NCBI GenBank assembly: GCA_016858145.1
Contig: JAEHOE010000148.1
Coordinates: forward strand, 243,210-307,209
Origin: Edaphochlamys debaryana
Lineage: Eukaryota > Chlorophyta > Chlorophyceae > Chlamydomonadales
Length of the DNA stretch: 64,000 nt
Reading direction: 5' to 3'
Both the position numbers and the translations under genes were made by a program. The first letter of the stretch is position 1; each line of letters opens with the position of its first letter. The notes beneath the pieces are model-generated. The model made no database searches. It saw only the letters and a program-made list of their open reading frames with translations, and was not told where the DNA came from. Below are positions 1-64,000 of this stretch, piece after piece.

Positions 1-20
1 GCAGATCCACCGCGATCCAC

Positions 21-3000
21 TCAGTGCTCGTCGTACACCGCATCGTGGGCGCACACCACCGACAATGACGGCCGCCCCAGCTGCTGCGGCAGCCACACGC
101 ATGCCTCCCGGCACACGCCCCGGCACGCGTCCAGCCTCAACTCGGTCAGGTCGGGCAGCCCCGCCGCCGCCGCCGCCACGCCGCGCGCCGTGATGAGCGG
201 CGCGCGTGACAGCTCCAGGCGCCGGAGGCCGGCGGCGGCGCCAGCCGCCAGCGCCGCGGCGGCGGCGGTGGCGGCGGCGGCAGGCTCCTGGGCGCAGGCC
301 CACGGCGCCGCCGCGGCCGCCGCTAGCGCTGCGGCGCTGGTGGACCGAGGCATAGCGCGGCCCGCACACACGTTGGCTCCATTCGGACTGGAGCCGTTGG
401 TGCCAGGGCCGTGCGTGACGTCGCCAACGTCGCCGTTGGCATGTGAAGTGATGCTAGTGGTGGTGGTGGTGGTGGTGCAGAGGGCGAGGTCGGCGAGGGA
501 GGTCGAGATGGAGCACGTGACGGCGGCCTCGGCCACGTCAGCACACGCGGCGCACGGCGGCACGGGCACGCCGGTGGCGGCGCGGCCGCCGCGCGCCGCC
601 GCCGCCACCGCCGGCGCGCACACGCCCAGCGCCACCTCCGCCCCTGCCTCCGCCTCCGCCTCCGCCACCCCCTCCTCCTCCTCCATCCCTGCGACAGCTC
701 CGTCGCCGGTATCCAGACCGCCAGCGTTCCCACTGGACCCCGCTCCACAGTCGCCGCCAGCGCTGCCGCCGCCGTCGCTGACGCCAGCGCTGACGCCGCC
801 GCCAAGCGACGCCAGGGCCTCGTCTGTGAGGTGCGGCGCCCCCGCCAGCGCCAGCTCCCGCAGCGCCGGCGCCGCCGCCAGCAGCCGCCGCAGCGCTGCC
901 GCCGTCAGGCCCTGGCAGCCCGCCAGGTCCAGACAGGTGAGGGCGGGGAGCGGGGCGCACCTGCGGGGAGGGGGGCAAAGGGCGGGGGGGGGGGCGGGGG
1001 CGAAGGTACATGAGCCAGAGGGGGCACCCAGATGGTCGGGGCCGGGTCTCCAGTACGACAGTGAGCGCTGCTGAGGCAGGGGCATGAGCAGGAGCGCTGA
1101 TGAGGCAAGGGCCAAGCGGCACGAGGCGGCAAGATGCGGGTTGGGCCACAAGCGGGCAGTGGTGGAGGGTCACGCGGCAGCGGGGGCTTTCGGGTGGTCC
1201 GCGCTCCAGGGAACAAGCAGCACGAGGGGTTCAGGCCCGCCCGACCCACCTGCCGTACGCCTGCTCCGGCCAGCCCTCGCAGCCGCCCAGCCGCAGCGAC
1301 GCCAGCTGCGGCGGCGGCGGCCACCAGGCCTCCTCCTCCGAACCCCCGCCGTCGCCGGCACCTCCGTCGCCGTCGGCGCCGCCAGTGTGGCTGTGGCGCT
1401 GGCGGAACGACGGCCCGCCGCCGCCGTTGGCGAAACCGTTGGCGGCGACGGCGCCGCTGTCGGTGCTACAGCCGCTGCGCGTGCCGTCGGTGGCGGTGCC
1501 GCTGACGCTGACGCTGGCGGTGCTGCCGCCGCCGCCGCCGACGCTCGCCTCATCGTCGCTGTCCGAGCCGCCGCCGCCGCCGCCGCCGTCGCTGCCGTCG
1601 GCGCCGCGGATGCGGTGGTAGTGACTATGGCCCTGGTGGTGGTGGTGGTGGTGGTGCGCGTGGTGATGCCCGATGGGCAACGGCGCTATCTCATCCCCCT
1701 CCTCCTCCTTCCCCTCTACCCCGTCCCCGTGCTCCGGCCCCGCCGCCGCCAGCTCCGCCGCCGCTGCCTCCGCCGCCGCCGAGCCCGGCTCCGGCGGCGG
1801 CAGGCAGCCGCCGGCGTCCATCCGCAGTGCCGTCAGGGCCGTGTGACCCGCCACCGCCGCCCACGCGCCCTCGCCCTCCTCCAACGTCAGCGCCCGCAGG
1901 CCCGGCAACCACGCCGCCAGCGGCGCGCAGCCCTCCTCCCACGACTCCAGACTCAGCCGCGTCACGGCCGTCAGCGCCAGAGGCAACACCCCCGCCGCCG
2001 CCACCGCCACCGATAACCCCAATCCCTCGCTGCCGCCCGCCTGCTCCGCATCCGCATTCGCATCCCCAGCCGAAACCACATCCACGCCAGCGCACAGGGC
2101 GGCTGCCGCTCCACCGCCGCCCTCCGCCATTACCGTGTGTCCGGTTGCGGGTCCACGCTGCGGCGACACGCGGGCCGTCTGCGCCGACAAAACCACGAGC
2201 GCCGGGCACTCCGCCAGCCCCGCCACCACCTCATCCCCCAGCGCCATCTCCAGGTGCAGCCGCCGCAGCGCCGTGAGGCCGGGCAGGGGCGCGAAGGCGA
2301 GCGCGGCGCGGTGGCCGCTGCCCCACAGGGCCAGGCGCGTGAGGCCCGTGAGGGCGTTCAGGGAGGCGAAGCCCGCGGTACTGACGGTTGCGTCAGAGAG
2401 CTCTAAGGAGCGGAGGGGCGGGCCCGCCGGGAAGCCGCGCGTCTGGAAAAGAGGGAAGGGGGAGGGTAGCAAGCGGGAGCGGAGGTGAGGAGTAGGAAAG
2501 GAGCGGACGGTAGCGTCAGAGAGCTCCAGGGAGCGGAGCGGGGAAGCCGCGCGTCTGGATGGGTGGGGGGACGGCGGGGGCAGAGGGTTCGCGAGGTGGG
2601 GATGAAGGTGGTTCGAAAGTAGAGGCAGGGAGCGGTGGGGAGCAGAAGGCCGTGCGGATGTGGTGCTGCTTCGGGTGGTCCACGCACAGCCCAACACGCT
2701 CCCGAAGCCCCCGAACCTCGCCCCGCCTCCTCCTTTCCCTTGTTACCAGCCCCTGCCCGACTTCGGACTTTACCTGCCGCAATCCCCTCCCCATCCCCCT
2801 CCCCATCCCCCTCCCCATCCCCCTCTTCCTGTCCCGCACCTGTAGCCTCAGGTGGTCCACGCACAGCCCAACACGCACCCCAGGACCTCGCCCTGGCCCC
2901 TCCCGTCCCTTGTGATCACCCTCTATCCCCCTCGGACCTCCCCTCCCTTTCCACCGCCACACCCGTCCCGCACCTGTAGCCTCAGGTGGTCCACGCACAG

Positions 3001-4386
3001 GCTCTCCAGCTGCCCCAGGCGGCCCAGGTGCGAGAGGGACTCACACGTCAGCGCGTGCCGCAGGCCCCGCACCGACAGAGCGCGCAGGCCCGGGCCCAGC
3101 GAGTCGCACAGGCCGCACAGCTGGAGGGCGGGGGTTGGGGAGGGCAGACGGAGACGTGGGAGGCTGAGGGCAGGAGGAGAGATGGATGGGGCGCCACGAG
3201 GTTGGCCTTTCGACGAGCGCAGCCGCGCACCATCCCGCGGCTCTCGTCCAGGCCCCGCATGCCGCCTATCCGGTCCCCACCCGCACGCAGGCGGCAACCC
3301 GCAGGCCGCTCCCGCCCCCGCTCCCGCTCCCACCTGCGGCCCCGATATGGGCAGGCGCGTGAGGTGCAGCTCCTTGAGGCCGGTGAACGCGCACTCCAGC
3401 TCCTGGGGGGGAAAGGGGGCGACGGACGGGGGTTTCAGGGGTGCAGCCAGGTCCAGATTGCCCCAAACCAAGCTGCCCTCAACCTTTGCCCACATTCATA
3501 TGAGCCTGACAGCTCACCGCCTTCAACAAGCTTCCCATCACCAACCCATTACGCCGTGAGCACGGCCACCCCCCGCCCCAACACGGCCACCTCCCCCCTG
3601 CTCGCCTGCAGGCACCGGCCCAGGTCCGAGCACTCGGCGTGCCGGCCCTTGTACCCGTGCTGACACCGGATCTCCAGCCGCTCCAGCCCCGGGCACGCCA
3701 GCCGCAGCGTCTGTAGGGCCGACAGCAGGCCGTCCCTGCCACTCAGCCGCACGCCCCGAACGCGCCGGCCCAGTCGGCCGCTCTGCTGCCGAAGGGCGCT
3801 GAGCAGGCGGTGGCCGCAGTCGGCGTTGCGGGCGTTGAAGTCCAGGTCGATGGTGGGGGGCAGGTGGGAGAGGGGCGGCGGGGGCTCCGAGAGGAGGGCC
3901 GTGGCGCGGAGGCGGGGCAGGCGGCAGGCCGAGGCGCAGGCCGCCTGGGCGCGGGAGCAGGTGACCCGGAGGGCCTTGGCGTCCTGGGGAGGGGAAGGGA
4001 GGAGGGGGCACATGGAGGCAAGGGGAGATGAGGATGAGAGGGGAGCAGCAGGAAGGTGCCGACTCCTGGACTCAAGGGACGCAATCCCCGTGCGAGGGCT
4101 CTGATGAGTCCAGCCAGCCGTGTGGAGGCCCTGCGCGCAGCCCCGACCGCAGCATTGGCCCACCCCCGCCCCAGGCTGTGCACAGGACCGTGCCGCTTGC
4201 TGAGCCTCCCCTCTAAGTCGGGGATGAGCTTAAGGGCCTGAGCCGCTGGACAGGACCTCGCGAGCGCACACGCACCTCGGTGGAGAGTCGGCCGAAGAGG
4301 GCGTGCAAGAACGGCTCCGGCAGCGACACGAAGCGCGCCGGCTCCACGGGCGCCGGGGCCACAGCTCCCGAGACGTCAGGAGCCAT
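21..4386 (-). CDS. Leucine-rich-repeat protein with F-box-like N-terminus
   Basis: Six exons join in phase on the minus strand: 4386-4276, 3983-3591, 3402-3334, 3120-2974, 2442-1250 and 960-21, giving about 950 residues. The ATG at 4386 opens a short exon whose SLPEPFLHALFGRLSTE resembles the start of an F-box (LPxxLLxxIFxxL); this is suggestive only. Later exons carry irregular leucine-rich repeats, such as LTCLDLAGCQGLT, LRELALAGAPHLTDEAL and LRRLELSRAPLI, of the cysteine-containing type seen in F-box/LRR and RNI-like proteins. Exon 5 also holds a His-rich run (about 1630-1680) and Gly/Ser/Glu-rich stretches that interrupt the repeats. A role as a substrate receptor of an SCF ubiquitin ligase is inference. 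The end of exon 2 is the least certain boundary: GT at 3590 keeps the frame, but a GC donor slightly upstream would as well. The gene diverges from the OXA-like gene. Confidence 0.8.
2387..3001 (-). repeat. Tandem copies of splice-junction segments in the LRR gene
   Basis: Two junction duplications lie here. The 3' edge of exon 4 with its donor (2974-3001) recurs at 2836-2866 and, more diverged, at 2665-2692. The 5' edge of exon 5 with its acceptor (2390-2447) recurs at 2512-2560. The extra copies lie within the intron between exons 4 and 5 and are not needed for the open frame. Confidence 0.75.
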
Positions 4387-4818
4387 CCTAGTCGCAGTAT
4401 GTGGTGTTTACAGGCAGCAGCAGAGCCCCGTGCGGTCGCACTCGGCGGCGTTGTGCAGCTTCGCGCCTCCGCGTCAAGCCTCCGCCATGCAGTTTGGTTT
4501 GGCTTTGCGATACTAAGGTAAAGATACGGCCACAACGGGGTGCAGGGCCGCTTTCGCGTGAGCGCGCCGCATCGGGAGGGCAAAGTCAAAGGCTGAACGG
4601 GCTGGCTGGAGAGACGTCAATTGTGTGATGCGGGTCTTTAATTGAGGCGCGGAGTATGTATTTCGGCGGGGCTTGCGAGCCTGTGTCCGTTGCAGTGATG
4701 CGGAGCCCGCTGGGCTCATGTCGAGACAGCTCGACGCTGCAGCTGCCGTTTGCCGTCAATGTCTATGCTACGGTCATAAATGAACTAGATTGCGCTACGT
4801 GCCTGTAAACGTGAGACG
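4387..4818. promoter_or_regulatory. Intergenic region between divergent genes
   Basis: This 432-bp gap separates the start codons of the LRR gene (minus) and the OXA-like gene (plus), so it must contain both 5' UTRs and probably both promoters. It is visibly less GC-rich than the flanking exons. I see no clear TATA box and no gene. Confidence 0.45.
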
Positions 4819-7800
4819 ATGCGGCGGGCGCTTGGATGGCTGCTGCCGGGGCACGCTGCTGCAGCGGCGAGTCGTGGGAGCGCCCTAGAGCTACTCTGGT
4901 AGGTCTGAAAAACAAAGGGCGACCTGCGTCGCTCTCACGCCTGGCCATCACCAGCCCAACCATCAACCCTCGCCCGCGCTCGCGGGGACTTGGCGAAGAT
5001 ATCGGACGGCAGCTAAAGTGACGGTGCCGCAGCGCAGAGGGGCCCGGGGGCCCGTTCTGGTCTTGGGCGTGCCCCTCCCCATCCATCCGCTCCATCCAGC
5101 AGGCCTCCGGCAACCCCCGCAAACCCCACAACTTACCTTGCCCGAATCTCCCCCGCCCGCATTCACCCCTCCCGTAGTCATGACGCGGCTCCAGCTTGGC
5201 TTCTGGCAGCCAGGGACGCAGCTGTGGGCGCCGGAAGCCCGCCCGTGCTCGGCGGCTTCCGACGCTTCGGCTCCTTGCCCAGCTCCCAAGCAGCAGCAGG
5301 CGCCCCTCCGGCCTCAGCACAGAGCTCCTTCCCCCTTGACCAGGGCCTTGGATCCAGCACGGAATTGGGATCCAGCGTAGAATCTGGATTCGCTGGATTG
5401 GGAGGCGCTCTCCAAGGCCCCAGCTCTAGCTCGTCGTTCCTAGCTAGCGTGGGCCCCACCCCAGGCGGAGCCCCCTCCATCATCGACGAGGCGGCTCGCT
5501 CCGTGTCAGCTGCCTCGACCTCCCTCGATGCTTCCCCCCTCTCCTCATCGCACGCCGTAACGCCATCACAACCCCTGCCCGTGTGGACGGACTGCCCTCC
5601 CGCATTGGGAGGCGGGGGCGGAGGGGGGCCCGGGGAGGCCCTGGAGTCGGCCATTGCCGCCTGCTCGGCCGCTGAGTCATCCCCGCTGGGCTCCTTACTC
5701 ATGTCCAGCGCGCAGCACGTGGCCAACTGGTACGAGCTCGTCCACTCTACGACAGGTGCGCCCTGCCTGCCGTGCAGCGGTTGGGTTGGGCTTAGTCACG
5801 GCGGGGCGGAGTCGCTGGACTGCGCCCGATTGCCCGTACTAGTGCCGCCCGCTACAGCCTGCCGCGGCGCGTCGTCTGCCTGTCGAGGCCGCATACTGCA
5901 TACACCCCCCTGCAAGCCCGACCACCTCTGTGTCTCTATCCTTTTGCTACCGCCGCCCCTTACCCCAGCCCCACTTATCCCACGCCCCCCCACCTCCCGC
6001 CCCCCTCCCTCCTCCCCCTGCCCCCCCCCCAGGCCTCCCCTGGGTGGCCTCCATCCCCCTCACCACCTTTGCGCTGCGCCTGGCCTTGCTGCCCATATCC
6101 ATGCGCCAGGCGCGGATCATACGCACCAACTTCTCGCTATACAAGGTGGGGCGCACGGGTTCTGGCTTTCGGGCTTTCGCGCCTTCGGGCGTAACGATCC
6201 CATGGGCAGGCCGGCTTACACGAGCAGCCCCTAGCGGCCCCTACCTCAGGCCCCTACTCAGGGCCTTTTAGTCATCCTCACATCTAGGTTTTGGGTGCTG
6301 GTCGTGATGGCCTGCAGGAGCGCCACTGGCTGGACACCAAAAGCTCCCTCACACACGAACCCCCCTATCGTCCTAGACATTGCTTTCATTGCCCCCTGGA
6401 ACGCGAGCGGTCAGGCATGACTAATATGTGCGCCCGCAGAACACGTGGACCCCCTAATCGTCCTATCTCGCCCTTGCAGGAGGCGCTTGCGCTGACGGAC
6501 GAGCAGGAGCGTCAGCAGCGGGAGGCTCGGGAAGCCCTGTCGGCGGCCGACGACACGGCAGCGCGCATGCGGCCGTCCGCGTCGGGCCCGGCTGGGCCTG
6601 GCTCGCCCTCGCCCTCCCCCGTCTTCCCCAGCCGCAACAGCGGCGGGGGCGGGGGCGGGAGCGCTGCGGGTGCCGGCAGCAGCGCTGCCGGGGCCACGCC
6701 CTCGGCCTCTGCGAGCCTGTCCACCTCCGCAACCGCGGGCCCAGCGTCGGACCAGGCCCAGGCCCAGGCCCAGGCCCAGGAGGCCCAGGCCCAGGAGGAG
6801 CAGCAGCGGGACCTGGCTGCGCGGCTGGCCCGGTCTCAGGCGGTGCTGGCCAACTTCAATATGCTGAGGGCCAAGCTGGACGTGCCGCACCCCGTGTGGA
6901 TCCTGGTCAACCCCCTGGTGCAGGTGGACGGGTCGTGGCTCGTGGGTGGGCGGTGGGCGGGCGCTGAGTGGGCAACGAAGCGTGGCTTGGCCACGGCTGT
7001 GTGTGGCCCAGGGCTGCCCACGTGCTCGCTACGGAAAGGTCCAGGGGTTGGTGCATGCGCCCCACTCCCGCGCTGCCCCCATCCCGCGCTCCCCTGCCCT
7101 GCCCCGCCGCAGATCCCCGTGTTCGTGCTAGTCAGCACGTCCCTGGGCATGATGTGCAGGTGGGCAAACATCGCTAACTTCTGTGGGCCGCCCGCGGGCG
7201 TCGGGTCCAGAAGGGGACGCGGATGCGATCGATGCGTGTCCGTTTCAGCAAGCATGGTCCATTGTTCCGCCGCTTCAGCTCCTGCCCTGCTTTTGCCTGC
7301 CCTGTATAGGGCTCCCTGGCCCGGGCTGGCTACGGAGGGCGCGCTGTGGTTCCAGGACCTCACGCTGCCGGCAGTGCTGCTGGGACCGGGTACGTTCGGG
7401 GGGTGGGTGCGGGGAGTGGGTGGGTGGGGCCCATTGCGGCGAAGGGGTCTGTGGCGCCAGGGCCAGGGCCAGGGCCAGGGTGTTCCGGGTCGGAGCTGAG
7501 CAGGGCTGACGGCCCTCAGCCTCAAGCCTCTAGGGTCCGTGGAGCTGTGGGGTTGCACCGGTATGGGGCCCTCTGTGGCGACGGGGTCTGCTGTGCCTGT
7601 CGGATCGGTATGTGTCCGCCTGTCCCGGCATGGGGATGGCTACGGGGCGCGGGGGGCTGACGTGCGCACGTGTTGTGGAGAGCGGCCGGGGTCCCCAGAC
7701 CCCCCAGTCAGGCGCGTCCCGTTCGCCCCGCTCTGGGTCTGCTGCGTGGTGCGCTGTGATGTCGTGGCCTGTCCCGGCATGGGGGTTTGTGCGGTGAGGC

Positions 7801-10800
7801 GTGTGTGTGGTGAGCGGTGAGCAGTGCCCCAGTCGCGTCCGGGTCACCCCGATTACGGTTAGGGGCGTGGTCCGGGTCAGTCATGGCGGCTCTCGTGTAG
7901 ATGAAGCGTAGGAGCCCAAGGGGAAGGCCGGGGCAAGTGGCCGGCGGGGCCTTTCCCCTGTGCTCCTACGCTTGATCTACACGAGCTGTCATGACGGACC
8001 CGACCCGCATTGCCCCTGTTTACAGCTACGGTACGGACGGGACCAGCCGACGCGCCTGGGCCCAGAGTACGGCAACAGTGCTCCACCCCCTGCACCCCAC
8101 TCTGCCTCCCTCCTCCCCACACACCGCACCCTCCCGGACCCTCCCACCCCCTCCCCAACCCTCCCAAACGCGCATCGGGCTCGCTGCCCGCCGCCGCGAA
8201 CTTCAAGACGCCCGGGGAAAAAAACCTCCCAAACCCTCCCGGACCCTCCCAAAACCCTCCTGCCCACAGGCGGCCTCACCGACTTGGAGTCCGCGGCGCT
8301 GCCCATGGGCCCCGTGGGCCTGGCCCTGCCGCTGCTGGTATACGCCCTCACCATGACGTCACTGCGACTGGGCGTGGGCGCGTCGGGGATGGCGGCGCGG
8401 GCGGGCGCCGCCACCAGCCTGGGGGCGCCCGGGGGAGCCACTGCGAAAGCCGGCGGCGTGGAGGACACGGCACTGGGTGAGTGCGCGTGAGCAAGCCTAC
8501 AGCTATGGTTATGTTTCAACAAGCGGCGGCGGAGGCGGAGGCGTGGGCATGTTTTAGCCAGCACGGGGGCGCCCAGTTGCGAGGCTGTAGGTTGTGGGGT
8601 GTGTGGCGTGGGGGGGTGGCCAGCCTGGAGGGCCGACTGCTGGGGCGCAGGGTGGTGTGAGGACACGGCAGTGGGTGGTGGGCGGAGGCGGGGGCATCCT
8701 CCCGTCGTGCTGCCGCTGCTTGGCAGTTTTGTGGAGACTGTTGGGGTGTGCTACCGTACTTCGCGCCCACGCCAGCGCAGGCGGGGGCATGCCGTGGGCA
8801 CCCCTGCTGGCTGCTCACAGGTGGTCGCGGCCAGTTTCTATATCGCTCCCCCCGCAGGCGCCTTCCTCCGCGGCCTGCCCCCGCTGCTGTACGCGCTGAC
8901 CACGCTTAACCTGGTGTTCAAGGTGCAGATGGCGCAGGGCGTGCTGGTGCACTGGCTGGGCTCGGCGGGCTTCACGCTAGGGCTGCAGGTGGGCGTGGGG
9001 GGGCTGGGGAGTGGGGGGGGGGTGAGAGGGCTGGGGCTGCAGGTGGGGGGAGGGGGGAGGTGGGGTGGTGGGTATTTTTTCGAGCGGGAAACGAAACGAT
9101 ACGATGGGGTGGTGGGAGGAAGAAGTGTGTGGGGGGGGGGGGCGCTGGGGCTGAGGGGCTGGCGGGGCTTCGCGCTGGGGCTGCAGGTGGGGGGAGGGCT
9201 GGGATGGTGGTGGGAGTGGGGTCCAGTGCGGCTGGCCGGGCCTAGGGGCTGGCGGGCGTTCAGGGTGAGGCTGCAGGTGAGGCCTAGCGTTGCACAGGTG
9301 CCTGGAGGCCCCCACACCCTTCACTCCACCTGAGCCCATCCCTACCCATTCCACCCACCCTACCGACCTCCGCAGATGGCCCTGCGCGTCCCCGCCCTGC
9401 GCGAGCTCCTCAAGCTCAACCGCGTCACGGGCACCCCCTCCCCCCCCTCCTCAAGCTCCTCCTCCTCCTCCTCCTCCCTCACCGCTTCCTCCTCCGCCTC
9501 CTCGGCCTCCCCTTCCTCCGCCTCCACCTCGCTTCGCTTCGCCGAGCTGCCCTCCGACCTTGTCGACCGCGTGGCGACCACGAGCGACCCCAACATATTA
9601 GTCATCATGGGCGCGCAGCTGTCGGCGCGGCAGCAGTGAGTCATGCATCTTGAGCGCGCCTTCGGACGCCGCCATGCTTGGGCCGGGGGCTCGCGGTGTG
9701 TTGACGACGGGCCTGTTCACATGGGACCGCGGACCAGGGTTGGTTCGGGGTCTGGCTCGTGTTGCCGTGCACTGCTGGCAGTGAAGCTGACCCGAACCCT
9801 ACCCAGGGGGGGGGGGCTGGCTGCATCTGGTCCGCCGCGGTTCGACCCGAACCAGACTTCAAACCAGACCCAAACCAGGCCCATGTAAACAAACCCAAAG
9901 AGCCCCCGGCTTGGACCCCCGGCACGACGGGCGCTCAGTTCTGCACGGGGGCCTCGCTGTTGCTGCCGCTCGAGGGGCCTGAGCCATTCTTGCTTGGCTC
10001 TCGCATCGGGTCCCCCCGAGGTGTTCAGGCCTCGCCTCCCGCCTCCCTTCCCCCCACCCGCCCACCCCGCAGCTACCCCGCGGCGCTCCACTGCCTGCGC
10101 AAGGCGGTGCTCCTGCGCCCCGGCCACACGCGCGCGCACTACTCCATGGGCCAGGTGTACGCGCTGACCAGTGAGTGCAGTGCCAGGGGGGGTGGGGGGT
10201 CGCGGGGTGGAGGATGAGGGCGGAAAGAGGAGATTGTGTGCGGTGTGCTGCGTGACGCTGCATGAGGTGGGCCACAAGACTCCATTACGCCGGGAAGGGC
10301 GTGTGTGGAAGGGACGTGTGAAGGCCTGCATCTCTTTTCAAGGCGGGCCCAGCCCACGAAACTGACCAGCTTTTAGCACTGTACCATGGCCCCACCTCCC
10401 CGTCCCCCGCCCTTCCTCCTTCCCCTTCATACCCCGCCTCCCCCACCAGACGCGTGGCCCGACGCCGAGGTCTCCTACAAGGCCGCCGCCGAGGTGGCGG
10501 AGGAGGGGCCCGAGCGGGGCCAGGCGCTGTACTGCGTGGGTACGGCACTGCACGCACAGGTGTGTGCTTGGTTGGGAGTTGGGAGTTGGGGGTTGCGGGC
10601 GCGGAGGGTTAGGCGCTCCTGGCTGCATTGCGACGCCAGTGCTGCTTTCGCTTTCCGTCTTTGCCCTGGCCTTGCCTTCCATACACTGAGGGATTGATGG
10701 GCCCTCGCCCTCCTCTCCTTTCATCTGTCCCTTACTCCCTTCCCCTATCTTAGCACAAAAACGTTTTACCCATCCCACATATGGCTCTCTTGCACCCCCT

Positions 10801-11136
10801 TCCCCCACTTCCCAGGGCAAGCTCAGCGAGGCAGTGGAGGCGTACCGCGCCTCGGACGAGCAGTGGCCGGGGCAGGTGGTGGTGCCGTACGCCATGGCGA
10901 ATGCATTAGTCATGGCAGGCCGTACGGCAGAGGCGGCGGAGGCGGTGGCCACCGCGGAGGAGCGGGATGCGGCCACGCCGGGGCGGCCGTTCGCGGCGGG
11001 TCTGGCGCGGCTGAAGGCGGGGCTTGTGCGTGGGGAGGGGAAGGATGGGACAGGGAGCAGCGCGGGGAGTGGGGATGGGAAAGAGGTGGGCGGGGAGAAG
11101 GCCGCGGAGGTGGTTGGTAAGGAGAAGCAGGCGTGA
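4819..11136 (+). CDS. Oxa1/YidC/Alb3-family insertase with C-terminal TPRs (OXA2-like)
   Basis: Twelve exons join in phase: 4819-4898, 5214-5755, 6033-6145, 6480-6923, 7113-7159, 7310-7389, 8270-8476, 8858-8988, 9376-9635, 10073-10170, 10450-10559 and 10816-11136, giving about 810 residues. The basic, Ala-rich start (MRRALGWLLPGHAAAAA) looks like an organelle-targeting peptide. The insertase core is recognisable from GLPWVASIPLTTFALR and MRQARIIRTN (about 208-240), IPVFVLVSTSLGMMC (394-408), then ALWFQDLTLP and two further hydrophobic stretches (about 440-545). A Q/A-rich charged linker (246-393, including QAQAQAQAQEAQAQ) enlarges the loop after the first core helix. The C-terminus carries TPR-like helices, such as YPAALHCLRKAVLLRP (635 onward). 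Plant mitochondrial OXA2 proteins combine the same two domains and assist insertion of cytochrome oxidase subunits. The exon 2 acceptor (CCAG at 5213) is the weakest junction. Confidence 0.85.
7873..8003 (+). other. Long imperfect intronic hairpin
   Basis: Within the intron between 7389 and 8270, the left arm (7873 to about 7930) is complementary to the right arm (about 7943-8003). The core stretch at 7892-7915 pairs with 7962-7985 with one mismatch in 24, and pairing continues on both sides with a small internal gap. The loop is only about 10 nt. Such a fold-back could be a miRNA/siRNA precursor or a MITE-like inverted repeat. The structure is read directly from the sequence; the function is not known. 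Confidence 0.7.
8966..9281 (+). repeat. Tandem copies of an exon 3' edge plus donor (OXA gene)
   Basis: The end of the exon closing at 8988 (GGGCTGCAG|GT context) recurs downstream in the intron at about 9029-9050, 9168-9190 and 9252-9280, each time followed by a GTGGG- or GTGAG-type donor. Only the first fits the frame needed by the next exon. Confidence 0.7.
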
Positions 11137-11696
11137 GGGTCCAAGGCTGGACGATGATCACGGAAAGGCACAGGGCATCAGCAAGGCATGGGGCGGAATG
11201 CGGGCCAGAGTCGGAGCAGATAAGGACGGCGACAGAGTCTGTAGTGCGCCAGGGTAAGGGGTAGATACTAGTGGACGACTGCATTGAGTGGTTTGCAGGT
11301 GTTGAGAGGGACCGCAGCTGTACCTGCTGTACCGAGGCTGTACTAGGCGACGGTCGGGGCCTGGCTTGGGGATTCGGGCATAGCCCCCGCGCTGGCTTGG
11401 GGATTCGCAGGATGGTCGGGGGAAGGGCTGACACGACTGGCCGGCTCACGCCTTGGCAGAAGAGTGCGATGAATAGAGCTCCCGAAGATTCAGTGGACAG
11501 GGTGGCCGTGGGCACAGGCAGGCGTCGTTTGCACGATCAAACGCAGCGAGCGGTAAACGCCACTGTCGCTCGCTCTTTACGCCCCTCACAATACCGCCCG
11601 CTCTGCAACACACAGCGATACTTCCACGCAACAACAGCACTCTAGGATCCGAGCCTTGCTTCGCGACCCAGCGCGAGCTGCAAACCACCGGCCAAA
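11137..11696. other. Intergenic region, no gene seen
   Basis: This is the 3' UTR of the OXA-like gene followed by the 5' flank of the next gene, both on the plus strand. An imperfect repeat (GGCTTGGGGATTCG) occurs twice near 11360-11410. No convincing ORF, RNA gene or TGTAA polyadenylation signal was found. Confidence 0.5.
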
Positions 11697-13448
11697 ATGG
11701 CTTGCCCGCTGCCGGCCCGCGCAGCAGCGGGCCACGTTTGCGCCACAACTAGCGTTTCTAGTCCCGTGCGAGCATCGCCCGCGCCCTGCGTTTCTGGGCA
11801 TCAACGACGAGGTGGCTGTGCAGGTGTGTCCAGTCGCGGGCTCTGAACCCCGCCCTATTGCTCAGGCGCATTGTGATGGGAAAAACCCTGCTGCGCTGGC
11901 GCCAGCTGAGTCGACTGCTCGCAAACTTCGGATGCTTCTGCCGCATTGCGCGCAGCGCGAGCCTATGGCGAGGCGCCCAGCACCACCACGTCCACCAGCA
12001 CCAGCGCGGAGTCTCCCCGTGGCCTGCTGGGGAGCATCCGCATAAAAGTCAACCCGCCCAGGCCCACCTCGGCTCCCCCAGCCCCGCCATCCCTCATCCA
12101 CAGCCCCGCCTTCGTGCAGCGGGAACTCATCAAGCCGGTGAGCTGCATGCTACTACCAGGCTCTGTTCACCGAGTGAATACGATGGGAGCCGCTCCCTGC
12201 GCAGCCAAGTTGCTCTAACCCCCCGGCCCCTCCCCCGCAACGTCGCTGCAGGGCGAGGTCGCACCGGGGCCCAGTGCTCCCCCAGCCGTCACCGAGCGGC
12301 CACGGGTATCTCGGGACGAGAGCGACGGCGAGCGACCGGGCAGCCGCCTGGCAGAGGTGATCAAGCGGTGAGCCGGGGCAACTTGGCAACTGGGCTGGAA
12401 AGGTCGCCGACGTGCTACACACCGGCTGGCGAGGGCCGCCTCAGGCCCGACGGGGTGAGCCCCGGGCAGGGCTTCTTACACTGCGCTCCCAAACTCTCCC
12501 CCTCCCCTTCCCGAATCCTCCCCCCTCCCTCCCCTCCGCCCAGCGTTGACCGCAGCCTGGACGAGCTGGAGCAGAAGCCGCTGCCCCTGCAGCGGGAGAT
12601 CTACCAGGCCTCACGCAGCCCCGTGGGGAAGGCCACGGGCATTGCCCTGGAGGCGGCTGCCAAGGTGGGGAGGGGCTGGGGAGGGGGGGGGTTGAGGAGG
12701 GCTGAGCGGGGGGGGGCAGGGAAAACAGGGTCGGGGCGGGCCCTGGAGGCGGCGGCCAAGGTGGGGAGGGGCTTGGGAGGGGGGGGGGATGAGGAGGGCT
12801 GAGCGGGGGGGGGCAGGGAAAACAGGGTCGGGGCGGGCCCTGGAGGCGGCTGCCAAGGTGGGGACTGGGGGAAGGGGGTGGGAACAAGAGGGAGAGGCAA
12901 GGCGGACAGTAAAGGCTGTGCTGGCGCGATTGGGCGTTGCATAGGCGGGCAAGGGAGGGCACGGGAGGTGGCCCTGGGTGAGCAAGAGGGGCGGGGGGTT
13001 CGACGAGGGCTGGCTTCTGAACCCTTACTTTCTTACTCCCGCCCTGCTTCTCCAGGTGACTGTGGCTGCCACCAAGGAGGCGGTCAAGGTGGCGGTGCCC
13101 ATGGGACAGTGAGTGGGCCCCTGGGGGGTGCACGGGGGGTGGGGGCTTCACATGTAGAGTGGCCCACCGCTCAGGCGGTGGTAGCGAGCCGCAGCGCGCC
13201 AACCGCTCTCCCCGTTCGGGCTTGCTGGCTGCCACCAAACCTCCCTCTCCCCCTCCCTTTCCCCCTCCCTCTCCCCCTCGCTCTCCCCCTCTTCTCCCCC
13301 CCCCCTTACCCCTAGGTGGGTGCTCAAGGAGGGCGCCAAGGCCGCCATGGCCCTCATGCAGCGGGCCATGCAGGAGGCAGCGCGCAAGGAGGTGGAGGGG
13401 GGCACGGGCACGCGCCGCATCAGCGTCAAAAAGAAGCGGGAGGACTGA
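11697..13448 (+). CDS. Small protein of unknown function
   Basis: Six exons join in phase: 11697-11823, 11956-12137, 12252-12367, 12544-12664, 13056-13108 and 13316-13448, giving 243 residues. The start was chosen for its AAAATGG context and because 127 nt of exon 1 gives exactly the phase exon 2 needs. The N-terminus (MACPLPARAAAGHVCA) is rich in Ala, Ser, Pro and Arg and lacks acidic residues, so an organelle transit peptide is possible. The middle is Pro/Ser/Glu-rich and probably disordered. The C-terminal third is a likely amphipathic helix (VTVAATKEAVKVAVPMG, then EGAKAAMALMQRAMQEAARK) ending in a basic ISVKKKRED. I do not recognise a family. Genes on both sides share its orientation. 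Splicing at a duplicated donor at 12761 would add 32 residues in frame. Confidence 0.65.
12644..12862 (+). repeat. Three tandem copies (about 96 bp) of an exon end plus donor
   Basis: The sequence encoding ALEAAAK with its GTGGGGA-type donor appears at 12644-12670, 12740-12766 and 12837-12862, with the intron sequence between copies also repeated. Donors are at 12665, 12761 and 12858. The first-to-second spacing is 96 nt, a multiple of three, with no stop between them. Before the third donor a stop codon intervenes. Confidence 0.85.
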
Positions 13449-15638
13449 AAGACGGGGAAGGAATGACGCGGGGGATGGCTGAAGGAAGGTAGGCAAGGGT
13501 CTGTGGCCCTACGAGGGACGGATGAAGGGAAGAGCCGGAGGGTGGAGCGGCCGCGTGGAGCGGACTGGCGGAGCTGCGGCCTCGGGGGGCTACCTCACGG
13601 AGGAGCCGCGTACGCGGAGGCACGGCCGCTGGCGCCAGCGCTGATGCTGAGGCGGCTGGGGCATGGAGCCGCAGCCTGGGGTGGCACGTGGAGCGTGTAT
13701 GTGTTCACGGAGGCACGGCCGCTGGTGCCTGAGCCCAGCGACGGCGCGTCGGAGCTCCGTGGAGGAGCGGCGGCTGACCTGCGGAGCTGCTGGCCCCTGG
13801 CGCGGCGGCGGGGCATCGCGTGCCTGGGCTTGCTGAAGCGAGAACGGGCTGGCGGGGCTCTGGGACAGGGCCTGGTCCCCCAGGGGGGCATTGCGGGGCA
13901 CGGCTGAGGCGACGGCGGCTGAGGCGGACGCAGGGCTGCCAGCCATCTCCGAGGAAGGGGGGGACAACACCGCAGCAGCAGCGGCCGCGGGGAAGGCTGG
14001 CGGGGCTCTGGCCCAGGGGGGCGTTGCGGGGCACGGGGCTGCGCCGCTGGGGCGGAATGGGTGCACAAGCACTGCAGCCAGAGGGAGCCGGCGCTGCGGT
14101 CGCTTGCGTTGGCGCAGGGAGGGAGCGCTGGGGCGGACGCAGCCGGCGGGAGCTGGTCGCTGGCGAAGAAGTACGGACGGAGCGCTGGGCTGCGGCCGCC
14201 CCGATCCCTCCCCAGGGCCTAGTACGGCAGCGCTGGGTGGAGACTGGGTAGCTGCCGGGGCCCTGACTGCGCTTGTGTGGAGGAGTGCCGAGGTTTCGTG
14301 GTGAGTCGGCATAAAGCAGCCGGCAGGCTGCTGTGACGGACCGGGGGCGGGGCCGCTTGAGCCGATAGCCGTGGCTGGTCGGGGCGCGTCTCTGTCGGGG
14401 TTCGCGTGTATTGTCGTGACCCGTGGTCTGGATAGCCATTAGCGGCGCATGTTGTACTTGAAGCGAGAGAGTTGATAGGAAGATGCCGACATGAAGAATG
14501 CTCCGTAAAGCTGAGGGAGCGAGTGTCAAGCGCTGGTTCCAGCCCGGGGGGCAGGGCGGAGGCAAAGCCCTCGGGCCTGGCCCAACACCCGTTTTGCGTG
14601 AGCGCGAGACGACGGTGGAAGAGACGGAGAGGGGCGGTACGAGCTGTGTCTGTGCTTTGCAGCTCATAGCGGGGCGATGCCCCTATTTTGCTCCTGATCT
14701 ATGTGGACACGGGGGCAGTCCAGAGTCGCGGTACGGTCATATACTTGGTTTGCCTGGGGTTTTGCCACGATGTGTGGCAGCTCTTGCGGCTGGCGTGAGG
14801 GGGTTTACGTATTACCGTAGTTCGTCCGCATTATTGTGGACGTAATTTTTGGCGGGATGGCGCCCATGGTGGTGGTTGGATGGCGACCGGTCGGGAAGCG
14901 GTTAGGGAAGGCTTCGGGAGGGCGTGCCTCCTGAGGTCGCTCGCTATGCAACGAGGTCAACACCACGGCAGAACATGTTTGGTGCAGAGCCCACCCCACC
15001 CTCAAAAGGCCTCAGCCCCACCTGGACCCGCTTCGAACGGCTTCGGACAACTTTGCAGTGCTCTGGCGAAAGCCCTGGTTGCATGGTCACCGCGTCATTG
15101 CGGGTTGCACCTACCAGTCCCCGATTGTTCGGAAAGGAACCTGGGTCTGCACTTTGCTGGCCTGCTTCTCGCGTCTCCTTCCCATGGACCCTCCAGGCTC
15201 CAGCAGCGCAGTCAGGAGCAGGAGGAGCGGTAGCCGGTAGGCAGCTGGACACGAGCACGGGGGGCTGGATCGCGCTGGTGGAATCGGGGGTCCGATCTTC
15301 GATGAGGAAAACTGAGGTGAAGATGGGGCGGGGCGGGGTGCAGGGGGTTGGCGGGCTGGGCCACGCCGACCCGCGGGCGTCACGCCGGCCCCCGGCGATC
15401 CGAACCCTGGGCAGCATGCTGTCACTGCATAGCCCACCTTCATATACTGCAGTATGCATCCGTTGTAACCAGATCGCTTTGGGACCTGCAGAGCCCTCGC
15501 TCGAGGCGGCATTGCACGGGATAGCGCGCAAACCCGATAGCGTGCTCCTGTACCATTGAAGGGCACGACCTAGCGACCGATAAGCTTACCGGCATGATCT
15601 AGCTGTATAGGCGCGCGGACGAGCGCGCAACTCGCGAG
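13449..15638. other. 2.2-kb intergenic region with internal repeats
   Basis: The segment 13500-14300 is GC-rich and open in several frames on both strands, but the translations are low-complexity with no domain. It contains short repeats: CACGGAGGCACGGCCGCTGG near 13616 and 13708, and a GGCTGGCGGGGCTCTGG block followed by GGGCATTGCGGGGCACGG near 13849 and 13995. From about 14300 the base composition becomes more even. A TGTAA sits at 15464-15468, far from any stop codon. I could not build a gene. Confidence 0.4.
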
Positions 15639-18600
15639 ATGGGTGTGCCGGGCTTTTTCGCCTGGGTAAAGCGGCGCTATCCTTGCGTCGCCAAGTACAT
15701 CGTGAAGAAGAATGACCGCTGGGATGACGCTGACCAGCCGGCGGACATGCTGTTCGTTGGTAAGTGTCGAGCGCTGGGGAGGGCGGGAGCAGGCACCCGG
15801 CGGGCACTCTGGGCGCTCTGGGAGAGGAGGGAGAGGCTTGAAGGAGGGTTAAACAGAGCAGTCCTCCCCACCTCTTCGACTCGTACGCCCCCATCAAACG
15901 TCAGCTGTGCGTAGGAGGAGTGGAGGGGGGGTCAGCGACAGGCAGCCCACACCTCTTGGGGTCCTGGCCCAAGGGCGTCAGTTGCAGGCAGCCTATGCAG
16001 TGTCCCAATCCTGGGTAGCACGTGCAGTGTGGGTTGCACGTGCAGTGGAAAGAGTGGACACGGATGTCCACCCACAGGCCCAGGCTCACCCGGCTCCAAA
16101 CAACACTGCGGCCAAGCCGGCCGACCCCCCCTGACCTCCCCTCCCCTCCCCTTTCCTCCCAACGTCCGCGCCCAGACATGAACCACATCATCCACAGGTG
16201 TGGCATCCACGGGAGTGGGGAGTGGGCAAAGGGTCAGGAAACAGCTAGGGGCCTGGGGCGGGGCTAGGCAGAGGCATACCGGGAAACGGCTTTGGAAACG
16301 GCCTTGGAAACGGCGGTGGCTACGAGCACACCCAGGGGGTGTGGGGGCGCAATGCACTGCTGCACAGCCGCCCCATGAGACAGGGCCGCGGGCCTCATTA
16401 CCGGCGCCCAGGGCTCGCCCAGGGCCACAGGGGCATCCGCGGGGTGGGGGGTGGGGGGGGGGTCGTGGAGGAAGGGCCGTCCACCGGTTGTTGGTCAGGC
16501 ACACCGCTGCCACGTACGCCGTGCCGGCCCTAGATGGCGAGCCAACGGCGTTGATGGCCGTTGTGTCCAACTCGCACCTCGGCACGTCCACCCAACGCGG
16601 CGACGCCGAGTCACCTGAGCTAACCCCTGGCACTCTCTCCCTGCGCACCTCCACATGTCTACCCAAACCGCCCAACGCAAGCCTAGTCACCTGACCTAAC
16701 CCCTATCATGCCCCACTCTTCCCTTCTTTGCTTGGATCCCTCCGTCCAGCTGCACCCACGCCGCCATCGCCCGCGAGGGGGTGCCGTACGACGATGACTC
16801 AGCCTTCGCGCGCATGGAGGCGTACCTGACCGCCCTGCTGGAGGTGGCGTCGTCGGGATCCGGATCCGATGGCGACCAGGATCCCGCGCCGGCCCCTTCT
16901 GGATCCGGATCCGGATCTGGACCTGGATCTCAGCTGCGGCTGCTGTTTGTGGCAGTTGACGGCGTGGCCCCTATCGCAAAGATGAACCAGCAGCGCACGC
17001 GCCGCTTCCTTTCGGCCCACGTGGCCGAGGTGACGGAAAAAGTCGGTGAGCGGCAGCGAAGGGACACAGCAGGAGGGTGGGGTGCGTGGATGTTTAGCAG
17101 GCGGGAGGAAGGAGGGAGGGGTCACGGCCATTGAGGTTACGGTCGATTGTGTGCTCCGGGGCCGGCCGAAGAGAGGGCGGGCGGCCTACGGTGGGTTGGG
17201 GAGCGAGGGGCGGGCCGATGGCCACCTACCCCCGCCCTCTCACCAGCGCGCATCTCTCCTGTGCCTTCTCTTTGCGAACCCTCCGTGTGCCCCCCGCGTG
17301 GCCCTCACTGCTGCTCTGCTCCTCTCCGTCTCCTCAACCCGTACCGTTATGCCCCCCCCCCGCCCCCCCCCCCCCATCTAGGCCATCCAACTTCTAGATC
17401 TTCAAAGATCACCCACCGCCCCCCACCCCTGTCCGCCCACCCTAAACCCTAAACCCTAAACCCACAGAGAAGGAGGTGCGCTCCGAGATGGCCTCTCAGG
17501 CCGGCGGCGAGCGCCACATCCCCGATTTGAGCAGCGGCCGCTTCGACCCAAACATCATCTCACCCGGCACAGAGTTTAGTGAGTGCGGGCTTGTGTTCAG
17601 GGCTGCTCGTTGAATTAGCTGATAAATATGCGGGCTTGTGTGAGTCATGGTGCTTCCGGCGCCGCGCGGGCTGTAGCCCAAGCTGCCGAGTCGGTGCAGC
17701 ACGCAGCCACGCACGAGTCTGCTAAGTTGAGAGCACCAGCCCCTTCTCGCTCTCCAGGCATCATAATCAGTACGCAAGAGCGTGCGGTCCTGTGTGTCTT
17801 GCGAGCTGCCACCCCCGGGCTGCTGACCTGTTGGCCTGTGCACTCTATCGTAGTCCTGCCTCTATCGTAGTCCTGCCTCTATCCTAGTCCTGCCTCTATC
17901 CTAGTCCTGCCTCTATCCTAGTCCTCTACCTACAGAGGAGGCTGCCCGTTCCTGCAGAGCATGCGGAGCGTGCACAAGCAGCGCCCGTTCCCGCTCATAC
18001 CCGAGTGTGAGGCCGCCCCCTGACCTCCTCCACGCTTCCTACCCTCCCACCCCCTACCCCCGTTGCACTTGCATGCCCAAAGCACCCCAGCGACCTGCCG
18101 GTCTGTTACCTGCGACTTTATAGTGCTTCGGGATAGCGTTCAGCCGCCGCTGCCTACGCCACTTTCAGCTCCAGCCTCAGCGCACGCCTCTTCCGCGGAC
18201 ACCCGAACCTATCATGGACACGCTGGCGGTATGTACCTTCTCCGGCAATCCCACTAACCATTCGACGCTCTCCCGCTTATCAGCTTCAAACACCCCCTAC
18301 CCCCCCCCCCCTTCGCCCCAGTGATGCACGTGGCGGCCCGCATCCGATCCATGCTGGCGGCACGGGTGGCCTCCGACCCGCGGTTCTCCAACCTCAGGGT
18401 GAGGGCGGGGTGGGGTGGGGTTTGGGGTGGGGTTTGGGGTTGGGGCTGGGGATCCGATCTCGGGGCTACGACAGGGGCGGTGGCCGGCCTCCCCACACCA
18501 CGTCTAGCCGTCCTACTCCCCCCCTCCTTCCCCCCCTCCTCCTTCCCCCCCCTCCTCCTTCCCCCTCCTGTCAGGTGATTGTGTCTGACGCCTTCGAGCC

Positions 18601-21600
18601 CGCTGAGGGGGAGCACAAGATCATGCGCTTCATCCGCCACCTGCGCACACGGCCCGAGTACGACCCAAACACACGCCACGTGATCTACGGACAGGTGGGC
18701 TTGGGGGTTAAGTAGGGAACTGGGGCAAGACACGGGGGTGGGGGGTAGAGAGACGGGGGCTGGAGGGCGAGTCCCCTGATGGTGGGGCGCTCACCATGGG
18801 TTACAACTGGTGGGGTCTGCTCAGTTTTGGCAGTTGGAGCCATGCTCCATCCTGACGATTATCCGGCCCGATGCTGGGTTGCCAGCTGCTCCCTCTTGGA
18901 TTGCCGCCTCGCGGCTTGTGCCGCCATCAAGGCATGGAGATGCGGGCTGGCAGCAGCACCTATGCCCGCCCACGTGCCCACGTGGCTGCACTGACTCCCC
19001 CTTTCCCCTTACCCCCCTCCCCCCCTGTCAGGACGCCGACCTCCTCCTCATATCTCCCTGCTGCTCCACGAGCCCCACGTGTGCATACACCCCCTTCCCC
19101 TCCCCCCCCTCCTCCCTCCCCCTCCTCCCTCCACCCCTCCCCCCCCCCTGACAGGACGCCGACCTCCTCCTCCTCTCCCTCCTCCTGCACGAGCCCCACG
19201 TGCGCATACACCCACTTCCCCTCCCTCCCATCCTCCCTCCCCCCCCTCCCCCCCCCCCCCCCCCCTGACAGGACGCCGACCTCCTCCTCCTCTCCCTCCT
19301 CCTGCACGAGCCCCACGTGCGCATACACCCACTTCCCCTCCCTCCCATCCTCCCTCCCCTTACTCCCTCCCCCCTCCCCCCCTGACAGGACGCCGACCTC
19401 CTCCTCCTCTCCCTCCTCCTGCACGAGCCCCACGTGCGCATCCTCCGGGAGGGGCACCTGGACGCACCCCCGACCGCCGCCGCTGCCCGGGAGAAGGCGG
19501 CGGGCGGCGGCAAGGGCGGATCCGCAGCGGCTGGATCCGGATCTGGAGCAGCTGGATCTGGATCTGGATCTGGGCTCGCGGTAGCTGGATCTGGATCTGG
19601 ATCTGGGCCCACGATAGCTGGATCTGGATCTGGGCCGGCGGATCCGGTTTTTGAGGAGGTGGACATCAGCGTGCTGCGGGAGTGCCTGCAGTGGGAGTTT
19701 GCGGAGCTTTGCGGTGGGTCCCCGGGGGGGGGGGGGCGGGGAGGGCTGGGTGTGGGTGCGGAGGACGACGGAGGAGAGAATATTACCGGTATTGTAGTTC
19801 AACTATAACACTACGAAATGGGGCCGGGTGGGCCCCTTCCGCTTGCCGGCAGTCAAACCGTGTGCCCTCCGCCTGCACCCCAGGCGCGCCCGACGGCCGG
19901 CCGCTGCATGTCGGTCTCGCGGACGACGATTCGTCTTCTGAGGAGGAGGCGGAGGCGGAGGCGGGTGTGGAGGAGGCGGCGGAGGCGGGGGAAGAGGCAG
20001 ATGAGGATGTCGAGGAGGGGGAGGCGGAAGAGGGGATGGAGGAGGGTCAAGAGGACGAGGCGGGGACGAGCGCACCTGCCGCCGCGCCCGCGCCCGCGCC
20101 CATGCCCGGACCCCTGATTGCTCCACTCGGCGGCACCCCGGCGGCGGCGGCAGTGACGGCGGCGGCAGCAGCACCCCTGGTGTCGGTTGCATCGCCGCCG
20201 CCGCTGGCCCTCCCGCCGCTCCCGCCGGCCCTGGCTCTGGCGCTGGGCCCAGCGCGGATGACTGCGGCCGCGGCGGCGGCGACGCCGCTGGTGGCGGCGC
20301 CGCCGAGGGTCGTGCCAGTGGTGGTCCTGCCCGGGGCGGTGGCGGCGGCGGCAGCGCCGCCGGCGGTGGTCAACCGGTCCCTGCCGCTGCCGCTAGCGCT
20401 GCAGATGGCCCAGCGGCACGCGCCGCCGCCGCCGCCGCCGCCGCCGGGGGCGCTGCTGGTGCCGCCGCCAGCGGGCCAGCCGCCGGCGGCGCCGCTGACG
20501 CCGACGTCGCTGCCGCCGCCGCTGGCGGCGGCGGGGCCGTCGGGGTCTCTGGACGAGCCGGCAGGCCCGCCAACGCCACCGTCCTTCGCCGAGCCCCCGC
20601 CGCCGCTGCTGGACCCCGCCGGCGCCGCGGCGTCGGCGGCAGCGTCGGCGGCTGTGGCAGCGGCGACGGGGCGTGCGGTTCCGCCGCCTGCCGCAATGAG
20701 CTCCGCCGCCGCTGCAGCGGCGGCGGCGGCAGCCGTGGCGGCAATGACGGGACGGCCGGTAGCGCCGCCAGCGCCCGCCGCTGCCGCTGCTGCTGCTGCC
20801 CTGCCCGCAAGACCGGACTGTACGACGGCTGCGGCGGCGGCGGCAGTTGTGGTGACGGCGGCGCCGCCAGCCCGGCCCAAGCCCACGTGCCGGGGGTGGT
20901 GGCCGCTGTCGCCCCACGCGGATCTGACCGCGCCGCCGCCGTCCTCCGCCATGTACAGATCCGCCTCTGGATCCAGCGTCGGATCCCGATCAAGATCTGG
21001 CCCCCTCGGATCTGGAGCCGGATCTGGATCTGGATCCAGGCCTGGGGCGGCGCCGCCTGCGCCGGATCTCAAGTTTGACTTTGAGCAGGTTCTGGAGGAC
21101 GTGGTGGTCCTCACCTTTTTGGTGAGAGAGAGCTCTTGAAAGAAGAGAGAGGGGGATGTCACGAATACACGGCCTCTACCGTCCCAAGGAGTCGGGGCCG
21201 AGCTGAGAGGCATTCCCTACCTGCTCCTTCCATCCGCCCCATCCCCCCCTGTCCGAGCCCCTACCGTCCCACCTTCCCAAAGTCCCTGCATCCCTCCTCC
21301 CGCTGCCGTCCTCCCAAACCCCCTCCGCGTTACCGTGCGTCCTGACACCTCGGACTACCCCTCGTGACTACCCCCCGCCCCCTCCTCCCCTCCCCCCATC
21401 TCCCCCCCTGTCAGGCCGGCAACGACTTCCTGCCCCACGTGCCCTCCATCGACATCTACGACCAACCGTCGGGCCTGGAGCTGCTGCTGGCCGCCTACAA
21501 GGCGGCGCTGCCCGACATGCGGGGCTGCATCACGCAGGTCGGTTGGCGGTTGGGTTGGTTGGTTGGTTGGTTGGGGCGGCTGGCGTTTATGACGGTTGTC

Positions 21601-24600
21601 GGCGATGAGGTAGAGGCCAGGCTCCATAACGTCATTTGGTCGGTGGGGATGAAGGGGTTGAGGGATGTTTCTAGCTAGCCACCTGCCACCTGCCACCCGT
21701 TCATGTCACCGCCCGACGAACTAACGGTAAGCCTGGGGGCTGACATGACTAATTCTCCTCCTCCCCCTCCCCCCCTCCCCCCCTCCCGCCCTCCCCCCCT
21801 CCCCCCCTCCCCCCCTGTCAGGGCGGGGGCCAGATCAACTCCACCCGCCTGGCCGCGCTGCTGTCCCGCCTGGCCCGGGACGAGGAGGCGGCGTTCGCGA
21901 GGAGGGCGGTGGGTGTTGGGGGGTGGGGGTGGGGGGGGCTGGAGGGAGGGAGATGGGATACGGAGGGCGGGTGGGGGTGGAAGCTTGAAGGGAAGAGGGG
22001 CTGGAGAAAGCCAGGAGACATGTCGAGCGTGCTTTGGCCGCTCCCCCTTGCTCCCATGATCGCCACAAGCCGTGCGATGACCTGCGCCATGCATCCCCGG
22101 AACCTGGCTCTCTCAAATGAATTTAACTCTGGCCCCGTGTCCCTAACCCCCCCCCCCCCAGGAGCACCGGAAGCGCATGCACCAGCGTGTGCAGGTGGGG
22201 GCGGGGCATTTTGACAGCGCGATATCCTGAACCCCGGCATCTGGGCTTGAACTCCTTACTCCTTGGGTTCCTGTGCACGGCGCACCTCCCGCACCCCCGG
22301 GCGACGCCGCCGCCCACCTCTCGCAGGCTGCCTCTTCTGACGCCGCCCCCCACCTCTCTCTCAGCCCCGTTATACCCTTACCACCGGGTCCCCCTGCCCC
22401 TCTCCCCCATTTGTCCCTAGGGCGATGCCGCTGCCCGCGACGCCGCCTTCTGGGATGCCGCCGCCTTCCCCCTCTGTTCCCTTTCATCCTCATGCCTCTC
22501 CCCCTGCCCCTCTCCCTTGCTCCCCCCAGGGGGACGCAGCGGCCCGCGACGCCGCCACCGCCCCGCACCGTGCCCCCTGCCCCCCATACTGAGTCATACC
22601 TTTCCCCTGCCCGTCCCCACCCACCACAGGGCGACGCAGCGGCCCGCGACGCCGCCTTCTGGGATGCCGCGGGCGCTCTTATGGGGTCGGAGGGGATCAG
22701 CGTGGGGGAGCTGCCGCCGGGGGTGGACCTAGACGAAGGTGAGGTGGGTTGGGGGGTTGGGTGGGGGGTTGGGGGGTGTCTGACGCTGAGCGGGGGTTTG
22801 GCGTTCAGCTGGGGTGCAGGGCAAGTTGGGCAGGTGGTACTGCAGAGGGAAGGGAGAAGAGGGAGTGGATGGCGCCGGGGGTGGAATTGGAAGAAGGAAG
22901 AAGCAGGCGGGTGGGGGGACGCGGCGGTGGGATGGGTGTGTGTGTGTGTTTGGGGGGGGAACCTGATTGGAGATTTCGCAATGAGGCCCCACGTGGGCAG
23001 ATGGTTGGCCGTAGGCGTAGGAAGGATGAAATGATTGGGCGTTGGAGGGCCTCTTTCATCTCCTTGCTTCTTGCTTCACCCTGCCCTTGCCTCCGTGTCG
23101 TATTCCCTCTCACTTCGGCCGTTTTCCCCCGACCTGGCCGCGGCCCGGGTGGCGCGGGTTTGGTCTGGCCCCCTTCCACCCGTCCCTGCCCTCTTCACCC
23201 CATTATCCCTCACCATCACCCCTTCCCTCTTTGCCGTTCGCGCCCCAGTCCGATCCCTCCCCTCTCCCTCCCCCCCTTACCGCTTGATGTTTCCCCTCTC
23301 CCTCCACCCACCCAGTCCAATCCCTCCCCTCTCCCTCCCCCCCTTACCGCTTGATGTTTCCCCTCTCCCTCCACCCACCCAGTCCAATCCCTCCCCTCTC
23401 CCTCACCCCCTTACCGCTTGATGTTTCCCCTCTCCCTCCACCCATCCAGTCCAATCCCTCCCCTCTCCCTCCCCCCCTTACCGCTTGATGTTTCCCCTCT
23501 CCCTCCACCCGCCCAGTCCTATCCGGCCTGGCCCTCTCTCCCGAGCTGGCCGTGGCTCTGGGCCTGGACTGGGCGCTGCCCTCGTTCGACGTACGGGCCG
23601 CCAGCGAGCCGCAGCTGCGGGCGGAGCTGGCCAAGCGGGTCAGCACGCGGACACAGGTGCGTGTGTGTGCTGACCCTGATTATATAGTCGCTAGCCCGAG
23701 AAAGTGGAAAGAGCAAGACCCAGGCTGCGCGTAGATGGCGGCTGTGCGTGTGTGTGTGGGGGGGGGGGGCGGGGGGGTTAGAGCTTGGGCCTGGGCTTGT
23801 AACGGTCGGTGCGGATTCGGCCGTCAAGCAGCGGGTCTGTGCATGCGGGTCCGTCCTGACTGGGTTCATGTGGGTCCAGGTAAACGCACTGAGCCTGCCT
23901 CATCCGTGCCCCCTCCCCTCTTCCCCCCCCCCCCCTTTCCCCCCTCAGGAGCGGGTCATGGCGGGTGACCCCTGGGCCGCCGACCCCTGCGCCATGGGCC
24001 TCCCGGGCTACCGCACCCGCTACTACCTGGCGCGGTTCCCGGAGGTGGAGGCGGGTGAGAGGGATGTGTGTGTGTGGAGGGGGGGGAAGGGGAGGGGGAG
24101 GGGGAGGGGGAGGGGGGGGGGGAGGGGGAGGGGGAGGGGGAGGGGGAGGGGGAGGGGGGAGGGGGAGGGGGAGGGGGAGGGGGGAGGGGGAGGGGGAGGG
24201 GGAGGGAGAGGGGAGGGGGAAGGGAGGGGGGGGGAGGGGGGAGGGAGGGAGGGGGGGCGCTGTGTCTGGGTTCTGCTAGGGGCTCGGGATGCGTGATGGA
24301 ATAGTTGATTCCCGGGGTGCAGGCATAGAGCGAGGGCATGGAGGGGTATAAGAGTTATGGGGGAACAGCGTTAGGCCGCCAACCTCCACGCCACGACGAT
24401 GTTTACTTGTTGGAAGATGCTGGAGCGTTTCTGTTGTTAACCGCCCCAACCAACTGCCAACCGACAGGGGGTGACGTGGACAAGATCGCTGCGCGGGCGG
24501 TGCGTGCCTTCATGGACGGGTTTGCCTGGGTGTACAGGTGGGTGGGGAGGGGGAGAGCGGGGGGGGCGGGAGGGGGGGAGGGTGACTTGGCCGCACCTCG

Positions 24601-27600
24601 TCTTCCTACCCAACCACACACCACCCTCCCTCCTCCTTACCGTCTACCGGGCTTCAACTTGTTTCGAGCAAGTACCGTATTTAGGGTGCACCGCGCACCA
24701 AATGCTTGGCGTCCCCGCTAATGCGTTGCCTGCGCCTCTCCCGACCCCGGCCCCCAGGCACTACAGCCTGTGCGATGTGGAAATGGGAAAACATTCTCCC
24801 CGCCATCCGTTCCCATAACTCCTATCCGTTCCCATAACTCCCATCACTCCCCCCAGGTACTACAGCCTGGGCCCTGCGGCGCTGGACTTCGGATCAGGGG
24901 AAGGCGGGGGCGGGGGGGCTGCTGCGGACCCACACGCGGGCGCTCCCGAGGGCGCGTCCTGGACCTGGTGGGGTGGGGTTGGTGGTTGGTGGTTGGGGGT
25001 TGGGGGTTGGGGGTTGGGGGTTGGAACGGGGTTGGGGGTTGGAGTGGTGTGCAGGGGCGGTTCTGGACCTGGTAGGCTGGGGATGGGGAGCTCGGGGTGG
25101 GTCTGGGGCGGAGTGGAATTGGTACGAGGGCTTGCAGGAAAGGGGAGCAAGCGGTGTGTGTGTGGGGGGGGTGCTTGTCCTTGACACCACTATCCAAGCT
25201 GCCCACGGCCGTCCCTTGTCCCTCCGCCCTACCCCCCCCCCCCAGGGCGTACCCCTTCCACTACGCCCCCCTCATGCAAGACCTGGCCAACACACGGGTG
25301 CAGGTGGGGGGTGCCCCCAGTAGCGCTAGCTTGCCTATCCCTTTCCCGTCCTTGTTCACTTGACGATAGGGCAGCCTTTCCACTCGACGATAGGGCAGCC
25401 TTTCTCCCCGCCCCCTGCCAGACTGCCCCTCACCCCCACCCATACCCCCCTCTCTGCCGAGACGACGCTCTCTGCTCGCAAGAGCAGAGTTGCGGGTAGT
25501 CGCCGACCAGAGATGTTGTTGCACCTTGCTGGCCTTGCTTATCGCGTACCTCGTCTCCCGTGTCTCCTTTCCCCCTCTCTCCCCTCTTGCACCCCCCCAG
25601 GCCCTGGCCTTCCGCGGCCAGCGCCTATACATAGATATCCAGTCTTTTTTATTCAGCCCCACGCTTTACCGCTTTCATTTGGCCAAACTTTTTTCACCCT
25701 CTCTCCCCCTCTCCCCATCCACCCCTCCCCCCTACAGGCCCTGGCCTTCCGCGGGCAGCGCCGCTCCCGCCTGGCCTCCCCCCCCATCCCCGTGCGCCGG
25801 GAGCTGCCCGACCCCGCCACCTGCCCCCCCGAGGACTGGGCGCCCCCCGGGGGGCCGGTGCGGCCGCTGCTGCAGCTGCTCTGCATCCTGCCGCCCAGGA
25901 GGTGGGGCGGGGGGGCGTGTGTGCGGGGGTGGTGGAGTGTGAACTAGCCGTGTCGGGACTGAAACGTACAGGAGGCAAATGTGTGTAAGCTGCAGCCAAG
26001 GAGGTGGGTGCGTGTGGGGGAGTGTGTGTGGGGCGCACGGGTGGCGTGCACTGCAACAGCGATTGAATTGGAGCAGATAGGGTTTAGGAACTAGCCATGT
26101 CGCGCGACCGACGGAGGAGGCGGGTGCCGAGGAGGTGCGTGCGCGTACGCTCTTGCGTGGACAGAAAACCCAGAGCAACAGCAGTATCGCCCAGGAATAG
26201 AAATGCAGTTCACTCCGCTGATTGAGTCTGTGGATGCCCTGCGCGACTGAAAATGTGCAGGAGGCAAATGTGCGTTGTGTGAGACCCTTGGTGCACTCTC
26301 CTGCCCCCCCCCCCTCCGCAGTGCCATGTCCGCCCTCCCCTCCCAGCTGGCCTCCATGCTCCTGATCGCCCACGAACTGAGCGACGACGAGGAGGAGGGG
26401 GCGGAGAGGGAGGGGGGGCACGGGGGGGAGGGGCACGAGGGGGAGGAGGAGGAGAGGGAGCACGGGGGCGGCAGGGGCAGGGGCAAGGGGCACAAGGGCA
26501 AGGGCAAGGAGGCGGAGGCGGGCCGCGGCAGAGGCCGCGGCGGAGGCGGAGGAGGCAGAGGCGGGCGCGGAGGCAGGGGCGGCCGCGGCGGCGCTGGCTT
26601 CCACGTCCTCATGTCGGCGGCGGGTGAGAGGGGGCGTGGGAGCGGAAGGGAAGTCTAGAAAGGGAGCAGAGCGGCGGGAGATGGGTGGGCCTCTTTTGCA
26701 TAGCTCTGTCCACCCTCGTTCTGGTGTTGCTGTTCGGGATCACTGTCTTTGTTCCCTTCTTCTTTATAGCCCCTTGCCTCCCACAACCGCGACTGAAGAC
26801 GATGACACATCCCACAACAACGTGAACCTAGCCCCCTTTCCCGCCCCCCCCCCCCCCCAGACCGCATCGTGGGAGGATGCCTGCCTCGATGCCGCAGTGC
26901 ATGTGGATGTGTATGTCCCCTCCCAACCTTCCCGGACCCCCCCCCCGACCCCCCCGACCCCTCCTACCCCCCCCCCCCCCTTCCCCCCCCCCCAGACCGC
27001 ATCGTGGAGGACAGCCCCGATCCCAGCAGCGCCTCCGAGGGGGAGGGCGAGGGGGCGGGGGCGGGGGCGGAGCAGGACCCGACCAAGTGGGGCAGGTGAG
27101 CCGCCACTCGCCCGGCCTGCGCCCCCTTGCATCCTGCTCCCACACTACAAGCCTCAGCCCCGCTGTCATTCTACTTCGCCCGGGTCCCGTGATCGCTCAC
27201 GTGCTCGCAGCCAGCATTTGGGCCCTCCCCTCCCTGTCAGCGTCATGCCCCCACCCCCACCCGTTCTCCCTGACATCTCTCAATCCTTTCCCTTGCCCCT
27301 TCCTTTCTCCCCCCTCCCTCTCCTCCCCTCCCTCCCCCAAGGTTCGGCCCCTCTGGCGGCTCCCTCGGCGCCCCCTGGGGCTGGGGCCTCGACCCCGGCG
27401 GGGCGCTGAGCCTGCACCTGCTGGCGCAGCGGGTGGCGAGGTACTTCCCGAGGGACGTGCCCCCCCTGGTGGACGTGAGCGGTGGGTCCTGAGAGGGGGG
27501 TAGAGGGGAGGGGGGTAGAGGAGGGGGGGAAGGGGAAGGGAGAGGGAGGGTGGCGAGGTACTTCCCGAGGGACGTGCCGCCGCTGGTGGACGTGAGCGGT

Positions 27601-29939
27601 GGTCCTGAGAGGGGGGTAGAGGGGAGGGGGGTAGAGGAGGGGGGGAAGGGGAAGGGAGAGGGAGGGTGGCGAGGTACTTCCCGAGGGACGTGCCGCCGCT
27701 GGTGGACGTGAGCGGTGGTCCTGAGAGGGGGGTAGAGGGGATGTTTGAAGCTGATAAGAGGGAGAGCGTGGTTAGTGGGGTAGAGGGGAGGGGGGTAGAG
27801 GAGGGTGGGTGGGAGGAGGGAAGTGCCCACCCCGGTGGACGTGAGCGATGGGTTGGTGGGCGGGAGGGGGGGAGGGCGGGAGGGCAGGGACCAGGGAGGA
27901 TGATGAGGGGAAGCAGAGGACTGCAGAAGTGCATGGGCCGGTTGCGCGCAGTTCCAACGTCTCGCCTTCCTCGTCTGGCCCCTCCCTCCCTCCCTCCTCT
28001 CCCCCCCCTTCCCCCCCAGGCAAGAAGCACTTGCACACAGCGGTTGTGCGGCTGCCCTTCGTTCGCCCCCAGCTGTTGGCGTCCGTCATTCAGGAGGGGC
28101 TGCGGGGGGGCATGGAGCTGAGCGGGGAGGAGCAGGTGTGGGGGGGGGGAGGGGGGCCAGAGGGAGAGGGAAAGGGCAGGGGAGGTTGCCCGGGGTGAGA
28201 CGGTGAGACCAATGGTTTTGACCCGCCTTCCACCCCGCTTGGACGATGACCTCACCCAGCGTCGTGTTTACCGCTTCACCGCTCCTCCACCTTCCCCGAC
28301 GGCCCCGCAGAGCCGCAACCGGCTGCTCGCAGCGGACCAAACAAGTCTCCGTCTCCCCTCCCCTGACGTGCCCCTCCCCCGACGTGCCCCTCCCCCGACG
28401 TGCCCCTCCCCCAACGTGCCCCTCCCTGACCTGCCCTGACGTGCCCTTTCGCCCCATTGCCCTAACCGCAGAGTCGCAACAGGGTGCTCCCAGCGGACCT
28501 GCTGCTGCACCCCGCCCTCTTCGCAGCCGCAGCCGCCGCCGCCGTCGGCGCCGCCGCCGCCGCCAGCCCGGACGTCATCGCCTGGCGGCTGCTGCTGGGC
28601 CCGTCGCCGCCGGCCCTGCCGCCGCCGCCGCCGGGTGACGCTGCGGCGCCGCCGCCAGCCCCGCCTCCGCCCCAACCGCCGCCGCGGCCGCCAGCGCCTC
28701 CGCCGGGGCCCGTCATGGGGGGGGCCCTGGGGCTCCTCCTGGCCAAGCGGGGAGGGCTTGCGCCGCCGCCACCAGTACCGGCGGCGGCGGCGGCGGCGGC
28801 ACCCAGGCCGCCGCCGCCGGGCCCGCCACCCAAGGTCATCCCGCTGGACGTGGCCGGCCTGCCGGTGGCGTCAACACAAGCCTCGTTGCTTCCGGGTAAG
28901 GGGGTGGTGAGCTAGAATAAAGTCAAAACCCCCGTTGAAAGTTGGGATGTGGGATTGATGGGGCAACCTGTGAACGTTCACTCCCGCCGGGGTAGATCCA
29001 GGGGTGCGTACAGACGCCGTGACTGCCCCGCTGGCGTCCTTATCACCGTCCTTACCCCTTTGAGCGTCCTCCCCTTTGAGCGTCCTCCCCCCCTGTCGCA
29101 TTTCCCTCATCCCTCCCCCCCCCCCCAGGCGCGCAGCCCCCGCCCCCCCGCGTGGACCGCCCCACCTGGCGGCGGCTGGAGGCGGCGGCGGCGCGGGGGC
29201 GGTCCTACGCGGAGCGGGTGCTGGGGCTGGCGCCGCGGGGGAGGGGCGGCGGGGGGCAGGTGCGGTGCGGGCGGTGGTGGGGGGTGCAAAGGGGGGGACG
29301 GGGCGTCAGGGGGTGAGCGGGGGGCACGCACCGGCTGAGGTGCTCGTTCGACGTGGAGCGTTTGACGTACCCATTGCCTTGACGTGGCTTACCGGTAACT
29401 CCTCCCTTCCTCTCACAATCGCCGCCCGTGGCTCCCCACCGCAGTTCGCCAACCGCGGCGCCAACAACCCCGCCGCCCAGTCCAACGCCTCAACCGTGGG
29501 CGGCAGCGCGGAGTACATGTCGTACGGCGGTGGCGGCAGTTATAACGGTGGTGGCGGTTTTAACGATGCCGGCGGCGGAGGCGGCCGCGGCTTCCGGGGG
29601 AGGGGCGGCCGGGGCGGCCACGACGGCGGCGGGGAGGGTCGGGGCCGCCGGGGCGGAGGTCCGGGAAGGGGCGGCGGGGGCCGCGGTGGTTACGACGGCG
29701 GGGACGGGTACGGCGGAGGCAGGGGAGGAGGATACGGTGGCCGGGGTTACGGCGGTAGAGGCGGGAGTGGAGGGTACGGCGGCGGCGGAGGGTACGGTGG
29801 AGGCGGGGGATACGGAGGCGGGGGCGGGGGTTACGGGGGACGAGGCGGAGGTGAGGGTGGAGCGGGTGGCCGAGGCAGGTCCTCTGCCCAGTACGGTCGG
29901 GGCGGTGGGGGCAACGAGCGAATGGCGGGGGGGCGGTAG
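15639..29939 (+). CDS. XRN-family 5'-3' exoribonuclease with large core insertion and RGG tail
   Basis: Twenty-five exons join in phase: 15639-15759, 16176-16197, 16750-17045, 17468-17578, 18322-18398, 18575-18694, 19389-19713, 19884-21121, 21415-21537, 21822-21908, 22162-22194, 22630-22738, 23517-23656, 23949-24054, 24468-24537, 24857-24967, 25246-25303, 25738-25901, 26322-26623, 26996-27095, 27342-27481, 28020-28135, 28472-28895, 29129-29259 and 29445-29939, giving about 1,672 residues. Family hallmarks appear in order: [67 protein letters not shown] with the metal-binding acidic residues, [29 protein letters not shown] and [16 protein letters not shown] enzymes degrade 5'-monophosphorylated RNA. 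Between [10 protein letters not shown] and [11 protein letters not shown] lie about 390 acidic, Ala/Pro- and Gly-Ser-rich residues (about 358-750) not typical of the family. A second acidic/RG-rich region covers about 1105-1204, and the last 165 residues are RGG-rich, suggesting RNA binding. Whether it is the cytoplasmic or nuclear paralogue cannot be told. Confidence 0.92.
17440..17463 (+). repeat. Telomere-like (CCCTAAA)3 at a splice acceptor
   Basis: Three perfect CCCTAAA units plus CCC lie in the XRN intron immediately before the ACAG acceptor at 17467. This is the Arabidopsis-type telomere heptamer rather than the TTTTAGGG octamer known for Chlamydomonas. Here it takes the place of the usual pyrimidine tract. 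Confidence 0.8.
19030..19440 (+). repeat. Four tandem copies of an exon 5' edge with acceptor (XRN)
   Basis: The CAG|GACGCCGAC acceptor and the exon start encoding DADLLL with HEPHV occur at AG positions 19031, 19154, 19271 and 19388, at spacings of 123, 117 and 117 bp. Only the fourth copy continues in the conserved frame. The first copy has diverged and its frame is broken. Confidence 0.85.
19528..19640 (+). repeat. GGATCT/GGATCC hexamer repeat encoding Gly-Ser linker
   Basis: Runs of GGATCT/GGATCC hexamers encode alternating Gly-Ser within the XRN coding sequence. The same hexamer family occurs in exon 3 (16857-16930) and at the end of the large insertion (20960-21040), so it has spread within this gene. 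A weaker, diverged version lies in the OXA gene near 5345-5395. Confidence 0.8.
22417..22690 (+). repeat. Tandem copies of an acceptor plus exon start (XRN exon 12)
   Basis: The AG|GGCGACGC acceptor followed by sequence encoding [13 protein letters not shown] occurs at AG positions 22420, 22529 and 22629, with a looser fourth relative near 22300. The copy at 22629 is used in the phase-consistent model. The others lack a suitable continuation. Confidence 0.75.
23249..23516 (+). repeat. Four perfect-length 67-bp repeats ending in a splice acceptor
   Basis: The AG acceptors fall at 23248, 23315, 23382, 23449 and 23516, exactly 67 bp apart. The pyrimidine-rich unit between them is nearly identical, containing TTACCGCTTGATGTTTC. 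Only the last AG leads into the XRN exon. Confidence 0.9.
24077..24257 (+). repeat. Purine-only (GGGGGA)n tract
   Basis: This is an intronic run of about 180 bp composed almost wholly of G with regularly spaced A. It is an all-purine strand that could form G-quadruplex or triplex structures. Confidence 0.9.
27432..27722 (+). repeat. Three tandem copies (about 117 bp) of an exon end plus donor (XRN)
   Basis: The exon segment encoding [16 protein letters not shown] with its GTGGGTC or GTGGTCC donor begins at 27432, 27549 and 27665. The intron sequence that follows, including GAGAGGGGGGTAGAGGGGA, is repeated too. The first copy is the one continuous with the upstream exon. Confidence 0.9.
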
Positions 29940-29984
29940 TGCGTAGAGTCCGGCGACGCTGGAACCTGGAACCTGCATACGGTA

Positions 29985-30525
29985 CGGATTGCTTCAATGG
30001 AAGGATGGTGTAGTTCCAAAGTACGGAGAGTCTCCGCCAGGGCCAGGGATGCGCCGCCGCCGCCCGCCGCCAGCGCCGCCGCCGCCACCGGCGCTGCGGT
30101 GCGTGGTTGCACCGCGCAAGGAACCCGCGGTGTTTGAAGGAGGGCGCAGCGGTGGCGAGGCGAGCGCCCGCGGCTCCCAAGGGCCCGGCACATACAGCTG
30201 GTGGCCCCACCGCCCGCTCTGCCGTACGTACCCCACTCGGGCCGCGGAGGGCCCGTGGCCGGGGCCGCCGAGTGCGCTGAAGCGGGCAATCGATGGCTGG
30301 GCCTGGTGGCCTGGTGCCCCAGCGTCACGCACCCCCACTGACCAAGCGCTTCGCTTCGTTGTTTTCTTCTACACCCCCACTGACCAAGCGCTTCGCTTCG
30401 TTGTTTTCTTCTACACCCCCACTGACCAAGCGCTTCGCTTCGTTGTTTTCTTCTACACCCCCACTGACGTACGTACGTAGCACGTCAGCGCCGCGTCCCT
30501 GGCGGCGCTTGCAAGTTGCAACCCG
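29985..30525 (-). pseudogene. Frameshifted fragment copied from the cNMP-binding gene
   Basis: This stretch aligns with 39775-40175 of the cyclic-nucleotide-binding gene, in the same orientation. Shared blocks include CCGTGGCCGGGG(C/T)(C/T)GCCGAG, GTGCGCTGAAGCGGG, GCCAGGGATGCG and GCGTCCCTGGCGGCGCTTG. The minus-strand translation matches the gene's FSALGSPGHG and SLRGGAT segments, while ASLALAE falls in a different frame, so it cannot encode that protein. A 42-bp tandem repeat interrupts the aligned region. It is about 9 kb from its likely source. Confidence 0.7.
30331..30467 (+). repeat. 42-bp tandem repeat, three copies plus partial
   Basis: Units at 30331-30372, 30373-30414 and 30415-30456 are identical as read, followed by 11 bases of a fourth. 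The 42-bp length is a multiple of three, so the tract is open and would encode TPTDQALRFVVFFY repeats. Nothing suggests it is translated. A related sequence in inverse orientation lies at about 48588-48620. Confidence 0.9.
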
Positions 30526-31968
30526 TTGGTGGGGACCCGGCGTCGCCACTCGCCAGCAGCGCCTGGTTTCATCAAGATCCCCGGGGCCCTAAGCCGTCGC
30601 CTGCGGCGCCCGCGCCTCCTGCCCTCGGCCATACCCTGGCTTTGCCGGAGCGAGGCAGGCGCACGGGCTGGCGGCGGGTCGTGGGGTCGTTGAGCCGTAC
30701 GTACCCGATACGTGGGGTTACCGTACACACTGAATGCCTTTTCGGGTTCGGGAGCTGGTGGTGGGAGTCAGGGGCGACACCTCGTAGGAGCCGCATGCGT
30801 TGCAGAGTCAAAGCTGTCTCTGGTGCCCTGTGGTGCCCTGTGGCGCTAACATCATGATGCCCGACTCCGAGACGATCCGCCAACCTCCACTCAAGTCTGC
30901 ATAGTTTGCGACCCACGCCCTACGCCCAGTCGCCCACGACAAGGCGCTTCGCGCTACTTTGATGTCATTGAACCCCCATTCAGCCTCCGTCAGGCCGACC
31001 CGGCTGTGGGCTGCGAGCGTTGACGGGTGGGCGCACGGTGAAGGATGGGGCGGGAGGCGGGAGGGCGTTGGGCTGGAAATGCACTTTGCTGGCCTTGCTT
31101 TTCGCGTAACCTCGTCCCCGTTTCCCATTCTCCCTAGGTTGGAATGCGGAGTGGCGCGTACCGGTAGGAGGGAGGCACAGCGGTGTTCTTTGTACCGGGA
31201 TGCATGTGGGGGCCGGGCGGGGCAGCACTTTGGAAAAGGATGCTGGCACCAGGGCCGTGGATGGAGTGATAAAAGGGGGGCAGCAGCGCGGGGAGTCGCA
31301 AGGCAGTGCGTGCGTGCTTTCATTCGCCCAGCGACGTGCACGCAGCGGGTTAGTGTGGAGGTGTGTCCCTCGACGTTCGGTCGGAGGTGTGGAGGTGTGA
31401 CCTCATGACCGTGGCCGACTCAGATCAAGCGCGCTGAACACAGGGCCGAGACTTCTGCACGACTCTTGCAAGTATTAAGCCCCGAGCTGGCCAAGCGCCC
31501 GCCAACAAGGATCGTCCAATTCCTCATCGCTGATGATTGGGCCTGGAAACACATCAAGAGTACATGCAAAACGCCGCACAGCACTTCAAAGCTAGCTGCA
31601 CAAAAAAGAGCCCTCCGTTTTTGGCGCGATACGCTTTAAAGGCAGTCATCGAATACCGCACGCACGCATGTGAGCGTGCGCCATTTCAGCACTCCACACA
31701 CACTGATCAGGCTTCTACAAAGCGACGAAAGTGAGAAAGAGTCGCAGGCACGGTGAGCTCAAGCCGCGAAGCATGCGCCTGTGCGCCACCGCCTCTGCTG
31801 CACAGCAGGCCGCCGGCAAGTCCTGCCTACTTTATCGACTTCTAATGGACTAAAATCGTTGATCCCAGGGTTCCGGCGTGTTCAGGAAGGGCCGGGACGC
31901 AAAGCGCACTACGGGAGCGGTGACATGTCTGGCCCGCCGCTGTGCCTGATAACCCCCCAGGTACTCCG

Positions 31969-34900
31969 ATGACTCGTAAACCGCAGTACGCTATGATCGC
32001 CGCGCTTGCGGTGGCGATCGCCCTCAGCGTCGCCAGTGCCCTCCCGGCGGAGCGGCGCGAGTTGCCCGAATATGCAGGCTGCAGCAAGGACCTCGGCTTG
32101 TCTCTCAACCGTCTGACATCCTGGAAGGTGCGGGATGAGTCCCGAGGGACTTGCTCGAGGGATGCGTGCCGCCGCTGAGCATGCGTGCATTCACGAATGC
32201 TTGCGACATGCGCCCGTGCCCTCCGCCTTGAACCCCGCAGACCGGCAATTGGTAAGCCTCGGAGCAAACAAGCTGCAATACTACGGTGCCGAGCGTCTCG
32301 ACACGTCAGCCGTCGCTCGAGCGAGCTGTCTGGAGCGGCGGGGTGTAACAACAACAACAACCGTCCCTAGATCTTCTCCGCGTCCCCCCTAACAATCCTT
32401 TTCACCCACGTGTTACCATTGCCTGCAGGACCGCATCTGGGTCGCTCGGCTCTCTCGAGTATGACCCCTTCTTCAAGCTGGCCGCCGCCATCGAGGGCCA
32501 GGGTGAGCGTGGGTGAGGAGGCCCGCCGCCCCTGCCGCTGCCCCTGGGTGCGATGGGACGCGCGCGGCGTGGACCGTCCCCCCTTTTGTGTTGGTGACAA
32601 CGCAGCGCAATGACTTATATGACTAGCTGCGCTGCAGACCTGTCACCGCCTCTGTGCAGAAGTGAGAGCCCAAGCGAGATCTGTAACCCTGAGCTTCACA
32701 GCTAATGGCACTCCCTCGCATGTACCGGTATCGCTCGATCGGCTGACCGCCCCTCTCCCGCAGATCCCCTCTCGCTCCTGATCGTCAACTACCAGGACCC
32801 CGCCGCCCCCTTCATCCAGCACCGAATCCTGGTGTCCGGATCTGCCGGCGAGGATGACACGTACGGCGACCCCAACAGGTGCGAGGGGGTCTCATCCTGC
32901 ATGATGAGCGGTGCGAGTGAGGCACGCTCGCGCTCTGGCACACGCTGCTCCCCCCCGCCGACGCTGCCGTGACTGCCCCCACTCTGTCCTCACGCTGCCA
33001 CCACGCTGCCCCGACGCTGCCCCCCTCGCCGCCCTTGCCCACCCAGCGTCACCGTCCACAACGGCTACGCCGCGCTGGTGATGGACGGGGTGGACGAGTT
33101 CACGGACGGCTGGCTGCGCATCTACCACATGGCCTCGGGTGGGTGCGTGCGATGCGGTTGATGCACGGGGCCTTCTAGGGGGTTTTAGGGTTTTAGGGTC
33201 TGAAGGGCCGCTTGATGCCGTACCATCCATCAAGTGAGTGTGTGTGTCTGTGCTGCTGAGCGCCGCGTGCCAGGCGGCGACAGTGACTTGTATCTTCCGC
33301 ACAAGCATGCATGGGGCGCATGCAGCAGCTCGCTGGTTGAGATAGACGCGCACTGAACGGCGCGCGGCGGCCCCTCGCTCTCCCCACGTGCGTCTCACCG
33401 CATAAGGCACCGTGAAGCGCTCGTGCGTGACTGTCGTCGTATCACGATGCCGCACCTGCCCCAGGCTCCAAGGTCGCGGAGCAGCGCCTGACTGGCTGCA
33501 ATATGCCCGGGTCCGTGGCGTGGGCGCGCGACGGCAGCCGCCTGGTCATCGCGTGCGAGGGCGAGCCCACCTCCCAGGCAAGGCCGCGCGAGGGGTTGGG
33601 GCTGCAAGCATGCACAGGAGGGCAGACCCTTTGGGCGGCACGCGTAGCCTGCTGGAGATACAGTACCGGAAGCCGGGACTGCAGGCAGGGGCTGGTCGGG
33701 CGCGCGCCGGCGGCGGCTCACGGGGCTCGGTTAGTTCATGTCGACCCCCAGCCAGTCCGGGTGGTGGGTGCCTCCCTCGCGCATGACACGCTGGCACCGA
33801 ACCCAACCGCCCGCTGGTCCCTCGCTTGATCCCTCGCGCATGCAGGACGATGAGGAGACCGGCAGCGACCCCAACCAGGGGGAGAACCGCAACGGTGAGG
33901 GGCTGCGTCCGCGAAACCGGCTTGACCGCCCTAGCTCGCTCGTGGCCATCCGCCCTCCCACCCACCCTACATCCTAGCAATTGCCTCTCCATAATACCCC
34001 TTGCCTGCTCCCCGCCAAACCCCAGGCATGATTGCCATCGTGACCACCCGGTGGAACTCCTTCACAGCTAAGGACGCGGACTGCCCCTCCGTGTCCTTCG
34101 CCTTCACCATCAAGATCCTCGACTTCCAGGCGGTACGTCTGCCGTACGGCTGTACGTCTTGACCTGCGCGGCTAGCGGGAAGGGTCCAGGCAACCCCTGC
34201 TTTTCCACGCTGCATGCAGCGAAACGCCCGCCTTGCTGGCCATGCCGCGTCCCGCCCCACTCTGCACCCCACCCTTCCCCCAACCCAACCGCCCCCTCTC
34301 CTATCCCCTACCTTCCCCTCCCTTCCTACCCCCTTGCAGTACTTCGACGGTCTGTCAGCGGCCCAGTACGACAGGCTGCTGTCCAAGGGCCTCCGCATTG
34401 ACCCGCGCCTCACGCAGAAGACCGCAGGTGTGTGCTGGGGGGGCATCGCTGTCGTCCTTGCGTGTCTGACTCTGTATCGGGTGTCTGAGTCTGTATCAGG
34501 GCATCGCTGGGTTGGTGTCGCACGCGGGCGGATGCATGGACGAAGCGGGCATCCCGACCCAAGGCTACCGCAGTACCGCTCCCAGAGGTCATGCCGTACA
34601 TTGCACTGTCGACCACGTTCCTTGAGGCTTGTGCACCCCCTCGCTCGCTCGGCCCTGCTGCCTGCCTGCAGCCAAGGACATTGAGCCCGAGACCGTGGCA
34701 CTGCCCGCGGACCCCAGCAACCTGCGCGCCTTCGTCACGCTGCAGGTGCGTAGGGGAGCGTGGGCTGGGGGCTAGCTTTCTTGTGGGGAGGTAGGAGGCC
34801 CTGTCTATCTCACCCACTGATCAGCCTGTGCGTTACCCCATTCCTCGATCTGAAGCCCCTTACCTCGCCAAAACTCTTACCGCAGGAGAACAACGCCGTC

Positions 34901-37900
34901 GCGCACATCGACCTGACGCCGGGCATGGAGAGCATCAAGGCCATTTGGCCCCTGGGCGTCAAGAGCTGGGCCAAGGCCAAGATTGACGTCAGCGACAAGT
35001 GAGATGCTGCATCTGAACTTGAATCTGAGTCATCTGGAGTTCAGTGCATGAGCCTTGGGTCCTGTCACGCGTTGTATCCCAGCCCTGCTCCGCATCTCCT
35101 CCTCCCCCCCCACCTGGCCGCATCTATCCATCCCGCCCACCAGGGACGGTGTGAACCTGCGCACCCACGAGTCCCTCGTGTCCTGGCTGCAGCCCGACAC
35201 GGTCGTACACGCAGGTGCGGTGCCGTACACGTGCGGCGCAATCTATCTGGATCCTGTTTCCCGCCAAACTCTGAAGGTTTAGGGGATGCCAGCCACTCGC
35301 AACGCAGCTCATCCCACCCCCCCCTCAACCCCCCTCATCCCCCCTCTGCTCCCTCTCTCCCTCTCTCCCATCTCCCCCTTCCCTCCCTCCCTCTTCTATT
35401 AGTCATTAACAAGTTCCACTTCCTGTTCCTGGCCGCTCCGTCTCCCCCATCCCTCTCCTCCCATCACCCCCTCATCCCCTCTCTGGCCCCTCTCCCCCTC
35501 TCCCCTGCCCCCTCTCCTCCCTCTTCTATTTGTCATCAATACGTTCCACTACCTGTTCCTGGCCGCTCCGTCTCCCCCATCCCTCTCCTCCCATCACCCC
35601 CTCATCCCCTCTCTGGCCCCTCTCCCCCTCTCCCCTCCCCCCTCTCCTCCCTCTGCTGTTGCTAGTCATCAACAAGTTCCACTACCTGTTCCTGGCCAGC
35701 GAGGGCGACAGCAAGAGCGAGGTGCTCCGCGTCAAGGACCTGGCGGGCGGCCTGGACCCAGAGGCCTTCGACCTGCCCGCAGACCTGGAGGTGCGCGTGC
35801 GGGCGGGGAGTAATGGGGGGGCACGCACGTGGGGCTGAACGAGCGTGCGTGCATTCATGCCGTACTAGCTGTGTATGCCGTACAGCTGTGGCTGCTGCTT
35901 GCTTTTGGGGGCGGCTGGTTCGCCGTGCAAGGTGTTGAGCGTCGTGGGGAAGGGAAGGGTTGGAAGGCTGAAGTGGGGCGCGCCTCGTTGGGGTGGCATG
36001 GTCGACCACGGGGTTGGTTGATCCATGCCGTACCTGCCGTACCGTGCCGTACAGGACACGGGGCTGGGCCGCCTCCACGTGGACCCCCTGTTCGGCATCA
36101 AGGGCGGCTACAACGCCAGCAAGGCCTGGAACCAGCAGGGGCCGTACGAGAAGCTGTACGCGTACGGCGGCCGCGGCTGGGCCATCATGAACGCAAAGAC
36201 CGGTGAGTCAGGTTATATTGCCGTACGGTTAGGTACGACACTTCAAGAAACCGGGTGACGGGTGATGAAGGCGCTGGCCCCGGGGCGTCGCCCCGATGGC
36301 TGGCTGGAGAGTCCGGGTTGGTCACCAGGAGCGAGGTCTCTCGCTCGGAGGAGTACCAGGCACTCCTTCTTACAGCTCTCCGAACAGGGGCCTGCCTCGC
36401 CCACGCTCAGGCCGGGTGTCTCTTGCCCCCTGTTGGGCGCCTCTACAGCTGCCCCTGACCTCACGTGCCGCACCCCGCCCGCCCGCACGCCGCCCCCTTC
36501 TCGCATGGGCCCTGTGGCCTGCAGGCAAGATGGTGTACGAGAGTGGCGGCGAGGTGGAGACGCTGCTGTCCGAGCTGGCCGAGACCAAGGATTGCTTCAA
36601 CTGCGACCGGTGCGTGGGGCGGGCAGTGCGGGCGGGATCGATGGGACTCGTGTCCAGAGCCAAGGATCGGTACCTGGCCGAGTACCATACCTGGCAAAAC
36701 TCGACTTTATAGACTCTTGAACTAGAGTGCGGGGGGTCGGGGCCTCTGCCTGACACTCGAGTGAGGGGCATGGAGGGGCAGGAGAGGGGGACAGGAGCGA
36801 TCCGGGGGTGGGAGGGTAGGAAAAGGGTAGGCAGGGGAAGGCAGGCGGGCTCAGAATGGGGAGGGGCTGAATGAGCGGAGCGTGATCGCAACAGGCGAGG
36901 CGGCGAGCGAGCCGAGCGACCCGCGACCCCCGCCCGCTGCACCCCGCGCCTTTCCCCTCCTCGTCCCCCACCCCACCCCACCCCCACGCACCCCCCCACC
37001 CTCCACCCCCCAGCGACAAGAACGAGGCCGACGTCCGCTCCGACGACTCGGGCCCCGAGTGCGAGACCGTCGAGGTCTTCAGCGTCGGTGACAGGTGAGA
37101 GGCCAGCGTGGCCGGGCCTCCATGTGAATGTGGGGGCATGATAGATGCGAACAGGGCAGGTCTGGTGTGGGCCGCGGACAGTTTCGCTCCTTGGTGGCGT
37201 GCAGGCCGCCAAGGCCCGAAGGGGGATGTGTCGGACTGGCGTGCCAGCCGAAATGGCCTACTTGTTCCGTCCACCGCCCCGCAAGGGTCGTTGAGCGAGG
37301 GCGGACCGGTGCCGTCACACTACCGGTACTCGCACTCTCACCCTCCGTCCCACTTCTTATCTTGCATACCTCCTCCCTTCCGCCTCCCCCCCTCTCATTC
37401 ATCCTCCCAGGCACTACGCCGCTATCGGGATGGAGCGCCAGGGGTGAGGCGGGCGGGCTGGGGGGCCGGGGCAGCATGCAGGGAGTGGAGGGAGCGCGGA
37501 CCGCACCAGCCCGGGCCTCAGGGCTACGGCCCAGCCTCGGAGAGAGACAGAATGCACTCCAACGCGTCTTCCTTCCTTGCTTGTCAGTAGCCTCCTGGAA
37601 GCTTGTCAATGCTTGTGTGACAGGAGGACCGTTCCCCAGTCTGATCTGCCTTGTCCTCGCTTGCCCCACCCCATCACCCGTCGTCAGCGGCATGTTCGTC
37701 TACGACGTCTCTAACCCGCGCAAGCCCACGGCCGCCACCTTTGTCTACAACCGCGACTACAGCCCCGCCGCCACCGACGCCGCCGCCATGGGCGACCTCA
37801 GCACGGAGGCGGTGAGCGGGGGTCGGCGGGGGCAGCGCGAGCGATTCTGCAGGACAATGTTTTTATATTACAAGGGAGCAGAGGAAGGAAGAAGGAAAGG

Positions 37901-38296
37901 AGAAAGGAGCAGCGCGGAGATGCGGCGGGGGGCAGAAGGAAGAGTTGCAAGGGAGCCGCGTGCTGCAGGGGCCACGTACGGTCCCTACTCGAGCCCCCCT
38001 GTCCGACCCCGTGCTGAGGCGGACGGAGGCCGCCGCCGGCTTGCGCGAGCTCGCTATCAGGTTGAGAGTGGAAGCTGCGTTGCGAGTTGCATCCCTGCTT
38101 CGCGTCTCACGCCTCGGCCACCGCCCCCTCTCCCCGTCCCCCTCCCCCGGCGCTCCCCCCATTCCCACCCTCGGGACCACCACGCCCTCAGGTCAAGTTC
38201 GTGCCCGCCTCCGCCTCCGCCTCGGGCCGGCCGCTGCTGCTGGTGGCCAACGAGGTGTCCGCCACCCTGGCAACCTGGGAGCTGGGCGAGTGCTAG
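31969..38296 (+). CDS. Secreted choice-of-anchor-I / msp130-like protein
   Basis: Nineteen exons join in phase: 31969-32127, 32241-32251, 32429-32502, 32764-32878, 33047-33138, 33465-33577, 33846-33894, 34026-34132, 34340-34427, 34672-34745, 34886-34998, 35144-35214, 35666-35790, 36055-36202, 36525-36609, 37014-37094, 37411-37443, 37688-37811 and 38192-38296, giving 588 residues. The N-terminus (MTRKPQYAMIAALAVAIAL) is a clear signal peptide. Motifs follow the order of the bacterial choice-of-anchor-I family and echinoderm msp130: DGSRLVIACEGEP, ENNAVAHIDLTPG, GRGWAIMNAKTGKMVYE, DVRSDDSGPECETVEVF, YAAIGMERQGGMFVYD and RPLLLVANEVSATLATWEL. The fold is probably a secreted beta-propeller; msp130 is linked to biomineralisation in animals, but the algal role is unknown. 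Exon 2 is an 11-nt micro-exon needed to restore phase. The intron after 33577 uses a GC donor. Confidence 0.88.
33183..33198 (+). repeat. Two TTTTAGGG telomere-type units in an intron
   Basis: Two adjacent TTTTAGGG octamers (the Chlamydomonas-type telomere unit) lie in the intron between 33138 and 33465. At 16 bp this may be chance. Confidence 0.4.
35391..35700 (+). repeat. Three tandem copies of an acceptor plus exon start (msp130-like gene)
   Basis: The segment TTCTATTAGTCATTAACAAG and the following exon-like sequence encoding FHxLFLA occur with acceptor positions 35402, 35532 and 35665. In the middle copy the AG has become TG, which removes the splice acceptor. The third copy is the functional exon. 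Confidence 0.85.
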
Positions 38297-39343
38297 GCGG
38301 GCGGAGGGGCAGACGGGCGGACAGGTTGCGCGCTTGAGAGCATGTTGCGGAGTAGAAGCTTGCTGAGCCAGCGGCTGGGTGAGTGCTGCGCATACGTGCA
38401 TATAAGCCTGGCTCTGCCGTTCCCCCTTTGGTTGTTGGGCGGAAGAGGAGGCCGGCCTCTTTCAAATAAATCCCGTTGCCCGGGGCCCGTGGGTCCCTGG
38501 CACGGCACCAGGGTAGGGCTGATCGAGCCCTCCTTAACCATTGTTGAGCAGACGGGGTGCGTTGGTTTATTTTGCTAGGTATCGACGTGCGGGTTTGCTT
38601 GCGCCCCGCAACGTGCTTCTTGATTCATGCGGCGGGCTTCCACGCATCCGTGGCCAAGGCTTCCGGGCCACCCCATTCAGGATCAGTGCTGGCGGCTGCC
38701 TTTGCAGCTGCAATGTGCATGTGGCACGAATATACGGACCAGAACCCGCAGGCTTACGTGAGCCCCATCCTGCTTTCTTGATTAGGTCTTGGAGCTGCTT
38801 AAACTTAGGAAAGAGGAGTCTCTGGAGTAGGGAATGAGCTCGGGCTGTGTGCACAGCCGGTCGGTCGATTTATGGATGACGGCTGCTCGTGTTTGCCGGA
38901 TGGGGTCTGCCAGCTCTTTTGTGCCATGATTCATTTCTACTGCTGGCTGGAGATGACCTGTGGTTTTGCGCGCCATTCAAGGTGGCGGCAGGGTAGTAGC
39001 AAAAAAGAGTACACCATAAACACGGGGTGCCTCTGCACAGGGCATACGACTGAAGCAAGAGTTGTTGTAAGCTCTTGCCCCTATCTGACGCTCCAGTTGA
39101 TCGATAATGTCCGCCCTCCGTGTAGTGCTAGGCAGCCCCAACACTTGCTTTGTGTAGTACGCGAGGGCTTTGCCCTTGACCCCCCAACGTCCAAGGGCCC
39201 AAACCTCGCCCGCCGTGCCCAAAGGCAGTCAGCCACATGTGCAGTTCGCATTGACAACCACGTTCATATATCCATGCGTTTCTATGGCACGCTAGATATA
39301 TATCCTCAGCCTCGCTTCCCTTGCATAGGTCTTTACGATGCGG
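38297..39343. other. Intergenic region between convergent genes
   Basis: This holds the 3' UTRs of the msp130-like gene (plus) and the cyclic-nucleotide-binding gene (minus). A TGTAA polyadenylation-type signal for the plus-strand gene lies at 39066-39070. No ORF with recognisable features was found. Confidence 0.5.
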
Positions 39344-42300
39344 TCATCTCAGGTGCCCATATGCCCTCTGAGCCTCATCCCCAGCGCTGCCGGACGCGGC
39401 TGCGGGCAACGCCGAAGCGGGCCGTCGTCCCAAACCCGCCCCTGGCCCCATGTTCCCGGTCCCGCCCATGACCATGCCCACACCCGCACCCGCAGCCGCA
39501 CTCGCACTCGCAATCCGGCCTTGCGCCTGCCCCCCAGCAATCATGAATATGTGCCGGCCCTTGACGATTGTACGGGGCGGTACGCCCACCTCTTGCCCCC
39601 GGTGGCCGCTGCTCCGAGCCACCAGCGCCGCCAGAGCGTTGGCGGTGCCGCTTGCAGCCTTGGCGGCGGCGGCGGCGGCGCGGCTGGCGGCGGCGGCGGC
39701 CGCGGCGGGGCCGCCCTCCCTGGCCGCCGCCGCTGTGGCCTGAGCCCGGGCGGCTTTGGAGGCCTCCAGGGCGGCACTGGCCGTTGCGAGGATTGCGTAG
39801 TTCTCTGCTAGGGCCAGGGATGCGTCTTTGCCTCCGATGCCGCCGCCGCCACCGCCGCCGCCGCTGCCACCGCCGCGAGCGCCGCTGCTGAAGGAACCGC
39901 CGCTGAGGGGCGTGGCACCGCCTCGCAGGGACTGTGAAGTGAAGGAGGGCGGGGCGGTGGACGGTCGCGAGCCCGCGGTACCCAAGGGCCCCGCACCGCC
40001 GCCGCCCGCTCTGCCGTACCCCGCTCGGGCCGTGGCGGACCCGTGGCCGGGGCTGCCGAGTGCGCTGAAGCGGGGCTGCGTGCCGCTGGGGTGCAGCTTG
40101 AGCGGAAGGTCCCGCACGGAAGCGACACCGCCGCCTCCGCCAGCGCCGCGTCCCTGGCGGCGCTTGTTGAAGCCCGCCGACGGCGAGCCGCCTCCGCCAG
40201 CGCCCGCGCTGGATAGGGCGCCGGCGGCGCCAATGATGGCTGCGGAGCCCAGGCTGACGCCGCGACCCGGACCCAGGATGGACTTATGGCCGTACAGTGC
40301 TGCCGTACCGGAGGCCGCGCCCGCGGAGACGGCCGCCGCTGCGGCGGCCACGAACCCGGCTCGGGGGCTGAGGTTGGCGCCCGGGACCGCGGGGGCGACC
40401 ACCCATGTGGCCAGCTGGGGAGGCTGCCACTGGCCCTGCAGCTCCGTGCCCTCGCCCGCCGCCTGCTGCTCGGAAGCGGGCCCCTGCCCTGCGGCTGACG
40501 AACCAAGTCCGTGGAGTCGGCCGGGCAGGTGGACCGAGGCTTCGTGGCTTGAGGGGGCGGCCCCAGGGATTGAGGTGCCGCCATGGGTTGAGGTGCCCCC
40601 GTGGGCTGAGCTGCCCCCGCGGGCTGAGGCGCCGCCATGGGTTGAGGTGGCCCCATGCGCCGAGCTGCCCGGGTGGCGGGGAGCACCGCCGTGCGCCGAG
40701 GAGCCCGGCGACTCCTCGCCGTACCGGGACCATACGGCCGCGGTACTGCTGAAGCTGTACGGACCGTGGGGTGAGGCGCCTTCGCCAGCGCTGCCGTGCT
40801 GCGGAAGCGGAGGAAAGGGCCGGGTCATCGGGGGTTTGGTCAGGGGACGGTCAGGCCGGCATAGCCCCCATCCTTGCATGTGCATGTACGGTGGCACCAA
40901 GCATGCTGCGCCTATCCTGCAGCCCTCATCCTTGTACGGTGGTACCAAGAAATGACTGTCGACTTTTGCCGAAGCCTGGCCGCACCTGCTGCCTCCTCCC
41001 AACCATCACCGCCAAAGCGCCACCGCCTCCACCTCCACCTCCACCTCCACCGCCGCCGCCGCCGCCGTCGCCCATTCCGGCCGGCGCCGTGCCCGGGCGG
41101 TCACGATGACGCGCGCTGTCCGGCCCCCACTGGTTGGCCTGCTGCTCCTCCCGACTGAGGTGCAGCAGCTGCGGCGGCCGCCACGCCCCCGGCGGCGACG
41201 CTCCCGGCGACGGCGGCGGCTGCGAGCCCGACAGGGGCGAAGCGCCGGCGGTGCGGTGGCGAGCGCTTGCCGAGCCCGGCGGCGGGCCTCGCCAGAGGAT
41301 GCCGCGGCTCGGCGCCGAGCCGGCGCCACGCCGGCCGCCGGCGGCGGCGGCGGTGCCGCCGCTGCCGTCGGAGACGGTGTTGACGCCCCAGCCCACGCGG
41401 CGGCCCGAGCCCGTGCCTGGCGACGTCCCCGTCGCCGCCAGCAGCAGCGGCGGCGGCGCCGTCAGTGACGCGACGCCCGCCGCCAGCGCGGCGGCGGCTG
41501 AAGCCGTCGACGACTGAGGTGGCGGCGGCGGCGGCGGCGATGACGGCCAGGCCGCTGCCGCCGCTGCCGCTGCCGCTACCGCTGCCTCAGGCATTCCTGC
41601 CGCATCGCTGCCGACACGAGCCCCTCCGGTACCGCTGGTCGCGGCTGCGGCTGCGGCTCCGGCGGCGGAGCCGCCAGCACCCACGTCGTGTGCCGCCCAA
41701 GCGCCGCCGCCATCGACGTCAGCGGTGTGCGATCTGGGATCTTCACCACCTGCCATCTCCTCCTGCTCCCACTCTTCATCGCTGCCGTATTCCCTGCCGC
41801 CGCCGCCGCCGCCTCGGTGGGATATGGGGGACGCCGGCGGCGGGCTGGGCAGACCCCCGTGGGCCTGCAGGTACTGCAGTACGGAGGTGCCCCAACTGAA
41901 GTCAACCAACGGCAGCAGTCGAAGGGGCACGCGCGGAAGCAACCGTCGCGCCACGTCGTTCGTACGGTCCGCCTCCGCCTCAAGCCGAGCCTGCGACTCG
42001 CCGTCGGTGTCGGCGCCAGCGCCGTCCGTCCAACCGCCGCCGCCATAACCGTCACCGTCCGCTGCACCCTCACCCGCCCGCGCCCTGCTTCCAACCGCCA
42101 CCGGCGTTTCGGGCCTCGATGATGCCACGCTCCGGCCAGTCCTGTCGTAACCGTCGTTATAACCGTCGCCGTAACCGCCAGCATAACCGCCGCCCCGTTC
42201 GCCGTCCGGGAGCTCGGGCTCGTGATCAATCACGAGCACATCGGCCACGTGCGTGGATTCGTGGATTGCAGATTCCCCTGGATCCAGGTTCCGAGGCTCG

Positions 42301-45300
42301 TCCCGATCGGCGGCGCCGCCGTAACCCGCGTCTTGGCCGCCATGCTGATCGGCCGGTGTCGCCGCCGCCGCAGGGTCTGGGCGTGGGGGCGGCGGCGGCG
42401 GCAGGTGTGGCGGCGGCGGCTGTCCCCTGGCGGAGTTCAGTGCTGACGCCGACGGCGTCGGCGGCACCGCCAGGGAGGGGTAGCCCGCGTGGCCCCACCG
42501 CTGGGAGGCTCGGGCCATGCTGAACCCCCCGACAGAGGCCAGGCCCCGAGCGGCGGCGACGGCGCCGCCGCGGGTCGGGCTCCCGGAGTCTCCCGGAGCA
42601 GCCGCCGTGGATGACGTCGCCGGTTGGGTGCCGTAAGGGCTGACGTCGGCGGCGGTGGAGGCCGGGGCGTTGGCCGAAGAGGTGGCGTCGGGCGCAGCAG
42701 ATGCAGCGGCGGTGGCGGCGGCGGCGGTGGCGGCGGGCAGGACTGGGGCGGGGCGGAGGAACTTGTAGCCCCGGCCGAAAGGCAGCGCAGCCACTGTCGT
42801 GGGGGCCGGCGGCGCCCCTGCCAGGCCCAAGCCGTCGCCGTCACCGGTGCCGCCGCCCCGCGCCTCCTCGCCCTCGTCTCCGCCCTCCGCGCCGCTGCCC
42901 TCATCCTCTGCCTCGCCTTCCTCCGCTTCATTTCCCTCCCCATCCTCCGCCTCCTCCTCCTCGCCGTCCTCCTCGCCGGTTTCCGCCCCGGACTCGCTCC
43001 CGCCTCCGCCGCCACCGCCGCCGCCGCTAGCGCCGTTCCGGCGGCGGAAGGGGTCCGATTTTGTCGGCATGGACTTGAGCCGTCGCGCTGCCGATGCCGC
43101 CGCCGGGCTCGCCTCGATCCTGCCCAATGGCTTCCTCACGTAAGCCTCGGCGGCTGCCTGTACGACACCCCACGGCGTGACGGTTGGGTCCGAGTCCAGA
43201 TCGAGGACTGCGGGGTGGTCCGGCATTGAAACCTGAATCCAGTTGGCGGTTGGTGAGAGCGGGCCGTCCGGGCTGTTGCCGTACGGGGCGTCGTTGTCGT
43301 GTGGCCGGTCGGGGGATTGCACGAAGGCGGAGGGGGATGCGGGGTGGGTTTCGTGCCGGTGTGCGTAGCGGTTGCGGGAGGGGCTGGTGGGCGAGGGGGC
43401 GGTGAGGGAGGCGATGGAGGGGGGCGGGGGCGGGGGGTCGGGTACGTGGCGTGGCGGGCTGCCGTTGCGAGGGGGCGAGGGCGCCAGGGCTTGGGCTGAG
43501 GCGCGGAGGTCAGCCGCGAGGGTGGGCGCGTTGAGCCTCTGGGGGTACCAGGAAACAGCAAACTGGTTCACAAGTGGGGCCATGCGGGGTACGAAACGTT
43601 CCTCGTGTTTGACAAACACTTGACAAGAAGAACAGAAACGGTAAGACGCACAGTCCCCGGTATCCATTTGCATCCCCAGCACAGCCTATCTATGTCAGCC
43701 AGCGGTGTCGCTTCGCTCTCTGCCCCGTCCGCTCACCCGCAGGCTGTGTCCCCTCAACAGCCGGTTCCTGCGCGCCACCTCCCCGCGCTCCCGGGCCGCG
43801 GCCTTCACCAGCAGCAGCATCTTGGACTCGGCCAGCACGCGCAGCTCCTGGGGGCAGGAGGGGACGGGGGGGAGGGGTGAATCGTGTGTGTATGCGCGGT
43901 CGTGTGGGGTGCCGTACACGCAGCAGCATCTTGGACTCGGCTAGCCTTAGCACGCGCAGCTCCTGGGGAGGCGAGGACCAGGGGGGTTGCTACGGCGCAG
44001 AGCCCAGAGCCCGCACCACTGCCCCCCGCATCAGGGCCCACAGCTCTCGCCCTGGCCCCGCAGCCCTCCAGTCTGCCAGCCGACCATGTTATCCCGCCCG
44101 TCCCGCTCCAGCCCCGCAGTACGCACCCTATCTGCTTACCCTTCCCCCCATGTTATCCCGCTCCACCCCACATACACACCTCGAGCTGCGCCGGCGGGCA
44201 GAGGCGCAGGAAGTGCGCCCTGCGCAGGCGGTAGAGCTGCACGTCCGTGGCGGTGCGGATGGAGGCGGTGCGGCGCCGCATGTTGCCAAACACGCTCTGG
44301 GGGCGGAGGAAAGGGGGGGGAAGGGAGGAAGGGAGGAAGAGCTAAGCGTTGGAAAAGCAACACGTGTGTGGTTGAAAAGGGGCGCAGAGGCCGGTAACTT
44401 GTGCGCAGCAGAGGCCAGAGGTAAGCGCCCCCGAGGCACTCACCATGTCGCCGATCAGGTGGCCCGCTTGTACGGCAGCAACCTGCGTACGGCATACGAC
44501 GTGCGACAGTCAGGTGAACGGATGCCACCTTGGTTGAGCGCCGCTACCACCATGCCCTCGAGCGCGCTGCTTGCTTTCCAATGCCAACCTGTTCTCCTTC
44601 CATTTCATCCCGAAATTCCCCCCTCCGGCTCCTGCCCCCGCCCTTGCCTGCGTGGTTCGCCGCGGGTCGGTCTCCGGGGGGCGATTGGTAGAGGGGTGCC
44701 AGCGGGGATCAATCACGATGTGGCACCTAGGGGACGCAGGGTCAAAGAAGTCGTATAAGGCATGAATAAGTCACAGCATTCAATCCCGCCACATACACGT
44801 GAACACCACCACCGCCGCCACCGCCACAAACAACGCCCCTGCAACCACCTCGGCCCGGCCCCACCTGCCCGACGCCACGGCCCACAGGCACTCCGCCGCG
44901 TCCCCCTGGCGACACAGCACCTCCCGGGGCCGGAGGGACTGCAGGGAAGGGTGTGCGGGCGTGGGAGAGGCACGCGAATAACTATCTGGGCGTCTCGTGC
45001 GATTTCAACCCCACACGCTCTGCTTGCTATGTGCCGCGTCCCCCACTACCCAGCGCAATCCGCCCGCACTCATTCGCCCACATGTGACAACCGCTTCGGG
45101 CCCACCCAGGCCCACACGTGTCGTACCACGGGGAAGAACACGGGCGCCAGGCGCTCCACCACCCGGCGGGGCATGCCCCCAATCACGGGGAGGCTCTGGA
45201 GGAAGTCCACCTGGGGTCAGGGGCAGAGGGAGATAGGAAACATGTCTGGGGTGGAGGTAGAGATAATGGCAGCGGAAAGGGATGCGAGATGCAGACTCTA

Positions 45301-46984
45301 GCGGGCCATGACATGGGCCCCCCAGGGGCGGCAAGTGGGCCCGTAAACCGGTTCCCAGGGGCGCTTGCCTTTGCATTGAACGCCGCCCTCAGCGGCGGGG
45401 CGATGGTTTCGTTGAAGAGCTGCTTGGGCACCCTCAGGAGCACGGCGGAGTCTGACACGACCTGGCCGGGGCGGTCAAAGAGGCGAGGGCGGAGGGCGGG
45501 GAGAAGCCGCGGGGGAGCGTGAGTGACGATAGGTACCTGGGAGCTTCACCAGACCCCATGTGACCTACCCCACCTCCATGAGCCATACTGCAGGCAGGCA
45601 GCCAGGAGGCGCGATGCGCCTTCGTTCGCCCGCCTAGCCCCCGCCCCCCAGGAGCGGTGCAACCCCATCGACCAACGCCCCCAGCAGTGCAGCCCCACAA
45701 CAATCCCAGCCAACGCCCCACCGTTGCGCGGTAGGGCCGGCGGATGCCCGCAAGAAGGGGCTCCTCTCCCGCCACCTCCCGGGGCCCGTGCCGCTGCAGA
45801 AGGTAGTCCTCTGCAGGGTCACCGAGGAGGGTAGAGGGGCAGGGCGGCGAGCGGCATGACGGAGCCCGTTCTGACTGGGCGCTCTCCTCCGCTAGCCCCC
45901 TCCCCCTGCCCCGTCTAGGCTCCCGGCCGCTTGCCCGGGCAGAACCAAGAGCGAGGTGCGCACGTCCGCTACCCTGATCCCTTTCTGCACCTCAACCGTT
46001 GCCCCAAGCCCCAAGCTCCCTTCACAGCCTCACCCTCTCGTGCTTCGCCCGTGCCGTCCCCCGAGGCGGACGCCCTCCGGTGGCGCGAGGAGTAGCTGGA
46101 CAGAAACACGTCCCCGGCGCTGCGGGAGCCCAGGAAGCCGCTGGCGGCCCTGCACATGGGCAAATAAGAGCAGGGCGTGTGACTCGGAGCTTACACCACG
46201 AGCATCTTGCGGCACTTATATATAGAGCGGCGGGCAGTGCATTCCATGGCACCACCCAGCTCGCATACCCGTGCCTCTGTCTCCCTCAGCTCTCTTGACC
46301 CCCGCAACACGCACAGCGCCTAACCCACGTCCCAGCCTCCAAGCCGCGCCCCATTACGCCTTCACGCCCCACCTGCTGGGGGAGTGCGAGCCCCCCGCGT
46401 GGTGGGACTGGTGGCCCCCCGTGTGGTCCGTCAGCGCCAGGGCCCCGTCCAGCACCAACAGGCAAGAGTCGGGCACACCGCCCTGCTTTTGGACCAGAGA
46501 GCCCTCGGGCAGCCGCTCGCCCGTCACCTAGTGGTGGTGGAGAGGGGATAGGCGAAGTGGATGGGGGGGAGGGAGGTGGAGTTGGCGCGGAGCGGAGCGG
46601 GGGGTTGAGGCGGTGTGGAATGGCGTCGCCCACCTGCTGTGCCAGCTGCGTGAGCGCCACGCCCCCCGCGTCGCGTAGCTTTGGGAACTCCGCGAGCAGA
46701 GCGGCGATGGCGGCGACCTGTGCGTTGCCGGGCGTGAGGCGGGTTGAGGCGTGGCGGGAGGAAGACACGGGCATGGGCGGAGGGGACGAGGGGGTGGACG
46801 AGGGGATGGCCGAAGGGCCATCGGTGCCGACACATCCCTTTTGTCCCCGTCGCAATTTCTGCCCAGTTTCAGCAGTTACCTGTTCCTGTGTACGCGCCTC
46901 CGGAGGCGCCAGCAGCCACGCGGTCGCGTTCGCCAAGCGGTCATCCGTCCGGACTCCGCTGACGCTGGACACGACCTCCCGCAT
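39344..46984 (-). CDS. Tandem cyclic-nucleotide-binding-domain protein with long disordered tail
   Basis: Fourteen exons join in phase: 46984-46880, 46717-46634, 46527-46373, 46149-46034, 45810-45722, 45461-45369, 45210-45127, 44938-44865, 44726-44648, 44482-44444, 44296-44180, 43847-43737, 43601-40986 and 40798-39344, giving about 1,738 residues. The first cNMP-binding domain (about 64-214) contains GSLVQKQGGVPDSCLLVLDG, the phosphate-cassette-like AGEEPLLAGIRRPYRAT and VVSDSAVLLRVPK. The second (about 215-345) contains FLQSLPVIGGMP, EVLCRQGDAAECLWAVASG, IGDMSVFGNMRRRTAS and DVQLYRLRRAHFLRL. In the second cassette the usual Gly-Glu is Gly-Asp. Paired domains of this sort sense cAMP or cGMP in PKA and PKG regulatory regions, but no kinase, channel or phosphodiesterase domain is present. 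The last 1,350 residues are Gly/Ala/Pro/Ser-rich with acidic blocks. Two introns use GC donors (45368, 44647). The acceptor at 43602 is the least certain. Confidence 0.82.
40555..40720 (-). repeat. In-frame minisatellite encoding SSAHGG/STHGG repeats
   Basis: Imperfect units of about 18-24 bp in the last exon of the cNMP-binding gene encode repeated HGG(T/A)S(T/A) motifs, such as SSAHGGTSTHGGTS. They form part of the disordered tail. Confidence 0.7.
43800..43975 (-). repeat. Duplicated acceptor plus exon start (cNMP-binding gene)
   Basis: The CAG|GAGCTGCGCGTGCT acceptor and exon start encoding ELRVLAESKMLL (AG at 43849-43848) is preceded in transcript order by a copy with AG at 43964-43963. 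That copy has an internal insertion encoding RL and loses the frame. Spacing is 115 bp. Confidence 0.8.
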
Positions 46985-47472
46985 AGTTACAAGTGTTTCC
47001 CTAGTAGCTTGGGCGACGACTGGATGGCCGCGGAAGGGCCGCTGCTGCGGGGCAGCATGGCCCTCTTCGAGTTGCTTATCGCGGTTTCATGGCCTGCAGC
47101 CTGTAGTGATGCTAACGTATGTGTACACAAGCTTGCTATGCGTGCAATGTCAAAGTTGTACTAAGTCTCTACATCGGTCAACTCCGCAGTGCCGTGGGGT
47201 CCCCCCGCAAGCTGGGAGGGGGAGATGCCCTGGTAACTGGCTTAAAGGGGGCTTGGCCGACGGCGGGAGGGGGAGGTGAGGGGGGAAGGAAGCGGCGTGC
47301 AACGCGTCCCTACAACGGCCTTCGTGTCGGTGCCTATGGGCGGAGGCCCCGGCCCCCGGGCGCCCCGGAGAGCGTCCGTCTCATGATACAACTGAGCCGA
47401 CTGAGCTTTGGTCACAGCGGTCTGACGTCACCAAATGGCGTTCCTCGTGCGTGGAAGCGTGGTGTGACGTTT

Positions 47473-47523
47473 AGTCTGACCCCTGGAGCAGTCTGACCCC
47501 TGGAGCAGTCTGACCCCTGGAGC
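47473..47523 (+). repeat. 17-bp tandem repeat, three copies
   Basis: Three perfect units of AGTCTGACCCCTGGAGC lie head to tail. Confidence 0.95.
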
Positions 47524-47632
47524 ACCGGCGGACCGGCTGCGGTCGGGAGACCTGTCGAGGCTGGGCTTTTCGGGGCGCACTGAGCTCCAGGCTACCGTCC
47601 AGCGGAGCTGGAAGGGGGAGGGGGGGTGGAAT

Positions 47633-47872
47633 GTGGTTGTCGGGGTAACGGCAGCACAGCGGGCTGAGTTTCGGCGCAGGGCGAAGGAGGTGCGGGTGGT
47701 GAGCGGGGTGGTGGTGACGCCCTACCTCAACGCGCTCGGCAGGGCGCTGAGGAAGGAGCGGAAGCCTATCTTCGATGAGCTGCAAGCCAAGGGCCTGGTG
47801 CCTCGCTGGTTTAAAGGGGCGGATATCCTGTTTCGTGAGGGGGGGGGCTGGATGCGGCAGGGGTACCCTTAG
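47633..47872 (+). other. ATG-less reading frame, possible retroelement remnant
   Basis: An open frame without an ATG encodes about 79 residues, including AAQRAEFRRRAKEVRVVSGV, KPIFDELQAKGLVPRWFKGA and DILFREGGGW, ending at 47872. Its balanced composition and charged-hydrophobic pattern look protein-like, unlike most open frames in this GC-rich DNA. It gives the impression of a retroelement ORF fragment, but I cannot name the family and no reverse transcriptase lies nearby. Confidence 0.3.
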
Positions 47873-49313
47873 GGGATGGGCGGTTCTATGGCCCAGTTAC
47901 GGGCGGGGTCAAGCCCCAGGCGGTTGATGGTCGCGCTTTGCGCAGTTCTAGGTCTTGCAGGAGGCAAGGCCTGTGGAGTAGGCCGAACGGCCGCAGCGTC
48001 CAGCGCTGTGATTCTTTTGAGGATCCTTCATTGTAAACCCGAGGACTGGAGCACCGTCGAAAATTGGGATGGTGGCCGAATGGGGGCTTTGGGTGGCGCA
48101 TGTCGGCATGTGAGGCCGTGTGACACCTCATGCTCCGCTGCCTCCGATGCCAGGATGCCAGGCGGTACTGTTCTGGCCACAGCTCGTCATACATGAGGCC
48201 CAGGACATGAACAGCGCGGATGGAAGGTAGGATGGAGGGTCCACGAATGGCCAGTGGACAGGACCCAAGCCCCGCCGAGCAACGCTGCCGATTCACGCGC
48301 GCAAGGCAGTAGCGCACACGAAGAGCTGTCGATTGGCCCGACAGCGGAGGAAAACGGGTTACGCTGTGGCCACGTACGGGGGGTCGGAACTTTCCTGGGG
48401 TGGCGTACGAAACTGATGTTTTTACCCCCCCCCCCCCCTGACCCAGCAAGGGCACGCGCTGACACCCAATGTCGATGAACTCACAACTGCACGGTCCAAT
48501 CCCCCGCCCACTGAAGCGGGCCATGACATCATGGGTATCGCCTGGCCCCTGCACCGCCTGTGTGTGGCCCCATGACTGGATGAGGCAGGGTTAGAAGAAC
48601 ATCAACGAAGCGAAGCGCTTGGTTGTGGATGAGGCAGCAGGGTGCTGGGCTGCTGGCAGAGCACCGTTGTCTGGCCGATTGAGGAGGCTGCGACTGTAAC
48701 ACGCTGCTACTGGTCATGGCGTTTGAACTGGACACGCAGGGGTGGAGGGCCTTTGGGTATGTACGGGGCCAGACACTGAGCAGAAGAGGGGTGGAGGAAA
48801 GGGGTGAGCTGCTGAAGAGCTGGTGTCACCTTGGCTCGTCAGGAAGCGCCCAGCCAAGATTCTTCGTATTTAGACGTGAAGAGCATTGAGGCATCCTTCT
48901 GGCAATCATTTAGTTGCATGTGGACCGAGCCGGACAAGCACACGAGGAAGCCAACAGCACGTCACCTCCTTCCACCTAATCCAATTGAGTTGCGGGTTGC
49001 TAAAGCGTGTCAGACACGCGCAGGCATGCAAACCCCTCGAAAGCATGTGCACAACTCATGCATACCGGTATATGTATATGTGCATTTGAGTATATAGTAT
49101 CTGTGCCTCCCTCCTTCAAACCACCCTACCTTGTCCCCGCGCTACCTCACATTCTACACATGACCTCCCGACCACTTTGGCGGTCATGGTCCCCACTATG
49201 CACAGTGTCGTACACTTTTGAGGCGGCCGCGGATGTCGACGCAGACCCTGCCCTGGGATGCTCTATCCTATCCCTTGAATCAAAGTCACTCAACGGGCAT
49301 GCTTGGCTTAGGC

Positions 49314-52300
49314 TTAGCCCTTAGCATGCGGTGACGCCCCAGTGGCACGCCAGGAAGATGGGGGGGGGGCACTGGTCGAGTTCTTGGCGCCGCCCACGCG
49401 CGCGGACATGGTAACGTTGGTGCCCTCAGCGCCCGGAATGCCGGTGATGGTAGCCGTAGGGAACTGCGGGCGGCGGAGACGGGCGCAGCGAAGGGATAAG
49501 GGTCGGCAAGAAAAAAAGGCAGGAGCGCGAGGCGCCTTGCAAGCAGCGAAGCTTCAGCGCACCACGCGCCTTTAGCTGCAACCTGCGGCGGCGCTGTTGA
49601 TGCAATAGGCCCAGACCAGAATGCGAAAGCAACATGGTGTTTGCTCTTGCGCACACCCCGCAATGCGGGCCCCTGGCCTCCACCCGCCCACGGCAGGCTC
49701 TTACCTGGCCGGGGTTGACGTTGGGGATCTGGTTGTAGCTGGCGTAGAAGTGGGCCTGGTCCACCACGGCGGTGACGTTGGCGTTGTTGCGGATGAGCAG
49801 GGAGCAGGAGGCGGACACGAAGGTGGCGTTGACGGCGCGACTGCGTGGGGGGAGGGGGGTGGGGTGGGGTGGGGTGGGGTCGGGTGGGGTGAGGTGGGGT
49901 GGGGCTTCACTCCTTGTGGGCGGCTCGGCAAGGATTGGCGCCGCATGGCTGGCAATGCATGCACTGCTGCCGTACTCACACTTGGATGATGACGCCGCCG
50001 ACGTCCCAGCCCCTGCGAGGGTCGTTCTTGGCGCAGCCGGCGCAGCCGAAGGGGCCGGCGGCGATGGCGGTGGCGGTGGTGGCGGTGGTGAAGGTCGTGC
50101 CGGACGCGGGGGTGGTGATGGTGAAGTAGCCGCCCCACCTGCGTGCATGCACCATGGTACACGTTGCCTCAGTATCGTCGGGAAGGGCAGGGTTGCTGGC
50201 AAACAATCAGAGAAAGTGCGTATTGTTGGGACACCTGGCCACCGCTCTATGAGACACGGCACCCCACAACACTACTTGGCCAGACCTAGCCCTATCTACT
50301 AGCAGTGGTGCGGTTGGACCCAGTAGACCGGTGTGGGAGGGGACTCACTTGACATTGGGGTCGGTGATGATGTTTGAAATCGGGTTCCAGGTGAAGAGGG
50401 GGGACGTCTGGGACACGGGTGCGCCCGTGGTGAACTTGAAAGTGGGCACAGTGGTCCCCGGGGGAGCCTCGCCGGTGGTCCCTGCGAGTCAGGGAAGCAG
50501 GGGACACGGGATTAGAACACAAGCGGTGGTAGGTGCTATTGAGGGTACCGTACGGAAGCGCCTCAACATGTCTTCCATGCAGCTTGGAGCGCCAAAACGC
50601 AGCGAGCGGTGGCACTCACGAGGAGCGGCCCAAATGGTGTCGTTCCCGCAGGCAGGCGGAGATGGAGGAGGCGCCAGGGGCGGAACCGCAAGGTTGGGGG
50701 TGACGGGGCCGTTGGGAGGGCTGGGCGGCGGGGGACTAGGAGGCGGGGGAGGCGGGGGTGGGGGAGGGGGGCTAGGAGGAGGGGGGCTGGGCGGCGGAGG
50801 CGGAGGAGGGGGGCTGGGCGGCGGAGGCGGAGGAGGGGGCGGAGGAGGGCTCGGGGGAGGAGGGCTAGGAGGCGGGGGGAGGAGGGGGTGGGGGGAGGGG
50901 GGCTGGGAGGCGGCGGGCTGGGAGGTGGAGGGGGAGGAGGAGGAGGAGGGGGGCTGGGGGGAGGGGGGCTCGGGGGAGGAGGGGGAGGCGGGGGCGGGGG
51001 CGGGCTGGGCGGAGGGGGGCTGGGCGGCGGAGGCGGGGGAGGGGGAGGGGGGGGACTGGGAGGAGGAGGGCTCGGGGGCGGAGGGGGAGGCGGGCTGGGA
51101 GGAGGAGGGCTCGGGGGCGGAGGAGGAGGCGGGCTGGGCGGCGGCGCGCAGCCCGTAATGGTCACCGTAAAGTCGCAGACGCTGCCCAAGTCCCCGCAGC
51201 CGCCGCCGCCTGCGCAGCAAGTGCCCGCCGGCTCGCAGTCGTTGTTTCCGTCGAGGTTCCCGTCGTGCATCTGGGGACACGGACAGAGAGCGAGAGATCA
51301 AACAGGCAGCGCGCGGAGCACACGGACACTGGGGGTCCGGCGGGGGTCAGGGAGGAGGGGCGGCGCTACCGCTGCATGAGCTTTATCTGGCCTGTGGGTG
51401 TATCTCAGTTTGACGGTTCGCAGGGACGCAACCACGCACCCCAGCCGACCGAGTTGCTGAGGCTGCTTGTGCGCCCCGCCCCGCCCATCCACTTGCCTGG
51501 GCCTCGAAGGTGTAGACGGTGTTCAGGATGTAGTAGCTGACCGTCGACACTTCGTTGCAGGTGTTGCCCGAAGCCTTGCCGGCGGGGCAGGAGCCGGTGT
51601 CCAGGCCGCAGGTCCCGGGGGCGAACTCGCGGCAGCAGAACCACCTGGGGGCGGGGGCGGGGGCAGGGACGCGACGGGTGAACAGGGAGTGAGCTGTCTC
51701 GAGTCAGACGTTGACGTCACGTGACGGGCGGTGGGCGTAGCGGGCACACATGGCGGTGGCGGATGCATGCTCGTGTCGTAAGTCCCGCCCCCAGGCAGCC
51801 CACCTACCCATGGGCCCCGCCAGACGACCCTCCCACTCACGAGACGGTGGACCCCTTGCAGCTGCCCATGTTGACGGTGACATAGTTGTGGGTCGAGTTG
51901 TAGTAAGTGCACGTGGCGGTGACGCACGTTGCCAGCCTGCGGGGAGGAGGATAGGAACGTGGCGGGGCGCTCTCGTCAGCTGGGGTCAACGACCGCTGGC
52001 CGGTATTAATCCCTCGAATGCCGTATGCGGATCACGGGCAACGGCACTAAGCTGGGCGGGGCCCCACCGCCCCCCACTGGGCGCGCGGGGCCCCGCCGCC
52101 CCCCTGCTGGCGGGGGGCCCGCCGCCCCGCCCCCACCCAAATGCGAGACCCTGACTCACTTTGAGCAGTTGAACGAGCACTTCGGCCCGCCCTGCGTCAG
52201 CTTACGGCCGGAGTATGCAGGGAAGTCTGCTGCGTCGACGAGCTCGCCCTTTTGCTCATGGAGACCACGGCGAGCCGTCGTCCCGATGGGGGCGCTCGCG

Positions 52301-52353
52301 AGTGTCGCCACCAGCAAGGCGACGCCAAGCGCTGTTCTGAGCCTTGGCAACAT
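49314..52353 (-). CDS. Pherophorin (hydroxyproline-rich extracellular matrix protein)
   Basis: Eight exons: 52353-52160, 51936-51841, 51644-51497, 51270-50620, 50481-50349, 50138-49980, 49840-49705 and 49463-49314. The product is about 555 residues if one frame break is allowed for. The ATG at 52353 opens a signal peptide (LRTALGVALLVATLASA). A Cys-rich N-terminal pherophorin domain follows (CSFNCSK, CVTATCTYYNSTHNYVTVN, WFCCREFAPGTCGLDTGSCP). Next is a long [12 protein letters not shown] rod, then a C-terminal pherophorin domain (TPNLAVPPLAP, FKFTTGAPVSQTSPLFTWN, GPFGCAGCAKNDPRRGWDVG, SCSLLIRNNANVTAVVDQ). Such proteins are secreted and cross-linked in the volvocine cell wall. The rod changes frame near 50870-50900 in a C-homopolymer region, so the two domains are not continuous as given. 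The intron after 51497 has a GC donor (GCAAGT). The last residues (after SARVGGAKNSTSAPPP) follow a 9-10 base homopolymer and may also be misread. Confidence 0.85.
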
Positions 52354-55300
52354 CGTGAAGCGCTCTTGTCGCTTCGCAAAGCTGTTGGCCAAGGCGCCAA
52401 AGGAGCACGCACGGCAATGCCCTGTGTAGTGGACGGCAGACGGCCAGACGAACGCAGGTCACTACGTTGTGAAGAGCTGGCGCTCCGCGTCGGCCTTTGT
52501 AGTCACCCAGCCGTTCTTCATTCGCCTGCAATCAGCTTGCTGCTGAGCCGTTTACGTTCCGTCGCAACTGTCGCACCCTGCGCTCCCGCTACACCGTGCC
52601 ACACCTAGTGCACCACGTGCACACTCCGAGTCCGATCACTGTGTGCAACCTGCGCCGTTGACGCAAGCAATGAGCCTTGCTCCATGTGTTGCTCCGACCT
52701 CCCACAAGACTGTGGTGGGGCGCACTGAGCTGATCGGTTAATGTCCCGTCGCACTATCTATGTGCCCCCGCAACACCACAGCTACACCGGCCCAACACCC
52801 GAACACACCCAGCCAGACCGGGCCATGTCAGGGGGGGGGGCGAGGGCACGAGCTTGGAGAATGCAGGTTGCTGTGAGGGGGGGCCGCCATGCTGCCGCCG
52901 CTTGGGGGGCCCCGGGGTGTGCTTTGGCAAGCAGCCATTTTGACGCCGTTCATGGGCAAGCAAGTCCCCAGCGCCTGGATCGGGGTCTGCGGGCTCGAGC
53001 TGCGCAAGCGAGTGGATCGTGCTACGCTGAGGGCACCATGCACACCCGCCCCAGTCAGACCGGCGGGAGACAGAGCCCCCGCCCGTCACCCCTGGACATG
53101 TGAGCAGTGCAGGAAGCCGACATCCAAACATAAACTCGGACCAGGGGCAGCTGAAGATAGACGGCCCTTAACGGCTTTCATGCGCACAAGGTTTATGGGC
53201 GGTGTAGCGCCGGCGCAGACAGTGTGTCAGTGCGGCGTGCCGGGGGTGTGCGTGTGCCCCCAGTGAGGCGCAACTGCAATGCCACGACACCCGGGCCAGC
53301 CAAACCAGCGGTAAACGCACAAGCAAGTCGGTGTTGGCCTTACTTGATGAAGCTGGATAAACGACTGAACTGGAGTAGCTATGGGGCATATGTGTAGGGT
53401 TGTAGGCCCCTTAGATCGTAGAAACTACGACTACGTATTATACGTAGAATGATACGTAGAATGTAGATGAGGCCTCGCGCGCTTCTACGCCCTATCTAAG
53501 CCCTAAGCGGGGGACGGCCGGGGGTTCGGGTTTGTGTTTCGCATGCCGCGCGTCTGTAGGCAAGCAGTTTCGCGCTTGCAAAGCAAACGTTGAAGTCTTA
53601 ACCTGTTTCAGCTACTTCCACAAACACGAGCAGCACCGAGCAGCCCCCCGCTGGGGGCTACAAGTATCAACCCCCCGCTGAGGCTTGGCCGCAGGCCCGT
53701 GTTGCTCCGCTCGGGGCAGGGCTGCGGGAGCCGTGTCGCACGCGCTTGGCTGGCTGTATTTTGTGGAGGCGGCGACGGCGACTGAGGCTGAGGCCGCCAG
53801 CTTGTGTTGCCCTGCCCCGAAGTACACCTTGGGGTAGGACAGCACGGTTTGAGGGCGCTTCTGGCTTGTAGTTGTATGGAGTCCCATGCTTCCTGACAAC
53901 CTTTCTGCACACCAAACATGCTGGACACTTGAACAGACTGTGGTCGTGCCGTCGGCAGAGTTTCAGCTCAAACGCCCACGTGACCGTAGCTCTCCGGAAC
54001 GTAGTGTAGGAAAAGCGGAGGAGATTACCCCCCGGCACCCACCGTCATCCGTCCGCGCCCAGGCGAAAGTTGCTTTCGCGATTTTTCCCGAGCAGCCCAA
54101 TGTATTGTGCATGAATAGCCGTTGTAAAATCGAGACTTGACCGTGGGGTCTGCGCGTTTACTCGGCGGTCGGCATTCAATGTACGCGAGTTGCGAAGGGT
54201 GGGCAGGAACGAAAGTTATATGGGCGAAAAATACGATTAAGAGTGCAGAAGGCGTCCTCGCAGCGGGGGACGCTTTATACTGGCCGCCGCCGGGATTTGG
54301 GAGTCGCTTCTTTCGCCGCGCGATGCACATACATGCGTTGGAGGGGGCAGTGGGAGGCGTGCTCGGCTGAGGCAAGTCGGTGGGGGCCGCGTTTGGAATG
54401 CATGGGGCCGTTTCGACGACGACCGGCTCCAGCTTTCGTCGCCCACGTGCACGACGGTCGGACTTGTTGAAATTTTCGGCCCTGTCACCTCTTACCCAGT
54501 CCTACAGTCATGCGTTGGGGGGGGGGGCATTGGGAGTCATGTTTGGCGGATCCACGTCGGTGGTGGCCTCGTTTGCATTGCATTGGGCCGTTTCGTCGGT
54601 TCGCGTCCCCAGCGTTCGTGCCCTCATAGCACGTCGGTCCGACACTCCAAAGTTGTGTCTCCTTTCCCGTCTTACCCAGTCCCACAGTCTGTCCCTGAGC
54701 AGCATCGGGGGGTTACTAGTTTGCGTCGCTCATATGCAGGTCGGTCCAACTTGTTGAAATGGTCGGCCCAGTGACCGCGGTGCCTCTCACCCCCCTCTCA
54801 CCCAGTCCCACAGTCTGTCCCTGAGCAGCATCGGGGCGGTGGCTGGGGCGCACCAACTTGTTGAAATGGTCGGCCCAGTGACCGACCGGGGGACCGACGG
54901 AAGTTGTGTCCCCTTTCCCCTCTTACCCAGTCCCACAGTCATGCGTTGGACAATGAGTCCAACATGGGCGACATGAGTCCTTACAGGGCGTCCTCGCGGC
55001 TGCGGACGTTTGTTAGTGGCCACCGACGCGATTTGGGAATGTCCTTCAGTCGCCGCGCGACACACATACATGGGTGCGGGGGGTTTGTGGGAGTCGTGCT
55101 TGATTGAGGCACGTCGGTGGTGGCCGCATTTGGAGTGCACGGGGTCGTTTCGACGTGCTGCGTCGCCAGGGTGTGTCGCTCACTTGCACGTCGGTCCGTT
55201 GTGTTGAATTCGTCAGCCCCGTCACTTCATACCCAGGCCCACCGTGATGTCTTGGGAGGGGTACTGGGAGTCGGCACGGCGGGTGTGGCCGCTTTGGCAA

Positions 55301-56239
55301 TGCACGGGGCCGTTTTGCCGTGCCTCTTTTTCCGCGGTCGTCGCCCACTTGCATTACCGTCCGACGCGCAAAATATACGGGTCTCCCTTCTCCCTATCCA
55401 GCCCCACAGCACCTCCTGAGGTGCATGTATTCAGTCCTATGCGCAGTTTTCGTTCGGGATGTTCTTCGTGTGTGGCGGCTCGGCGACTCGTGGCGCCGAC
55501 TGTCGTACGTAGGCACGCCCGATTTAAGTTGCCAGTTTGGTGGCTATGCTGTTAATGAATTGATACCCGCGGTTCATATCACCCGAAGCCACGTCAGTTC
55601 TCGCGATGCGTTAGACCGCGCCAGAGTGTGTGCAGTGTAGCGATGGCCCTTCGGATGTCTGCGAGGTGAGTGATTGTTGCCCCGGTCTGCACTATCCATC
55701 GTTGTTGGTAACTCATCTGTATGCCGTTGTTCAGGTCTGGGAAGGCATGGTGGCTGCTGGCTGCGGATGTCTGCCAGGTTTGTGAAGTGTTGCCTCGCTC
55801 TACCACATGCATTGATGTCACTAACGTAAAGGTGCATTATTGTTCAGGTCGGCGAAGGTTCCGCGGTCTGAGACTGCTGATGGAGGATGAGGCTGCTTTC
55901 CATCCACCTGGGTCTTCGCGATGCATGAATGTGTTGCAAGAGCGCCGTTCCAGGGTGAGGGTGGTTGTTGTGATTTCTGGGACGCCCGATAGCAACACGG
56001 GTCGATTGGCGGCGACTTGGGTGTCACTGCTGCCTGGGCCCGGCCAACACCGCGGTTATTAGGACAAGTCGCTTGAGTTGAGCGCTTAGCGCCAGTCGTC
56101 AGGCGTGCTAAGAGGAACGTACAGGTCACGAGAGGCCAAGACGGCGTGAAACAAGCCGCGGGGGAGCGTATTGCAAAGCAACAACAAGCAGGGAGGGAGC
56201 GTGTTGCTCTAACCGCATTGGCTGCGTGCCTCGTAACCC
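52354..56239. other. 3.9-kb gene-free region before the satellite array
   Basis: The first part is the upstream flank of the pherophorin. Around 53420-53470 there is a near-palindromic, AT-richer patch in which ATACGTAGAATG occurs twice. A degenerate tandem repeat fills about 54360-55430. At 55640-55860 two loosely related segments share GGATGTCTGC and TGTTCAGGTC. No gene was found. Confidence 0.5.
54360..55430 (+). repeat. Degenerate tandem repeat, unit about 175-180 bp
   Basis: Two landmarks recur. One is TGCA(C/T)GGGGCCGTTTCG (about 54400, 54580, 55137 and 55301). The other is TTACCCAGTCCCACAGTC (about 54492, 54671, 54799, 54925, 55222 and 55393). Spacings near 128, 164, 180 and 297 indicate a unit of about 175-180 bp with deletions and insertions. 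Copies are well diverged, so this is an old array. Confidence 0.75.
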
Positions 56240-59200
56240 AGCCCCGTCCCTCACCGCCGTGCCCCCGGGCGGCTTGGGAGCCCAAGTCGCGATGGGTGCC
56301 GAGGGGCCTCGTCCAGCCCCGTCCCTCACCGCCGTGCCCCCCGGGCGGCTTGGGAGCCCAAGTCGCGATGGGTGCCGAGGGGCCTCGTCCAGCCCCGTCC
56401 CTCACCGCCGTGCCCCCCGGGCGGCTTGGGAGCCCAAGTCGCGATGGGTGCCGAGGGGCCTCGTCCAGCCCCGTCCCTCACCGCCGTGCCCCCCGGGCGG
56501 CTTGGGAGCCCAAGTCGCGATGGTGCCGAGGGGCCTCGTCCAGCCCCGTCCCTCACCCGCCGTGCCCCCCGGGCGGCTTGGGAGCCCAAGTCGCGATGGG
56601 TGCCGAGGGGCCTCGTCCAGCCCGTCCCTCACCGCCGTGCCCCCGGGCGGCTTGGGAGCCCAAGTCGCGATGGGTGCCGAGGGGCCTCGTCCAGCCCCGT
56701 CCCTCACCGCCGTGCCCCCCGGGCGGCTTGGGAGCCCCAAGTCGCGATGGGTGCCGAGGGGCCTCGTCCAGCCCCGTCCCTCACCGCCGTGCCCCCCGGG
56801 CGGCTTGGGAGCCCAAGTCGCGATGGGTGCCGAGGGGCCTCGTCCAGCCCCGTCCCTCACCGCCGTGCTCCCCGGGCGGCTTGGGGAGCCCAAGTCGCGA
56901 TGGGTGCCGAGGGGCCTCGTCCAGCCCGATCCCTCACCGACCGCCGTGCCCCCGGGCGGCTTGGGAGCCCAAGTCGCGATGGGTGCGAGGGGCCTCGTCC
57001 AGCCCCGTCCCTCACCGCCGTGCCCCGGGCGGCTTGGGAGCCCAAGTCGCGATGGGTGCCGAGGGGCCTCGTCCAGCCCCGTCCCTCACCGCCGTGCCCC
57101 CCGGGCGGCTGGGGAGCCCAAGTCGCGATGGGTGGCCGAGGGGCCTCGTCAGCCCGTCCCTCACCCGCCGTGCCCCCGGGCGGCTTGGGAGCCCAAGTCG
57201 CGATGGGTGCCGAGGGGCCTCGTCCAGCCCCGTCCCTCACCGCCGTGCCCCCCGGGCGGCTTGGGAGCCCAAGTCGCGATGGGTGCCGAGGGGCCTCGTC
57301 CAGCCCCGTCCCTCACCGCCGTGCCCCCCGGGCGGCTTGGGAGCCCAAGTCGCGATGGGTGCCGAGGGGGCCTCGTCCAGCCCCGTCCCTCCACCGCCGT
57401 GCCCCCCGGGCGGCTTGGGAGCCCAAGTCGCGATGGGTGCCGAGGGGCCCTCGTCCAGCCCCGTCCCTCACCGCCGTGCCCCCCCGGGCGGCTTGGGAGC
57501 CCAAGTCGCGATGGGTGCCGAGGGGCCTCGTCCAGCCCCGTCCCTCACCGCCGTGCCCCCCGGGCGGCTTGGGAGCCCAAGTCGCGATGGGTGCCGAGGG
57601 GCCTCGTCCAGCCCCGTCCCTCACCGCCGTGCCCCCCCGGGCGGCTTGGGAGCCCAAGTCGCGATGGGTGCCGAGGGGCCTCGTCCAGCCCCGTCCCTCA
57701 CCGCCGTGCCCCCCGGGCGGCTTGGGAGCCCAAGTCGCGATGGGTGCCGAGGGGCCTCGTCCAGCCCCCGTCCCTCACCGCCGTGCCCCCCGGGCGGCTT
57801 GGGAGCCCAAGTCGCGATGGGTGCCGAGGGGCCTCGTCCAGCCCCGTCCCTCACCGCCGTGCCCCCCGGGCGGCTTGGGAGCCCAAGTCGCGATGGGTGC
57901 CGAGGGGCCTCGTCCAGCCCGTCCCTCACCGCCGTTGCCCCCGGGCGGCTTGGGAGCCCAAGTCGCGATGGGTGCCGAGGGCCTCGTCCAGCCCCGTCCC
58001 TCACCGCCGTGCCCCCCGGGCGGCTTGGGAGCCCAAGTCGCGATGGGTGCCGAGGGGGCCTCGTCCAGCCCCGTCCCTCACCGCCGTGCCCCCCGGGCGG
58101 CTTGGGAGCCCCAAGTCGCGATGGGTGCCGAGGGGCCTCGTCCAGCCCCGTCCCTCACCGCCGTGCCCCCCGGGCGGCTTGGGAGCCCAAGTCGCGATGG
58201 GTGCCGAGGGGGCCTCGTCCAGCCCCGTCCCTCACCGCCGTGCCCCCCCGGGCGGCTGGGGAGCCCAAGTCGCGATGGGTGCCGAGGGGGCCTCGTCCAG
58301 CCCCGTCCCTCACCGCCGTGCCCCCCGGGCGGCTTGGGAGCCCAAGTCGCGATGGGTGCCGAGGGGCGCTCGTCCAGCCCCGTCCCTCACCGCCGTGCCC
58401 CCCGGGCGGCTTGGGAGCCCAAGTCGCGATGGGTGCCGAGGGGCCTCGTCCAGCCCCGTCCCTCACCGCCGTGCCCCCCGGGCGGCTTGGGGAGCCCAAG
58501 TCGCGATGGGTGCCGAGGGGGCCTCGTCCAGCCCCGTCCCTCACCGCGGTGCCCCCCGGGCGGCTTGGGAGCCCAAGTCGCGATGGGTGCCGAGGGGCCT
58601 CGTCCAGCCCCGTCCCTCACCGCGCGGTGCCCCCCGGGCGGCTTGGGAGCCCAAGTCGCGATGGGTGCCGAGGGGGCCTCGTCCAGCCCCGTCCCTCACC
58701 GCGGTTGCCCCCGGGCGGCTTGGGAGCCCAAGTCGCGATGGGTGCCGAGGGGCCTCGTCCAGCCCCGTCCCTCACCGCCGTGCCCCCCGGGCGGCTTGGG
58801 AGCCCAAGTCGCGATGGGTGCCGAGGGGCCTCGTCCAGCCCCGTCCCTCACCGCCGTGCCCCCCGGCGGCTTGGGAGCCCAAGTCGCGATGGGTGCCGAG
58901 GGGCCTCGTCCAGCCCCGTCCCTCACCGCGTGCCCCCCCGGGCGGCTTGGGAGCCCAAGTCGCGATGGGTGCCGAGGGGCCTCTGTCCAGCCCCGTCCCT
59001 CACCGCCGTGCCCCCCGGGCGGCTTGGGAGCCAAGTCGCGATGGGTGCCGATGGGGCCTCGTCCAGCCCCGTCCCTCACCGCGGTGCCCCACTGGGCGGG
59101 CTTGGGAGCCCAAGTCGCGATGGTGCCGAGGGGCCTCGTCAGCAGTCCCAGTCCCCTCACCGCGGTGCCCCCCGGGCGGCTTGGGAGCCCAAGTCGCGAT

Positions 59201-62200
59201 GGGTGCCGAGGGGGCCCTCGTCCAGCCCAGTCCCTCACCACCGCTGTGCCCCCGGGCGGCTTGGGAGCCCAAGTCGCGATGGGTGCCGAGGGGCCTCGTT
59301 CCAGAGCCCAGTCCCTCACCGCGGTGCCCCCCGGGCGGCTTGGAGCCCAAGTCGCGATGGGTGCCGAGGGGGCCTTGGTCAGCCCAGTTGCCCTCACCCG
59401 CCGTGCCCCCGGGCGGCTTGGGAGCCCAAGTCGCGATGTGTCCGAGGGGCCCACCCTTCGTCCAGGCCCCGTCCCTCACCGGCCGTGCCCCCCGGCGGCT
59501 TGGGAGGCCCAGATCGCGATGGTGCCGAGGGCCTCGTCCAGTCCCCGTCCCTCACCGCTGTGCCCCCACCCGGCGGCTGGGAGTCCAAGTCGCGAATGGT
59601 TGCGAGGGCCAAACTCGTCAAACAGAGCCCGTCCCTCACGCGCCGTGCCCCCCGGGCGCTTGGAGCCACGATGGGTGCCGAGGGGCCTCGTCCAGCCCCG
59701 TCCCTCACCGCGGTGCCCCGGGCGGCTTGGGGAGCCCAAGTCGCGATGGGTGCCGAGGGGGCCTCGGCCAGCCCCGTCCCTCACACGCCGGGCCCCGGGC
59801 GGCTTGGGAGCCCAAGTCGCGATGGGTGCCGAGGGGCCTCGTCCAGCCCCGTCCCTCACCGCCGTGCCCCCGGGCGGCTTGGGAGCCCAAGTCGCGATGG
59901 GTGCCGAGGGGCCTCGTCCCGCCCGTCCCTCAACCGCCGTGCCCCCCGGCGGCTTGGGAGCCCAAGTCGCGATGGGTGCCGAGGGGCCTTGTCCAGCCCA
60001 GTCCCTCACCGCCGTGCCCCCCGGGCGGCTTGGGAGCCCAAGTCGCGATGGGTGCCGAGGGGCCCTCGTCCAGCCCCGTCCCCTCACCGCCGTGCCCCCC
60101 GGCGGCTTGGGAGCCCAAGTCGCGATGGGTGCCGAGAGGGCCCTCGTCCAGCCCCGTCCCTCACCGCTGTGCCCCCGGGCGGCTTGGGAGCCCAAGTCGC
60201 GATGGGTGCCGAGGGGGCCTCGTCCCAGCCCGTCCCTCACCGCCGTGCCCCCGGGCGGCTTGGGAGCCCAAGTCGCGATGGGTGCCGAGGGGCCCTCGTC
60301 CAGCCCCGTCCCTCACCGCCGTGCCCCCAGGGCGGCTTGGGAGCCCAAGTCGCGATGGTGCCTGAGGGCCTCGTCCAGCCCCGTCCTCACCGCCGTGCCC
60401 CCGGGGCGGCTTGGGAGCCCCAAGTGCGATGGGTGCCGAGGGGCCTCGTCCAGCCACGTCCTCACCGCCGTGCCCCCGGCGCTTGGGAGCCCAAGTCGCG
60501 ATGGGTGCCGAGGCGCGAGGGCCTCGTCCAGCCCAGTCCCTCACCGCCGTGCCCCCCGCGGCTTGGGGAGCCCAAGTCGCGATGGGTGCCGAGGGGCCTC
60601 GTCCAGCCCAGTCCCTCACCGCCGTTGCCCCCGAGGGCGGCGTTGGGAGCCCCAAGTCGCGATGGGTGCCGAGGGCCTCGTCAGCCCAGTCCCTCACCGC
60701 CGTGCCCCCCGGCGGCTGGGGAGCCCAAGTCGCGATGGGTGCCGGGGGCCTTGTCCAGGACCCAGTCCCCTCAAAGCCTCGCCGTGCACCCCCCCGAGCG
60801 GCTTGGGAAGCGCCCAATCGCGAATGGGTGCCGAGGGGGCCTTCGTCCAGCCCAGTCCCTCACCGGCCGTGCCCCCGATCGGCTTGGAGCCCGAGAAGTC
60901 GCCGATGGGTGCCAGAGGGCCATCGTCCAGCCCAGTCCCTCACCGGCCGTGCCCCCCCGAGGCGGCTTGGGAGCCCAAGTCGCGATGGGTGCCTGAGGGG
61001 CCTCGTCCAGCCTACGTCCCTCACCGTCGTGCCCCCGGGCGGCCTTGGGAGCCCAAGTCGCCGATGGTTGCCGAGGGGCCTTGTCCAGCCCAGTCCCTCA
61101 CCGCCGTGCCCCCGGGCGGCTTGGGAGCCCCAAGTCGCGATGGGTGCCGAGGGGCCTCGTCCAGCCCAGTCCCTCACCGCCGTGCCCCCGGGCGGCTTGG
61201 GAGCCCAAGTCGCGATGGGTGCCGAGGGGCCTCGTCCAGCCCCGTCCCTCACCGCCGTGCCCCCGGGCGGCTTGGGAGCCCAAGTCGCGATGGGGGCCGG
61301 AGGGGCCTCGTCCAGCCCAGTCCTCGTCGTGCCCCCGGGCGGCTTGGGAGCCCAAGTCGCGATGGGTGCCGAGGGGCCTTGTCCAGCCCAGTCCCTCACC
61401 GCCGTGCCCCCCGGGCGCTTGGGAGCCCAAGTTCGCGATGGGTGCCGAGGGGCCTCGTCCAGCCCAGTCCCCTCACCGCCGTGCCCCCCGGCGGCTTGGG
61501 AGCCCAAGTCGCGATGGGGTGCCGAGGGGCCTGTCCAGCCCGTCCCTCACCGCCGTGCCCCCGCGGCGGCTTGGGAGCCCAAGTCGCGATGGGTGCCGAG
61601 GGGCCTTGTCCAGCCCAGTCCCTCACCGCCGTGCCCCCGGGCGGCTTGGGAGCCCAAGTCGCGATGGGTGCCGAGGGGCCTCGTCCAGCCCAGTCCTCAC
61701 CGCCGTGCCCCCCGGGCGGTTGGGAGCCCAAGTCGCGATGGGTGCCGAGGGGCCTCGTCCAGCCCAGTCCCTCACCGCGTGCCCCCGGGCGGCTTGGGAG
61801 CCCAAGTCGCGATGGGTGCCGAGGGGCCTCGTCCAGCCCAGTCCTCACCGCCGTGCCCCCCGGGCGGCTTGGGAGCCCAAGTCGCGATGGGTGCCGAGGG
61901 GCCTCGTCCAGCCCAGTCCCTCACCGCGGTGCCCCCGGGCGGCTTGGGAGCCCAAGTCGCGATGGGTGCCGAGGGGCCTCGTCCAGCCCAGTCCCTCACC
62001 GCGGTGCCCCCCGGCGGCTTGGGAGCCCAAGTCGCGATGGGTGCCGAGGGGCCTCGTCCAGCCCAGTCCCTCACCGCCGTGCCCCCCCGGCTTGGGAGCC
62101 CAAGTCGCGATGGGTGCCGAGGGGCCTCGTCCAGCGTCCCTCACCGCCGTGCCCCCCGGCGGCTTGGGAGCCCAAGTCGCGATGGGTGCGAGGGGCCTTG

Positions 62201-64000
62201 TCCAGCCCAGTCCCTCACCGCCGGTGCCCCCCGGCGGCTTGGGAGCCCAAGTCGCGATGGGTTGCCGAGGGCCTCGTCCAGCCCAGTCCCTCACCGCGGT
62301 GGCCCCCGGGCGGCTTGGGAGCCCAAGTCGCGATGGGTGCCGAGGGCCTCGTCCAGCCCAGTCCCCTCACCGCGGTGCCACCCCGGGCGGCTTGGGAGCC
62401 CAAGTCGCGATGGGTACGAGGGGCCTTGTCCAGCCCAGTCCTCACCGCGGTTGCCCCCGGGCGGCTTGGGAGCCCAAGTCGCGATGGGTGCCGAGGGGCC
62501 TTGTCCAGCCCAGTCCCTCACACGGTGCCACCCGGGCGCTTGGGAGCCAAGTCGCGATGGGTGCCGAGGGGCCTTGTCCAGCCCAGTCCTCACCGCCGTG
62601 CCCCCCGGCGGCTTGGGAGCCCAAGTCGCGATGGGTGCGAGGGGCCTTGTCCAGCCCAGTCCCTCACCGCCGTGCCCCCCCGGCGGCTTGGGAGCCCAAG
62701 TCGCGATGGGTGCCGAGGGGCCTCGTCCAGCCCAGTCCCTCACCGCCGTGCCCCCCGGCGGCTTGGGAGCCCAAGTCGCGATGGGTGCCGAGGGGCCTCG
62801 TCCAGCCCAGTCCCTCACCGCCGTGCCCCCCGCGGCTTGGGAGCCCAAGTCGCGATGGGTGCCGAGGGGCCTCGTCCAGCCCAGTCCCTCACCGCGCGTG
62901 CCCCCGGCGGCTTGGGAGCCCAAGTCGCGATGGGTGCCGAGGGGCCTCGTCCAGCCCAGTCCCTCACCGCCGTGCCCCCGGGCGGCTTGGGAGCCCAAGT
63001 CGCGATGGGTGCCGAGGGCCTCGTCCAGCCCAGTCCCTCACCGCGTTGCCCCCGGGCGGCTTGGGAGCCCAAGTCGCGATGGGTGCCGAGGGGCCTCGTC
63101 CAGCCCAGTCCCTCACCGCGGTGCCCCCCGGGCGGCTTGGGAGCCCAGTCGCGATGGGTGCCGAGGGGCCTCGTCCAGCCCAGTCCCTCACCCGCCGTGC
63201 CCCCGGGCGGCTTGGGAGCCCAAGTCGCGATGGGTGCCGAGGGGCCTCGTCCAGCCCAGTCCCTCACCGCGGTGCCCCCCGGCGGCTTGGGAGCCCAAGT
63301 CGCGATGGGTGCCGAGGGGCCTCGTCCAGCCCAGTCCCCACCGCCGTGCCCCCGGCGGCTTGGGAGCCCAAGTCGCGATGGGTGCCGAGGGCCTCGTCCA
63401 GCCCAGTCCCTCACCGCCGTGCCCCCCCCCCCGGCGGCTTGGGAGCCCAAGTCGCGATGGGTGCCGAGGGGCCTCGTCCAGCCCAGTCCCTCACCCACCG
63501 CGGTGCCCCCGGGCGGCTTGGGAGCCCAAGTCGCGATGGGTGCCGAGGGGCCTCGTCCAGCCCAGTCCCTCACCGCGGTGCCCCCGGGCGGCTTGGGCCC
63601 AAGTCGCGATGGGTGCCGAGGGGCCTCGTCCAGCCCATTCCCTCACCGCGTCCCCCCGGGCGGCTTGGGAGCCCAGTCGCGATGGGTGCCGAGGGGCCTC
63701 GTCCAGCCCAGTCCCTCACCGCGGTGCCCCCCCGGGCGGCTTGGGAGCCCAAGTCGCGATGGGTGCCGAGGGGCCTCGTCCAGCCCGTCCCTCACCGCCG
63801 TGCCCCCCGGGCGGCTTGGGAGCCCAAGTCGCGATGGGTGCCGAGGGGCCTCGTCCAGCCCGTCCCCTCACCGCCGTGCCCCCGGGCGGCTTGGGAGCCC
63901 AAGTCGCGATGGGTGGCCGAGGGGCCTCGTCCAGCCCAGTCCCTCACCGCCGTGCCCCCGGGCGGCTTGGGAGCCCAAGTCGCGATGGGTGCCGAGGGCC
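56240..64000 (+). repeat. 76-bp satellite array, about 100 copies, reaching the window edge
   Basis: A 76-bp unit is repeated head to tail from about 56240 to the last base. Each unit contains the dyad CTTGGGAGCCCAAG followed by TCGCGATGGGTGCC and GAGGGGCCTCGTCCAGCCC. Two sequence classes exist: CCCCGTCCC dominates to about 59.1 kb, CCCAGTCCC dominates from about 61 kb to 63.75 kb, and both appear in an indel-rich zone between and again at the end. The unit has no stop codon in any plus-strand frame, and 76 is not a multiple of three, so long repetitive ORFs arise automatically on the plus strand; the minus strand is also open in at least one frame. Confidence 0.97.

Follow-up and report, generated by a model that had tools for sequence, protein, structure and literature searches.

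Recurrent tandem duplications across splice junctions and the length of introns in the green alga Edaphochlamys debaryana

Why should exon edges, together with their splice sites, recur in tandem inside the adjoining introns of an alga? The question is raised by a 64,000-nucleotide stretch of the Edaphochlamys debaryana genome (the window), in which a first-pass annotation had named 14 exon-intron junctions as present in several copies. Base-level alignment bore this out at all 14: each has one to four extra tandem copies in which the exon edge, its splice site and neighbouring intron sequence recur together. These extra copies, which we call decoys, numbered 25, and TRF found one more in the array at 23244-23524 (4.2 copies of 67 bp). 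Gene models came from a gene finder written for this analysis; for L032, a random locus with three junction duplications, the prediction matched published E. debaryana protein P0208 at 100% identity over 929 aa. The models place the 14 junctions in five genes, not in the six first counted: the donor at 12664, earlier assigned to a separate small protein, lies inside an OXA/TPR-type model (5701-13448), the join of the two being unproven.

An automatic scan with local-composition weighting (at least 30 bits, period at least 50) gave matches at 12 of the 14 junctions and none in block-shuffled sequence (one round). The best-scoring pair was labelled intron in both copies at 9030, 12683, 27485 and 35386, and exon twice at 43811, because the gene finder took the decoy there for an exon; at these sites the junction call comes from alignment. 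Directed alignment is the sole basis at 24757 and 28310. The scan and alignments replaced a comparison of exon edges with their own and with other introns, whose strictness tells against short GC-rich edges. There, an edge fitted its own intron far better than others in 6 of 180 tests in the window and 2 of 573 in 20 random stretches, and mid-exon segments did so in 0 of 148 and 0 of 482. No Rfam family reached its gathering score in the window.

Both acceptors and donors are duplicated. The minus-strand LRR-type gene carries an acceptor duplication at 2383-2606 (true exon start 2442, one decoy acceptor 112 bp upstream in the transcript) and a donor duplication at 2674-3000 (true donor after 2974, decoy at 134 bp, partial copy near 2674-2703). 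On the plus strand, the OXA/TPR-type gene has a donor duplication at 8958-9280 (true donor after 8988; decoys at +54, +198 and +288), and a donor duplication with a 97-bp unit lies at 12644-12864 (true donor after 12664; decoys at +96 and +193). The plus-strand XRN gene contains a four-copy acceptor array with a 117-123-bp unit at 19012-19446 (true exon start 19389; decoys at -117, -234 and -357), a three-copy acceptor duplication at 22394-22670 (true exon 22630; decoys at -100 and -209), and the 67-bp acceptor array at 23244-23524 (true exon 23517; decoys at -67, -134 and -201, besides the one added by TRF), where the automatic match holds just about 8 bp of exon. Further acceptor duplications in this gene lie at 24739-24879 (true exon 24857; decoy at -99), 25564-25762 (25738; -137), 26830-27032 (26996; -135) and 28305-28500 (28472; -161, with a 16-bp minisatellite between the copies). 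Its donor array at 27431-27860 has a 116-bp unit (true donor after 27481; decoys at +117 and +233, and a degenerate one at +366 that has lost its GT). The choice-of-anchor I (msp130-like) gene carries an acceptor array at 35358-35697 on the plus strand (true exon 35666; decoys at -133, with AG lost, and -263), and the minus-strand cNMP-binding gene an acceptor duplication at 43811-43970 (true exon start 43847; decoy 115 bp upstream in the transcript). The XRN model aligned in single copy with Gonium protein P0001 at 19389, 22630, 23517 and 24857; like the L032 match above, this marks the copies called true as the ones that code. That only one copy per junction fits the reading frame, as had been pointed out, is in part a matter of geometry, because the outermost copy alone is continuous with the rest of its exon.

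Junction duplications also occur elsewhere in the genome. We counted 24 in total: 14 in the window, five in an unbiased sample of 24 random 10-kb stretches with 372 introns (two at L010 and three at L032, a locus with a Ca-ATPase gene, among them the donor after 4217), and five in the 46 introns of six loci (L003-L008) that form a biased set, having been retrieved by similarity to the XRN donor array. The 14 window sites and the two at L010 rest on alignment, and the other 8 (L032, L005-L007) on copy labels and automatic alignment. Event rates were uneven (14 in 91 window introns v 5 in 372 unbiased introns; Fisher P = 3 × 10−7) and events were clustered in few loci (P = 0.0016). Neither feature is predicted by a uniform process, and both count against the explanation we favour below. 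The window terminates at a contig end with a 76-bp satellite; a subtelomeric hotspot was not supported in a small sample, with no junction duplication in L029 (14 introns, directly upstream of the window on its contig) or in L030 and L031 (adjoining TTTAGGG arrays, 15 introns). These three were picked by position and stand outside the unbiased sample; if added, they would make it 5 events in 401 introns.

Over the 24 junctions, the median unit length was 117 bp (IQR 102–133). Affected introns in the window, L010 and L032 (n = 18) had a median length of 380 bp, or 200 bp once the decoy span was subtracted, compared with 233 bp for other introns (n = 113; P = 0.17). The excess length of affected introns is that of the junction-spanning duplications, and the introns are otherwise normal. 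The suggestion that such copies are a route to intron growth is supported in that the duplications are real, recurrent and lengthen introns. Of all intron bases, they covered 10.6% in the window, against 0.66% in the unbiased sample.

What produces them? Introns of this alga begin and end in biased tracts: G-runs make up 28% of the first 50 bp and 11% of mid-intron sequence, and C-runs 32% of the last 50 bp and 8% of mid-intron sequence. Donor tracts were purer in purine at affected junctions than at other junctions of the same loci (0.80 v 0.62, P = 6 × 10−5), and acceptor tracts purer in pyrimidine (0.79 v 0.72, P = 0.02). With the window excluded, the donor difference gave P = 0.03 (n = 6, three from loci retrieved by G-rich similarity) and the acceptor difference P = 0.86 (n = 4). 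A mutational mechanism acting at the junction, as earlier proposed, gains partial support on the donor side; the acceptor effect is weak. Tract content of a locus did not predict its events among the 24 unbiased loci (Spearman 0.15, P = 0.50); over all loci the correlation was 0.46 (P = 0.007), in a set that includes the window and the retrieved loci.

Our best reading, to which we give a probability of about 0.7, is tandem duplication associated with these tracts and filtered by selection. We infer that short tandem duplications, with units mostly of 100–135 bp, arise repeatedly in gene bodies of the alga and that their cause lies at the tract, duplication being helped by the G-run tract after donors and the C-run tract before acceptors. 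Duplications internal to exons would mostly break the protein and be lost. Those straddling a junction would be tolerated, as the copy joined to the body of the exon (the last acceptor or the first donor) would yield the old mRNA, with the decoys presumably skipped. The extra copy would turn into intron, each event lengthening the intron by roughly one unit, and the stranded exon edge and splice site would change neutrally, like other intron DNA. At their seams the copies have diverged too far for microhomology calls. The idea that selection tolerates only some copies fared well in the window and the 24 unbiased stretches, where there was no exon-internal duplication of at least 50 bp, as such a filter predicts. 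Against it stands one in-frame exonic duplication of 279 bp, a multiple of three, in a predicted exon of L030, outside the unbiased sample.

The main competitor, possible though in our view somewhat doubtful, is geometry alone: duplication would be uniform along the gene, with neither tract nor junction preference. About half of intron-related events would then take in a junction, the unit being about half an intron long, and junction cases would be noticed since exon sequence stands out in introns rich in C/T or G. With units near 117 bp, the junction share of intron-related duplications expected from geometry is 0.56 in the unbiased sample and 0.49 in the window. The unbiased stretches agree with this, with 5 of 8 events at junctions against 4.05 expected (P = 0.37), or 5 of 7 against 3.74 (P = 0.28) without one interior hit that is a multiple of a 28-bp minisatellite (L028, 7828). 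The claim that duplications centre on boundaries rather than falling anywhere in introns, as worded, found no support there. Per opportunity, junctions showed no difference from intron interior and intergenic sequence taken together in random stretches (P = 0.55). Interior outnumbered junction events 7 to 1 at periods of 30–49, and the ratio was 4 to 17 at periods of at least 50, the direction that geometry predicts. Detection power was alike for duplications implanted in the window at 12% divergence (0.98 at junctions, 0.96 in the interior).

Set against this, the junction share in the window, itself singled out for the pattern, was 12 of 13, where geometry predicts 6.0 (P = 0.0006, or 0.005 should copies at junctions stay detectable 1.5 times longer). 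Pools that include this pattern-chosen window gave 17 of 21 (P = 0.0017). The one interior hit of the window (40571) is a multiple of an 18-bp minisatellite; with the minisatellite hits left out, the shares were 12 of 12 (P = 0.0001) in the window and 17 of 19 (P = 0.0003) in the pool. Enrichment beyond geometry is thus strong only in the window, which was picked for the pattern. Geometry also leaves unexplained the purity of the tracts and the shortness of the exon part of the unit (0.32 v 0.46 under random placement, P = 0.0017; these lengths are automatic and overshoot at 8988 and 23517, which works against the reported shortness). Short exon parts are compatible with tract-associated duplication only if events are centred on the tract.

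We then considered the decoys, which had been described as decaying by substitution. This description was accurate: 24 comparisons at 15 junctions gave 57 differences in 845 aligned exon-part sites, and 21 of the 24 differed, by 3–19%, the other three showing no difference and several alignments containing indels as well. By codon position the 57 differences fell 15/13/29. The third-position share of 51% exceeds one third (P = 0.007) and agrees with the 50% predicted if the decoy is free and the true copy constrained, with the caveat that decoys of one array are not independent in this test. Splice dinucleotides were intact in 32 of 35 decoys, in line with the 31.6 expected under neutrality at 5% decoy divergence. 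Neither the codon-position nor the splice-dinucleotide test gave any sign of selection keeping or removing decoys. From their sequence, the decoys seem neutral, evolving like ordinary intron DNA.

An improbable alternative is that decoys are functional, kept for alternative splicing, for dosage control via nonsense-mediated decay or as cassette mini-exons. Intact decoy sites do score near true ones (acceptors 11.7 v 12.3, donors 8.4 v 9.9). Use of a decoy is predicted to introduce a stop in 18 of 35 cases, as dosage control would have it, a frameshift in 10 and an open in-frame insertion in 7. Moreover, the gene finder called three decoys as in-frame 45-nt exons, two in the XRN array at 19012-19446 and one in the cNMP-binding gene. 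However, splice dinucleotides were kept at no more than the neutral rate given above, and the exon parts showed no sign of coding constraint apart from that on the true copy. With the extra exons, XRN would also gain further copies of the conserved stretch DADLLLL, of which aligned homologs have one.

A process directed by splicing is a shade less credible still; here the junction itself would be the site of an event linked to RNA or the spliceosome, for example reverse splicing or repair that draws on partly spliced RNA. It would suit the exon part being short on donor and acceptor sides alike. Yet duplications of similar size occur in intron interiors, without an exon edge by eye, at L013 8414 (period 116) and L018 2029 (period 84), and in predicted intergenic sequence of the window at 13879 (period 133) and 54670 (period 126). 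Furthermore, the copies are head-to-tail genomic intron plus exon DNA, as plain junction-spanning tandem duplication yields. Finally, tandem arrays are notoriously hard to assemble, but an artefact is very unlikely given the divergence of 21 of 24 exon parts by 3–19% with indels in several alignments, the spread of cases over several contigs, and an assembly that the available text of PMC8226300 gives as PacBio with Illumina polishing.

Tract-associated duplication also has to be placed among known systems. Introner elements are a route by which intron sequence increases. For the one unit of 24 that we searched, from XRN, a full-length match was found only in its own array; the search, which skips simple repeats and scores a limited candidate set, gave 13 matches, two in that array and the other 11 covering 43–114 bp at 71–93%, and thus showed no dispersed family of this unit. 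A close precedent is a single potato case. In the available part of its account, the 3' portion of an intron together with the 5' portion of the following exon was likewise duplicated in tandem, taking along the acceptor, tract and branch site, and the copies show ten differences. There, splicing came to use a cryptic donor within the duplicated exon sequence, and the case has a new spliced intron and an inserted exon. The XRN array at 19012-19446, with a cryptic donor (CAC/GTGCGC) in every copy, could in principle do likewise. Here, in contrast, copies appear to turn into intron, on donor and acceptor sides and many times. They too have diverged by substitution rather than being identical artefacts. 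In the Rogers/AGGT model, as outlined in PMC4974935 (with Drosophila cases in PMC2891723), duplication also supplies splice sites and leaves the protein unchanged, but it is an exonic AGGT that is duplicated to make a new intron; our units are part intron and part exon, and what is duplicated is a junction already present, whose intron lengthens. Volvocine satellite DNA, described in accessible portions of PMC8226300, forms tandem arrays too, defined by monomers above 10 bp, whereas the units here carry a splice junction and the one searched was locus-specific. Among titles and abstract openings in the open-licence literature, we came across no account of introns growing by repeated tandem duplication across their junctions. 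We regard the phenomenon as a new variant of the known tandem-duplication model.

Core-Reinhardtinia introns are conspicuously long, with medians of 198–343 bp, and the driver is considered likely to be evolutionarily ancient, the advantage of such length being unknown (PMC8226300, in part). In C. reinhardtii, eight mutation-accumulation lines are credited with 238 structural variants, 125 of them insertions averaging 263 bp (as cited in the available part of PMC10910851). We put forward, tentatively, that in volvocine algae duplication triggered by the G-run and C-run tracts at junctions works as a steady ratchet by which introns grow. If so, each event would add roughly a hundred bases, made up of exon edge, splice site and tract, and might raise the odds of the next because the tract is copied too. 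Such a ratchet would help to account for the unusually long introns of these algae and would provide a standing supply of ready splice sites, occasionally recruited as new introns or exons. The arrays also offer a natural experiment in splice-site choice, with near-equal rivals of known origin side by side in one gene. For the unbiased sample, a mean decoy depth of 5% gives a very rough rate of 0.27 events per intron per substitution per site.

Tandem copies of the exon edge together with its splice site and neighbouring intron sequence occur in the window as the first-pass annotation had claimed, in two to five copies at at least 14 introns: a junction-spanning copy aligned at base level at 14/14 named sites, and the duplication of these junctions is a confirmed observation. 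Arrays in the window were listed by Tandem Repeats Finder and ungapped self-comparison, and duplications were scanned for with matches weighted by local information, at a threshold of at least 30 bits. The scan found 21 events in the window, whereas a single block-shuffled control gave none. At periods (unit lengths) of at least 50 bp there were 12 junction events (five assigned by alignment rather than by label), one intron-interior event (40571, an 18-bp minisatellite) and three predicted intergenic events (13879, 54376 and 54670), with no such duplication detected within any single exon of the window.

The window spans bases 243210–307209 of 307209 on its contig, that is, the contig end, in the 141.9-Mb, 502-contig genome of a chlamydomonadalean green alga. 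Gene models came from a purpose-written gene-finding hidden Markov model trained on window positions 1–56230 and 20 random 10-kb stretches, in which it called 45 genes and 394 introns, with a donor consensus of CAG/GTGAG or similar and acceptors preceded by a C-rich tract. The modelled window genes included an XRN gene, whose homologs have XRN domains, a choice-of-anchor I (msp130-like) gene, a cNMP-binding gene, one further gene, an LRR-type gene named in the first-pass annotation (no Pfam match in the 447-aa part searched) and an OXA/TPR-type gene (OXA from the same source; TPR matches only in Pfam). Exon edges at 19389, 22630, 23517 and 24857 were single-copy in an alignment with the Gonium XRN; later XRN junctions lie outside that alignment, and their support from more distant homologs is less clear. 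The model erred in calling three decoys (extra copies, as opposed to the true, coding copy) 45-nt exons, at 19155–19199 and 19272–19316 in the XRN gene and 43918–43962 in the cNMP-binding gene. A 929-aa predicted Ca-ATPase part in L032, a locus outside the training set, was 100% identical to the published protein, and according to PMC8226300 the annotation behind it used RNA-seq. A query with the XRN gene (15639–30341) gave no named E. debaryana protein in 87 matches, and the sole E. debaryana name among the 120 matches listed for the choice-of-anchor query (31993–38296) was a 58% paralogue on contig C4; published models for these two window genes may, for example, be missing or broken.

Junction events also occurred elsewhere in the genome. 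An unbiased sample of 24 10-kb stretches (bases 300001–310000 of contigs C1–C24; 372 introns) contained five, in L010 (acceptor, period 103; donor, period 90) and L032 (donors, periods 164 and 116; acceptor, period 118). At periods of at least 50 bp the same sample held three interior matches (L013 8414, period 116; L018 2029, period 84; L028 7828, period 58), three intergenic events (in L015, L028 and L033) and no exonic event. The L028 interior match is part of a 28-bp minisatellite (7757–7963, 7.3 copies), which begins at a predicted donor. A biased set of six loci, picked out because they resemble the XRN donor array, had five junction events in 46 introns, and L029–L031 had none in 29 introns. 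L030 carries a 279-bp in-frame tandem duplication inside a predicted exon (1635–2082), adjoining a telomere-side end. In L032 (3500–4500) the 3′ edge and donor of the exon for Ca-ATPase SDKTGTLTTNQ recur as a decayed copy in the intron that follows, and two decoys, judged by eye, also follow the preceding exon; the L010 gene has coding units that repeat internally and look fasciclin-like, in addition to its two junction duplications.

The first-pass annotation further suggested a mutational mechanism at junctions or selection on splice sites. A possible excess of duplications at junctions was significant in the window, post hoc, but not in the unbiased sample. Implanted duplications were detected about equally at junctions and interiors, and among random 117-bp units that touch an intron, the expected share including a junction is 0.56 for the unbiased loci and 0.49 for the window. 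The window share was 12/13 against 6.0 expected (P = 0.0006; P = 0.005 allowing 1.5-fold longer detectability at junctions; 12/12, P = 0.0001, without the minisatellite match), whereas the unbiased share was 5/8 against 4.05 expected (P = 0.37; 5/7, P = 0.28, without the minisatellite match). Pooling gave 17/21 (P = 0.0017), or 17/19 (P = 0.0003) without the two minisatellite matches. Because the window was picked for the pattern, only the unbiased share is a fair test, and that sample is small. Per opportunity, junctions did not differ significantly from interior and intergenic positions together in the random stretches (P = 0.55), but did so in window and random stretches combined (P = 0.008). 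Geometry likewise accounts for the direction of a contrast by period: interior events outnumbered junction events 7 to 1 at periods of 30–49 bp, and junction events outnumbered interior ones 17 to 4 at 50 bp or more.

Recurrent tandem duplication is the likeliest explanation: exonic duplications would mostly be purged, whereas those spanning a junction would be tolerated, since splicing at the outer copy is preserved. The known tandem-duplication model would here lengthen existing introns, as opposed to producing a single intron gain.

The recurrent duplication is probably associated with the G-run and C-run tracts at intron ends. In introns of at least 200 bp, the first 50 bases were 28% G-runs and the last 50 bases 32% C-runs, against 11% and 8%, respectively, in mid-intron. 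Within the same loci, affected donors had purer tracts (purine 0.80 v 0.62, P = 6 × 10−5) and affected acceptors slightly purer ones (0.79 v 0.72, P = 0.02); excluding the window, P was 0.03 for donors (n = 6, of which three came from loci found through G-rich similarity) and 0.86 for acceptors (n = 4). Units lay chiefly in the intron, with an exon share of 0.32 v 0.46 at random (P = 0.0017). The purer affected tracts and intron-side units would fit a putative template switch after stalling or slippage at the tract. Against a tract cause, events were strongly clustered in few loci (P = 0.0016), and across the unbiased loci tract content was not correlated with events. An extreme donor-side G tract, a GGGGGA repeat of about 180 bp (24079–24257), directly follows an XRN donor.

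We found no sign of selection keeping or removing decoys, in either codon positions or splice dinucleotides (35 decoys). In 24 partly non-independent comparisons at 15 junctions (leaving out the 23517 array and the L005–L007 and L032 events), exon parts of decoy and true copies differed at 15, 13 and 29 of 283, 279 and 283 first, second and third codon positions. The third-position share was therefore 29/57, where half is predicted if the decoy changes freely and the true copy is constrained. First and second positions put decoy divergence at 5%, which predicts 31.6 intact splice dinucleotides; 32/35 were intact, with scores close to those of true sites. Thus, both measures were at neutral expectation and the decoys behave as ordinary intron DNA.

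The duplications lengthen otherwise normal introns. Affected introns in the window, L010 and L032 (n = 18) had a median of 380 bp, or 200 bp minus the decoy span, compared with 233 bp in unaffected introns (n = 113), from which the corrected length did not differ significantly (P = 0.17). If spliced, decoys were predicted to give a stop in 18/35, a frameshift in 10/35 and an open in-frame addition in 7/35. Because every XRN array copy has a cryptic donor, additional 45-nt exons could in principle be read from the array. In potato RdRp, this kind of arrangement turned into a real new intron and exon (PMC4974935).

The window ends in a 76-bp satellite array of about 102 copies (56238–63998), near which diverged tandem pairs with periods of 107–557 cluster in predicted intergenic sequence (54343–55152). 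Other contigs carry related arrays, in some cases close to a contig terminus (the start of C62 and the end of C19), and TTTAGGG telomere arrays were seen at the start of C56, at the end of C76 and on C128.
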